A stretch of DNA of 64,000 nucleotides from Heterotrichella gracilis (lineage: Eukaryota; Sar; Xanthophyceae; Tribonematales; Xanthonemataceae): positions 124,001 through 188,000 of the forward strand of contig JAULBX010008883.1 in the NCBI GenBank assembly GCA_032358255.1, written 5' to 3'. Positions 1-64,000 of this stretch are shown here, piece by piece (position 1 is the stretch's first letter; each line of letters starts with the position of its first letter). The translations under genes were made by a program, and so were the position numbers. Below the pieces are notes generated by a model. It did no database searches. It saw nothing but the letters and a program-made list of their open reading frames with translations, and was not told where the DNA came from.

Positions 1-204
1 GTTGCCTGAAAGACCCCACCAAATGCAGCAGCAGAACTGCATCGAAAGCAGCGCCATGCCCTTGCCGTGCGCCGGTGTAGGGTTCAGGGTTCAGCTAGGG
101 GGGGCAATTATTACCCAGTGTGAGGAAAGAAGTGCTTGGCCCCGTATGTGCAAGACTGACAGCTAATCTGGGCTGTATTGCTGGAATGCATGTAACCAAC
201 TATG

Positions 205-315
205 GGGACCCACCAGCCAATGCTGACTGTCCCGCTGCCGGTGTACCGTTTAATGTTTAGGGTTTAGGGTTCAGGATATAGGGACCCACCAGCCAAAGCT
301 GACTGTCCCGCTGCC
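205..315. repeat. direct repeat of an exon end and its splice donor flanking a TTTAGGG array
   Basis: Bases 281-315 hold the last bases of a beta-helix exon and its donor. Bases 205-239 repeat them with a single mismatch. Between the copies, 255-272 carry about two and a half units of the TTTAGGG telomere motif. Using the outer donor would shift the frame. Confidence 0.85.
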
Positions 316-972
316 TGTGAAGAAGGTCTCCAGCGGGTGCTCAGGCTGCGAGTCAAGTGACAGGGTCACGCCTGAGCCCAGCTTGATGACGGACCCGCTC
401 ACGCCGATGATGGGCTTGGACAGGGTGATGCTGCTGCCCACGTAGAAGGTACCTGCAAGTGGAAACAAGCAATTGTATTAAATTGGAAGAAGCACTACAA
501 AAAAAGATATTATAGGAGTAATTGCACTCAATTTGTAATTGAAGTGGAACGTTGGTTGTAGGTAGTTGCAAAGAGTCGCGAGGGAGTATAGATGCCAAAT
601 TGCACTGCAGTGGTATCATATACCTGCAACGTGCAAAGCCGTACATTCCCAAAGTGACTCATACACGCCGCTCCATTTGGAAGGCCCTACCCAAGGTCCT
701 CCTATTCCCGCCCTACCCAAGAATGTGCACTCATATTTGACACCTGTACTGTGCGGCGGCAAGTTCAACTCACCAGATGGCAGGTAGATGGCTGACAAGC
801 TGCTGTCAGAGTCCATGCTAGAGAACGCGCCGGAGTTGTCGGTTTTGCCGTCGCCACTGGCGCCATTGTTGGTGGCGTCGACGCTGCCGCAGCTCTGGGC
901 GTGCGAAGGTGCGGCTGCAGCTAGTAGCAGCAGTGCAAGCATGCCACCCACAGCAGCAGCGTGTGAGCGCAT
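290..972 (-). CDS. secreted right-handed beta-helix (pectate-lyase-like) protein, 5' part only
   Basis: Two exons can be read: 774-972 and 290-452, joined in phase 1 by GT-AG sites (donor CATCTG|GTGAGT, acceptor CTTGCAG|GTACC). The start ATG at 972 opens a typical signal peptide (Arg, then a Leu/Ala core ending SHAQS). The mature part begins CGSVDATNNGASGDGKTDN, the GDGxTDN signature at the start of Pectate_lyase_3-type beta-helices, followed by short beta-rungs (GTFYVGSSITL, GSGVTLSL, FTGSGTVSF). It resembles the plus-strand protein at 3823-7384 in order and length of rungs but is clearly diverged. The gene runs off the left edge, so the catalytic or binding region is not seen. It is probably secreted or lumenal and acts on, or is built into, wall or extracellular polysaccharide; the substrate is unknown. 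The donor of the second exon is duplicated 76 bases into the intron. Confidence 0.7.
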
Positions 973-3822
973 GGTGGAGGGTGTGAGGTCCGTGCCCAGG
1001 GGTCACCTGCGCAAGGGGAACCATAAGGGTTGAGGGCTGGGTGATGTGGTCTGACATGCGGGGTGGGTCAAAGTCACAGGGCAAGCGGCAACCATAGGGA
1101 TGGGTCAAACCGTGTGTGCACACCTCCCGCTTGGACCTAACCTAGACCCAAACCCTAGACCCTAAAATGTGCAACAGCCATGGCTGCTGGAATGCATGCC
1201 ACTCATACCTGAAGTGAGGTGGTGCAGATGGTGCTTCCAAACCTATGTACCCAGATCTTGCTCTTTTCCAATACAGCAAGTGTTCTTCTCCCGAAATTTG
1301 AGAGAACATGCCACTAGACGAGTAGACTTTGTGGCAACTCGGTATGCTCAACGGGTGTGCAGTTGACAAGAAACAGAACTTATACCGCTATACCTACGTG
1401 AATAAACGATGTGAAGGCCAAAAAAGACGCTTGCCCAATACATCACCATGGTTGGTGGGCAAATGTGCCATCAAGTACGACATAGCGGATCAAACCTCAT
1501 ACAGCGCAGATGCTGCCAGATATGCGAAGTAAGCCAAGTGCGTTGCAGTCACAGTGTGCTATGAAGCACCGTCCCTTTAAAACCCTTCTGGGCAACCCAA
1601 GATCCGCGGCAAGGATACACGAGAAAATACGATGCCACTGAGTGTAAGGTTGTATCACCCAACAGAGGTGCAGCCCGGCATACACGAGGGCGACTGTACT
1701 TGAGCAAACAGCAGTGAAATTTAGAGTGCTTGACAGGGTTGGAACGGTGGCCACCTCTTGCCAAGACAAAGCTTCCACCTGGCTGAGATGGTCACTTCCC
1801 GCATGCGTGCCAGATAGTCTAGCCATCGCGGGACAAGGGGACACCGATCGCCGTACTAGCAACACGAGCTTTGCAGGCTGATCTTAGTAGAACCCGCGGG
1901 TCACCAGCGTCCTCACCTTGAAGGAAAGATTTGGGTCCCACAGGAAGGGATTTGCCAGGTGCTGGATACCAGGTTGTTGTGCCTGCAACAGGCCAGCACA
2001 CACAGCAGCGTCTTCCTCGGCAGAGATCCACCCCAAGAGCTCAAAGCTTGGTGGGTTAGCGTCAGTACTTTGGGTCTCTTGTGTATGCCAGCACCAACAA
2101 ACTTCAAACAACACGTGGCACAGTGATGCAGATGGGATGGCGATTGCTCGGCTCGCCTCAACAACCAGCACCTCAGTCCTGTCAGTCTCAAACCCGGTTC
2201 TTCTCACACAAAGAAATACTGCACCCTAACGCTGGTTAACACTCTGGATACAGGCCAAGTCGTTGCCACAGGTGAGACAGCTATGCCTGCCAGCTGCAAC
2301 TTGGGCTGCCAGGGGTCACTCTCCCTTGCCCGCCGTTTGAAACCGTTTGAAGAAAGGACTCTGTTGCCCCTGCAGCAGAGACCCACCTCGAAGTGACATC
2401 CAAATGCAGATTGCGACGCTGGGCGTAATGTGTATCATGCGGTAATTTGGTCCGACCACCCTACATGATCACATTTACAACGACCCCTTTCCCAGCGTCT
2501 GACACGGCCAACCGGCGCGGTCCGCGGAGTACGAGCACTGTTATTACTCACTTTGCCACAGCTTGATCAACTACAAACTCAAACACAGTTGATCTCCTGT
2601 TTATTGCACGCATCTCTGTTGGAGCCGTGAAGCAGAGGTTGGTCTTGGGTTGGCGTTCCCGGTTCTAAGAACCACTGCGACTCATCTCGCCACATTTTGG
2701 CTAGCACTAGGCCAGTATATTAACCCGGCATCTCCGCCAGGCTTCTGAGCCCACATCTCATTCCCTTGGCCAAAGGTGCAAACCCCCAATTTAAACCTTC
2801 CTCACTTCCTACGCCACCCAGATCTGCTCCGCCTGTCCCCATATTGCCTGGCGCCTGCGTTGTGCGTCTGCTCACCAGCCCTGTTGGAAGCTTGGTATCC
2901 CACGTGCACCGGGAAGAGGCGTTGTGAAACCCCTGTTCGAAGGTGCGGCATCTCAAAACATAGATTCGGCGTCAGCTTCAACCCTTCGGCAATAGCCCAA
3001 GCGTTGTTTATGATCCTATTCCCTTTCACATAACTGAACCGTCCCACGCTTGCCCGCATCTGTGCGCTGTTTGGCCTGCATGCCTGTACTGGTGCTCACT
3101 CACACAGCCCTGTTTGCATGTGCACGTTGCTGGGGGTATGTGCATCGCTGGCAGTCGGTTGAGCAAACCCACGTCGCTTTTGTGTTCTCATATATGCCCG
3201 TCGCGCAACTGGTGTTGCCTTAATCTTGGCACCGTCTTACACCACAGCAAGGTATCCGCCAACAAGTATAAATGTGTGTGCGCACTGGGTGATTGTACTT
3301 GGTTCAGCCCACAACGCAAGTGATCCCTGGCGCTGATCCACTGCCCGCAGCTCCCAGTTACAAAATACGCGCAGTCGCGGTTGATGGTTGCTTGACTAGC
3401 GCGTGTTGTATGAGGTGGGAGAGGTGTTTCTGGGCGTGCATGACGTACTTCAAATCTAGCAACGTCACTCGCCCCTTAGCTGCGAAGCCTTCAATCCATT
3501 ATTCGTGGGGGGTTGCCAGCTGTTGCTCAGTCTAGTTGATGGCTGTGCTGTGGGTACCCTACACACAAGGCTTGGCCCAAGTGCACAATACCGCACACAC
3601 CCATATGGAGTACCCACACTTCGCTGGGTTCACCTTAGTGGCTCTTTTGAGCTGCTGCCCAAGTACCCTGCACAGCCTCTTCACAAGCCCGTCAACCACC
3701 ACCACCCTCACCATCCACCCACCTTGGCCACCACCACCCTTGGAAGTATCCAGCCTTACCCTAGCAATACCCTTCTCGCAGGTGCCCCGTTGCCCACAAG
3801 CTGACGCGCCACAGCAGCAACC
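973..3822. other. intergenic region between divergent beta-helix genes
   Basis: No coding exon could be supported on either strand; open frames here are short and show no family signature. The stretch should hold both promoters. A degenerate CCCTAAA-like run lies at about 1130-1166. The string GCTGGAATGCATG, also present near 178 and 5597, occurs at about 1186-1198. Confidence 0.5.
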
Positions 3823-6800
3823 ATGCTACAGCTACTGCAAAGCAAGCTGGGGCGCAGCCAAACTCTGGCTGCCCTGCTGCTTGCCCTAGTAGCCGCTGCA
3901 CACGCCGATGAGTTCTACTCCACCCTGGAGGCACAGAACAAGGCCCTGGCGGAACTCCAAGTGAGGGCCAACTGGCTTGATGATCCAGTGCTCAAGGAGC
4001 TGAGCAAGGAGGTAGGTGTCCCTGATCACTCTCTATCTAGTCGATCTGACAACCTACCCTGCTGGGCACCACCTTGAAGCACCTGCGCCTCATATACACA
4101 CACGCTTGTTCCTCATGTGATGCGGCATGTGGTGCTTGCCAGGACCGCTGAGACGCCGCCATCCAGCGTGTGAACTTCGGGGTGGTTATCTGCTTCACAT
4201 CCTTGCTGAACCTGTGCTTGCCCTATTCCTGTGCAGGACAACGTCACCAACCGGCGCCACCTGCTGGCCAGCTCCGCCACCCCCACCACCTACACCACAA
4301 ACCTCCAGGTGGCGCCCGACCACGTCCAGACCCCCACCGCCCACACCCACGACCGCAAGCTCCTACTGGCAGCTGACGTGGTCACCATGGTGTCGGCAGA
4401 CTTTGACTTCCAGGTGTGCAAAGCGGCAAAGTTCACACCAAGCTAGGCCTTTCCAGTGATCGCATTCTGTGGCCTCCGATGACCACAAGTGATGGAATGC
4501 CCCCCGGGCTATCCCTGCCCATCCACCTACCACCTGGCAGTGCCTAGTGCAACTTGCCGGTGCCAGCTGTACCCATTGCTAGGCCTGAACCCTATTGTAG
4601 CATCAGGGTTAAAATTGACCCTAACCGTGGCGCCCCACCTGCTGCAGCTGCCATACCCCAGCGAGCCCTCCACAGACGTCTCCTGCCCCACCTCTGTGAG
4701 CAAGTTTGGCGGCAAGGGCGACGGCTCAACGGACAACGCAGAAGCCCTGTCTGCCGCCTCGGGGTCGGCTGACGCGCTCATCTTCGCCCCCGGCAAGTAC
4801 CGCATAGGGTCGGATGTGTCGGTGGATTCCGTGGTGTACTCAGGGGAGGGTGTGGAGATCTATGTGGACTCTGGCGCCACCATCACCTTCACCAAGCCCC
4901 TGCACCACGGGTCAAATGGCAAGGCGCTGTTCACCGGTCCCGGGGATGTCAAGTTCAAGGTAGGGAACTTGAGACAAAACCCTGCACTGTTTTGCCTGGC
5001 CATGCGCCGCTGTGAGCTGCACCTCCATTGCACTGGATTGCACCAGGGCTGCTGCATACCCAGGCCTAGTACAACATCCTGTGAGTACTTCTTCCACCAT
5101 CCGCTGCCAACGCTAACCATGTGCCACCGCTGGTAGACCCTAAACCCTAACTTGCTACTGTACAGGGCGTGGACGAGGTCTCCCCCCACTGGTGGGGCGG
5201 CAGGCCCTACCCCTCCACCAAGTCCCTGCAGGCTGCCGCCGACAGCTGTATCGGCCCCTGCACCATCATGCTCACCACCGCATACCAGATCGACGACGAC
5301 CTCAAGCTCAGGCCAGGCAACTCCCTGGCGTCCGGCGCAACCAACAACGGTATGTGGTGTAGGGTGTAGGGTGTAGGGTGTAGGGTTTAGGTATGTGCAC
5401 ACATGCCCTTTCATCAACCACCAACGCCACCATTTGCATGTGCAGGGTTCCCGTAGCGAACCGCTTGCCCATGCCTGCCTGCCTGAACCTAAACCGTAAA
5501 CCGTAAACCCTAAACCTCTTGCACATACACCAGTGTCAGGATGAGCCCACTTGGCGCTGCATGTGCAAGGCTCATCCTGGCAACCTTTGCTCGGTGGCTG
5601 GAATGCATGGTAGCTAATAACCCCCTCCCCTGTGCAGTCATTTTCCAGGGCAAGGGCGGCACTGTGTACCTCACCCCAGGCGACTACCAGAACGCGCGCC
5701 TGGAGTTCCCAGCAATGAGCGGATTCTCCACAGCCATTGTGGTGCAAGGGGGGGTCAAGAACGCCGAGATCATGTGGTCCACCATCTACAACGCCGACAA
5801 GGCGCTGGTGTTTGACACCACGCAGGGCTCAGACAACCGCATCGATGACGTAAGCAACTGCTGCCATGCCACCTGCGCTGCACTCTGTTCAGGGCCTGCA
5901 TTCCTGTGCTTGCGCTGCTGCTATTCTGCATTGCCATCGGGGTGCAAACGCTGCTATGTCCTGGTTGCGTAGGTGCCCACATGTGAACTTGGGCACAGAC
6001 TGCACATGCGACCCTGAACAGAAACCCTAGATACCCTTGCTGCTGCTCACCTGTGTGCGCCTGTGGCTGTGCAGGTGACTGTGTCCCACTTTGGCGCCAC
6101 CACCGAGTCCAAGAGCTCCATCGTGTTCAACTCTGGCAGCTCGGGCGACTACTTCAAAAACATCTTCATCAAGGGCCAGTTCTTCAACCTGCCATCCTAC
6201 GCAGGCATCCTGTTCACAGGCACAGCAGCCACCTACGACTCGGTCACCATCTTTGTGCAGGCCATCGTGCCCAGCTTTGGGAAGAACCCAGACTTTGTGT
6301 GCATCAAGGTACGGGCAATACCCTAGCAAAGGGTTTAGGGTTCGGATCTAGGGTCTACCTACAGGCAGGTGTAGGCAGCAGCCTGGCTGTGCAAATGTGT
6401 GCAGGCGCTTGACTCAAATCATGCTTGGTAGAGATCACATCATTCTAACTATCATTTTCTCAACCCTCTTTGCCCGTTGTGACCTCCTTCTGCAGCCTGC
6501 ATTCTCAAAAACATTGTGTTATTGCCTGCTGACACCATCACCCTCCCTCGCCTGTGCAGAACGACGCCTCCGGCACCATCTACGGCGTCAAGTTCCGGCT
6601 GGAGACCTGGGTGGGCGACCTGTCCGCCAGCGCAAAGTACATCGAGGGCGACTTTGAGTCCTCCGGCATCTTCATCTTCAACCCCGTCAACATCCAGACT
6701 GTGGACCAGATTGATGTGCCCTATGGCGAGTACAACTTCATTAGCTGGGGTTACCTGGGCAATGCTGGCAACCCCAAGCAGGTGTCGCAGAGCAGGGGGA

Positions 6801-7384
6801 TCGGCAACTTTGAGGGGGGCAAGGCGGTGTATGACTCTCAGGTGAGGGGGATGTGGCATGGAGTGCCCGCATATGCAGCGCAGTCCATGCAGAACCTCTC
6901 ATTTATTGCCAGCATGTGTGCCACTGATTGTGGTGTCTCACTCAGCATGGTAGAACATCCAGGGCAGGAGGTGTCCTGCCCTCGTTTTCGCCTGCTCACG
7001 CAGGACATGCAGCGCATAAAATATATAAGAATTTAATCATTTAAATGTATTTAGATTATTATCTCACCGCCCCCCTTCCTGCCCCATCCCCAGGTGGTGT
7101 ACATCACCGTCCCCGTGGGCTCCTGGTCAGCGGGCGAGGAGCGGTCCTTCTACGTGTACCACTACCATGCGCCCTACCTCAAGAGCAAGGACGACGTGGA
7201 GCCCATCCCCCACGGCGGCAAGAACGAGGGCATTGTGTTTGTTGGCGGCAAGGCCACCGGGGATGGCTATGAGGTCAAGGTGACTTTTAAGAATGCCAGT
7301 GGGAGCACGGTCAGCCAGAAGGACGTGGTGTTTGGCCTGCAGATCGGCAACTATGGCAGGTTCAAGCCCAAGTCCCATCAGTAA
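3823..7384 (+). CDS. secreted right-handed beta-helix (pectate-lyase-like) protein
   Basis: Eight exons keep one frame: 3823-4011, 4237-4413, 4648-4959, 5166-5349, 5638-5849, 6075-6308, 6560-6841 and 7094-7384 (1881 nt, 626 residues). The first exon gives a short basic head, a Leu/Ala core (TLAALLLALVAAAHA) and a likely signal cleavage site. A roughly 110-residue linker precedes the Pectate_lyase_3-type start (KFGGKGDGSTDN, about residue 137). After that come repeating beta-rungs with many Gly, Asn and Ser turns (GGVKNAEIMW, SGSSGDYFKNIFIKG, GTAATYDSVTIFVQ, NDASGTIYGVKF), as in beta-helix proteins. The last exon is a beta-rich tail outside the helix. Known relatives include pectate lyases, exo-glucanases and structural wall proteins, and I cannot assign a substrate. 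The gene is head to head with its paralogue at the left edge. Introns carry TTTAGGG-type strings at 5137, 5357, 5486 and 6331. Confidence 0.8.
5137..5151. repeat. short intronic telomere-like array (CCCTAAA)
   Basis: About two CCCTAAA units lie 14 bases before the acceptor of the fourth exon of the beta-helix gene. Confidence 0.7.
5349..5397. repeat. telomere-like array between two copies of a splice donor
   Basis: The donor string GGTATGTG at 5349-5356 is followed by four GTGTAGGG/GTTTAGG-type units and then by a second GGTATGTG at 5390-5397. This is the shortest example of a duplicated splice site flanking a TTTAGGG-like array. Confidence 0.7.
5486..5517. repeat. intronic telomere-like array (CCTAAAC/CCGTAAA)
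   Basis: Four imperfect units of the CCCTAAA type sit in the same intron as the array at 5357, but in the opposite orientation. Confidence 0.7.
6331..6343. repeat. short intronic TTTAGGG run
   Basis: Just under two TTTAGGG units lie 22 bases after the donor of the sixth exon of the beta-helix gene, with a diverged unit following. Confidence 0.55.
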
Positions 7385-9225
7385 GGGGCCGCCACTGCCA
7401 TGGGTGTCCGTATCCCAGCCGCCTATGCGTTGGTGCTGCTGTAGGGGCGAAGGTGATGTGTGCCCAAAGCTTGAGTGCCGCAGAGTTGTTGTAGGCAGGA
7501 TTAGGCAGGATGAAATTTGCTCTTGATAGGCCAAATTGTTGGTGAATTCCGCATCCCGGTATGTGTCTGGTATGGCCCCCATTTCTGTGGGCCACATGTT
7601 TAAAATGAACCCCTAGTCATGATTTTCGCCTTACTGCAGTTGCAAATCTTTTAGCTATTTTGCAAATGTAGGCAGCGTCTACGTGACTTCCGTTGAACTT
7701 ACATGGTATTGCTGCTGTCCTTGAAATATGGGACCCCAGCAGCGCCGCAGAACCAACCAATTACCGCCTTTTTGTTAGCCGCATAACAACAACTAGCCGA
7801 TGCATGTACTGCATGGATTTGTCACATACAAGGGGAAATGCACCACTTGCAGAATACACTACTGTGCCATCATGCATCAGCTAGTAGTGTATCCCGATTG
7901 GTGCGTTCCTTTTTAGTGAACACACATCCTGCAGTCTGCAGCAGCTTGGTCCCGTGAACAGCCCTGTTTGCCTGCATTGTTTCACCTGTTAATTGTCAGA
8001 TAGTTTACCACTGCCGCAACGCAGAATTTATAGTATATATATGTTTTCTGTTATGGGAAGTGTTCATAATGAATTGAGGGTTGTGCACTATGCAAACAAC
8101 GTTATACCTCATGCACTGTTTCCTCTGTGTCTATGAGCTGTATAGTTATGAGTGTGACTCCACATTGCCTGTCCATAGAAACTTGTTTTCCCAATCACAG
8201 CATACAGCGGTTCCTTACGTTCATTCAACATAACAGTCACATGTGGCTTCCACGCAACGACTTGTGCACTGTTGTGTATTTTCGAGAAAAATACATACAA
8301 TATTTCAGAGGTTGATTGATCGCGTGGCAGTTGCTGCTGATATTGTTATACCAATTTGGGTGTAAAACTGCAATAATCAATTTTGAAACACCAGGGGTGC
8401 CACAGCCCTGCCGCTAGTCAGGGGTTTACCTCAGCTGCACTGCCCTGCCTGCCGCCGAAATGGCGTGCTCGCCAATATCGACATCACAAGTCAATTTGAC
8501 CTGGGAGTCTTGCAGGCCTTGGGCCAACAGACCACAAAGTGCACAACTGCTACCACAACAGCTCATGAGCACTGAAAGTCAGGGCTTTCTCCTACTGATG
8601 GGTTCAAGGCCTTTGCGGGCATAGGTCTCAGGCCACAGTTGGAAATGGTGTGGTCAGACAATATGGTCCCATGGATTATTATTTGTGGCTTCAGCAGTGA
8701 ATTGAGTGCCAGACAGTGGATTTCACTGTGTACTTTACAAGGTGCTGTGTTGTGCTGTGCAGCCAGCCTGGAGGCACATGGATACATGCGCCTACCCTTT
8801 TTGGATACTTGCGCCTCCTTTGTCTTTGTCGTTGAAAAAGGTCCCTGCCAGCACTTAGGGGTCGGGGCTGTTGTAGCAAAAGTGGGGTCGGTCGGTCGGT
8901 CGGGCAGGCCGCACGTCGGTCGGGTATGACGTCGTCAGCCCAGTCTGACTCCCCACAGGATACTGACCAGCCCCGGGGATGGCCCTGCAGGGTGCCAGCG
9001 ATAATATCTTTTGCAGGTGCATGCATGTGCAGAGCTTAGTGTGGATAAGACTGGCAGAAAGCTCGCAGCAAGAAGCCTTTGAGCAAGCAGACTCTGACCC
9101 CTTCGTCCCTCCTTTCTTGGTAGCACCCACAGACACCACGACTGAGTCCCAGTGTCCTCATCGCATATTGGCTCACACATCGCCCTCCTGCAGCACAACC
9201 CAGAAAACTGCATTGATCCAGCGCG
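7385..9225. other. intergenic region, beta-helix gene to rhodanese gene
   Basis: This holds the 3' flank of the beta-helix gene and the 5' flank of the rhodanese gene. No exon is supported. Noted: an AT-rich patch at about 8025-8050, a GGTC tetranucleotide run at about 8885-8905, and a near-palindromic TGACGTCGTCA at about 8927-8937, which looks like a bZIP-type site some 290 bases upstream of the next ATG. The regulatory reading is a guess. Confidence 0.45.
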
Positions 9226-10573
9226 ATGAACGTCACCTGCTCCAGTGTGCTCCAGGCACAAGCAGTGTCAGTGCGATGCAGCAGCAGCAGCAGCACAAGG
9301 CGCAGGGCATTCACTCCAGGCCACCACAGCGCACCCCTCGTATCCACTGCCCCCCCACACAGGCACGCTTCACAGCAGTCCCGCCAAGTGCAAGCTCGTG
9401 CAGCTGAGGCTACCTTCCCCTACTGGTAAAAAACTACAAACTGCACTTCCCATAGCCTACCCTCCTAGTCAAAAGTACACAATACTCTTGCTAGCCAGGC
9501 ATATGCACTGACATTGCTCCACAATCAAAGGCTGGGGTGGGGTGCAAGGTGTGTGATGTGGCTTTGCCACTAGATAAAACTCACTGCAGTGCTCTCTACC
9601 CATCTCAGGGACAAGATCTGGCAAGACCTGACAGCCAAGGGCTCCATCTCCGTCTCCCCCCAAACCGCCAAGGAGATGGTGGACAGCGGCGAGTGGGTGC
9701 TTGTAGACGTGCGGCTGGCCAGCGACTTCGAGAAAGCCACACCAGCAGGGGCCAAGAATGCACAGGCCTTCCGCGTGATCGACCTCACCAGCGGCTTTGC
9801 CATTGGCCGCGCATTCAAGGCCCTAGCCATGGCGGCCAACGGTGTGACACCCACCGAGTTCAGCCCGGAGTTCCTGTCAGACCTAGAGAAGGCAGCGGCT
9901 GGTGGCAAGGGCATCATACTGGCCTGTGAGGCGGGGGGCACGCTGGAGTCCTCGCCCAACTTCGCCACAGGTGGGTGGCGGGGCAGGGGTGCCTGAAGAA
10001 ACCCTAAACCCTACTCCTCCCCGTGCGGGGGGAGGCGAGGAGAATGGTCGCAGCGGCCAACCATCGCGGGGTGCATGCGGGGTGTATTTTGGTGCAGCAT
10101 GGACCACAGCTAGGAATCGCCTTGCCCATACACCTCGTGGTTAGGCCTACGGCTAATCAAAGGCTAGGAGGTTGCACTGCTGTCACATCACCAGTGGCGT
10201 TCATCGCCCCGCACCACTGGTATTGCACCCCATGTTCCTGCCACTTGACCTGGCATGCAATTGCCGCTGTCCACCTTTTGCCAAGACGACCCCCTTTGGT
10301 CATTCCCCATGCAATAGCCTCTAGGTACAGGGCCTCCACCTGCCACCCACCATACTACTCAACCCTTTGTGCGCTGCTGCAGGCAAGGCCTCCCGCTCCC
10401 TCAAGGGCGCCTGGAAAGCCATAGACAGCGGCAAGTTCGACAGGGTTGCGCACCTGGATGGCGGGGTGTTTGCCTGGTACAGGGCGGGCCTGCCCATGGC
10501 AGGGCAGTACGATGCATCCAACGTGGGCAGGACACCATCTGCTGCTGATGTCCCAAAGGGCAGTACCAAGTAG
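9226..10573 (+). CDS. chloroplast rhodanese-like (sulfurtransferase-fold) protein, STR14-like
   Basis: Three exons (9226-9425, 9609-9970, 10383-10573; phases 2 and 1) give 250 residues. The first about 60 residues are rich in Ser, Arg and Ala with almost no acid, as in chloroplast transit peptides, and end VQARAAEATFPYW. The single rhodanese domain runs from about residue 70 to 240, with the typical strand VLVDVR (about 97-102), the loop LACEAGGTLES carrying the candidate catalytic Cys at about residue 173, and the C-terminal signature HLDGGVFAWYRAGLP. The GGTL after the Cys and the long insert before it recall plant plastid STR14-type proteins. Known relatives have a single rhodanese domain and often unproven sulfurtransferase activity, so a persulfide carrier or redox role is an inference. 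A CCCTAAA pair sits in intron 2. Confidence 0.85.
10000..10013. repeat. short intronic CCCTAAA array
   Basis: Two CCCTAAA-type units lie 30 bases after the donor in intron 2 of the rhodanese gene. I saw no duplicated exon copy here. Confidence 0.6.
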
Positions 10574-11875
10574 TGCGGATGGAACTTGGATGATGAAGGG
10601 GGCAAGGAGAGACGGGTTAGAGCGTGTACAGCCTGGCAGCGACGCATTCGTAACCTCCTGTACTGGGTGCAGCCCGCCTATCTGTTATTTTCGATTGTTG
10701 AAAGCTTGCTTGTGGTGTGCCACCGTGTGTACCATGTGGGGGCGTTTTGTTTATTTCCTTCTTTCTTTCATTTTAATGATGGCAAGGTTTTGAGTGGCAA
10801 TGATCCTCCGAATCATTAATGGACAATGGCCTACCCCAGGGGGCTTTGTTATTGAGTGATTAAAGGTGATGTGCTGTTCATCTCTATCAGCAGTCAATTG
10901 CAATGGATGTTCAGCAACAAGTGTGCTTTTCTGGTCTCCTGGGCCCCATCCAGCTAGTTGGGTGATTTGATGTGGAGAAGTGTGTGGGCTTCAAGCCACT
11001 TCAAGTTGAGAGGTTGCAACCCTGCGCACGCATGCCACATGCCTGAACACTGCACTGGAAGACACTACCAACGCCATGTACCCATTAGTGCTGAGGTCAC
11101 CTGCAGAGCATGAAGGTGCCTTTTGTTGCACTTCATTTGGGTCCAAAAATGTCATGATTAGGTGCGTCATGACTGGAAGACTGGCAAAAGTTATTGGCAA
11201 GCGGTTACAAAAATTATTGATGTAAACGTTTTCAACTATTTAGGGTCCAACATTGACCGGTTTGCAAATTGCACAGGAACGAACTCTGAGCCAGTAGTTG
11301 AGCTAGTGCTGCTCGCTACCGGCGGGGCAATAACAGCAGTAATTCACACAGCCTTTAGTAAATTCATGCAGTACAGGACAGTGCATGAGAATCCCGTCAG
11401 TCCTTCCAAATGTCAGAACCCTCTTAGAATTGCTACAAATTTGCAAAAGTATCCGCACTACAGCATTTGACAAATGTCTGACACGAAAAGGTGCATGGTT
11501 AAGCACGTAGTCTAGGCCATGAAATACACATAAGACATAAGAAGGCCAAATGGCATCAACCTATAACACCCTGAGCATGGTACTGTCATAGCGCCCCTAA
11601 TCGGGTATGGACTATGATGGGGATATGACCTCTAACAGGTGCAGACGCTTGACATAGTGAACGTCAGCATGCAATGTATTCATTTGGGTGGAGACAAAAA
11701 AATCAAAATTAGCAATGGCAACCACCGCTGAAAAAAATGGCTTGTGCCATCGTCACCTGCGTGTCCCCCAAAACCCCTTGCGGCAAATGCGCCAAAAAAT
11801 GGTCCGAAATATCTACCATACAAAAAGGAGAATCCCTGTCTACACCAAAAAACGCTGCCATAACAGCAGCAAACC
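10574..11875. other. intergenic region between convergent rhodanese and PAP2 genes
   Basis: The rhodanese gene ends at 10573 and the PAP2 gene, on the other strand, ends at 11876, so this stretch holds two 3' flanks. No exon or strong repeat is seen; the longest open frames (about 100 codons) look random. Confidence 0.5.
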
Positions 11876-12838
11876 CTACTTGCTCTCTGTTTGCCTGTCC
11901 AGCTGCTGCATGGTGAGCGCAAGGGCAGACACCAAGCCCCCGCCCAGGCACGCGCCCGCCATCGTGTCGGTCACCCAGTGCACGTCTGCCAGCACCCTCC
12001 CAGTTGCTGTCAGTGCACCGCCTGCCACCCACAACCACACTGCCTGCTGCTGCAGGAAGGCGCGCACCCGGCCCTGCACCGGGGCGTCCACCAGCGCGGC
12101 GGTGCGCGGCAGCCACACAAACAGCAGCACCCCCAGCATGAAGGTGGCCGCAGTGGTGTGGCCCGAGGGGAAGGAGTAGGTGGCGTGGAGGGTGGAGGGG
12201 CGCAGGCGGTGGAAGTGCTCCTTGAGGCTCCCCACCAAGAGCGGGTCGGCGTGCTTGATGCTGCCGCCCCCGGCAAAGTACACCAGCCACGGTAGGGTGC
12301 TGAGCTGAAGGCTGCGCACAGGCTTTGGGTGCCAGAAGCAGGCTGTCACGCAACCCAGCCAGCACACCAGGCTGCCGTTGATGGTGAGGTTGGAGATGAC
12401 CTTGTCCGCAGCGCCCGCCCGCCAGGTGTCAGGCAGGGAGGAGGTCACCCAGGCGTGGGCGCCCAGGTCCAGTGGCGCCAGCAGGTGCATGCTGTTGGCG
12501 CCAAACACGTCGTAGGCGATGAGGCTGAACCCTGCCGCGCACGCGGCGAGGAAGCGAGGGTCCAGGACGAGGGTGGGGGTGTCTGGCAGGCTGGAGCTTG
12601 CGGTGGTTTCAGGCGGTGGCGGCTGGCTGAGGGGGCTGGTTTGAAGTGGAGGTGGGGAGGTGGGGGGGTTCTGTGCCTGCCTGGGGCTCTTTGGTAGCTT
12701 GAGCGCGGATGTGGTTGGCTGTCCTGTGCAGGAGCGGCCCTGCGGCAGGGCTCTGGTTGGTAGGCAGCTGCTCCTGGCTGGTGGTTGGCTGCTTGTGAAC
12801 AGCTGCGAGCGCTGTGCCCTCCCTACTAGGGCGCTCAT
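11876..12838 (-). CDS. PAP2-family membrane phosphatase (lipid phosphate phosphatase-like)
   Basis: A single uninterrupted frame of 320 residues, unusual among its intron-rich neighbours. All three PAP2 motifs are present in order: KX6RP (Lys206, Arg213-Pro214), PSGH (residues 224-227, in YSFPSGHTTAA) and the RX5HX3D block (Arg281, His287, Asp291; the usual Ser of SRX5HX3D is Gly280 here). Hydrophobic spans surround the motifs (about 96-112, 155-168, 230-244, 265-280, 293-310). The first about 85 residues are rich in Ser, Pro and Arg and could be a plastid transit peptide. The family removes phosphate from phosphatidic acid or other lipid phosphates at membranes; substrate and compartment are inferred only. 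Confidence 0.85.
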   Translation of the reverse strand: MSALVGRAQRSQLFTSSQPPARSSCLPTRALPQGRSCTGQPTTSALKLPKSPRQAQNPPTSPPPLQTSPLSQPPPPETTASSSLPDTPTLVLDPRFLAACAAGFSLIAYDVFGANSMHLLAPLDLGAHAWVTSSLPDTWRAGAADKVISNLTINGSLVCWLGCVTACFWHPKPVRSLQLSTLPWLVYFAGGGSIKHADPLLVGSLKEHFHRLRPSTLHATYSFPSGHTTAATFMLGVLLFVWLPRTAALVDAPVQGRVRAFLQQQAVWLWVAGGALTATGRVLADVHWVTDTMAGACLGGGLVSALALTMQQLDRQTESK

Positions 12839-14152
12839 GGTGATGGTCTGGGTTGCAAGGTGGGGCGAGCCTGCTGGGCAAGCAACAGCAGGCAGGTGAG
12901 CTTTGCCAGTGGTGGTGTGTGGGTGGGTGGGGACCTAAGGTAGGTAATACACAGTGACACATTGTAGGTGGGTTGGGGCGGGCGTGGCCCAAACACGTGC
13001 CCTGAGCTAACCACCACGACCGCCGGAAAACGTGCAAAAACCACAGTGTAGCAAGCTTATTTCTGCAGAATATGGCAAGCAACTGGGGACTGTGCGTCCT
13101 GCAGTTGTTTCACGCACATGGTTGTTTTGCAACACACACAAATTATGGTATACTCGCGTGCCAGCATGAAACCACATGCGGAGGTTGCATGCGTTCGGAA
13201 GGAAAGTTTGGCAAACGCCGCAGTTGGCGGGTGGGACCAAAACCACTGCAAACCAGATAGGTTTCGGCACATACCGACAGGGTTGCGTACACGCGCGCAC
13301 TAGTCGAGCTTCACGTCCAGTGACTCACCGCCTGCCTGCCACCGAAACTAGCTAGAAGTGTAGCTTTATGCTTGCTCTGAAGTAGGACTAGTTGCAGTAA
13401 CTGGAGAACTTGCACCTGAAAGAAACCTGTGCCCTTACAGATCTGCTGAAAGGCCAGCAACTATATCGCTTTCTGCGGGGTCAACGGGAAGGTGACCACA
13501 AATGTGCTGCTGAGCCAGATACGACACCCACTGAGACTGAAAACGTTGTCCAGAGTCTGTGTACTACGGCAGCTACAGCCAGTGCTAGCAAGTATCATGG
13601 GTTGGTCGCAATAGGTTTGTCTGTAACTGCACAAGGTGCCAGAGAGTATATTCAGTCTGGGATCGCGCTGTCCTGCTGCAGAAACAGCATCTGAATGCTT
13701 CGCGCGCAAAAATCCCCGGGGCGCCCGGCAAGGCCGCCTTGAAGGCGCTCCGCGGGCGGAAAGGCCCTGTGAAAATGGCTGGTTGATTTCGGAAGATAAG
13801 CTACAAAGGAAATGATACACCGCTGTTGTGACCGTAAAAAATGACTGCCATGCACCTTGTGCCCGCAGCATGAGACCTGCAGGCAGAGTTTCTGGCAGTC
13901 CCTTGAGTCCTTGCCCATCACATCTGCGCAGCTGGCCCACAGTGCACCATCCCTCACAGCACCCTCTCTGAACGCGCACATACATGGAAAAGAAACTACT
14001 CTATCTCTCCACACACGTGCACAGCAGGCGCTACCACTCCTCTCACCCCAGTTGACCGCACACCCACTTGCGATTACACACCACCCCCCGCCCAGCTCCC
14101 CCAGGAAGACTAAGACTATTCTCATCCCCCTGGCCTAATCTAGTCCATTTCC
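12839..14152. other. intergenic region, PAP2 promoter to MSH1 3' flank
   Basis: This should hold the PAP2 promoter (minus strand, from 12839 rightwards) and the MSH1 3' flank. No exon can be supported. A GC-rich patch with partial inverted symmetry lies at about 13720-13760. Confidence 0.45.
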
Positions 14153-17100
14153 CTAGCTCCCCTCCTGCACCTCCGCCTCCCCCTTGCTCTTCCCCCCTTT
14201 GGGCGTCAGTCTAGTGCGCTTGTCGGTGGTGGAGATCATGCTGTACCCCTCCGCCTGCAGCTGCTGGATGAGGCGCGACTCCACCGCCTTGGCCATGCTC
14301 TTGCCAGCGGCGTGCTGGGGCAGGGGCAGGTACACCGCCTCCATGTTCACTCCGCCCTTCACCTTTCCGCGCTTGCGGTGGGTGTGCAAGCGCGCTGCGG
14401 TGGGGTAGGGGGTGGGGGGGGTGAGGCCATGGCGCAGGGTAAGGGCAGGGTGGTGTACACTTGGACAACTGCAAGAATGCCAGCAGTCCCGCATATCCCT
14501 GTATAGATGCATTTCTGCCATGATTTGGGCAAATGTGCGCATGCCGTGCGATCCAATGCATCTTACAAAGTAACAAGCTGGTAATTTTCATTGTCCCATA
14601 CATCTGGCCACTCCAGTGCCAGCATTGGCCAAAATCCACTGTGCAAAGATAGCAACTTGCGTGAGTCAGGTTCGATGCAGGCTATCAGCCCTATGGCCCC
14701 ATTACACACCTTTAATGTCATCCGACTCGCCACAGTAGAACCACCCATCAGCCCGCCGCACGATGTACACGCAGGAGTGGCCCACCGAGGATGGCGGGGG
14801 CTGCTGCTGCCGACGCACATACGTCACGCTCCCCGCATCAACATCCATGCCATTGGCCGTGACTTCCGATGAAGAGACCCCACCGCCAACGCCATTGGCG
14901 GTGGCAGCATCCTCTTCATCGTGCGTACCATTGCCGTTGCTGGTAGTTTCTCCACTGGCTAGGGTTGTAGGGTTTTGGCCATTGGAGTCCAGCTCCCGGA
15001 GCACATGTGCTGTCACTGACTGCAGCAACTCCGCTGCCTGGTCCAAGGTGTGGGAGGGCATGGGAGCCGATGATGATTCGAAGTCCTCATCAAGGGAGGA
15101 ATCACTGGCAGAAGTGGTGGGGGGGTCCCAGGGCGCTGGCCCGGGGCTGCGCGCTGCGGGGAGCGAGGGGTGGTGCAACAACTCCACTTCCTGAAGGGTG
15201 TGCAAGGGGAATTGTTAGCTCAAGTGCAAAGGGGATGCTCTCGGAATGGTCCTGCTGCGCGCATTTGCCGGTCAAAAGGAATGCGTCTCCTCTCTCAGCA
15301 AAGCACAAGCAATGCAGCATGCACTTTCACCTGTGTACACAGCAACAGTACGCAGTGGTGCAAGGAGAGTGGATCGGGTATGGTTGACAGATGGACCAAG
15401 CATGTGTACCAGACTCCTGGAACAGCAACACTAGACAGCTAGCGAGCCTCAGTGACATGAATGACAACACAGACAATTACAACACTGCCCTGTGAAACCC
15501 ACATGCCTGCCAACCGCAACTGACCAGATCTAATCAATCAAACCGATCCGCCACTGGCCAGATGTAAAACATCAGGACCGATCAGCCCACCCACGAATGT
15601 CGATCATGTGCATCGAGCGCTGCGCCCAAGCAGCCTGGGTGTCAATCGAGTATGCCACCCACCTTGTACAGCTGCTGTGCGCGCGCCAGGAACTCCGGTG
15701 ACAGCTGGCACTCCCTGGCCACCTGCAGCGCCAGGCTCTGTGTGCTGACACCTGGCACCATGTGCCACGTGGCGCGATGACACAGCTCGCCACTTGGCAA
15801 CGTCTCCTGCAACAAGGGGGAGTGGGGCACAGGGCTGGTTAGGCATGGCTATAGGCTGCAGGCTTGACACCATGCAGGGTTTTGTGTTTTCCTTGCTGCC
15901 ATGCATTGTCTTGGCTACCTCCTCTCCCTCAACCGACGCGTCTATTCAAGGACAGGCTACGCCTCCTCTATACTGCACCTCTGATTGGCCAAGGCCACAA
16001 CCATGGATACAATTACAATCACACAAGAAAGGCAGTTTAGCCAATCCATTTACTTTCATAGAGAATGCCCATCAGCCACCTGAGACCTCACCTCCACTGT
16101 GTCCATCTTCATGTACACCATCCTGGGCGTGTCCAGCTGCAGCTCAAGCAGGTGGTGCAGATGCGAATGCCAATGCAATGGGTAGTTCTCCTCATGGCCT
16201 TGTTTAAAAAAAGTCAGCACGACCTGAGTCAGCACAAACTGTCCATGGCTGACCCCAAAGCAGATGCGCATTGATCCCCAGCCACAGCCCACCCCAGGGG
16301 CACGGTACACCCCCTCACCTCCACTGTGTCCATCTTCATGTACACCATGCTGGGCGTGTGCAGCTGCAGCTCAAGCAGGTGGTGCAGGTGCGAGGCAAAC
16401 ACGCCCCTGCACCCGATGCCATCCAGCGCCTCGAGCATGGCACCCGCTATTGCTGCCCCTGCCTTGACCTCTGTGCCCTTGCCCAGCTCGTCCACCAGCA
16501 CCAGGGACTGGGAGGTGGCCTCCTGGAGGACGTACCTGTAGAAGAGGGGGAGGGGGGGGGTGGGGGGGTGAGCGGTGGGGGGTGCTTATGGGTGCGCAAG
16601 CGGTGGGTAGGTGTGGGGTGGTGCACATAGGACCTCAACAAATGGCTCCCTGAAATGTGGATATGATGTTCTCCAGAGAGCGTACATTTTGGTGTAAACA
16701 GTTCCAGTCCGTAGCCTGCTTCCCTACCTCATCTCCTGCATCTCCATGGCAAACGAGCTCTTGCCCTCAAGGGGGGCGTCAGACGAGAAGTTGCGCAGCA
16801 TGAAGGCGTCGATGTAGGGGATGCGGGCGGACCTGGGCGGGGCTGAGGGTGTCAGGCATGCAACTAAATTTGGAATTTAGGTATGGGTGACTGTACAGCA
16901 TGCATGCATTGACCCGCATTCCACCCATACATCACCGCATGGTGCGGGTTTGCTCAAGAGAGTATCAGAAAAACTTGCAAGGGCATACCAAGAAAACGCC
17001 AACATGAATGCAGGATGCGGGCTTCCATGGGGGAGCGTCAAAGGGCGAATGCTGGTACACCAAGAAGACGCCAAACATACCATATACACACAAAACACAA

Positions 17101-20100
17101 GATCATTGACATACCTGTATGACCCTGAGCCCCTCCAGCACTCTTTTCCTCCCTTGTACCCCAGTCCCCCAACCCCACCTTGCCAGCACAAACCCTGAAC
17201 CCTGTACCCCAGCCCCACCTTGCCGGCACAAACAGGCCACACGCCGCCAGCAGGCAGGACGCACAGAGTGTGCGCAGCACCGTGGACTTGCCCGCCATGT
17301 TTGGCCCCGTGAGCAGAATGATGGAGGAGAGGTCCACCGAGTTCTTGACAGTTGAGGGCGCGTGCGCGTCCAGCCAGAAAGGCCACATGTCCTCTATGTG
17401 GATGGGCGCATTGGCGTGGGGGGAGTCATACTGCGCACATGCGACTATCGGGTTGGGAATGCTTGCCAGGGTCAGTTGCTGGGTCAGTTGACAGGATAGG
17501 CGCAGGGAACAAACCCGGGACGTATTACATTACATTACATTACATTACATTACATTACATTACATTACATTACATGCGAGACCCCAAAGGGATGCATCCG
17601 GGACGTACAACGACGTATATTTCGTATCAATGGTCCTTCAGTTAAAAATACGGTAGGGCGCCTCACCTGCAGCGTGGGCAGGGTCCAACTCCTCCTGCGC
17701 GCCTCCTGCGTGTGGCGCTCCAGTGTAGCGGCGATGAGGGCAAGCCACGCGGCGCCAACCAGAGAAGGCATGTCCTCCTGCACGCGTGATCGGCACATTC
17801 CGTGGTGTCAGGGCCGAGCATTGCAGCTTCAAAAGTGAGACGCTGGCTCACTTGGGTGTGCCTCTGTGCGGGTGTGCCTGTCTGCCTACCTACAGCCTCA
17901 GGGTTTTGCAACTGGGCCTCTAGGCTTCACCCACCTGCAGCCTCCCCGCCAGCTCCTGCAGCTCCCGCCGCACCCCGTCGCTTGCCTCCAGGCATCCCTG
18001 TCGGTAGTCATCCATGGCCATCTCCATGCCCTTGGTGGCGTAGCACTCGGGGATGGTCTTGCCAACGCGGTCCCGGGGATGGGCCAGCTGGGAGAAGTCA
18101 TTGGTGGGGGCTGGTGCGGGGCGCACTGGGGATGCAAGGGGGAAGGGGGGGTGGGGGGATGGTCTGGTGCATGCGGGTGAGGAGGTCGATGAGTGGGTGA
18201 ATGCAGGGGGGAAATGCTGCCATGCGGGGGAGGCATGAGTATACATGAGATTTCCAATATAATGATTGATAAAACCACACTTGGAATATTGACAAGATAT
18301 ATGTAGCACACCCCGCAGATATCACTATACCATGCGTACTGCATATTATCAATTGCATGCTACATCGCCAAAAGTCGTGCCCTGGCTAAGGGTGGTGGGA
18401 TTGGGCTTGCCAAGGGCGTTGGCTCGCACCCTGTGCGCCCCTGGGTAACTTATTTTAGGGTTTAGGGTTTAGACATGTGCCAAAGGGTTTGCCCCGCACC
18501 CTGTGCGCCCTTGGGTATCTTGATCCACAGCGCGTTGTTGTTCCTGTCCCGCAGGATGTACGGCCTGTTGGCCTTGCTGCCTGGATTGAAGCTGTACTGC
18601 TCATGTGCCAGCTGCAGGCCCAGCAGGGTCTCCTCCTTCACAGCCCTGGCTGCATTTGCCACCTGGCATCGAGGACGGGAGAGAGTGTGGATGCAGTGTG
18701 TGAGAGGGCAATGAAGGCGGGGGAACTCGAGGGGGTATGGATCCATGAAGTGAGAGGGGAAGATGAACGCCGAACCTCCGCCTTTTTCCAAGGTTTTGCT
18801 TAGTGTCTGCCTTGTTGCAACTCCAGTGAGTCAAGGGATTAAGGGTGGGTACAGACTCCAAAGAGCAGGAGGACAATGACACATCATTGTGATGTTTTCA
18901 GGTCCTCCTGATAAGGTGCAGCTGCTTTTAGCCAAATCTAGGCGCTGATGGTGTGGGTCATGCAGCAGGGCCCAGCTGGGAATGCAATAACACAGCTCCT
19001 GATTCCCCCTCAACATTTGTCACACTCCATTCCTCACCTGGTCCAGATAGGATGCGATGCGCACATCCTGCACCTTGTCCTTGAAATCCTCGTTGGCCTT
19101 GAAATACTCACTGAACATCTCGTCCACCTTCTTACTGTTGCCTGCTGCAGCAATGTCATCCTCCTCTGCACCAAAAGGATAACGCCAATTAGGGTTTGCC
19201 CACGGTGTCAGGCACCTTCCTTACCCTAATTGAGGGTCTTTACTACACACCAGATTAGGGTGTTGTACCTGGTACAATTTGTACCTTTCCTGCCCCCTAA
19301 TTTTAGGCGCCTGACATGCAATTTGGACCTTGACCTTGAGCAGGCAGCAGTGTGCAGGTTACCTGGTAAATACGTGCATGTACAAAGCGCAGGCAATGGG
19401 GTTTTAACCTAATTAGGTTGTTTCCACGTAGTGGCACCTGTGGCCTCACCTGTGGACGAGTCCTCCTCCACATCCAATGAGAAGCGCAGCTCATCGGGGC
19501 TGTGGATGACGTCGCAGATGGCCTCAAGCGCCGACCTGCACCATGAGCAAGCCACGCGGCGTGAACATGATGCACACTTGCCCATGGACGCCGTCTGTCG
19601 ACCGCAAATCGCATCATACATTCTGAGAAAACAATGAATACATGGTTTGTGACCCCAATACGACTGCTTCCGCAGCGCAATCAACCAGAGCCCTCCCATC
19701 TGCCACGTGTCCCTCCATCCCCTACAACCCTGCCCAAAACCCTACCTGCACCCCTCCACCAGCTGCTCCCTGGGCAGCGCCACCCCTGTCTCCAGCTCCA
19801 CCGCAGGCAGGATGGCATCGGCCAGAGGCACCAGCGCCGGGTGGGAGGCGGTGTGCAGCACAGCCGCCGCCAGCGAGTGCAGCTCCCTGAAGAATGTGTC
19901 GTTGGTCTGCTTGGAGTCTATTTTGAGGATGAGGTTGGCCAGGGAGGTGGTGGGGAAGTCGGGCAGGGCCTCGCGCGTCTCTGCAAGGGATTCGGCAAGG
20001 GTTTCAGACAAGGTTCTGAAGAAGGGTCTGGGGTATGTGCCGCGTGTATACTCAGTGACGTGCTTTGTCCACTGGCGCTGCGTGGGATGTGTGTGAAGTT

Positions 20101-23100
20101 AGTGCAAGCCATTGACCGGCAACAGGACCATATAAAATGCACAGTCGTGAACTGAGGCCAGCGCTACATCCACCATAGTTGCGCGTGCTATAATCCCAAT
20201 CACCGTGGTACCCTGAGACAACCCCCCCCCACACCCCATGCACCCACCGAGCAGCAGGCTGCATGCCAGGTGCATGGACAGCGCGACACGTGGCGGCGGG
20301 GGGAACAGCAGCAGCTTGCGCAGGTAGCGCCGGCACACAAGGGGCACATTCTCGGCGGGTATCAGGAAATCCAGCAGATTTGGCATCCCCCGCGTTTTGT
20401 GGATCCCCAGCTGACTGGCGGTGCTCTGGAAGGTGGGCTTGGGGCGGTCGGAGGCGCTGCTCATAACCTGGGTAAGGGGGATGTAAGTTGGGGTGTGAAG
20501 GGAGGGAGGGGGGGAGATTGAGGAGACAAAGAGGGAGCAATGCATGCGATATCAGTATTTGAATTGGTAATTTCCATCCGTTGCGTGCAGATTAAACTTT
20601 AGCTCTTGCGTCCTCCAGGACCTCAGTTATGCACAGTAGCTGTTCCATGCCTCCCTGGCGTGAATCCCACATTTCTCGACTGTAATTGTAATTGTGATTG
20701 TAATTGTGATTGTAACTGTAACTAAATCGTGATTTTTAATTATATTGTGATTGGGAATGGGATTGAATTGTCATTGTACTTGTACTTGCACCTACCTCCC
20801 TGAATGCCACCCCCTCCAGCCCCAGCTCCCGCCTCACGTGGTCAAGCAGGCCATGCACACGATCGGGGTCATCGTAGCGCCGCACCACACCAACCTGCAA
20901 CACCCATGTCACACACACACATGAGCGCACACTGGAAATAATGGCGTGCGTCACTTATCACCCACTGAAGCCCTAAACCCTAAACAGATGGCATGCGGAC
21001 ACGCGGGAACCAAAGGGTATGCGTCACGTATCACACCTCCACTCAATCAGCATGCATGTGCCACATGGCCTCGAACCACACGAACCACATGCTTGCATGG
21101 GCAACCTCCTCTTGACCAGGAAGACTTGATGACAGGATGTGTTGGGGTGCAGGGTTTAGGGTTGTTGTTAGGGTTTAGGGCCTCATTTTGGACCTAAACA
21201 GGGTGCACATGCAACTCAACAATGGCCTCGCTGATGCAGGTGCTTTGTAGGGTTTAGGGTTGTTGTTAGGGTTTAGGACCTCACCTGTGACCTGAACAGC
21301 GCACTCATGCGTCTCTCCCACTCCGCCTCTACACTGGCCTCGCTGATGCGGGTGGCAGGGGGGGTGAGGGAGCGGTGCAGCCAAAGGGGAGGGACCAAGC
21401 CACCTGCGCATAGGTAGGGTGTCCTTTCTTTATTCCTTTGTCCACATTGTACCACCACCAACACTCGCAATAGCACCACGTCCACCCACTCTCGTGCAGC
21501 CGACCAGCCAACACTCCATCAGCAGCAGCACCGCCGCCACCACCACTGCCATCACCACCACCCACATATAGCCTGCTGACACTGCCCACCCCCATCTGAC
21601 CTATCCAAACCCAGACCTGCATGCACCACACGCAGCCCACCAACACTCCATTCCCGCCATTATCCCACCCCCACCTTCATGCAGGCGCGCCGACACCGCA
21701 TCCTCCGTGAGCCCTTCCGTGACGCAGCATGTGCGCATCTCCACGTTCACCTCCATCACCACGTACCCACCCACGCTGGAGGCGATGCCCAGGATGGGGG
21801 GGGTGCTGTGCAGCTGCTCCTCCTGGGGTGGGGGGTTGTGTGGGGTTTTTTGACAAGGGGGGGTAAACAACATCATACAGGATGGGGGGGGTGCTGTGCA
21901 GCTGTTCCTCCTGGGGTGGGGGGTGGGGTTGTCTGAAGGGCGCTTTCTTCTCAAGGAGGGGTAAACAATGTCAAACATGATGGGGGGGGTGCTGTGCAGC
22001 TGCTCCTCCTGGGGTGAGGAGGGGGAGGAGGGGGCGTTTTCACAAGGGGGGGTAAACAATGTCATGTATGATGGGGAGGTGGGGTTGGGCGTGGCTGAAA
22101 GGTGCAGGATCCATAGGTCCAAATTGCCACATTATGGAGGCCCATGTGCAAGGCGTATTTACTGATATTGCGGCTGTATTCCCGCAATGCATGAAACCAG
22201 GTACATCCATTGTCATATGATCCCTTGTCATATGATCCCTGGTCATATGATCCCTGGTCATATGATCCCTGCAGCACAGCCACAGCCACAGTCCCCATCA
22301 CAGCCACAGCCACATCCACCACCACAGCCACATCCGGCGCACATCCGGACACCCCACATCCACCACCCCACCTGTTCGCTGTCCACCAGTCCATACATGT
22401 AGTGCGGGGATGCCGGCGTGACCACCCCCGACACGAACCGCTGCTTCTGCTTGGTGCGCATGCCGTAGTTGTAGGGGTCGGGGTTCTCCTCGCACACAAC
22501 CTGGGGGGGGTGGGGGTGGGGGTGGGGGGTGGGGGGTGAAAGGGTAGGGGAAGAGGTGTGCGGGGGGTGATGAAGGGGGGTGGGCATAGAAGGGCAGGCC
22601 GCTGTTCAGGGTGCACGGTGTGCAACATGCAGGGGCGCGGTGCGCACGGGTGCGGGGGGGTACGCTGATATGCCAATTTATACTACATCCGGTGGTGTGT
22701 GTGCCCACCAGTGTGCTTGCTCTTAAATCTTAATGCATACATTTATATATAATAATAATAAAATTTTAAATAAAAATAATATAATTTTGCAGATGCATTA
22801 AATTAGGAATTAAAAGCTGCAGGTGGCCACCACTTGTGGGAGTTATGGGGTGCCGCATCTGGGGGGAATCAGCGCCCCATACCACCAGGGCGCAAAGGCA
22901 CAAACCTTAACCCTGCACCCTGACACTGATGCACCCCCAAGGTGCAGAACGTGAGGTCTAGTTGGCCATGTGGCTTGTGAATTGCGATGCATGTGGCTCA
23001 GTCAGTTCATGGTGGGCAACCTCCTCGAGGACATGGCCACGCAAGGGGTGCGACATGACTGCAACCCTAGCCTAGGGTTGTTGGGCGCACCACCGACAGC

Positions 23101-23835
23101 CCCGCCCCTTCCACCAGGTCTAGAAGGGTCCGCCGCAAATTTCCTCGGGGGCACCCAGCCCTCGGGGGATCCCCGGCGCCCATCGGATTCAGCCCCGCAT
23201 GCTGCACCAGCAGCACAGCATCTGTTCCCATGGTCTCGTAAAACTCCCCCACCTGCAGCACAGGCACGCCTTGATGGGATATAGACCAAAAATTGGCAAA
23301 AGGACACTACGTCACGAGGCCTTCCCAGGTGATCTCTCTCCCCAGTACTACTCCCGCCCACCGGAGCTTAACTTCGAAGTTCTAATGGGGTTCGGTGTGT
23401 TCTCCGAGGTATGAACGTAGCATGTCTGTAGTCTGTATTTGACCACATATAACTCCAGCTAAGCAGCTGACACCAAGGAAAGACATCAACCAGTCCATTT
23501 CACCAAGTGCAGCCAGGTTGTGAGCACATCCAAGTAATACGTGCACAAGGCATGTAGGGCCCTTACAAACAAACACAGAACGGCATCCCCGGCCGCCACC
23601 CCTATTGATTGCAACTCACCCGCACCAGCAGCACCTTGGTTGGGTGCACCGACTTGACCTTGGTGAAGAAGGGGTACAGGGGAACCTTGGTGCTCTTGCT
23701 GCGTGGGGACGGCATTTTCGGCAGTTTGTCCACCCGGATCCCCAGTGGGTTGGCCAGGTCCAGGTACTGGATGAGCTTTTTGGCTGTTGGGCGATCCACC
23801 GCATCCAGCAGCGACCGCCAGTGCTGCTGCACCTC
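14153..23835 (-). CDS. MSH1: MSH1, organelle MutS homologue with C-terminal GIY-YIG domain
   Basis: Nineteen exons keep one frame: 23620-23835, 23094-23252, 22372-22500, 21675-21822, 21285-21403, 20796-20894, 20248-20467, 19746-19980, 19450-19535, 19038-19165, 18500-18662, 17935-18110, 17667-17777, 17219-17478, 16728-16832, 16319-16535, 15663-15806, 14710-15190 and 14153-14394 (3438 nt, 1145 residues). The first exon with the organelle transit peptide was not found. The MutS domain I mismatch signature is VGEFYETMGTD, equivalent to plant VGEFYEAIGID. The ATPase has Walker A GPNMAGKST (about residue 721) and Walker B LVLVDELGKGTE, then HLHHLLEL. The tail carries GIY-YIG: CVYIVRR, FYCGESDD and ARLHTHRKR. 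This domain order is known only from the MSH1/MutS7-type proteins that suppress ectopic recombination in plant mitochondria and plastids. A roughly 110-residue acidic, Ser-rich linker separates the two enzymatic parts. Several introns carry duplicated splice borders. Confidence 0.9.
16085..16395 (-). repeat. partial duplication of an MSH1 exon end
   Basis: The last about 78 bases of the MSH1 ATPase exon (16319-16535), including its donor, recur at about 16087-16165 in the following intron with about three mismatches. The copy would encode HLHHLLELQLDTPRMV against HLHHLLELQLHTPSMV. No good acceptor makes the copy a clean extra exon, so it is probably an intronic remnant. Confidence 0.85.
17155..17231. 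repeat. duplicated MSH1 donor region
   Basis: The exon end and donor after the Walker A exon (about 17199-17231) are repeated at about 17157-17189, with only a degenerate AAACCCTGAACCCTG string between. Confidence 0.7.
17524..17574. repeat. TTACA pentanucleotide microsatellite
   Basis: About ten perfect TTACA units lie in an MSH1 intron, shortly upstream (in the gene sense) of the Walker A exon. Confidence 0.95.
18408..18520. repeat. duplicated MSH1 donor region flanking a TTTAGGG array
   Basis: About 43 bases at 18478-18520, with the exon end and donor CACAGG|GTGCGG, recur at 18408-18450. The array TTTTAGGGTTTAGGGTTTAG at 18453-18472 lies between. The outer donor is 70 bases away and out of frame. 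Confidence 0.85.
20670..20790. repeat. degenerate TTGTAA/TTGTGA repeat
   Basis: An array of about ten diverged hexamers (TGTAAT, TGTGAT) in an MSH1 intron, ending close to a splice donor. Confidence 0.8.
20971..20985. repeat. short intronic CCCTAAA array
   Basis: Two CCCTAAA units in an MSH1 intron, about 75 bases upstream (in the gene sense) of the acceptor of exon 20796-20894. Confidence 0.65.
21153..21345. repeat. tandem duplication of TTTAGGG array plus MSH1 exon end
   Basis: A unit made of AGGGTTTAGGGTTGTTGTT, then TAGGGTTTAGG, then the end of the MSH1 exon 21285-21403 occurs twice: 21153-21240 (diverged, donor site lost) and 21246-21345 (functional). The array and the exon piece were therefore duplicated together. 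Confidence 0.85.
21793..22072. repeat. threefold tandem repeat of an MSH1 acceptor and exon start
   Basis: Three units of 88-98 bases each contain the acceptor CACCCCAG and the exon start encoding EEQLHSTPPI (second copy partly changed). In gene sense the exon starts would be 22008, 21910 and 21822. The last joins the conserved exon. The outermost is exactly 186 bases away and in frame with no stop. Confidence 0.85.
22208..22345. repeat. CATATGATCCCTGGT minisatellite followed by CCACAG repeats
   Basis: Four nearly perfect 15-base units (about 22213-22271) run into a CCACAG/CCACATC simple repeat, all inside one MSH1 intron. Confidence 0.85.
22735..22800. repeat. AT-rich intron island
   Basis: About 65 bases almost without G or C inside a GC-rich MSH1 intron. 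Similar islands occur at about 23850-23920 and in introns of other genes in the window. Confidence 0.7.
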
Positions 23836-25869
23836 CTGTGATAGGTATAATTGGCCGATTTACAACATAATAATTTACAACATAATCATAATAATACTAA
23901 TAAAATTAATACATATGGGTACGATGGCTGCAGTTGAATGTTGGGATCCATTGAAGGTTGAGATCCATGGGTCGATGCACAAAGCCAGTGCGTAATGCAA
24001 TCTGGGAACCATGGGTGGACAGACATGGCTGGCAATGCAAGTTTGGGAAACTTGAGTGCATGCAAAAATGGCCACTTCCAAGTGCTGTTGAAACACCTGC
24101 CATCGCGATGATCGATCAAGCAATCCGCATTACATTGTGGGCACATGCACATGCACAGATGCTGCATGCAAACACCCCCAGCTCAGAGCCATCCTCAGCA
24201 GTGCACAACCCTCTTTGAAAAGGTCCTTGAGAAGTTTCTTCGAATAATGTGGTGGCAGATGAAGGGGCGGGTGTGTAATTGTTGTCAATCACTAGCACAG
24301 CCAATGAATGGACTGGCAAGGGTGGAAATGCGGTGCCATGCGTGAGGGTTTTGCAGGGCACTGCTTAGGGTTTCCCACCCACCAGCGAGGGTTCATAAGG
24401 TTTTGGCGTGCTCCGCCGCACCGCACTGGCTGTCACATACAGGCGCCATCCAGATACCCTAGAAGGGTTTTGGGTGTGCCGGTGGGGGACGGGGAGCCCT
24501 TTTACAACACCCCTTCCTAGGGCGAGGCTCTTCAGCAATGGGGAAAGCATGAAACCAGGCCAGGGAAGCATCGGCCTGGCAAAACAACGAGCAAAGGGGA
24601 GGAGGTGAGTAACGGGGTGGTACATGGGCACAAGGCATGTAGCTGCACAAAGGGTATGGCAACCCTAAGGGATGGAGCACAGAGTATGGAGTTGCAGAGC
24701 ATGAGCAATACAGCTTGCCAAGCATGCATCCGTGTCTTTGCAGGCGAGCAGCGCCGTGTGTGAGTATCTCACCTGCTCGGTTGCTGCACCACCTTGCACG
24801 GCATGCTTCTCAGGGCATCATATCAGCTGTGCCGTGACACTCGGCGCCTAGCTTGTCATGCATGCATACATATTGCATGCATGCGTTCGTCACCAGCCAT
24901 CAAGGGCTGCGTACCAACCCGTCACGAGCGCTGGTGCGCCATGCAGCCGTGACATATAACCCCTGTATATAACCTATGTCTGCGCCTGGAGGGTGGCAGA
25001 AATACAAACAAAAACGGCGCTGCAAGCCGGTAATTGCACTTCTAGGTCAATTACTTGTGTGCAGTAACTGGGTTCGACGTACGCCACTAAGTTAAACTAG
25101 AATCGCTCAACGCGATATGTGGGCGGCTGACAAGTTTGAAGGCAGTGCCGTATTTGGAACTTTGACTTGATGCATGCATATGAGCTAGCCATGATACGTA
25201 TGCTCACACATGGATAGGTTAGCGTTTCCTATTGCAGTAAAAACAACGACAGCACTTCTGTCGTAAGGTAAGATGGGCTAGGTTATCGTTGAAGTCGTGG
25301 GTTCAGGTCAAGATTGAAGTCACAGTCCGACTGTGGCAGGGGGCAGTTGTAATTGTGGCATCACGAGGGCAACAATATGCATGCATGCATTGATGAACGC
25401 ACTTGCGCCCTCTCAACAATATTCCCTCTCTGAGTCCTTGTCAGAAACGAGTGTCTCCTAAATGCACGCCAGCATACTCTTAAAGAGCCTGAATCTCTGC
25501 TATCAGAGTCTTTGCACCCCGGCGACTGGCATGCGGTGGGTCAGCAACGCCCAGCTCGTGTCGAGCACACACCCGCACATGTGCTTACGTACCCAGTGCA
25601 CACACAGGCTTTCTAGAAGCTTAAGTCTTCCACTGGCGGTTGTCAGCTGGACACGGCATTCTGCAGCTTGATGGTAGGGTGAGATGGCTGGGCCGGTGGT
25701 GCAACCATATTCAGCTTGACTCCTCTTATCCTTCAAAACAGGCACCAGCCAAGGCAGACACATTCAACCCACAGCCGTCGGTCACCTAGCAAGGCGTGCA
25801 CGCGCTGGTGTAGCCTGGTGCAGCATCGCCTGCCCACAACCAAGATCTGGCTGTAGGTTTAGGAACAGG
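23836..25869. other. divergent MSH1/LON upstream region; missing MSH1 first exon probably here
   Basis: The first traced MSH1 exon begins at an acceptor (CACAG|GAGGTG) at 23835, so at least one more 5' exon with the start and transit peptide must lie to the right. Minus-strand frames near 24530-24729 begin with ATG but I could not choose among them. GCATGC-rich strings occur at about 24855-24885 and 25375-25390, and a TATATAA at about 24964. Confidence 0.4.
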
Positions 25870-26064
25870 ATGCTCCTCTCCCACCACCGGTGCCAAGGGC
25901 ACTACCGCCCTTCCCAGACCTCCATCCCCACCCCTCACACCCACCGCACCATACACCTCCGGCATCGCCAGCCAGCGCGCCGCATGTGCCCCACCAGGGG
26001 CCATCCCCGCCTGGTGTGCCGTGCCACACTCGGTGAACAACCCCAACCCCAGCCACTGGACCCT

Positions 26065-26096
<32 letters not shown>

Positions 26097-29084
26097 TGCC
26101 TCACAAGATGACCAACACCAGCCCCAGCCCCGACCTGAGGACCCGTTGCCTAGCACCAGCAGCAGCAGTAGCATCCAGAACCCCGTCAGCAGTAGCCAGA
26201 ACCCCAGCAGCAGCAGCGGTAGCATCCAGGACCCCAGCAGCAGCAGCAGCAGCAGCAGCAGTAGCCAAGGCCCCATCAGCAGTACCCAGGGCCCCACCAG
26301 CAGCAGCAGTAGCCAGGGCCCAATCAACCGAAGGGTGCGCCTTGACGGCAGCGACTCGCGGCAGGAGGGCGGCGGCAGCGCGGCGGGTGCCACGCCGGTC
26401 ACGGAGCCCCTTGCCGGTGAGGGTGTTGCGGGGGCACAGGAGCTGCTCAAGGCACTCAATTCGAGTCAGGTGGGTGGCAATTTGGTTGGTCACGTACATG
26501 CACCCCCCGCCATATAGCCAGGTTTGTTGGCAGCCCTCCGTTGGTGGTTGTTAGGTGGGCTGGGTGGATGTCCTGCACCTCACTGGCTGGGCACATGTAG
26601 CTGCATATGCCCAACATGACTAGGCACCATTGTACATGATGGGAGCAAGATTGCATTGTACAACGCCGCTTTCCAGTCTGCTGGCGACATCCCCCACTCC
26701 CGCTGCCCTCCCATCCCAGGCCTCCTCCCTGTCCTCCCCTTTCCTCCTCCCCCTCATGCCCCTTGCGCACGCCAAGGTGCCTGGCGAGGCCATCACCCTG
26801 CAGCTGTTTGAGCCTCGCTACCGCACGCTGTTCAAGGTGGTGAAGCAGGTGCAGGGACACAGGTGGGTGGGGGGTGCAGGGACTAGGGTAGGTGGGTAGG
26901 TGCAGGGTAGCTGGGTGGGTGCAGGGACACAGGTGGGTGGTGGGTGCAGGGACTAGGAGCCGCAGCCTGTTGTGACTGCGTGACTCACCCATGTGTGTGT
27001 ATGTGACCCATGTGTGAGTCCCATCACACAAAGCTGGTCACCAGTCGGTTCACATGCGGTGCCATTTAGTTCCAGTTTAGGGGGTAGGGTTTAGGGGCCA
27101 AGGTTTAGGGTATGTTTTTTTCCAGGTTTGGTGTGGTGCTGTCTGACCGTAAACCCTAACCTTAATCCCTAAACCTCCTGCAGGTTTGGCGTGGTGCTGT
27201 CCGACTCCAGCCAGAGGCTGATGGAGAGCGTGGGCTGCATCTGCGACATGCGCCAGTATGCAGCACTGCCGGAGAGGTGGGCACAACCCTAGCAAACCCT
27301 AGGCAGGGCGTACATCCTTGTGAACACAAACATCCACTTTCATGATTGTGCAATGGCTGGCATGCTACTAGCAGGCTACACTTCGCCGCTTCTGATTTGA
27401 TCGAATGCCAAGGATCAATATGGTGCGAGCCAACCATTATGACCCAACCCCTGAACCCTAACTTCACAACTCCTCTATTCCACGCGTGCAAGTTGGACCC
27501 TACAATGCCCTTGATGCACCAGGACTGAGCTTGACGGTGGCTTCACAGGCGGCGAGTGGTGGTGGGTGCAGCTGCCTCTGGTCGCTTCCTAGTCACCCGC
27601 ATCATACACACCACCCCCTTCGTGACCGCCCTTGTGGAGCCCTATGGGGATTTGGCGCCTGCTGACATGGCAGAGGGCATGCGAGTGGCCATGCTAGAGG
27701 CCGGCGTGTGGCAGGCGCTGCAGGACGTGCACGTGCTGGCAAGCAAGCTATATGGCCACCTGGGAGACTTAGGTAATGAGGAGGGGTGGGGTGGGGTAGA
27801 TTAACGTGCAACGGACTCCGCCGCTTTTATCGTGCCAAGCTGTATGGCCTGGGGGCAGCTAGGTAGTGAAGAAGGGTGGGGTTAGGATGGGCAGTGCAGT
27901 GGGACGCCGCTGCCTGCTGCTGCGACGAAGCCGGGCGAAACATCACAAGTTTGTGATGTTTCATCCACAAATGCCTGCAGGAATTGATGGGGTTTGCTCC
28001 AATTGTTTTATGCGCATATCAGTAACATGACTATTCAGCAATACTGTTAGCTAGCACACTGGGAACTTTGTATTGCACCAACCCCAGGCGGCCCAGAATC
28101 ATTTGCATCTGGAAAGCAATCCATTGCAGCCAGGGCGCATATGGACGTGGCATTGCCGATAAGCACTGCGTCATGCAAGCTCATGCCGTGCATGCATGTC
28201 ACTGCACTGCACTTTCCAAACTGACCTGGCTGCCCATCCATTTGACTCAGGAGACGAGGTGTACAGTCACGAGATCAGGCGCTGGTGCCCCGACCCCTTG
28301 CTGCGGGCCGCCACCCCCGCGATCCCCCCCCAGGACCCAAGCATCCTGGATATCATGCAGAAAGCGGGGCTGATGCAGGGCCATGCGAATCCTGCCACGG
28401 CACAGCAGCGTATCCAGGTCTTCCCGCCGCCGCGCCATTGGCCGCAGTCAGGGGGCGGTGCTGATGAAGAGGCGATGCGCAGGGAGCGGTTTTCGTTTGC
28501 TGTGGCTGCTGCGCTGGAGCTGGATCAGGAGGTGCTGCAGGAGTTGCTGTACATGCGGGACACAGGTGCGACGCGGGCCATGTCACATGTTACAGTGTAC
28601 AGCGCGGGCCATGTCACATGTTACAGTGTACAGCGCGGGCCATGTCACATGTTACAGTGTACAGCCATGTACAGCCATGTACAGCCATGTACAGCCATGC
28701 GGGCCATGCGGGCCATGCGAGCCATGTACAGCGGGCCATGTCACATGTTACAGTGTACAGCGCGCTTACGGTCAGGGTTAGGGTTTAGACTGCATGACCT
28801 TGAGGAACCGGCCTTGGCCTTGCATGCTGCCGGTGAGTCACATGGCAGGGGCATGTAGCGCACAGCATGGTCAGGTATGAGCGTGCCACACATATGTTTG
28901 TCTATGCAGTATGTACGTGTGCGAAAGCCAAACCCTGCACCCCAAGCCGTAACCCTACCCTACGTGTATGACCGCGCAACATGTTGCCGCAGGTGCGCGT
29001 CTACAGCGGCTACAAGGGCTCCTCTACGAGGGTCGGGGCTACCTGGCAGCGCGCAGCACGCTCAAGGACATGTTTGCAGCATGA
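25870..29084 (+). CDS. LON substrate-binding-domain protein
   Basis: Six exons (25870-26469, 26720-26862, 27184-27276, 27549-27772, 28251-28565, 28993-29084) give 488 residues in one frame. The first about 180 residues are a basic head, possibly a transit peptide, followed by long Ser tracts coded by CAG/AGC runs. From about residue 215 the LON N-terminal (PUA-like) domain is clear: LQLFEPRYRTLFKVV, RFGVVLSDS, GCICDMRQYAAL, GRFLVTRIIHTTPFVTALVEPYGD, then a helical part. No AAA or protease domain follows, so it is a stand-alone LON-domain protein as found in plant plastids and in cereblon-like proteins. Its role is probably substrate or ligand binding in proteostasis, by inference. An alternative start further upstream cannot be excluded. 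Introns 1, 2 and 5 carry duplicated borders or minisatellites. Confidence 0.8.
26066..26094 (+). repeat. coding AGC (poly-Ser) microsatellite
   Basis: About nine AGC codons within the first LON exon, with further AGC-rich tracts up to about 26320. They encode Ser-rich low-complexity sequence. Confidence 0.9.
26848..26958. repeat. duplicated LON exon end and donor
   Basis: The string GTGCAGGGACACAGGTGGG, which contains the end and donor of the second LON exon, recurs about 70 bases downstream, with GGGACTAGGGTAGGTGGGTAG between. Confidence 0.8.
27075..27207. repeat. duplicated LON acceptor and exon start flanking telomere-like arrays
   Basis: The acceptor and first bases of LON exon 3 (27181-27207) are preceded by a copy at 27123-27149 with three mismatches. 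CCCTAAA-type units (27149-27176) lie between the copies, and TTTAGGG-type units (27075-27112) lie before them. Use of the outer acceptor would meet a stop formed by the array itself. Confidence 0.85.
27937..27962. repeat. perfect 12-base hairpin
   Basis: GAAACATCACAA, a two-base spacer, and its exact reverse complement, within LON intron 4. Confidence 0.85.
28566..28770. repeat. nested minisatellite in LON intron 5
   Basis: Units of about 31 bases built on GCGGGCCATGTCACATGTT followed by ACAGTGTACAGC occur four times. Shorter CATGTACAGC and GCGGGCCAT subunits are repeated between the third and fourth. A TTAGGGTTTAG string follows at about 28777. Confidence 0.95.
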
Positions 29085-30020
29085 GGGCAGCGGCGGTCGA
29101 TGTGTGTGGGATGTGTCCCAGCTTACGCGCACCCTTTACTAAGTTCCTTCCTGTGTATATGTAGTCTTAAGGGGTAGATGTGGTATGTGCTATCAATGTT
29201 TCTTGGCGCTTGAAGCAGTATTAGGTGGGCTACAGCAGCTGCACTGGGCACTTGTGGTACAGTAGTGGGCACATGACATGGCACATTGTGGTACATTTGT
29301 GGGCACATTGTTGTACACTTGTGGGCATTGTCCCTTGACAGTTGAGCTTGTGTACACAACACCACCGCCTCCCAGCTGTAACCAGGTGTTTGTTTCCAGG
29401 GTTTGACACACCAGGGACCTTGTCGCTGTGTCCTGGGTAACACCGAAGGGTGGGGTGTGCCTCAGTGCTCTGCCACCCATGCCGTCGCCGTTTGGCCGTT
29501 CAATGCCTTCCGCCACCGCCTCGTTGACCAGTGCCTAAGTGTTCACGGGTTGATCGACAAGCCCAGCCCCCAAGGACCCCCTGGGATACCTCTCCGCGCA
29601 ACCGTTCGCCAGTGCCTAGCGTCGAGGCGGTGCCGAAAATGGCTGGCGACGCGGACCGTCGCCGCCGAGCCGTCGCGCGTCGCCGGAGTCCCCGGAGCGC
29701 ACCGGTGGTACCTGTACCGATTGCGGGACCGAAGTGGGCCACTTCTCCTCGCCATATCTATGCAGACGCTTGTTTTTCCCATCGTATTCCTTGTTCCGTG
29801 CCGGGCGATTGCGCATTTGGTACAGCTTTGACTGTGTCCTGTGTTCCTACCTGCCTAGTGTTGTCAGCTACCGCCAAAGGCATCTTGGCAAGGTACCATT
29901 GACCTGTGTCCCAATCATTGCACGGCCACAACACCACCCACCTAGGTGACACGTAGGACACCAACAGCCATTAATTACTCGACACCTTTGCACACACGCC
30001 TATCTCGCCAACTTACCACG
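29085..30020. other. intergenic region, LON to thioesterase
   Basis: The first part holds a degenerate tandem repeat at about 29230-29335 (units like GTGGTACATTTGTGGGCACA). A CG-dinucleotide-rich segment at about 29560-29720 has open frames on both strands and a base composition unlike the flanks; I could not assign a product. The rest is the thioesterase promoter. Confidence 0.45.
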
Positions 30021-32288
30021 ATGGACCTCGACCTCCCGCCTCACAGCGATGCCACAGTGCGCCTGCAGCTGCGAAAGTTGAGCATCAATACGGGCTCAGC
30101 GCCTGCACCCAAGTCTGATGGCGTTCCCAAGGAGCCAGCACCCACCAACCCCACCACCCCCACCTCCTCCAGCCCAGCATGGACGATATCCGCCCAGCGA
30201 CTACCCACCTCTGCACCCCACATCGCTACCTATACCATCAGTGCAGACACCCAGACAGAGCTCGAGGAGGGAAATCCACAACCCAACACCACCAAGCCCA
30301 CTCTGACTCGCCCCAACCTCGACCGCTCCCAGCCCGGTGGTGGTTTGGAGCAGCCCAAGGAAGTGAGCGACGGCCTGACCAGGCCGGCCACTGTACGCAG
30401 GTTCTTGCAGCGCATGAACCCCGAGCACTACAAGGAGCAGTGCCTGGTGGGGGGCATTGAGTTCAGGTGAGGGAAAACCTGCAAATACCAATGTACCTAG
30501 ACACGTTTGGGCACTGGGCCTCTGTCTCCCACATATGCATGCATACAAGCCTGATTGCTTGGAAGTCTAAAGCTGTGATGAGGCCCTGCTTGACCCTCCC
30601 CCTCTACTGAATATGAACAATGTCATTTGCCCCTTCTGTATCCTTATATTTACCCCGCAGACTTCACCAAAAGTTGACCAACATCCCCCCGTGCTGCCCT
30701 CACCCCGCATAATTTCCCCCCTTCCAGACCCCACGGCCTGTTTCCCCCTGGCGACCCCCTGCTGTCCCGCCTGTCAGCCCTGCCCGACTGCTACCCCGTG
30801 GAGAAGCACTGTGCAAGCGGCAAGAGGCCATATGAGCGGGTCACGCAAGGGTGGGCGTCGGGCGATGGCGCCGCGCGCCATGGCATTGACCTGCGCATGT
30901 TCTACCGGGTGAGTGCAAGCCACACCTGGTGGTCCAGTCGTGTGGCTGCAAAGTGTGATTTAATAGGCTTGTAATGCCTGGCAATGGTTTGCTGTGCATA
31001 TGTGATGCCATTTGAGCTGTAATTTGAGCTGCATGCCATGAATTGAATGTGATGCTTGGCAATGGCAGGCCTGTGCGTCATCGCAATGCATCTAGGCATT
31101 GCAATTGCTGTACAGATCATGTTCCTGTGTGGGCAACTTCTGACTGTGCAATGCTTGTCCCACCCATCTGAGGCTCCACCTGCATGTGCACATGTTGCAG
31201 GAGGGCGAGACTTCCGTTGAGCACGGCACCCTGCTGGCTGCAGTGCGGCTAGGGGACGGGGCATCCATCGCAAGCAACAGGCACATGCCGGCGCATGGAG
31301 GATGCGTACGTGATGCGATGTGCACAATACTGTCAAATGCACGCATGTTCAGGCATCCTGACCTTGATTGCAATTCCTCCCTGTAAAACCCAAAAACCTG
31401 AACCCTTGCATGCGCATGTGTGCATCATTTACCCTGATGCACACCTCCCCCCTTGCACATATCATGTGGCCAGTTCACACATGCCGCATAGGTGAATGTG
31501 AATCCTTATATACATAGAGTCCCACACGCCCCATGCCCGCCCCCCACCCCGCTGCCTCCCCTGTTCCCCGCAGATCCAGACCATCCTTGACGAGGCCACC
31601 GCCCAGCTGTGCTGCATGCTGTTTGCCCCCCTCATGGCAACCACTGAGATGCGGGTGCGCATGCGAAAGCCGGTGCCGCTACACACCACGCTGCTGGTGG
31701 AGTGCAAGGTGGGTGCAAAAATGGGCGGAGGGGGTATAGGCTTGTACCGCGCTTCTCATATGCTGCCATGCTGCTATGCGTCATGCGTGCTGTCATCTGA
31801 TAGAAATCTTTGTATTTTTTTTGTAATTTGTATTTTGTGTCTTATTATTTTAAAAACAAAAGCCGCCTAGGATTCTCACATGGCATGAGCATTGCTGCCA
31901 AGCGCAACCCTGTTCGTCACAAACTACCTGTCATACAGATGCATCCATGCACATCAGACATGCTCGTAACCATTATGCCATATTACTAAAATTACCAATG
32001 CCCCATGCCAGTGCATTTCTGTCCGCATCCCTCTCCACTCAACCCCTCCACCCACACACCATTCACCATCTCCCCCCCTCCCCCCCGTTGCAGATCAAGC
32101 GCGCCCTGACCGTTGCCTGCACCGTTGAGGCCACCCTGTCCGACCCCTCCTGCAGCCTGGTGCTGGCCACGTGTGAGGCGGTGTGTGCGGACCTCAACCA
32201 GCTGTTCAGGGCGCCGCCGCTGCCAGACCTGGGCCCAAGGAGGAGGAGCGGGGAGGGGGGGGAGGAGGGGACCACGGCGGGATACTAA
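30021..32288 (+). CDS. hotdog-fold (PaaI-like) acyl-thioesterase
   Basis: Five exons (30021-30466, 30728-30908, 31201-31305, 31574-31708, 32094-32288) give 353 residues. The first about 150 residues are a Pro/Thr/Ser-rich, poorly conserved region without a clear transit peptide, ending TVRRFLQRMNPEHYK. The hotdog domain follows. The substrate-side motif MPAHGGC|IQTILDEATAQL spans an exon junction and matches the family pattern HGG...LDEA (acid residue about 247). Core strands then follow (MRVRMRKPVPL, LLVECKIKRAL, VEATLSDPSCSLVLATCEAV). Such proteins hydrolyse acyl-CoA or similar thioesters; chain length and compartment cannot be told. ATG 30021 is chosen because it opens the frame just after a short upstream leader; an in-frame upstream start is possible. 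Confidence 0.75.
31798..31862. repeat. AT-rich intron island
   Basis: About 65 bases of T- and A-rich sequence inside an otherwise GC-rich thioesterase intron, like those in MSH1 and the ViaA-like gene. Confidence 0.6.
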
Positions 32289-33031
32289 ACATGGTGCCAC
32301 TGGTGGAAACTTTCAGGGTTGGGCGCGTGATCGTCATGAGTCACCATCCCTGGGAGGGGCTGTAGCCAGGAAGAGAGGAAAATGGCTGGGGTAGTGGGGT
32401 GATACAAAGAGGGACAGGTGCATGGAACCATCGAACCTTCGCCCATGAAATAACTGGCGCAGCATTTAAGCGAAGGGGTGCCCATGCAAGGGAAATGAAC
32501 AGTAATGGTGAGACGCCAATGGTCCAGGACCTACCATATTAACGTATCAGCTGTGTATGCAAAAGGCCATGGAGCAGCATTGAAACATGCGACAATGGAC
32601 CATGGCAGGACAAGGGATTGTACAGAAGACCTTCTTTTTCATTTTTTTACCTTGAATTTTGTTGCTGCAGCAGTGACCAACACTGCCCAGGCACTACAGT
32701 ACAGTCCTTGCAGCTTAATGCTGTAACACTTGACCTTCCAATCAGATACACTTGATACTTCATGGGTCTTATGGGCAAAAGAAGTGCAAAACGTATGATG
32801 TGAATTTGTGCCCGACACCACCGTTGTCAATCTGTAGTGCTGTCACCACTTCCACACCCATCACACAACTGCATAATCTGAACCTGGCACCAAAACTACC
32901 CCGTGGCCTCTCCCTCCCCTCCCTGCATTCTTAGTACTACTGGCTACTAGTGCTACTAGCCCCAGCCAGCGCACTTGTCCCCCACCGCATTCTGTTAATA
33001 TTCACCACCTGCCACCTCCCTCTCCACACTC
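32289..33031. other. intergenic region between convergent thioesterase and ViaA-like genes
   Basis: Two 3' flanks meet here. No exon or clear repeat is visible. Confidence 0.5.
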
Positions 33032-36000
33032 TTAGTAGCCCCGACCACTCTTGCCCCCCACCGCGGTCCACGACTGGAACACATGCAGGTCTGTGCACAG
33101 CTCCTCCATGGCGGGGGTGACCCTGGCGCCCACCAGCAGGCCATGCACCTTGAGCCCTAGGGTTTCTTGGGCTGCCCGCAGGCGCTGCAGCAGGTCAGCG
33201 CTGGGCGGGTTGATCTCCCCATCGGTCACCATGAGGATGTCGGCCTGGAGGCAAGGCGGGGGGGGGGGTATAGTTTGAAGGGTGCACTCTTTGATGTGAT
33301 TTGGGCGACGTTGGCTGGGGGGCGATTGGGGAGGTGCAACACGAATTGTGGGGTGGGTGACTGATGACATCATGGGTGGATGGCGATGCAAAAGCGCACA
33401 ACAATCCTCACTCCCCACTCCCCACCCCCGTCCCCCTGCACGCAGCCTCCCTCATTTGGGACCAGTCCACCCAGCCGTTGACAAACCCTCGCCCCACCCC
33501 TGCCACACCAGCCCCACCCACCTGCGCCCACTCCTCCTTGCCCAGCCTCTGCAGCGACAGCTCCAGCGGTGCGTCCACGTCAGTGCCCCCGTTGAAGGAC
33601 ATGGTCAGGAAGCTAAGCAGGCGCTGGAGTGAGGCGGCGTCAATGCCAAGCTCAAGGGACTGCACATCGCCGGGGCCACTGCGCAAAACAATGGATTATT
33701 ATTTAATTATTTTTTAACTTGCCCCGATTTCTTTGTTATTACAAGCAAAAGTATGACCACAATAAACACATGTTCCCTCCACTCCTCATTGTGCGCACAG
33801 AGTTCAGACATCACCTGCCTGGGTCCATTACCAGGGGAGAAGAGCCTTTAACCCACACCCCCTCTGGTCTGCACATTGGCGCAGATGCAGCGCTCAGCGG
33901 AGCCTAAACTGCCAGACATCCAACGAGGAGCCTGTCCTCTTGAGTCAAATGCTCGTGCAATAGATAGCTGTGACATCTGCCATATCACCAGACAGAGTGC
34001 CATGTCCACAATAGAACCTTGAACCCAGGCAACAGCACCCTTTCTAAGACAGACTCCCTCCCCCACAAACTCACCTGAAGGCGTACAAGAAGCACTTGCG
34101 CTGCTGCCTGTGTGCGCCCCGCATGCACTCCAGTGCCAGCGCCTTGGCAACCGTCTCTCGCGCGCCCTGCATGGACCCTGCGCAGCAGCATTACAGACCA
34201 GATTTGAACTTGATGTAAAGCCCTCTGCTGCGATTTTATGGAGGTGTAGGCGACTCTCAAGCAAGCGGTTCCCAATCCGTGCAAAGCCTGCAACCCTTTA
34301 CAGATTGTGTTCTATATACCCCCTTGCCCGTGCCAGCCATATACCCTCTCATTGGGAACCCACCGAGGTGCATTCACCCCCCACTTCATTTCAACACACA
34401 AGGAGTGACTTGCATGGCTGCACAGCATCGTATGACCAGGGTAGTGCGCACACACCTGACGTGTCCAGGCACACAATGATTGGGCCCATCTCCGCTGCAG
34501 GCCGGATCTCTGTGCGCCCAGTCAGGCGGGAGGGCTCCTCGTCAACCCAACCTGCAGGAAACAGGGGATGCATGCAAGCGGGTGGACATGGCGTACATGA
34601 AGATAAACCTGTGCAGGAATATGTACATTTGGCAATGCAAGCGGGTAGGGATAGCGGGTGGCCTGCACATGACCTTCTCCACAGCAGCACCAATACACCA
34701 ATACAAGTAGTGCCACCTTCGTGAGCAGCTGCTTGTGCTACTCCGGCTTCTGCGGTCCCCACTTTCTGTTGTCCCTCTGTACTTCATTTCACTAGATTTT
34801 TTGCGTGCAGTGCGCATCCATTAAGTCACCTCTTTGCATGCAGTGCGCATCCACTAAATCATTTCTTTGCATGCAGTGCCCATCCACTAATTCAATTCCT
34901 TGCATGCAGTGCCCAGTCTCCCTTACCTGCCCTGTCGTAGCTCATGAGCATGCGCTCCGCACGCCTGACCTGGAACAGGCGCCGGGCAACAGAGGAACCC
35001 TTCTGCACAACCTGCACAGGGGAGAACAGCACATGCTTACAAATTGCAATACATGGCTCCCCAGATAAACACCGGCTTGTGCCAAGTCACAGAGGGGAGC
35101 ATGGTGTTAGCAATAAGGCATTCTTATGCTTTCAAAGGTGAAAGACGGCAGGGATATAGTGAAACAAACGTGCTTACAAGTTTGGTGCCTGTGTCTACAA
35201 CTATTCCTGCTCACCTCCCCACTGTTTTCATCGTCGCTGCTCCCTTTGCGCGGCCACCCCGCAGCCAGCAGGTGCGCCTCCAGGGGCAGCATGCGCGACA
35301 GGTCGCCTGAGCGAGTGAGGCCGCGGGTCTCCTCTGGCTGCAGGGGCGAGCGGATGACACCTGGCAGGTTGCGGTTGGCCCACACCTGCACAGGCCACGG
35401 ATGCACAGAAGTCAGACACAGAAGTCAGACACAGGAGTCAGGCACAGAAGTCAGGCACCAGGTGCAGCGGGAAAAAAGGAAAAGTAAACGATTTTGAAAA
35501 GCAAAGGCATGCTCACCAACAGATGAAATAAAATGGAGATACGTGCAACAAAACAAAAAAACAGAAAGGCACACGTAAAAACGTGAAGGCGATACGTGAC
35601 TCTGTACAAATCTGTAAAAACCATTGTCTTGTCATGGCGTTGAATTTTCCGTTCATCCTGGTCCTCACCTGCGCCGGCGCCCTGCGCAGCGGCCCCTTGC
35701 CCCCGCCCCTGCCCAGCGCCCGCACCAGCTCCCGCAGCTCTTTCAGCTCCTCAAGCTTGCGCCGCAGCTCGGCAACCTCGCGCCACTCCGAGCGCTGCCA
35801 CAGGGTGCGCGACAGGTCAAACCCACCGGGCCCATCCATCAGCCCTGTGCACATACACGGATGGTTGGTCAGGAACTCTTGACCCTGTTGGGTGAGTTTG
35901 CCAGACCACACAAAAAATGGTTATTTTCAAAATTATTTATGTATAATTATTATTTTTATCTTAATCTTACTCTAATATCTTGTATAAATATCGAACTAAT

Positions 36001-39000
36001 ATTTTTTACTTATTTTTATTACAAAGGTGAGGCCAAGCCCACCTAATCCATCATCGCTGTGCACATGGATGGTGACGTGCGTGGAAAGACAGGGGATTCA
36101 GTCTCGTGGGACGACTCGGTACACGCCATGTGGCACGGGGCAGGCCAAACCCCGTGGTATCCCCCACGTATGGGTGAAAACCCTAGACAGGACTACAGGG
36201 TATTCTGAAGACATGCACGCCGCAGGATACCAGTCCCTGCTTGCTCTGGCACATACATCCTCCTAGCTTCAGTTGTACAAAGAGTAGGCCACAAGTAAGA
36301 TGCAGATGATGGCCAATTAATGTTCTCTCATGCGCACCATCAATGTCCCCAAATGCCTTGGCCGCCTCGTCCAGGCCCTCCATAGCCAGCCCCCACTCCT
36401 CCTTAAACTCCTCGATCAGCTGGTCAGAGATAGAGGGCTTGCTCTTCTTGCTGCTGCGCGACTCCTGCCTGCAGGGAATGGGGCAAAGGGGTGGTGGTGA
36501 GGGGAGTGATCATGGGAATGGGGAGGCGGTTTTTGGGGCAAGGGCGGGGTTGCTACACCAAAGCGGTGGGTCGCAGCTATCTGTTTAGGGTTTGGGACAT
36601 AATAGTACTAACGGTGGCACTAATCACGTGGCGACAAGGTGGTGAAATACATAGCATAATATATAGTATGTAGTTAGGTGGTGAAATACATAGTAATCCT
36701 GCATATGCACACCCTCGTGCCCCCCTAAGGCCGATGGCCAGCAATGTGAAGTGTGCACTCCCTGATCATACCAGGGTAGGCAGCTATCAGTGATAGACTC
36801 ACAGAACCCTGACCTAGGGTCCAGCCATCCTTCCCTACCTCTGCTCTCCCTGCTCCCCGCTTTTCCCCCCCTCCTTCGACTCCAGCGCCACCTGTATCTC
36901 CCCCTGGGACCCGCCACCCCCTGGCTGACCACTGCCGCTCTCGTCCGAGCCCTGCCCTGTCTCCGCAGCATCCATGTCCTGCAGGCATAGGAGGACGATG
37001 CACACTCAATGGTGTTTTATATCTCTGATGTTAAAGATCGCTGGTATAGCACATAAAATGTGGCAGTACAGATGGGACAGGCCTCGTTTTCAACTAGAAC
37101 AGGGGCAGTTTGCACACCTGGCAAGCAACACCACCATCACCATGTGTGTTACACACACCCCACCCCCACCCACCTCTGCCGCCTCACTCCCGCCCCCCGC
37201 GCCCTCCCCGTCCCCCCCTCCCTCCTGCTCCCTCCCCTGCTGCCCCTCCTGCTGCTGCCCCCCCTGGCTAGGCTGCTTCTGCTGTGCCTCATCTGCCTGC
37301 TTAGCCAGCTCCGCCTCAAACTTGTGCACCATCTGCAGGCAAGGAGGGGGTGTTAGTTGGACGCTTAATGGGTGCTTGCGTGGGGAGGGAAGGGGTGTGC
37401 ACCGTCTGCAGGCCAGGGTGTGTTTCACTTCTAGTGGTCCATGTTTGCGTGCGTCATGCAGACACAGGAATGGGGGGCATTACTACGGTGGATCAATTAT
37501 CTGCTAATTGCACACAATCAAGAAAGCCAGATCTGCAATCAGTCTTGCACAAGCTTGCGCCACCCAGCCCTGTCCTGACATTGGGGGACATTAGTCGGCT
37601 TTAAAAAGGAATAGGGGCGATGGTGACTACAGGACTGGTCAGCATGCTGGCGAGTGGCCAGAGGGGTTCATCTAGATCCTCAGACAGTTGCCCAGAATGG
37701 GTCTTGAGACTTTGGACATTCATGGCTTGAGATTTAGAGCTTACCTCCACCATGCACTGCATCAACGTAGCTTACGGTAGTTTTTTACTTCTACTTCATA
37801 GATTTCACTGTTCAGGGTTTAGGGTTTACCTCCACCATCGACTGCAGCAGCGAGGCCAGCAGCTTGGGGTATCTGCGGCAGAACCGCGGCATCTCCAGGT
37901 CGCGCAGGGCCTTGCTGAAACCAGACCTGGCAGTGAGACCACAAGCGCGTCAGCGATAGGCAGTTGGAACCGGGTGCGGTGCTTGCTGTTGGTTCACAGC
38001 CATGGAGCTGAAGGGATTTCAATGGGGTGGCAGCAGTGTGGGGGTGGCAAAGACTGCTGAAACAATCAAGCTTGAGCCATGTGAGTGGATGCAGATCCGG
38101 CCCAGGATCACATTGCAGCACTCCCTACAACAGTGCAGAGCATGTGCCCTGCTGCAATCACCCAGTCCCCACTTGCAGCAGCGCAAATTGCAAAAGCGTA
38201 GCTGCTGAACAGGCTACACTGCTCCAAATGCATATAATGAACCAACCACCTAATGCCTCAGCGCACCCAACACCTCCCCGTTGCACTGGCTCCACCACTA
38301 CACACACGCCCACCGCCGCCCAAACCCCCACCCAAACCTGAACAGCCTCTCCAGCCCCCACCCACACAACTCCCCCGCCACCCATCACCCCCGCCCTCAC
38401 CTGAATGGCTCCTGCGGCCACGTCACCGCCTTTGCATCAGGCAGATAGCCCTTGGCCAGCACGCTCTGCCACTGGGACAGCGCCTGTGCGCGCGTTGCCA
38501 GGTCACCCGCACCCTGGGTCCCTGGGAGCTCCACCAGTGCTTGCAGCAGGGACTCATCAAGGAGGAACTGGCGGCCAGAGGCGCTTGCCTTGAAGGCCTC
38601 CAATTGGGGGGCTTGGAGGGGGGTGGGGGGTGGGGGGGGCCTGGAGGGGTGTGAGGTGGGGTTTGCGGGGAGTGGGGAGGGGAGTGGGTGCGACGTTTCA
38701 TGAGAATGGGGAACATACTAACTTCTGTTTTATTTGTTCACAGGTACTGCAAGTGGGCTGGCGGCAACATCCGCCTGTTGCAACACCATAAGGAGAGGTG
38801 GGTGGTTTAACTTACGGTTGGAACGTGAAGGGGTTGATGCTCATCGCAGGGGGCAGCTGCCCGTTTCCGTTAGCGCTCTCGTTGTCCCCCTGAGCAGACA
38901 CCCACAGCCGACTGACCCTCTCCCCCCTCCTTCTGTGCCGTGGCTCTGGTAACCTCCATACCCTACCCCCTGCTGTCCCACTGCGTATACATTGCTGGGT

Positions 39001-39063
39001 TGTAGCCTGCGCCATAGGCGCCTGGCCCGTGGCTGTGCGCTGCATCCTTAAAAGCAGTTTCAT
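33032..39063 (-). CDS. ViaA-like VWA-domain protein (organelle leader likely)
   Basis: Thirteen exons keep one frame: 38816-39063, 38401-38640, 37830-37926, 37174-37332, 36839-36978, 36338-36468, 35669-35844, 35215-35385, 34927-35011, 34456-34551, 34075-34177, 33522-33678 and 33032-33244 (671 residues). The ATG at 39063 opens a basic, acid-poor leader typical of organelle targeting. The middle has helical parts and a Gln/Gly/Glu-rich linker. The C-terminal VWA domain has PIIVCLDTSGSMQG (MIDAS DTSGS, about residue 512), FNGGTDVDAPLE (MIDAS Thr-Asp) and ILMVTDGEINPP. The block with the Arg-rich stretch before it (RRAERMLMSYDRAG) is the architecture of bacterial ViaA, partner of the MoxR-type AAA ATPase RavA. 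No RavA gene is in the window. Function as a metal- or redox-complex maturation chaperone is inferred from that family. A donor is duplicated at 37744. Confidence 0.8.
34800..34915. repeat. about 36-base tandem repeat in ViaA-like intron
   Basis: Three and a half units of the type TGCATGCAGTGCGCATCCAC followed by TAAATCATTTCTT lie just before a splice donor (gene sense: just after it). Confidence 0.85.
35402..35460. repeat. 14-base tandem repeat next to an acceptor
   Basis: Four units of the form CACAGAAGTCAGAC, about 15 bases from the acceptor of the ViaA-like exon ending at 35385. Confidence 0.85.
35925..36025. repeat. AT-rich intron island
   Basis: About 100 bases of very AT-rich sequence in a ViaA-like intron; a shorter one lies at about 33690-33720. 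Confidence 0.6.
36583..36597. repeat. short intronic TTTAGGG array
   Basis: GTTTAGGGTTTGGG in a ViaA-like intron, about 115 bases from the nearest exon. No exon copy is seen near it. Confidence 0.55.
37744..37853. repeat. duplicated ViaA-like donor region flanking a TTTAGGG array
   Basis: The exon end and donor at 37827-37853 (TTTACCTCCACCATCGACTG on the + strand) recur at 37741-37765. CAGGGTTTAGGGTTTA (37813-37828) abuts the functional copy. The outer donor is 85 bases away, out of frame. Confidence 0.8.
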
Positions 39064-40147
39064 GCTGGGGAGTGGCGAGTCCTAGTGGTGTGCACTGAGT
39101 GGGTGCAGTGTATACCCCAAAGCTATATGCATGCAAACCCCTGAAGGCTTGTACATGCATGCAAAAAACCCGAAGCCGTACTGTGTCAACTGGAATTATC
39201 AATCCATATATAGCACACTGCGAGTGGTATGTTTCTGTGAATGGTTATTCTGAAGCGATGTCGCTTTTCCAATACGCCTTTGCCACAGCAAAAAACAGCA
39301 GTGGACAAAACGTCCAAGGAAGCAGGAAGGACACCCACAAACGGTTACAAGGTGTCAATAAAACGTTTCCAACCGTTGTGTTTGGCGCTGGTTGTGCTCT
39401 TTTGTGGTATTGATTGCTATTCGTTTCAACGAGCGAAAGCCTGCATTACGTAAAAAGAACGATTTTTAAACAGCAAGCTGGAGTCATATGTCCTGATAGT
39501 TAGACGTATTGTGGATAAATCGTTTAGCCCACAATGGATTAAACCGATGGGCGTTGCTCGTCGTGTAGGTAGCCGGTGCGCTTGGAATAAACCTTGTGGG
39601 CACATGCATGCATGCATTGTCACATTGTAACTTAGCCATGGCATGTTGCTGGTTCCAGCCTCGGGCCCATATTCTTCACTGATACTTTAAACTTGCTGAC
39701 TCTAACGACGCTGCAGCTCATAAGTGAACTGTGCGTCGCAATGAAGGGCTGCCCTTTGGACAACTGGTCCCAGCAACAGCTTTGCAGCTTTTGAGCCATA
39801 CAAATCCAGCTCAGATCAACAAACTCCATACAAGCAACGTCAAGGCACAAATGAAACGCTTTCCAAACAAGTACAGTCAACATTACGGCATGCGACTCAA
39901 CACAACACCATCTGGTGCTCCATCGTGCAAGCCAACACAGTTCAGAGTCTATGATACAACGCTACAGCCCAATTGAGCACCATCAACAGCCCACCAGGTC
40001 TGCTGTAAATTGACAGCACAGCACACTCACAACCCCACTGGTAAAGCCTTGCAAGGGGTGCACAAAGCCACAGCACATCTTCAAGGCCAACCACCTCCAA
40101 ACAAACCATTTCTCCTCGGCATCAGGAGTGCCACCCTGCTTCAACCC
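39064..40147. other. intergenic region, DUF3638 3' flank and ViaA-like promoter
   Basis: No exon is supported. The nearest 100-200 bases to 39063 should hold the ViaA-like promoter; no clear box was seen. Confidence 0.5.
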
Positions 40148-43100
40148 TCACTCACTGCAGGCCTGCTCCAAATCGCTGCGCTGCAGCTGCAGCAGCTTGC
40201 CCCGCATGCCCAGCAGCACCTCAGCCTCCAGCCTGTGCCCACGCACCAGCGCACGCAGCGCGCCTTCCACCCCATCCGCCCGGTAGGATGCCTCCCCGTT
40301 GAACAGCTGCATGCTCACAAGCTCCTGGGCGGCCAGGTGCGCAACCGAAGCCTGGTGGGATGTGGCTGCCCCACAGGCGAGGATGGGTGTGGCGCTGCCC
40401 TGCTCTGCTGCGTAGCGCGCATAGCACAGGTTGACCAGCACCACCTGCTGCTGCTGCGTTGCGTGGAGCTTCTTGCGGGAGGCTGATGCATCACCGGGGG
40501 GGTGCGCCGCCAGCATGGCCGCCATGAGGCCATCTGCCTCGCGCTCTGAGACCAGCACTGCACAGCCGTCAGGGAGCACCAGCAGGGCATCCACAGGCCG
40601 CAGGTACTCGTTGCGGGGCTCGCCAGCTGCCAGGTTGGCAGTGCGCATGAAGTTGCCGGTGCACCACACCCTGGGAGACCACCGCAAGGCGCTGATGCTG
40701 GGTGGCGCAAGCTGCGCCTCCCCGCCATGTGCCACCGCCTCTGACAGAGCCACCAGCCCACCAACCACTGCACCCAGCTGATCAACAAATCTCACACGCA
40801 ATGCATCAGCATATCGCCAGTCGATTTCTGCAACAGGGGCCATCTTTGCCACCTGCACCTCCTTTTCCTCCTCCTCCTCCCCCTCCCTCTCGAGCTCCCG
40901 CTCACACTCCTCATCAGCTGCACCCGCTGCGCCATGCTGGCTGGCAACGATGACATGTCCCTCCCCATACTGCCTGCTGCGCTCCCGCACTTTCTGCATG
41001 AGCTGCCCCGGTGCCTCCTCCAACCCATCCTGGGAAACGCACCCTGCCCGTACCCTGCCCTCCATCTGCTCCACCACAGATCCCACCGCCTGGCGCTGCC
41101 TGCCAGGCCCATACATCTCCTGGAGGTCCATGTGCTCATTCTGCAGCATGCGCTCAGGCGCGCCCTTGGTTGCTGCAAACTGGACGCCCTGGCTGGCCCA
41201 CGCCACCACCCCGTTGAGGGTCGCCTGCACAGTATTGGCCATCACCCACCACAGCACATGCTGCGCGCTGATGCCACTGACCGTGTCCTCTGGGAGGCCG
41301 TTGGCCTGTGCAATTTTGCCGGTGACATCAGGCGCTCCCACAAAATTGACAAACTGTGCCCCCCGCATCAGCTGCCGCAGGCGCCCAGCCGCCTGCATGA
41401 CCTTATCCTTGCAGATACCAGGACCTAAGGTAAGCATCCCCAGGGCGCCGCGCTTGAGCTGCAGATCTGAACCCCGGCAGCGCGCATCGTCGTAGATGAC
41501 GAATGTGTCGCGCTCCAGGATGGGCGAGGTGTGGCGGGGCTGGCGGCAGCCGCTGGGGTCGGAAATCATCCATGCCTTTTCGTGGGTGTCGAAGTAGCAC
41601 ACACCCTTGAAGGCCTGAGCGTTGGCTGGTACATCCTGCCCACGCAGGATGGCAAGGATGTAATCTGCCGCTGCCCTGCAGGGTGCAATCAAGGCGCGTC
41701 AGGGAGCAATAAAGATGCACTGCATCTTTAGTAGGTCGAGCCCATGGTAAAATTGCTAGAACGTGGACAGGTATGCAATGACAGCGCAACTTGAACATAT
41801 CACTGCAGTGATCATTTTCAGCTGAGTAGGGAAAGCGGGTACTTCGTCCAAATATGTGTGAGTTATGTCATCACTTTGCTGCAAAACCTGTGTTACCAAT
41901 TCAAAAGGCAAACCACACCTGTTGCTTGTGCCCGCCAGCAGCGCCCCGCAATCCAGCAGACTGTCGCTTTGCTGTAGCGCCAGCTCAAGCAGTGCCTGCC
42001 ACAAAGGCTTGGGAATCTGCAGAAGAAGAAAAAAAAGGGGTAATTGCCGCATGAATCATGCGGCATGATAAGTGACAAAATAATTCCCCGTATTATAACA
42101 CATGCAGACAGGTTCATTAGTGAGGTGAATGCCCAAGGACCTTATAAGAACCACATACAAAGGAAAAGAAAACACCTTGATTAGGAGCCCGTAGGTGGAA
42201 AACTCATAGCGTATTTCTGACATGGAAGTTGAAAGAACTATTGGTGCTTTGACAGACCATAATGTTGCGCTCACCAACTTCTTACGCAAACAGTGTTGAA
42301 AAGTATTTGCAGAAGAACTGCTCAGCAGTGCTTTGGCAAATGCATCTTGAGAACGACTGAGGTCACCGGGAACAAAGTTTAATAATTCAAAGCCAACCAG
42401 TCGCACGCAGACAAGACCATAAGCATACGCACCTGCTGCATGAGGCAGGTATATTTGGGTGTGTGCTCAGCAGTGCCCAGCAGGAGCTGCAGCATCTTGC
42501 CATCTGTGGCCAGCAGCGACGCATCGCCTGGGCTGGACTGCTGCACTTGTAGAGGCAGCAACCTGTGGTTGTCCTTGGTCCCGCTGAAACCCACCACTTC
42601 TCTCCTATCGTTGTCTGCCAGGTTCCAGGATGTGCAGGCCAGGCGGTGTGGATATTGGTGCGTCTCATCAGGCAACACGCAGTGGGCAAGGTAGAAGTCC
42701 ACAGCTGCCATGTTGTGGCTGAAGGCAGCGTGCAGCCGCAGGACCTGTAAGGGCAGCAGTGGCACGGTGGTATGTAGTATGCATGTGAAACTGGACAGAC
42801 CAAACATGCGTGCACGTGCTGCTTGAATTGGAAGGGAGCCTTGCCATTTCTGTGTCAATAGTTGCAACAAGAAAAATGGTGTTACATCAATTGCAGAGTA
42901 CTCTGCACTGGTTTGTACAGCGCAACCAAGTGGTTGCATTTGTCACCTGCTCTGCATTTGTTGGGTCGATCTTTGCTGGGGAGTCGATCTTTACCCAATC
43001 CTCTGCGCAGCGACAAACACTTGTAAGCAAATAGCGCATGTCATAATTGTATTACTCTGAGCCACGAATTCACAGGGAAGAAAAGAAAATAAAAGAAAAC

Positions 43101-46100
43101 AAACGCCAAAGGCGTACATAAGGCACAGGGAGCTTTTTGTGACAAAGAACAGCACCCAACTGCATAATGAATACCAAACCAACCAAATTTATATGAATGC
43201 AACCACCCACCTGGTGCAACTGCTCCCATTGACCGCGCCAGCCACTCGCCGTAGTGTGAGGTCTGTGCATTAGGCCCCATGCTCAGCAGCTTGTCCAGCG
43301 CACTGCGCAGCTCCTCCAGTGACAACCCATCCTTGTAGTAGCTCAGGTGTGTGAGCATGAGGGCAATGTCAGGCTGGGCAAACTCGCTGCGCTCTGACGG
43401 GGTGTCAGCGGCACGGAAGGGCACAGCCAAGCGCTTGCGAGCGGTTGGGGACCTGCAAGTATTAGCCAAAAATGTTGTTACAAATAAACAAATTTGTCAT
43501 ATTTAATTTGACAAAAAAAAGCGATACCATTCATTCCTCCTGCAGATTTCAGCACAGGGCAATTACGATCCAGTTTAGCAGTTGAATGGCTAAACAACAC
43601 TAAATTGCCCACCTGTTGACTCCAAAATCCACCAGATGGCGCTTGGTGAGAATATGCTGCAGCAGATCATGTGCCAAAAAGCCTCTCAAGGCTAGCAACT
43701 GGCTGCGACGCTCCGGAAACTCGTTGAGGTTGGGCATGGCCTCATACATCATGTGCATGCAATGCACGTCTTCTGATGGCTCCGTGATGCAGCGCTTCAG
43801 GATGTCCTGCAGGTACACGGCATGCAATTAGCGAATAAACATCATGTTGGATTAATGAATAATCATGATGTTGGTTAAATCACATCTATCTTGAAAAGTC
43901 TGCACATTTCAGCACAGCGTAAGAACCACCGAAAATGGAGAGGCAAGTTAAAAACTCCAACAAGTGGTGTCTGGATTAGATACCTTGCACTCAGCAGGAA
44001 CTGCCTTCAACCACCTGAGCTTCCAATCCGGATATTCGATCAGTTGATCGACAAACCACTCTTTCAAGCTGGGCCAGATAGCATCCAAGACCTTGCCAGG
44101 GAGTATTCGAAGCCCTGAGTATGCTCCGGGCTTGTTTCCCTGTATACAAGTAGCCGATTGATTATTGAGTTAATTACGTCATGCCATTGCATGCCATGTT
44201 TGAATCAAACATGGCATGCAATCAGTGAGACCCAATTCGGATGTATGCACAATCTGTATACTGGTTTAGAGAGATACCAGCTGTGCTTGACAGCTACACA
44301 AGTAATAACATTGTGTCAGTTGAGTAGCTGTCAACTGAGTGGCTATTATTTGAACGTTTTCTTTTGTCCTCATTGTTGTGAACGTTCACAACAGCAAGCT
44401 GGTATTTCAGCAACCCTGCGGGCGTCCTGACATGAAGGCCCTTACCTTTTCCAGCAGTGCTGCCTCCTTTGGAACCATGGCTTGAGCAAGGTCCAGCTTT
44501 GGCCCACTGGTGAGTCGTGACACCAGGTGCAGTAGGGCTTGGCTGACCACCACACGCTCTGCCCTGTCAGGTAGCGCACAAGGCGTCCCGCAGGCATACA
44601 CCAGCTGCCACCTGCGTGGTTTCACAGTTGGATTTGTCAGAGACCACAGAAAGCGCAATTTTGCCACAGGCTTCAGTAAGTTGCATGTATTACGTTTGCC
44701 AAGAAACATTATCTGTGGGGCAGACTGACCATGGGTCATGAAAACTTAATGAGATTATGTAAGCATGCAGAAACACCACAAGGTTTGCTGCACATATTTC
44801 TACGGTGATTTATTTATAAAAAAAATCGTCCATGAAAGGGAAATGACTAACTACCCACCCAGACAGCCACAGCACAGGCATCATCTTATAGGACAATGTG
44901 CAGCAGCCAGCCCAGGTACCTGTAGTGAAGCAGCTCATCACTCTCGTCCAGGAGGTCCAGGTAGGGCAGGGCAGCAACTGCATCCAGCGCCGCAAGAGCC
45001 CTCTCCACCTCCGGTTGCTCCTTCTTCAGCCACAGTTCGTGCCACTTGAGCTTCAGCGACATGCGCCACTCTGGAGCAACAAGCAGCAAACCCCCCTCCT
45101 GCATAGGCCAGACCCCGTTGCATCAGCGCATTATTCCACTAATGCTGACAACTTGTTTTGTTGAACTTATTGAATAACTTATTGAATACTAGCTTAGGGT
45201 TCAATGATAATCAGAGGCAATGTGGATTGCAACCATTTGACAGACTAATAATATAATGGTAATAAGGGTAACAGCACCCTAACTTGCAATGGTTCCAGGG
45301 TTGGAGAGCAGCTCTTTTAGGCAACGGATCATAGCACAACGTACCTGCAGTGCATACGAGAGGCATGCTAGCATGGTCCTTGCACCCTCCTCATTGATTT
45401 GCACATCCCTGTTGAAGGGCAAGGTGAACAGCTTGCGACCTAGCACGCTGCCACACAGGTGGGCGTGGAGGTGGCTGTAAGCCTCATCAAGCAGGGGGGA
45501 AAGAAAATTGAGCCGGACCTGCACGCAAACCAGGTTGCAGTTAGTCACTGAAGGCAGGCATATTACTGTACTGAGCAACGCAGAAAAGATGGAACAGATT
45601 TATCACCTCCTGAAACGGTTGCTTTCGGTGCAGGTTTATATGTGGGAATGGCATCCCTCAAAAAAACCGGCCTAGTAATGATACCTTAGGCTAGCTATAG
45701 CTTACAAGGAATTAATAGTGTTGCTGCAGGGATCCAATTCTCGCCAACTTACCAGGCGGTCCCCTTTGGCCCAGTGCAGTGCCAGCATGGGCAGGATAAC
45801 TCGTGTTTTGCCCTCTCCCATATTCAGCTGGCAAATGGCTCCAGGGTCCGCTCTGTTCTCCATAAGGTGCTTGGCCACCAGGTACTGTGTAGGCCTGATC
45901 TGGAGCTGCCCCTCGACCTCAAAAACCAGCCACTGCGGATGCTCAGCCACGCTCCAGGTGCGGTTGGTCTGCAGTTCCTGTAGCAATAGACATGGGAAGT
46001 GTAACAAGAAAACAGTATCATTGCGGCAGCTGCAAAATTTTTGGCATATTGCTAATTTTGCGGCGCTGTTTTTGCGCTGAATATATGTATCCTGCAAGCA

Positions 46101-49100
46101 ATTCTGTCAAGAATCGATTAGGGATCAGTGATGGATCTGAATAATGCTAATAGTGATGCATTTTACTAGTTATTCAGATTCTATCAGAGTCAGGAACTTC
46201 CATGTTGATTTTTGATTTCTAATAGAAAGTTGGATAGTATATTAAATATTTTCAATATTCATACTCTCAGAAGTCTGACAGGCTCTATTTCCCCCCCCTA
46301 TGGCTACATATTTTATTTGACATTATTTGAAATTTAAATGCACTGTGCTACATAGTGTTCACAACCACACACCTGCACCATTGCATTCACTTGCTCCTCC
46401 CCAGCACTAGCCAGCACCTCCAGCCTGCCCAGCCTGTCCTCACGCACACACAGCTGCATCCACACAGCCATGCTCTGCTGCAGCCTCCCATGTGATGCCG
46501 CTGACAGGAAGGGGTTGAAGTCCCTGAGCAGCTTGGGATGCAGCACAAAGCGCAGCAGATCCAGTGGGGATGCACATGCTGCCGCACTTGAAAGCTGCAG
46601 GAGCCTGAAGCTGGTGCCGTAGCAGGCTGTGCTGGTGGGCACTTTGGCAATGCTGCTGAGCAGATAGGTTTCGGTAGCGTTGCGCCAACCTGTAACCTCG
46701 TCCTGCGCCAAGACAAGTGTGGATGTTTAGCACAGATGCCTGGGCCTCGGAAAGCAAAATTAAATCACAGATAGCATTTGTTCAATTTTATTGGCTTAAT
46801 TTATTTGGGAAAACCTGGCAATTTCCTTGACAATGTACAGGTTATCGAGCTTCATAGAGCTCACTTGTAAAGCCCACTGTACAGCGACAGGTTGTGAGGT
46901 TGCTGCAGTGAAGTATGGTGCTTCAACCTCAGAGCATGATAGTGTATAGACTCTGCTAAGCGAAAGCCTTTCTGCATGGATAGGTCGCAGACATAGACCC
47001 GGAATATCCTGACGGGCATGACATGTGCCAATGGCCTGTTAACAGTTTCTACACAAAGAAGCTTGATTGCATACAAACATTGTATTTTCTGACAAAGACA
47101 ATACAGGTTGATTACCTTTGCAGTCTTGATTTGCTGCAGCACATTGTGCACCACCACTTGTTTTGCTGCTGCTGCAGTGTGATGCGCCACCCAGCTCTCC
47201 TGCAGCTCCTGATGCATTGCCTCTGCCAACGGCAGCGGGGAAGAGCCATCTGCCAGGGGATAGGCTGGAACAATGACTGGACTGGCCTGTTGCCGCACAA
47301 GCCCTGCCAGAAACTGCTCCTTCCGCTGGACAAAGCTTTCATTCACAGGGCAGCATAGCACCTCCACTGGGGCGCAGTACCCCATGCGCATCCAGTGTGG
47401 TGCTGGATATGGAGCACGTTGGGTCTTCAGCATGCGCGTTTCTTCCCATGGGGTCAGAAGCGAGCGTGGGTTGGAGCTGAAACCACATGGGCGACAATCT
47501 GTCTCCTGGGCGTACAGGCTGAGTGCATCTGGATGCAGCTTTGCCAGGCGGGTGCTGGGCACTGGCTGTTGCACGTAAAGGTGCTCCAGCTGGAATGCGC
47601 TGGCCTCAAGCTCGTAGACCAGGAGTGGCAATGCAGGTTCCAGGTGGCCTGCCAGTGAGGCAATGCTAGCCAGCTGGGTAACTTCGCTGGAGGTGAGGGG
47701 CCGGTTGCCCCAGCACTGCAATGGGGCAGAAAGGGGATAGGGTAAGAAAACAGCGGACAAGATGGCACTGATCGGCAGTTTCACAGGTTGAAACGTGTTT
47801 AAAAAATAAACACAACTGGATGTTTACAAGCATCTCTACAAGCACCTTGTACAATCTATGGCAGGGTAACCACCATTGTATTTCAATGCACACTGTGATA
47901 TGATATGATATCATGTGCAGCATGCAATACATTTTTGCTATTTCCAATTACTACAATTTACCTGCCAACATGCACGCTGCAATCTGTAGCCAGTGTAATA
48001 GGTTTGCATGATCAATCTCACCTGCCTGACCAGCTCCATTGCCATCTGTGCCCCTGTCATGCGGCTCCTGGGCTCTGGCAGCAGTGTGGATGTGGCCGCA
48101 TACAGTGCAGCCAGCTGCAGCCTGGCAGGGACGTTGCTGGCCTTCAAGTTGCCAAAGCGGCCATGCACCTCGTAGCAATGCACCTGGAGCAAGGGGAATT
48201 AAACTTCCATTGAAATGCTGACTGCATCTGCAGTGCACATGGAGAGTGCACAAGCATAGTTACATGTGGCCACAATCTTCCAATGTCTGCCATTTTGTGT
48301 ACAGAAAGGGGAACACAAACCGGTGCCACAATGTCTCGCCAGTACAACAAGGTAATGACATTACTGGATGCAATCTTGCAGTTTCAAACAAGAAGTTCTG
48401 TCGATTTATTTAATTTGCTGATCCAGCTTTTGTGCTCAGCAGCCTGGAATGCTGGTAATACTTTATCATAGGCTGCAGCAACCATTTTTTACGTACCTTG
48501 TGCGTTGCATTGCTCTTTTCTGACAGCTGAATCTCTGCCCCAACTCCAGAAGCCCGCACAACCCGTCCAGCAGGCACCAGCACCAGCACATTTGCACGCT
48601 TGGCTCCAGGCAATCCTTTGCCGCCATGCTGCCGCTCCAGCACAAGGTAACGATTGAAGCCGAGCAAAGTGTAGCAAGACCCACCACCCTCGTTTCCACT
48701 GTCAGTGTCCACCAGCTGCTGGCATTTGGATAGAGAATAGCCTGCGTAGTCCACTGAGCGCACCTCACCAGTGCCTAGAAGCTCAAACTCCAGCCCAAAT
48801 CGGGGCAGTTCATACCGCACGCCAGCTGGAGCTGAGGCTGATGCGGCCTGTGTGCTCAGCAGGCTTTGGGCGCTGGCAGATGACAAGGCTGGCTGGTGAA
48901 CGTGAATGAACTGTGGCGCTTCAAATTTTGCCAATACTGGAATGATGTCACAGGAGTCAACCTGCATGAGCTGATCAGGTAGCTCTGCAATCTGCTCTGT
49001 CAAAAGCGACGGCCAATACGTGGTGCGCAGGTGCAATGGCACGCGGCGACAGTCATATACTGCATCTCCACCCAGCTTCATGTTGCCAAGCCCATTGCTG

Positions 49101-52100
49101 CACCCGAGGATGAACAGCACCTCCCTGTCCTGAAAATGAGGTGGCCTCAGAACAATGGCGCCCTGGCGGTGGCACAGCCAATGGCTGTGGAGCTCCCTCA
49201 ACCGCACTGGCAACGCCTGACCCCACCCACTGCACTGACCGTGGTCCCCAGCTTCCAGCAATAGCAGTTTCTCCCCATGCCTGTCAATCTCAGTGATGCT
49301 GAGCTGCAACTGCTTGCTGCCAGTTGCTGGCGTGTGCAGAAAAAACTCATAGTAGCGATTGTCCGTACTGGTGGAGCCAGTGGCGGCGCTGCTGCGGCTG
49401 GTGATGGGCTTGAGGGTCTTCAGCACGCCTGCTGCTGTAAGGCAAACCTGTATGACCACAAAAATCAAGTTACTACTCTGCATTTGCTTGCAGTACCAAA
49501 ACTAAAAAGTATTCTTTTGCAAACTGAGTGCAGCTTTGCAATCATCAGCTAAGTTATCCAAGACAAGTAGTGATAATCATCATCGCAATATCCTTCGCCC
49601 TTTGCACCATCATAGAGTAGTTTGTGTGCAGTACGTTGCCAATCAATGGTCATGAACCGTCATTCCCAGCCCATGTCATTACAAGTCAAATTTGCTATTT
49701 ACTTAGCACTTGAAAAATGAATATACTAATACTTTAGTCATAATTGAATTTAACAATGTACCATCGAAGGTTCAGCCTGAGTCACTGCAAGAAGGCACGT
49801 AATACCTCAAAATTGGTGGCTCCAAACGCACGGCGGTACAGCGGATGGCTGGTGATATTCCCTGGAAGGCGCATTGGTGGCAGCCCATCCAACAGCACAG
49901 TGCCGTCCAGCAGGTTGATGGAGTACAAGTGACCCTCATGCACTCCCTCAAAGCTGGCCAAGGGGAATGCGCCATGCCACATCTGCTTCCACTCCAGATG
50001 AGATGGTGTGAACTGCAGCACACTTGCCACTGCTCGTGTGAGAATGGCTGACTGCTGGGTTGCCAGGGTGGTGAGGGAGAGACCATGCTTTGCCATGACG
50101 TTGTGGCAGCGCACCACCATGTCTGCCAGCTTGTTGCGGGTTGCAGCATCCTCCTGGAACACGTGGCCATGGTTTACCAGCACCTGCAAGCACAGGTGTA
50201 GAACAGTCCGTGAAAGAACTACAGCGACTACGAGATGGTGGTCCCTCTTAGGAACACAAGGAGTAAGGAAGGAGGCATATAATGGGGATTTCCAAATGTC
50301 ACACATTTCCAAATACCTGGCAGTTCTAAGCATTTACAGCGATTGGAAGATACCCTTGTCAACAATACAAATTGGCATACCGCATTTCCCCAAAAGTGCA
50401 TTGTAATCGTCAGAACAAATGCTACTCAGCAAAGCCTTCGTGTCACAATGCAACTGCATGCCAACAATACGCCCTAGTAGTACCACAGCAATTCAGGGGC
50501 TCACCATCAGCCTCATCAACTCCCCTGCGTCTTCAATAGCTACATTGCGCCCGCCAAGGGACAGCAGCGCCATGGCCCGCCAGTGCACCTGCCTGCCTTG
50601 CAAAGCATGTACTAGTGCCGCGTCAGCATCTGATGCGCACCCATCCACCTTGCTCCTGTGCAGGATGGCATCCTGCTCCAGAATGTCTGCCACGGCACTG
50701 GTCATGGCAGCAAAACGGTGTGCCACTCCTATGAAGGCCTCTTGGTAGGTTGACAGATGTGCTGCAAGCTGCAGTAGGAGAATGCTAGGCATAATTGACT
50801 GTCACACAATGCAGTGAGTAGTGAATGGAGTAGTAAGGCCCAATCACGTGACTCAAAATCAAGAGATCAGTACTCGAAATCAAGAGATCAGTACTACTAG
50901 TCTAAGATTGACGAATGACTATGTGTTCACACTTGACCAAAATTCTTAAAAATACATGTCAATTTTGCCTGCAGTGCAAGACTCATACCTGTCCCAAGAG
51001 CAGCACTGCTACATGGTCCCTTGGAGTGTCCTGCAACTCATTTGCAAGCACTTGCAGCTCATGCAGCAGCCCATTCATCAACTCTTCGCCCTCCTGGAAG
51101 CCCTCGCTGCGCCACTTGCGCAGTGGCAATGCGTCATTGGTTAGCTCCCCCAAGTGATACACAGTCTGCAGCACCAGCGTGTGCACTGCTGGAAGGTCAA
51201 GGGCCAGCTCCCTCTCGTGCAATGCAGCACACAGGTTGTGCAGCTGGCGCAGCGGGTAGGCGCGGAGGCGGGTAAAGGCCAAAGCCTCAGGCTTGGTCAG
51301 CTCCGGGCTCACAGACGTGCGGCATGCAGCTGCATACCAACAGATAAAGGTCAATAAACTAAAGTGTGAAAATGGATTATGGATGGATTGTTGTAGTATT
51401 TAATACTGGATATGATAGTGCAATAAGGAAATGCACTTGCCCTAAAAAACACTGTATGGCACATTATTTCTAGGGACTTCCTGCACTTATAATATGCATT
51501 ATACCTTCCAGTGTAAAATAATTACTTGAATTGACTGAGGACATAATGTAGTGAAAAGGGAGCGTGGATTGGTTCTGTTTCACACAAGGGAGCACATGCA
51601 CCACAGAACTGGGGCAAGATGTATATGACGCTTATTAAAAAAAAAGATGATTGCGGTAATGAAATGATCAAATGCATCCAGCAAAGAGATCTGGACCTAA
51701 AACTGATAGATGCGTTTGCATTTCAACAAAGCAATTCACAAGACTTCCATGATGTACACACCTTGGTTAGCAATGCCCTGGTTGCCTCGGTCAAGCGTTG
51801 TTGCATCAAACCTGGTGCACTCCAAGAAGGGTTGCAGTGGGTGTGCACTGTCACCACTAGTCAGCTGCTCCGTGTACGCTGTCACCAGTGCTCTGTGTGG
51901 TACAGCCACAAAGGGGTTGAAGGGGCTGGCAAATCCCGCCTGCGTCAAAGACGCGATGCCCATCCAGGACATGGCAGGCTTCAAAGTGTCAGGGTACCAC
52001 ACGCCATTGTCTGGTGACGTCATGTCGTCCACACTTTGGGATCCAACCTGCTGTGGCACACGATCGCTGGACATGAAGTGCACGTCAATGTCCTCGCCCA

Positions 52101-55100
52101 GATGCCTTGCTGGAGGGGAGTATGTGGCGCCCTGCCTGCTGTTGTAGTGGTCTACGAGCGACGTTGCATATCCCGGGCACTGCACAATGCAAAAGACTTT
52201 CATGGAATAAGCTGGTAGCCAATGTTGCAACACAGCAGCTGAAAATTTGTAATCTGAGATGTAACAGGGGTTTAACAGGCCAAATTAGAACACCATGTAA
52301 CAGTGTATTTCCATCAAAGTGCCACTGGTGTGCAATTACAGTTCTACAGGATCAAAGCAGGTCATCGCATACCGAGCATGCCGCCTTTGCATTGCTGTCA
52401 GTTGGAAGCAGCAATGCCTGCTGTGCTGCAAAGCTGATGCGTGCCAGGCACTCTAGGTGAGGGGCGACTTGGCGCAAGTGAAGGAAGAATAGCCACTGGT
52501 TAGCTAGGCTGGCGGTCTGTGGCAGTGGCTGTAGAAGTGGCTCTGGGGCTCTCAGGGCTGATGCTAGGCATCGTGCGTTTGCTGATATTTCTCTCCTGAT
52601 GCTTGGAAGACGTTGACCCAGAGTGTGGCGCTCATGCCTCACACTTATCCTCAGCCACTTGGGTGTCGAGGAATCCAGTTCGTTCTCTTTTGCTACCGCC
52701 TCATCGTACTGAGCTTGTACAGTACTGTATGTGAGCTGCAATGAAGCTTCCTGAGACCTGAACCCAGCAACCAATTTCTGCTTGCGCTGCACTTCTGCCC
52801 AGTGAGACTGTATGCGCGCCTGTGCTGCCACCTTCTCCTCACACAAGATAGCCTGCAGCTGGGGTGACTGCATGCCAAACGCCTCAGCAAAGTGGAATGT
52901 GGCAGCACCATGGCCATCCCGCAAAGAGAACAGCTCCAAGCTGATTTTGCTGTGGTCGCGGAGGTAGGCTGCTACTCTTCTAGCAGCCATGTCCGCTGCT
53001 GCATCAGCCAAGACCATGTGTTCCAGGAGGCGCCAGTCCAATGCCACGCTATAGTCCCTGACCAAGGGGTGTGCATCTCCTGCTGCTGCGTGCATCAGGC
53101 AGTAGGTGCACCAGGCCTGCAAGAGGCATTATGTAAATTTCAGTTTAAAAGTCGGGTTAGGTGTACCCCCACAGGATAAAGCATGTCTGATGCATCATGA
53201 TTCACCATCAGCCATGGCATGAGCACACGTACACACAAAATTAAGCAACATGTCACTGAGGCAGATGGCAAGTGGTTTATGTTTATTACTTTAAGAGCAT
53301 ATGTAGCATGCCATTTATATGTTCATATCCCTGATATTTAGGCAGTCACCATGAGCATGTATTATGAGTAACTCACCCCAAGCACCAGGCGGCTGTGCAG
53401 CTCCACACGCATCAGCGCCTGCCCTGCACTGGACCTTGCTAGACTCTGCAGCTCCAGACTGTACCAATCAAACACGCTCTGTAAAGACTGCAGCGCGCGC
53501 TGGTCCGCCAATTGCGTTGCAGCCTGTGCAAATCCCTGTTTTGCCCTGCCATACAGCAGCCGCTCAATGGTGCGCAGCTTGTGCTGAGAGCCTACATCGC
53601 CCTTCTTCTTGTCCAGTGCAGTGACCTGCTGCAGCCATCCCAATGCCTCAGCAAACGAGGCAGTTGCTGGAAGCAGAGGCAGGGATCCCAGATTCTCCTG
53701 TGCACGCTTCCTTGCAGCCTCCAGCGTGTTTGCCTCCTGCTGTGGTTTACTGAAGGGTGGCAGAACTCCCTGCATCTGGCTGAGCCTGGGAGCATACCCA
53801 GCGTCTGGCAAGTGATACTTCCCACCAACCACCTGTGCGCGCTGACAGCAAACTGCCTCAAGATGCTCCCGTGCCTTTGCACACACAACCTCCAGATCTG
53901 AAGCTTCTTCATTGTACCCGTCAACTGCCAGGATGGCGGCCTTTGAAGCTGCAGTGTCCAGCATCTGCATACAGGCTGTGACCATGGTTTGTGTTGCAGT
54001 CTTGGGATTGACAAACTTCATTTGCCGCTCCAGCAGCCACGCATCCAGATGCGCCAAGGAAAGCTGCAACAGCAACTGTGCTGGCATTGGCTGCAACTGG
54101 ACAATTTGGCTGCCTGTGCTGACATGCTCCAACAGCACCTGTGACGGACAACAGGGAGTGTGAGTTCAATGAATAAATGTGCAAGATGCACCTTGTTACC
54201 AGCATCAATAATGTTAATGGGTACACTTTACTATGAAATTAAACTTGTTTGCAAAAACGATTTTGTCATCAAGCCCATGAAAACATTTGTTCAATTAATT
54301 ATCTCCCCCTCTTCGCGCGGAAGGGTTACGACAATTCCACACACTGAATGTTGCTGCAAATGCTCCAGTCTCATATCAGGCAACCTAATGCTTCACGTCT
54401 TGGAGCACTGTCACATTGATTACACCAACTCATACCTTGAGCACTTCTTTCACCAAAGGCCAGCTGGTATCACGTGGTTCACTTCCGGTGTGGGCGCCAA
54501 CGTCAGTGGTACCGCCCGCAGCATGAACCTGAATGCCTGGAGTGCCAACGCCCAGCACCTGTTCCAGTGCAGCCTTGACAAAGGCTGGTGTCCGCTGATG
54601 CCCCTTCTTTCCCGCCATCTTGGCTTTCTTGCAATTCTCGATGACCTTTGCAAGCTGGGTTAGGATGGTGGGTAGGTTGGCGGCAGGCGTGGTGCCCATG
54701 TGTACTGTTTTGCAGCTGCTGCAACTGGCTGTGGCCTGGATGAGTCCCGTTGAAGTACTGCATGCAATTGTGCACTGTGAGAAGCAGTTACATAATATTA
54801 TTGCCGTAGTCTACAAAACACTGAAGGGATGTATGATTGCAAGCAAACTCTAAGGCTCTTGAGCAGCCAGTCATTGTTACCCCGCATAGTAATTTACTAA
54901 TATGGCCGCATGCATTGAAATCGAAGATATGTATTACCTATCAAAGGGTCTACCATACCGGCGCTTATGGTTTGCTATAATCCTTTTCTGCAAAAATAAT
55001 AAATATCGGGGGGGTAACAATTACAAATGTAGTAAAAAAAGTGCCAAAATTTTCAAAATCATGTGGCGGCCGTTTGATCTGGCTGCGTTATGTACAATAG

Positions 55101-55710
55101 GCACTAGGGCTTCTTGTGGTCCCTAATTAAAGCCCTGGAGGTGCCCTAGCGTCCAAAACGCAAACCTCAACACTTCCTTTAAGCCATGAAATGTCTTTGG
55201 AGACCCAATCTGTGTGTCCGTGCCGTTTTTTCACTGTCCATTTAATAATCATATTTTGGTGGAGCAGTTATTTACAGTTTCCAAGAAGGGCCGCAAAAGG
55301 TTAAAACTATGCTTTATAAATCATTTCTGGGGAAGGGCGCAATCTTTTAGCACTGGTGCAGCATGTGTGAAGTGCATTACAGAAACATGCTGTGGGCACT
55401 ACAATGCACCTTACATTGAAATGAACAGTACAAAAAAGTCTTTGAACTTTGAGAATCACTCTGAAGGACATCCGCACCTGTGCAGCTTGAATTCCCATTC
55501 ATCCAGGAACACCAGCCGCAGTTGCACTTCTCCCAGGCGCAGGGAGAGCTCCCTCCCTTGGTTACCCTGCTCTGCAGCACCCAGTGCCAATATTGCACAG
55601 CCATACTCCTCCATCCAAGTCATGTGACTTTCTGATGATAGTAGGGAGATGGCTGATGTGAGAGTGACCAGGCTCTCTTGCGTTGGCCATGATGCTGCAT
55701 GTTGCTCAAC
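40148..55710 (-). CDS. giant DUF3638/DUF3645 P-loop protein (annotated elsewhere as ubiquitinyl hydrolase-like), N-terminus not found
   Basis: Twenty-four exons keep one frame, in gene order: 55478-55710, 54436-54715, 53377-54138, 52373-53116, 51762-52179, 50989-51329, 50505-50768, 49806-50183, 48497-49447, 48022-48183, 47116-47715, 46373-46702, 45753-45977, 45345-45518, 44920-45098, 44446-44611, 43984-44139, 43613-43806, 43211-43452, 42947-43002, 42433-42744, 42176-42280, 41919-42016 and 40148-41675 (about 2965 residues). The exon 42176-42280 acceptor is the least sure. Diagnostic blocks: QLNMGEGKTRVILPMLAL (P-loop, exon 45753-45977), VRLNFLSPLLDEAYSHLH, GRKLFTLPFNRDV, LAVPFRAADTPSERSEFAQP with LTHLSYYKDGLS (DUF3638), and VVGFSGTKDNHRLLPLQ (DUF3645). 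The first traced exon starts at an acceptor, so a start exon and an N-terminal domain remain unseen. These very large cytosolic proteins occur in fungi, plants and protists; their activity is unproven. Confidence 0.85.
42045..42065. repeat. 10-base hairpin centred on GAATC
   Basis: TGCCGCATGA, one base, then its reverse complement, in the DUF3638 intron next to the exon starting at 42016. Confidence 0.8.
44186..44392. repeat. three palindromes in one DUF3638 intron
   Basis: A hairpin with 18-base perfect arms and a one-base spacer lies at 44186-44222. An 11-base inverted pair (TTGACAGCTAC and its complement) spans about 44288-44335. A perfect 18-base palindrome GTTGTGAACGTTCACAAC lies at about 44375-44392. 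Confidence 0.9.
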
Positions 55711-56930
55711 CTGAATGACAATGGTAGTCTTCGTCAAGAGAAAGGAAGAAAGAAAACACCCACATGTGTTTCAACGTAAGAGAAACACACAGGGGATCAC
55801 AATATTAGGATGAGGTTTTTGGAATCAACTTTACTTGACATACACCCTCGAAAGGTTGTTTGTTATCAGTCCAGCGCCAGCCTGAGACACAAAAAATTTG
55901 TGGGAGTCACGCATGAATCCTTCTAATGTCACTTTGAGATATGACGAGCAGGTATGGATATGGGTTGTGGGAAATATAGCAATGTTTAGGGTTTAGGGTT
56001 TGCTTGCTTAAAGATACCCCGCAAAAATTTGCACTGCAGTGGAAAATGATGTGCCGCAGTGAACCAGCATGTCCGATGACGACTTGGAATGCCTTTTGTT
56101 TGTACCAGCATGTCACATGGAAGCCTTCGGGCTGAAAACAGGATCAGAGAGGTCTACTCTGATGATTTACCGTGTCTTTCGCCTCTGCCAAAAATCTGCC
56201 AAGAATGGCACAGAACGCCTTGTGGGCGTTTTGCGTGTGTGTGGCAGGTTTATGTTTGAAGCCAAACATGCTGGCCAACAGGCCCTCCTCCTCGCACCAC
56301 ACGCCGCACGTGCTACCCATGTCTCCTCACGAGGCTAGGGCCTGGCCCGGGGTGCACCAGCAACTTGAAACCCTAGACAACTAAGTTAGACGTTAAACGA
56401 GGAGATGAACTGTATACTTCGCACTGTCAAGGGATGCTGGTGCAAACCAACTGGTAAATCGCAGACTCTTGCTTAACCTTGCAACAGTGTGCCGTACAGA
56501 TGCAACGTGGTGACAATGGGTGTGACACTTGCGACAGTCGTTCAATGTGAAACCTAATAGAGCTCAAGCCTTTTGCGCGTTTTCCGGGATGCAAACGTGT
56601 TATGACCTGCATTGTGCTGCCCTTGATAATATGTCTAGCTCTAAGCTGCGTAAAACGACCTTGACAAGGTCGGACCAGATTGCTCGAAAGCATCCACTCC
56701 TGGCCGTGTGAGCACGGGCAGTCTTCCTACTTCCAAGTTGCAAGTTTTTCCCAGCACGCGAGATATAACCCTAACCTGGGGTATTGCAAGGTGGGTGGGA
56801 GAAATGGACACAACCCACCCGAATAGTCTTTGTTTGTCATGCACCCACTTGTAATCAGAAGCGGACCAACCAGAACAGGGTTTAGGAATGAGGATTCAGG
56901 GACTACCCCTACTTGCAAGACTTCGGGTTT
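55711..56930. other. upstream of the traced DUF3638 exons
   Basis: The missing 5' exon(s) of the DUF3638 gene should begin here or further right; none could be chosen. A TTTAGGG array of two and a half units lies at 55985-56002 and a shorter one at about 56925. Confidence 0.4.
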
Positions 56931-56937
56931 AGGGTAT

Positions 56938-57109
56938 CTCTCCTACCTGGGGATCAATGCGCCTAGCATGGCTGAGGTAAATGGGCCACAGGCGCAGCGA
57001 GCCCTGCCCCACCAGTTCCCTAGCCACCAGCACGTTGCGCTGCGCCGCGTCACCTGTGCAGCAGCCCCACAGCATGCAACTGGCGCAGCATCTCCGCCAG
57101 CTTTGCCTG
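56938..57109 (-). pseudogene. kinase-like exon remnant
   Basis: Between a good acceptor (CTGCAG|GCAAAG) and a good donor (CCCCAG|GTAGGA) the minus strand reads KLAEMLRQLHAVGLLH in one frame and GDAAQRNVLVARELVGQG in the next, split by one extra base. Read together by eye this is the catalytic-loop pattern LH-GDxxxRN of protein-kinase/phosphotransferase-fold proteins. No flanking kinase exons were found. It could be a decayed single exon left by a duplication, or a base error in an otherwise live exon of an unseen gene. Confidence 0.45.
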
Positions 57110-57115
57110 CAGCAA

Positions 57116-58156
57116 GGGACATAAATGGAATGACCATTGATATGCAGGTGTTTATTGAATTTGAACAAACAAGGATGACCAGTTGGTTGTAGGATGCCAT
57201 GGGCAAGACACACTTGTTCAGACCATGAAATAAATGACTTCGAAGGAAAAGCTTGCTAAAAGCTATGGATCCCCAAGCCTTATACCCAGTCTTGCCTGGT
57301 GCTGCAGCTGCATGTGCGCGGGGCTGCGAGAGTCAAGTTGTTGTGCATCGGGGATGACACCGCAGCATAATTGTTACGCAGGCAGCTGACGTGCAGTGGT
57401 CAACCGTTCACGTGTACATCTGTCATTGTAAATAGTCTGGAAGCTGCTGTAGTTGCTATACCCAAATGGATCGATTGCATCGAAATCAGATGTTACAATA
57501 AGTTTGAATATGATCAAATCCTGTTCCACAACCGAAAGACTTGCAGGTAAAGCTAGGTTGCTCAATAACAGCTCGAAAGTCAAAGTAAAATTGCATTGTT
57601 GACGGTACCATGGCCTTCAGAGGCCTGGCAGCCAGGATACACATGCAGAGATTAGTCAGTGATGCCCACATAGAGGCTGAATTTTACGATGCTCATAGTG
57701 AGCGGGATCCTATCATAGGGTGCCCACATTGCGGTACAAAAATGATACAGCTGGCTAAATGGACCAATCTCAAAAAAGCAATTGCTTGGTGTGCAATTGG
57801 CAATGGCCTGGCAATGCGTGCTGGCAACGACCAACGTAATTGGCAAACGGTTGTACCCCCAGCATTTGGCAAGAGCTCTCTTAACGGGAAATACATATAT
57901 ACCATGTGAAGCCAAACAAACGTCACCCACAAACCCTCTTAGGGTAATGGCCAAAAATGGGTCTTAAACTTGCCAAAATACTAGGCGCATCCTCCAGGAT
58001 GCTCCAGGGTGAATAGCTGCAATTCCCCAGATGGCAACATATTGCACCTGTGCCAGCCTGACGTGCCGCGGGACATTGTGTGCTGTCATATATAACTAGA
58101 GTGCCTGCCTATGAGCCTACTCGTACAGCAGGACCACCCGTTGGTGCTTGTTCATC
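57116..58156. other. intergenic region, possible small frame
   Basis: A plus-strand frame at 57610-57909 (99 codons, beginning MAFRGLAARIHMQR and containing CPHCGTKM) is the only frame worth noting. The opposite strand is also open, and there is no homology I recognise. I do not call it a gene. Confidence 0.3.
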
Positions 58157-60463
58157 CTAGTATATCACAAACAAGTAGTACAGCACCAGCAGAATTATGA
58201 TGCTATACAGAATGATCTCATCAGTGTGGTCCTTCTTCACCACAATCGCTTGCACCGGCTGTGCTGGCTGCACCTCCACAGTCCCCGGCTGCACCGGCTG
58301 CACTGGCTGGACCTCTACCGCTGACAGTGTTGGCTGCACCTGTACCACTGACGGCGATGGCTGCACTTGAATCACTGACGGCGAGGGCTGCACTTGAATT
58401 ATTGACGGCGACGGCTGCACCTGGATCACTGAGGGCACGTCGTAGGTGTAGGTGCGGGTGTGCCATGGCCAAGAGAAGTTGGAGTGGTAGTTGTAGCTGT
58501 AGGAATAGCTAGGGGAGGGCGCGGAATAGCTGGGGGCGGGCGTGGAATAACTTGGGGAGGGCACGGGGGCAACGGTGCTGCCGCTGTAGGAGGAGCCGCC
58601 GCTTAAAGAGCCGCTCTTGTAGGAGCTGCCGCCACTTGAGGAGCCGCTCTTGGAGGTGCTGCCGCTGCTGGAGGAGCTCCGGCCACTGCAAGGGCACAAG
58701 GGGGTAAAGGAGCGGCCATGATGTCGTAGGGTGGGGGTTTAAACGTTTGAAAGGCACCAGATGGAGTTCAATCGCGTATAAAAACAATTTGTTTTGGGCA
58801 CGGGAATGGGATTAGCACATGCACAATGGGTTGGGGATAGGGGTGGGATCCCATGAATGCTGCCTGGGTAATAATCAGCGCTCTCAATTGTAGACTACTG
58901 CCACATGAAGGGCTGCAAGTAGGTCCGTGGTTAACAGCCTGTGGTGGGAGAGTACGTGCGTGTGCATGCATGTGCACTGCTAATACATATGTGCAGTACC
59001 AATGCATCTGGTAGTTTTACCAGATGGTATAAATATATGGGTAACAGCCAAACTACCGAGCAGTAGCGGGATTCAGAAGAAATGAATAGTTGGTAGATTT
59101 AATTCACATTCACGATTAAAGGCTACACACAGATTAGAGGCTACACACAGCTGCAATCGTGGAAGAGCAAGGATAATACATTAAGAAAAGTAGTATATAC
59201 CATACCTGCTGGCTCTCTTTGAAGAGAAAAGCCTGCCGCCGTAGCTGCCGCTGGAACGGCTGCTGCTGCCACCGCTGGACGAACGGCTGCTGCCACCACT
59301 GCTGTATGCACGGGTGCTGCTGCCACCACTGGAAGAACGGCTGCTGCCACCGCTGGAAGAACGGCTGCTGCCACCACTGCTGTAAGCACGGCTGCTGCTG
59401 CCACCGCTGGAAGAACGGCTGCTGCTGCCACCGCTATAGGAACGGCTGCTGCCGCCACTGCTGTAGGAACGACTGCTGCTGCCACTGCTGTAGGAACGAC
59501 TGCAATGCAGAGAGAGAAATCAGGGGAAAGTGTGGTGACAAAAACTCAAGTCTGAAAAGGGCGTGCAAGAATCAACACCATGTATAGTCTAGGCTGCATG
59601 CCACTGGCATTTATAAGTAGCATTGCTGTTGGGGTGAGTAGTGGGATCATCATGACAACCCACAACTTTGACAACATCATGTCAACGTGTGTGTGGTGTG
59701 TATATGACTGGTGGGGTTGGGGTTCCTCACCTGCCGCCGGAGGAAAACGAGGAACGTCCACCTCCAAAGCTGCTCCCGCCCATGCGCCCACCGCTGGACG
59801 CTGCCATTGCAGGCTTCACAGACCCAATCACCTGCAAAGGATGAGGGAGGGTTGGAGATGGAAAACGACGGCGCAACCGACAATTTAAAAGATTTAAAAA
59901 ATAGGAATAATTACACTACTCCCAGGGCAACACGCGCGTACACAAAGCAAGCATTACACCATTTCCTCTGTTCCCACTGCCCTTGCGGCACTACACCCTG
60001 GTGTACCTGGTGCAATATGTGGCATATTATAAGCCAATAAGCACAGATGGTGCCAAATTACACTGTGCAAGATGCAAGTGAGCGCAAACATAGCGTGAGG
60101 TGCAAGCGAATCAGGAATTGATTTTAATTTTGCAACAATAGGGCTTGCACGCACCATGGCCAGCGCCAGGGCAGACACCGCCACTGACTTGGCAGCAGTC
60201 ACAGCCATCTGGCGCAAATCCAAGGGGTTCTCATCCTCAACCCTCTGCTTGTTGGGTGCCACCGTTGCCAGGTGGGTGGTGGGGCGCAGAGTCAACACAG
60301 CAACAGTGGGCGCCAGGTGGCGGGGAAGGGGGCTGCGGGGTGTGGGGGCGCGCAGCGGGTGGCGCAGGAGGGTGGAGCCTGACTTGAAGGTGTTGCGCTG
60401 CCGGCTGGGGCTCGAGGCGCGCTGCAGGCTGCAGGGGCCCTGAAGCACTGCCCTGGTCGCCAT
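58157..60463 (-). CDS. plastid Ser/Gly-repeat membrane protein, DUF1517-like start
   Basis: Four exons (60155-60463, 59731-59831, 59206-59499, 58157-58685; phases 0, 2, 2) give 410 residues. The leader (MATRAVLQGPCSLQRASSPS) is a typical chloroplast transit peptide. After an Ala-rich stretch comes SVKPAMAASSGGRMGGSSF, closely like the start of the mature plastid DUF1517 proteins of plants. Then about 100 residues of GGSSSRSYSS-type repeats, further Ser/Gly and Tyr/Ser-rich sequence, and five IQVQPSPSV-type repeats are seen. The protein ends with one hydrophobic segment (IILYSIIILLVLYYLFV) two residues before the stop, as in tail-anchored proteins. The folded DUF1517 core is absent. The role is unknown; a flexible, membrane-anchored plastid protein is the plainest reading. 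Confidence 0.75.
59206..59499 (-). repeat. coding GGSSSR(S/Y)S minisatellite
   Basis: A tandem repeat of 24-30-base units (like CCGCTGGAAGAACGGCTGCT on the + strand) fills almost the whole third exon of the plastid Ser/Gly protein and stays in frame. Confidence 0.9.
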
Positions 60464-62264
60464 GGCTGGCTGGGGACGGTAGCAGGGTACTTGGGACGGG
60501 TCGAGGTCGGGGGCTCTGCAGGTAAGGAAGGGGTATTGTGAGGTGGTGGACGTGTCAGGGAGAGAATGACGTGAGTGAAGTGGGGCCATAGACCCCAGGT
60601 GTGAGGCAGGCAAGTAACTACAGGGCTAAAGGGTACCCCGTCCAAGCTAGGGACCCTACAGGGACCCTAGGGTTCAAGGGTCCAACTTGTAGACAAGGGC
60701 GTTTAATAAAGAACGCTGCACGAATACAATCAATTCCCTATTCCGCTGTTTGAGTATCAGCCACCTTCGAGCTTCCAAATAGGAACGGTACTGGCGTGCG
60801 CATATATAAGCGCAGAGAGGCGTAGAGCATGACCACGACTAATAGCCGAAAACTAACTGTTTATAAAAGCTTTGTGAGGAAATTCATATACAAAAGGGCC
60901 TATTATGAGCGAGGAAGCCTAGTAGACATACAGCAGCCTGACCTGTGCCTTGTACAACAAGCGGAAAAACTAGATTGCGCTCGTCCGAGCTAGGCCTAGG
61001 CCTACAACTCAGGGAATAATGAGAACGTACAAATAGAACGCTCAAAGCTCCTGCGTAACCACGTGCTAGTTTTGAAGCGCTCTTTTCGTGTATACTGCTA
61101 GCAATTTTAAGTGTAGCAACTGCAAGGTGGCTGTTGCCCGAAGTGGGCCCATGCGCGCGCGCCGGGTACCATGGCCACTGCATTATAATGGCATGTCTTT
61201 TGGCAATCGCTTACCTGTCGTGAACCTTCGAACGAACAGATAAGTAGTCTTCTCTGGAATATAGTGACGGGATGTAGTAGCTTTTGTATCGACCTGGTGA
61301 ATGAAATACTTCGTAGACCAAAGCAACCTGGGCCTTATGCTGAATCAGGCATTGCTGATCATTATCTCGAAATTCCTGTCATTTTCTCCAAATGTTTAAT
61401 TATGCAAAATAAGAAAGGAAATAAATGCCACAGGGTGACAGCCAGGCACAACAGAAACAATCACATCTTTACGGCCACAAAGATAAGACTAGCTCAGACT
61501 CACATGGTAGGGAAAAAGGAACCAAACGCAGCACTTGTAGATGCAAACAAAGGGCAGATGCCTGCATGGTTGCAAACGGTCATAAATCCATAGAATTTCT
61601 TGTGAAGGGGAGCGTCACTGACGGCTTGGTAAGTGCAGCAGCAGTGGAAGTATGGTGGTGGGTGGATGGAATGGGAGCAGGTGCAAGGGAGCGCCCTGGA
61701 AGACTGCAAGGGGCGGAAATGAAGAACGGGTGGAAAGTGTTGGGGTGGGACGACAGATTGAAATGAACAAAAAGGGAGTTGTAGCAGACACTCTTGGGAC
61801 AACACAGCAACAGTTTTAAAGGTGTACAGCCATTATCCCTGATTAAATCATGATCTTTTTACAACTTATGCACCAAGCAAGCCAACAATTATCCAGGCAA
61901 AACACCTGAAATTCCCACAGTTGTTGCAAAACAAGCCGTTGCAATACAAGCAATTTCCCACAGCACTGCTATTCCAGCAATGTCTAGTCTACACAGCTTA
62001 CGTATTGCAAAAATGTTGCCAACAGACACAATTACCAATTGGTTGCAACAGTCAGCATTAAGCAATCACCACTTTCTAAAGCTGCCGCCGCGGAGGCCCA
62101 GCAAAACCAGCATGGAAATCACTGACAGTTTTAAACCACTTGTCCCAATCTCGTGGCAGTCATTTCCTGCAGGTGGTCCTGGAGCCCACAGCATGTGGTA
62201 AGGGCTGCACAATCTTTGACAAACTTAGACCACGCCTTGTGGGCGTGAGATGTTTAACTTAGAT
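60464..62264. other. intergenic region, plastid Ser/Gly gene promoter to PAN gene 3' flank
   Basis: Plus-strand frames at 61264-61593 and 61425-61766 are open but have no recognisable motif. A TATATAAG lies at about 60803. No repeat or RNA gene was seen. Confidence 0.4.
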
Positions 62265-63640
62265 TCAGCCCAGTACAGCTGTGGAATTTGGGCCCGGCCC
62301 GTAGAAATTGGTTGTGTACCCCCTCCTGTCCACCACCAGGCTTGGATCCACCGCTGTCTTGAGGAAGCCCTGCTGCCCATCGTATGTGTAGCTGCGGCAG
62401 CCATTGGTGTTGTAGCAGCGGGTGGCAACAGCCTGGGGGGAGCCACCCACAGCGCAGTAGGGGGAGCCGGCGCAGGGGATGTCGTAGCCCTGGGAGCATG
62501 GGGGGGGTGTAGCACAGTCAGTAAATGCTGTGAATACACATGCACTACAGTGGCACTTTGTGTATTGCTTGCCAAGTGGCAACGTAATACATGATATATT
62601 TTTATTCCTAGCTTTGCCACACACTGTCAGGTACCCAATGCTATTTATTAATCAGCACTGCCAATGTGTCATTAATCAGAGCTATCACCATGCAACCATG
62701 CAGACATCACATGTTCCCGCCGCATATTTACCGGCAAGTCTTTATCCACAAAGTAGACGCTAAACTTGGGCGCCCCCGTTGACACCATGAACTGCGCCTG
62801 CCAGCCCGCACGTGGCACCACTGCTGGGTCATTTGATTTCCACAGCTGCTTCAGGTAGCCCTTGCCACTGCCGGGCAGCCAGGCAAAGCTGCGGCAACCA
62901 GGCTGCGGGGGGAGAGTATTAATTTATGTACAAATATGTCAATCTCTGGAAATGTTATGGGTTACGACGATCAGGCAATGCCATTGCGTGCGGCACATTC
63001 TGGTTGCATGTTCCAGGCTGTACTTTCATGCGCTTCAGCAAATTGATTCAATAAGAGCATCAATGATGAGCCTTGGAAGCTATTCAGGACGTGCTACTGG
63101 AGATGACTTGCCCTGTGAACCACATGAAGCATTTCACTCACATGACTTGCCCTGTGATGGAGCACTAGTTAGATATTTCACTCGCCAGAGGGCACGGAGA
63201 GTGGACCCAAACCATGGTGTTGACATGCAAACACCAATAGCTGGCATTAGATCCTACTTGCTTGCATATGACACATCAAATGCTGTACGTGGCTGCACTG
63301 TGCAAACGCGCACACACGCGCACACACACATGGACTGGTGGCAGGGTAATGACAATCGTATTCCAATAGGGTATGCATGCAGGTTACAGACATCTTTGTC
63401 AAATTGATTCAGTTGTAGGTTGGTACCCTACCGTCTTGATGCACGCAGCACGCAGGTCATCCGCTGTGGCTGCGTTGACCTGACACCCAAGTGCCCCGTC
63501 GCACCCAATGTCCTGCCCACCAATGTCTGAATCAGGGTTGATACCCCAGCAGTAGCCACCAGCGGGGCACTCGAGGGTGGGACCAGTGGGGGTGGGAGTG
63601 GGAGGTGGTGCCAATGGAGCGATTGGTGGTGGAGATCCTG
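62265..63640 (-). CDS. secreted PAN/apple-like Cys-rich protein, 3' part
   Basis: Three exons are read (63432-63640, 62732-62902, 62265-62489), in phase 0 at both internal junctions. The first begins with a Pro/Thr spacer (PPPTPTPTGPTLECP) and then GYCWGINPDSDIGG, LGCQVNAATADDLRAACIKT. The second continues PGCRSFAWLPGSGKGYLKQLW and ends VYFVDKDLP. The third has YDIPCAGSPYCAVGG, ATRCYNTNGCRSYTYD and QQGFLKTA before the stop. The recurring pattern of Cys spacing with GCRSF/GCRSY and (Y/F)LK is that of PAN/apple-type carbohydrate- or protein-binding modules; at least two modules are present. The start and signal peptide lie beyond the right edge, so secretion is inferred from the Cys content and Pro-rich linker. 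Confidence 0.65.
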
Positions 63641-64000
63641 CTGATGCAAACACAGTCTGTTTACTTAATGCCGTGCAAAAGGAATTCTTAAGTATTGATA
63701 TGCAAAACCTTTTGGATTGGCTTGACTGCGCTGGGCAGAGGCATGCAATGCAAGGCCAGCCATTATGGCACCTGCAAAGTGTATGCAATGGCAAGAGACC
63801 AGTGAGAACCACGTTTCCATTGCACGGCATTCAAGACTGGCAGGGAATGTCCTCCTTATGAGACTCAGCAGCATGAACCGAGGCTACCAACATCTCATGT
63901 ATCATTAAAATCCAATTCATCTACCTCACATATCTATATTCAAGTCCTTACAAATTAGTATTTGCCTTGCTTTTGATGATCCAATCAAGTCAGGGTTCCT
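63641..64000. other. PAN gene intron or upstream sequence at the window edge
   Basis: No further exon of the PAN-like gene is visible up to the end of the window; the sequence is AT-richer and reads as intron. Confidence 0.4.

Follow-up and report, generated by a model that had tools for sequence, protein, structure and literature searches.

In introns of Heterotrichella gracilis (Xanthophyceae), short arrays of TTTAGGG were found between direct copies of the adjoining exon edge, often with its splice site included. The explanation that fits best is that staggered breaks were mended by a duplicating repair, with filler made by telomerase, and left these structures as scars; we regard this as probable, with a fair share of doubt. 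The data suggest that telomerase-assisted repair lengthens introns, and one intron was apparently created in this way. The analysis covered a stretch of 64,000 nt (the window) and the draft genome of 68.5 Mb in 903 contigs.

A first-pass annotation of the window had claimed that exon ends or starts, together with their splice sites, are repeated inside adjoining introns. This was confirmed in the window, and an excess was found genome-wide. The sites were as follows.

201..243, minus strand: intronic exon-end copy with 5′ splice border, 40/43 identical to 277-319 (border by eye)
248..283, plus strand: TTTAGGG array between the copies, its end overlapping the second copy by a few bases
277..319, minus strand: second copy, presumed true exon end (pair alignment; open frame by eye)
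5356..5391, plus strand: GTGTAGG/TTTAGG array just within the intron (TRF; flanking repeat by eye)
16086..16166, minus strand: exon-end copy of a MutS-like gene with 5′ splice border, 78/81 identical to 16313-16393
16313..16393, minus strand: second copy of the same MutS-like exon end, with 146 nt of filler between the copies
18408..18451, minus strand: intronic exon-end copy, 37/44 identical to 18478-18521
18454..18472, plus strand: TTTAGGG array between the copies (sequence scan)
18478..18521, minus strand: presumed true exon end of a minus-strand gene with GTGCGGGG 5′ splice site (frame by eye)
20971..20985, minus strand: array with a weak flanking pair, 20920-20969 and 20992-21046 (39/56, score 42)
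21148..21310, no strand assigned: array and exon piece duplicated jointly (21148-21212 and 21246-21310)
27123..27147, plus strand: intronic exon-start copy with CAG 3′ splice site, 23/25 identical to 27181-27205
27148..27180, minus strand: degenerate CCCTAAA array between the copies (12/14 of two units)
27181..27205, plus strand: presumed true exon start, a short stretch without Pfam match
37733..37767, minus strand: intronic exon-end copy, 29/35 identical to 37818-37852
37768..37817, plus strand: 50-nt filler, telomere-like only in its last 8 nt or so (TRF and sequence)
37818..37852, minus strand: presumed true exon end with GTAAAC 5′ splice site (pair alignment; frame by eye)
55984..56001, plus strand: array without detectable flanking duplication (score 27)

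The array had been said to lie exactly between the two copies at several of these sites. That position was verified at 205-315, 18408-18520 and 27123-27207 (degenerate), and not at 37744-37853, where the array (37810-37828) stands at the right-hand end only and, of the 50 nt that separate the aligned copies, about 42 bear no likeness to telomere repeats. Site 5349-5397, also listed among these cases, proved weak, with a tandem unit that is mostly GTGTAGG and a flanking repeat of only about 8 nt. Joint duplication of array and exon piece, proposed for 21153-21345, was upheld (54/65 identical), and the pair at 20920-21046 had 70% identity. Copies at the named sites were 83–93% alike instead of the 85–97% first given, and those of the MutS-like pair (16086-16393), whose filler is non-telomeric, were 96% alike. 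A genome-wide search showed this last region to be single-copy, and its exon matched Pfam MutS_V (PF00488, 6.1e-9). As a separate observation, the best named protein match of one window gene was from Trebouxia, with 46% identity over 70% of the query.

In the whole 68.5-Mb genome, exact (TTTAGGG)2 gave 5629 matches versus 5 for the reversed pattern, and exact (TTTAGGG)3 gave 834 versus 0; by subtraction, an estimated 4800 or so separate arrays are present. Within the window, (TTTAGGG)2 with at most 1 mismatch was matched 10 times, versus 0 in 100 shuffles. Long TTTAGGG arrays form the start of two contigs (C526 and C140) and the end of a third (C173), indicating that TTTAGGG is the genome's own telomere repeat. 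Short arrays of the organism's own telomere repeat are a feature of the interstitial telomeric sequences (ITS) left by telomerase repair, and this feature was found here. In a survey of array length and phase, exact runs clustered at about 3–4 units, a figure biased by the choice of sites. Of 137 arrays, 85 had the 3′ end of the G strand at one of the three T positions and 11 had it at one of the two positions that follow; these phases are skewed by site selection and constitute weak evidence.

Stretches of 3 kb or 0.9 kb were fetched around three-unit sites, representing 101 distinct loci. With the window included, these provided 134 usable arrays of at least two exact units, 3 of 137 having been dropped before counting for short flanks. 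At a threshold score of at least 40, a direct repeat spanned the array in 65 of the 134 and an inverted one in 1, with 0.23% among shuffled pairings. Of 685 positions chosen at random in these loci and in the window, 47 had a flanking repeat (Fisher p 6e-29 versus arrays). The enrichment of flanking repeats for which the first-pass annotation proposed to scan the genome is present. A further 40 two-unit sites, newly sampled in the order of listing with three-unit sites and some close neighbours skipped, gave 9 with a flanking direct repeat (Fisher p 0.002 versus random positions), none inverted, and 0.13% among shuffled pairings. No duplication at the threshold was detected at 69 of the 134 arrays and 31 of the 40 two-unit arrays.

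Copies were measured at 48 loci, after 8 of 56 were dropped with copies not adjacent to the array. They were 24–147 nt in length, mostly 20–90 nt, and 68–100% identical (median 86%). Repetition of the exon end in direct orientation on either side of the insert, which characterizes intron gain of the Daphnia type, was observed. At several loci (L013, L027, L031, L032, L043, L052, L064, L072, L098, and L155) the array abuts both copies with 0–2 nt between. The copies are identical at L052 (40/40) and L155 (56/56), which indicates recent events. At L155, the array already holds non-canonical units and is the sole array in the 901 bases of the locus; imperfect arrays therefore need not be old, and array and duplication look like one event. 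The number of copy bases in register with the array start, measured without the ancestral site and hence a soft measure, did not exceed 2 in 27 of the 28 sites and was 0 in 19 (the 28th, L061, was an artefact of a second array), so that the match of break end to array known from telomerase-repair ITS was not seen; the match is less than that reported in mammals (PMC2246262). A search of the genome for a paralogue of the gene at L102 found no second copy.

Copies that are direct only, abut the array, vary in length, lie beside arrays of both strands and are as young as the array point to repair of staggered breaks with telomeric synthesis on a 3′ end. By this mechanism, a break with long staggered ends, mostly about 20–90 nt apart, would open across an exon-intron border, and telomerase would add a few TTTAGGG units, at times imperfect, to one 3′ end. 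Filling in of both overhangs and joining of the ends would then produce the order exon edge with splice site, array, exon edge with splice site. The exon-side copy would keep the coding sequence, and the array and the other copy would turn into intron sequence. Further events of this kind, with tandem amplification afterwards, could generate ladders of at least three copies, and where the duplicated exon segment contains AG|GT the insert itself may be a spliceable intron, as is supposed for L112. We infer telomerase from the sequence of the filler; the staggered breaks, their fill-in and the use of the exon-side splice site are deduced likewise. This repair had been suggested in the first-pass annotation; its duplicate-array-duplicate anatomy is well borne out, and the scheme has to be qualified in that arrays are one filler among others, about half of them have no duplication, and telomerase is known here by its presumed product.

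The link to splice borders was examined genome-wide with splice-motif counts, which need no gene models. These counts are of matches, and one array may count repeatedly, which makes p-values optimistic. GGTGAG was followed by a two-unit array within 0–15 nt in 117 cases with the G strand in sense and 107 with the C strand in sense, and pointed away from the array in 42 and 13, respectively. Array variants resembling GGTGAG inflate the G-strand counts, and the clean contrast is that of the C strand, 107 versus 13; the proposed proximity of arrays to exon borders holds genome-wide. C-strand arrays 16–45 nt from GGTGAG numbered 110 over 30 positions versus 107 over the first 16, so that array density falls off with distance from the splice site. 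The contrast was weaker at 3′ splice sites, with 310 cases of a C-strand array followed by TGCAGG within 25 nt and 143 in the reverse order. Telomerase priming on GTGAG was considered as a cause of the border link and rejected because both array strands are about equally common by 5′ sites (117 and 107).

The link was also seen at the edges of individual arrays. Strong 5′ motifs pointing toward the array at 2–12 nt numbered 13 for the 129 edges at sites with duplications versus 1 for the 134 edges at sites without. At 12–22 nt, those pointing toward the array numbered 5 at duplication sites and 6 at sites without, and those pointing the other way 8 and 0. A strong 5′ splice motif lay within the copy at 20 of 48 loci, and on reading, the copy contains a splice border, 5′ or 3′, at about three quarters of the loci. 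At strong 5′ splice sites the copied piece is mostly exonic and ends at a median of 8–10 nt inside the intron; as scripted, 16 of the 20 strong 5′ cases had this end 2–17 nt into the intron, with an exon part of 6–124 nt.

Part of this association is certainly survival bias. A survival model was set up with uniform insertion, loss of exon-internal events, the requirement of an intact splice site, the observed duplicate lengths and introns of 240 nt, the last value being a reading of one window gene. It predicted 29% border-spanning and 71% intron-internal copies, with a mean intron share of 0.56 in copies at 5′ borders; with 100-nt introns, 59% would be border-spanning. The intron part was smaller than the exon part in 16 of the 20 strong 5′ cases as scripted (p 0.001 versus the model) and in 18 of 20 (p 3e-5) after correction by eye of L084 and L101, where the script had mis-measured a copy spanning an extra unit. 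Exon copies would also stay recognisable for longer because one copy is under constraint, an effect that we put at less than 2-fold. The simple survival model is too low in the amount of border copies and wrong in the position of the break, and breakage linked to transcription or splicing is therefore a live option. A further step, less likely than not, would be that a process steered to exon borders by transcription or splicing, in place of random breakage filtered by survival, keeps copying exon edges into introns with telomerase-made spacers and is a leading builder of introns, lengthening and at times creating them, and a multiplier of splice sites in this lineage.

Ladders of at least three copies, present at 9 of 48 loci (e.g., L084 and L061), and the joint duplication of array and exon piece at 21148-21310 of the window are what would be expected if tandem duplication came first, that is, if telomere-like runs already in introns stalled replication through G-quadruplex formation and slippage then duplicated exon edge and array in the manner of a minisatellite. 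We consider this order of events unlikely: in the young loci with two copies, L027 and L155, the only array of the fetched stretch sits between the copies, and in L052 no array adjoins the outer side of either copy; moreover, the array between the identical copies of L155 is already imperfect. With staggered-break repair as the initial event, ladders would probably have grown by later unequal exchange.

Copying of exon edges extends beyond the arrays. In 24 loci taken at round coordinates (21,624 bases), 13 direct close-repeat pairs were found, with 0 inverted and 0 in Markov-shuffled sequence. A splice-like border was seen by eye within 7 of the 13 and, in an eighth, beside the copy; the copy at L178 includes a whole short exon with both splice sites, and the pairs in L179 and L186 and one in L181 gave no sign of an exon. 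Extrapolation from the 13 pairs in 21.6 kb gives about 41,000 close duplications genome-wide (22,000–70,000). Over 139 loci, there were 98 direct pairs, 1 inverted and 0 Markov-shuffled. Of 48 close pairs, 14 were dropped (7 from loci present twice, 7 as coding repeats or minisatellites of the window), and 11 of the remaining 34, which were listed by hand, had clearly telomeric filler (11/14 or better), versus 7% in the control. With only 11 of 34, telomerase cannot be the sole source of filler. Fourteen non-telomeric fillers were compared with the other examined loci, and no match was found; 8 matched only themselves, and 6 had a partial second match within their own locus and may be minisatellite-like. 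A repeat family as the source of filler was rejected on these grounds (0/14 matching another examined locus) and on the single-copy state of the one region for which the whole genome was searched. In the simplest unified view, duplicating repair acts all over genes, and telomeric runs, partly decayed, are the filler that is easiest to recognise, the non-telomeric filler being either decayed or of other origin.

These non-telomeric fillers, and the scant register match at the junctions, would also suit a version of the same repair in which the filler is captured telomeric or other DNA or the product of an error-prone end-joining polymerase. We consider this source quite unlikely, since 27.2% of filler at the arbitrary loci was telomere-like versus 7.7% outside the pairs (7-mers with at most 1 mismatch; 997 nt of filler in total), four of the window pairs with gaps of 26–50 nt contain telomeric sequence, and exact runs cluster near 3–4 units even if site choice biases that figure. 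The narrow range of copy ends just inside the intron, the exon parts of 6–124 nt and the splice-like borders in 7 of 13 arbitrary-locus pairs could instead reflect an RNA template, with a reverse transcriptase copying a piece of pre-mRNA that ends just inside the intron into a break and telomeric repeats following. Such an origin appears improbable, as the copies lie in cis, direct and beside their source, which fill-in of a break predicts without RNA.

The first-pass annotation had named a mobile, self-spreading intron element as the rival reading. Thousands of arrays, many at splice borders and with duplications at the insertion point, would be in keeping with an introner-like element, and introners are described in the available part of one account as sequence families, with green algae among their hosts, whose insertion-point duplications of 3–9 bp can supply splice sites (PMC9860276). 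Neither a shared element sequence nor duplications as short as these were found here. Among the flanks of 137 arrays, non-telomeric sequence was shared in only 4 locus pairs, all of them within one stretch resembling a retrotransposon tail; none of the 14 non-telomeric fillers recurred at another examined locus, the region searched genome-wide was single-copy, and the duplications, at 24–147 nt, are long and variable. Arrays of either strand occur with similar frequency next to 5′ splice sites, and together with the duplicate-array-duplicate anatomy this fits staggered-break repair better than a mobile element, which received no support and which we regard as very improbable. An assembly artefact, conceivable in a draft of 903 contigs, is scarcely credible when the copies diverge by as much as about 30%, reading frames remain intact and the splice-site statistics hold genome-wide.

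Intron gain by tandem duplication of an exon segment containing AGGT is a known mode, in which the segment supplies both donor and acceptor. One locus, L112 (C59:45140-46040), resembles it. A 74-codon frame is interrupted there by one gap of 190 nt bounded by GTAAAA and CCCGCAG, which consists in order of 11 nt of exon copy, 32 of array, 43 of copy, 24 of array, 43 of copy, 24 of array and 13 of copy. All 190 nt are array or exon copy, with no trace of other intron sequence, and the duplicated segment contains CGCAG|GT, the source of both splice sites. Removal of the gap restores the 74-aa frame, in which the sequence on either side has a positive coding score (0.48 and 0.24). No homologue was found at the sensitivity of the search, and the putative protein frame is read from the nucleotide sequence. 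L112 is thus a probable case of intron gain by the copying process, and differs from simple AGGT duplication in having telomeric arrays between the copies and several rounds of copying. A strict scan for intron gain returned 12 loci with a candidate, of which only L112 was coding-positive on both sides; it was also the only locus at which the duplicated segment gave donor and acceptor with the frame restored. Collapsing adjacent copies yielded long open frames at some loci. Intron gain as a general rule was rejected: L018, L034, and L039 look like existing introns that were extended, and L079 was ambiguous on reading.

Several known systems resemble these structures in part. In mammals, short interstitial telomeric sequences were inserted during double-strand-break repair, with telomerase inferred, and target duplication accompanied 6 of 130 insertions in rodents and 4 of 25 in primates, as given in the available part of that study, which mentions no link to splice borders (PMC2246262). 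The short telomeric runs at unrelated places and the occasional target duplication are similar, whereas here direct repeats enclose 65 of the 134 arrays and in many cases hold a splice site. New introns of Daphnia are attributed to staggered-break repair, with direct repeats of the exon end of 4–12 bp, and internal repeats to repeated events by which introns grow; the portion of the report available to us describes them without telomeric sequence (PMC4202315). In both, directly repeated exon ends enclose the insert, but the copies here are mostly 20–90 nt, in many cases with telomeric filler. The telo boxes found in land plants, for which spread via telomerase at breaks in transcribed regions was proposed, comprise about one unit and are most enriched in 5′ UTRs according to the available sections, which describe no exon-edge duplication at their flanks (PMC3022908); the arrays here are longer and accompany exon-edge copies. 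Direct repeats of 4–30 bp near intron borders in general were recorded in a 2025 survey, as far as its available part extends (PMC11782384). For Chlamydomonas, a laboratory green alga, telomerase mutants are described (PMC6549138). In the open-licence PMC literature, the scope of the search, no report combining telomeric repeat, exon-edge duplication and splice border was found, as judged by titles and the opening of abstracts, in agreement with the first-pass remark that such a repeated link with splice borders is not known to be described. The origin of introns is an old question, and few genomes show the mutational step directly; many recent scars here display duplication, telomeric spacer and splice site together. 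If the interpretation is true, telomerase would gain a large role in ordinary gene architecture, and intron growth and gain could be watched directly in strains of this organism.

Some of the genes carrying copies could be named by Pfam searches, made on seven proteins, of which two had no match and one had only a sub-threshold match. The gene at L039 encodes a dihydroxy-acid dehydratase, its two exons when joined matching PF00920 across the junction (1.7e-45). The exon ends in VMEDLHK and is followed by GTGCGT, a CCCTAAA array and a copy of the exon end (70/77 identical) that includes the splice site; further on lie a second, decayed array, a remnant of a third copy (by eye) and the next exon, VGGTPAVL. 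Duplicated 3′ borders were found in a CAF1-family gene at L018 (PF04857, 4.8e-17) and in a KH gene at L002 (KH_1, 1.7e-8).

A stretch terminating in or near TGCTGGAATGCATG was found to be common to the window and to loci L001, L003, L063, L085 and L092 from the same genome, at the following positions.

Occurrences of the stretch that terminates at or close to TGCTGGAATGCATG (positions within the window or each locus)
Window, 116-202, 1185-1198 and 5596-5609
L001, 1540-1581
L003, 2167-2180
L063, 306-377, inverted
L085, 514-616
L092, 126-139, minus strand

In L085, this stretch is followed by (TAAC)n, and in L001, codons resembling EWRKLV lie upstream of it; TTTAGGG arrays adjoin it in places. 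The shared stretch is likely to be a retrotransposon 3' tail, of the LINE type.

Duplications were also observed at other loci. At L178, picked irrespective of arrays, a short exon is present twice in its entirety, together with both of its splice sites (78-308, 91%), in a gene labelled by eye as kinase-like. L038 carries a 27-nt direct repeat (713-847), the copies of which are 100% identical and have 81 nt of AT-rich sequence in between; the repeat has the appearance of a micro-exon of 21 nt together with its splice sites. Inspection of L112 by eye revealed a further duplicated segment (GGCAAGAAACTGCTGCGCC..., approximately 165-300) located 5' of the 74-codon frame, with short, non-telomeric filler between the copies.

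Chromosome ends are reached by three contigs of the assembly, C140 (start), C526 (start) and C173 (end), and TTCAGGG-type variants occur on the inner side of the C173 terminal array.
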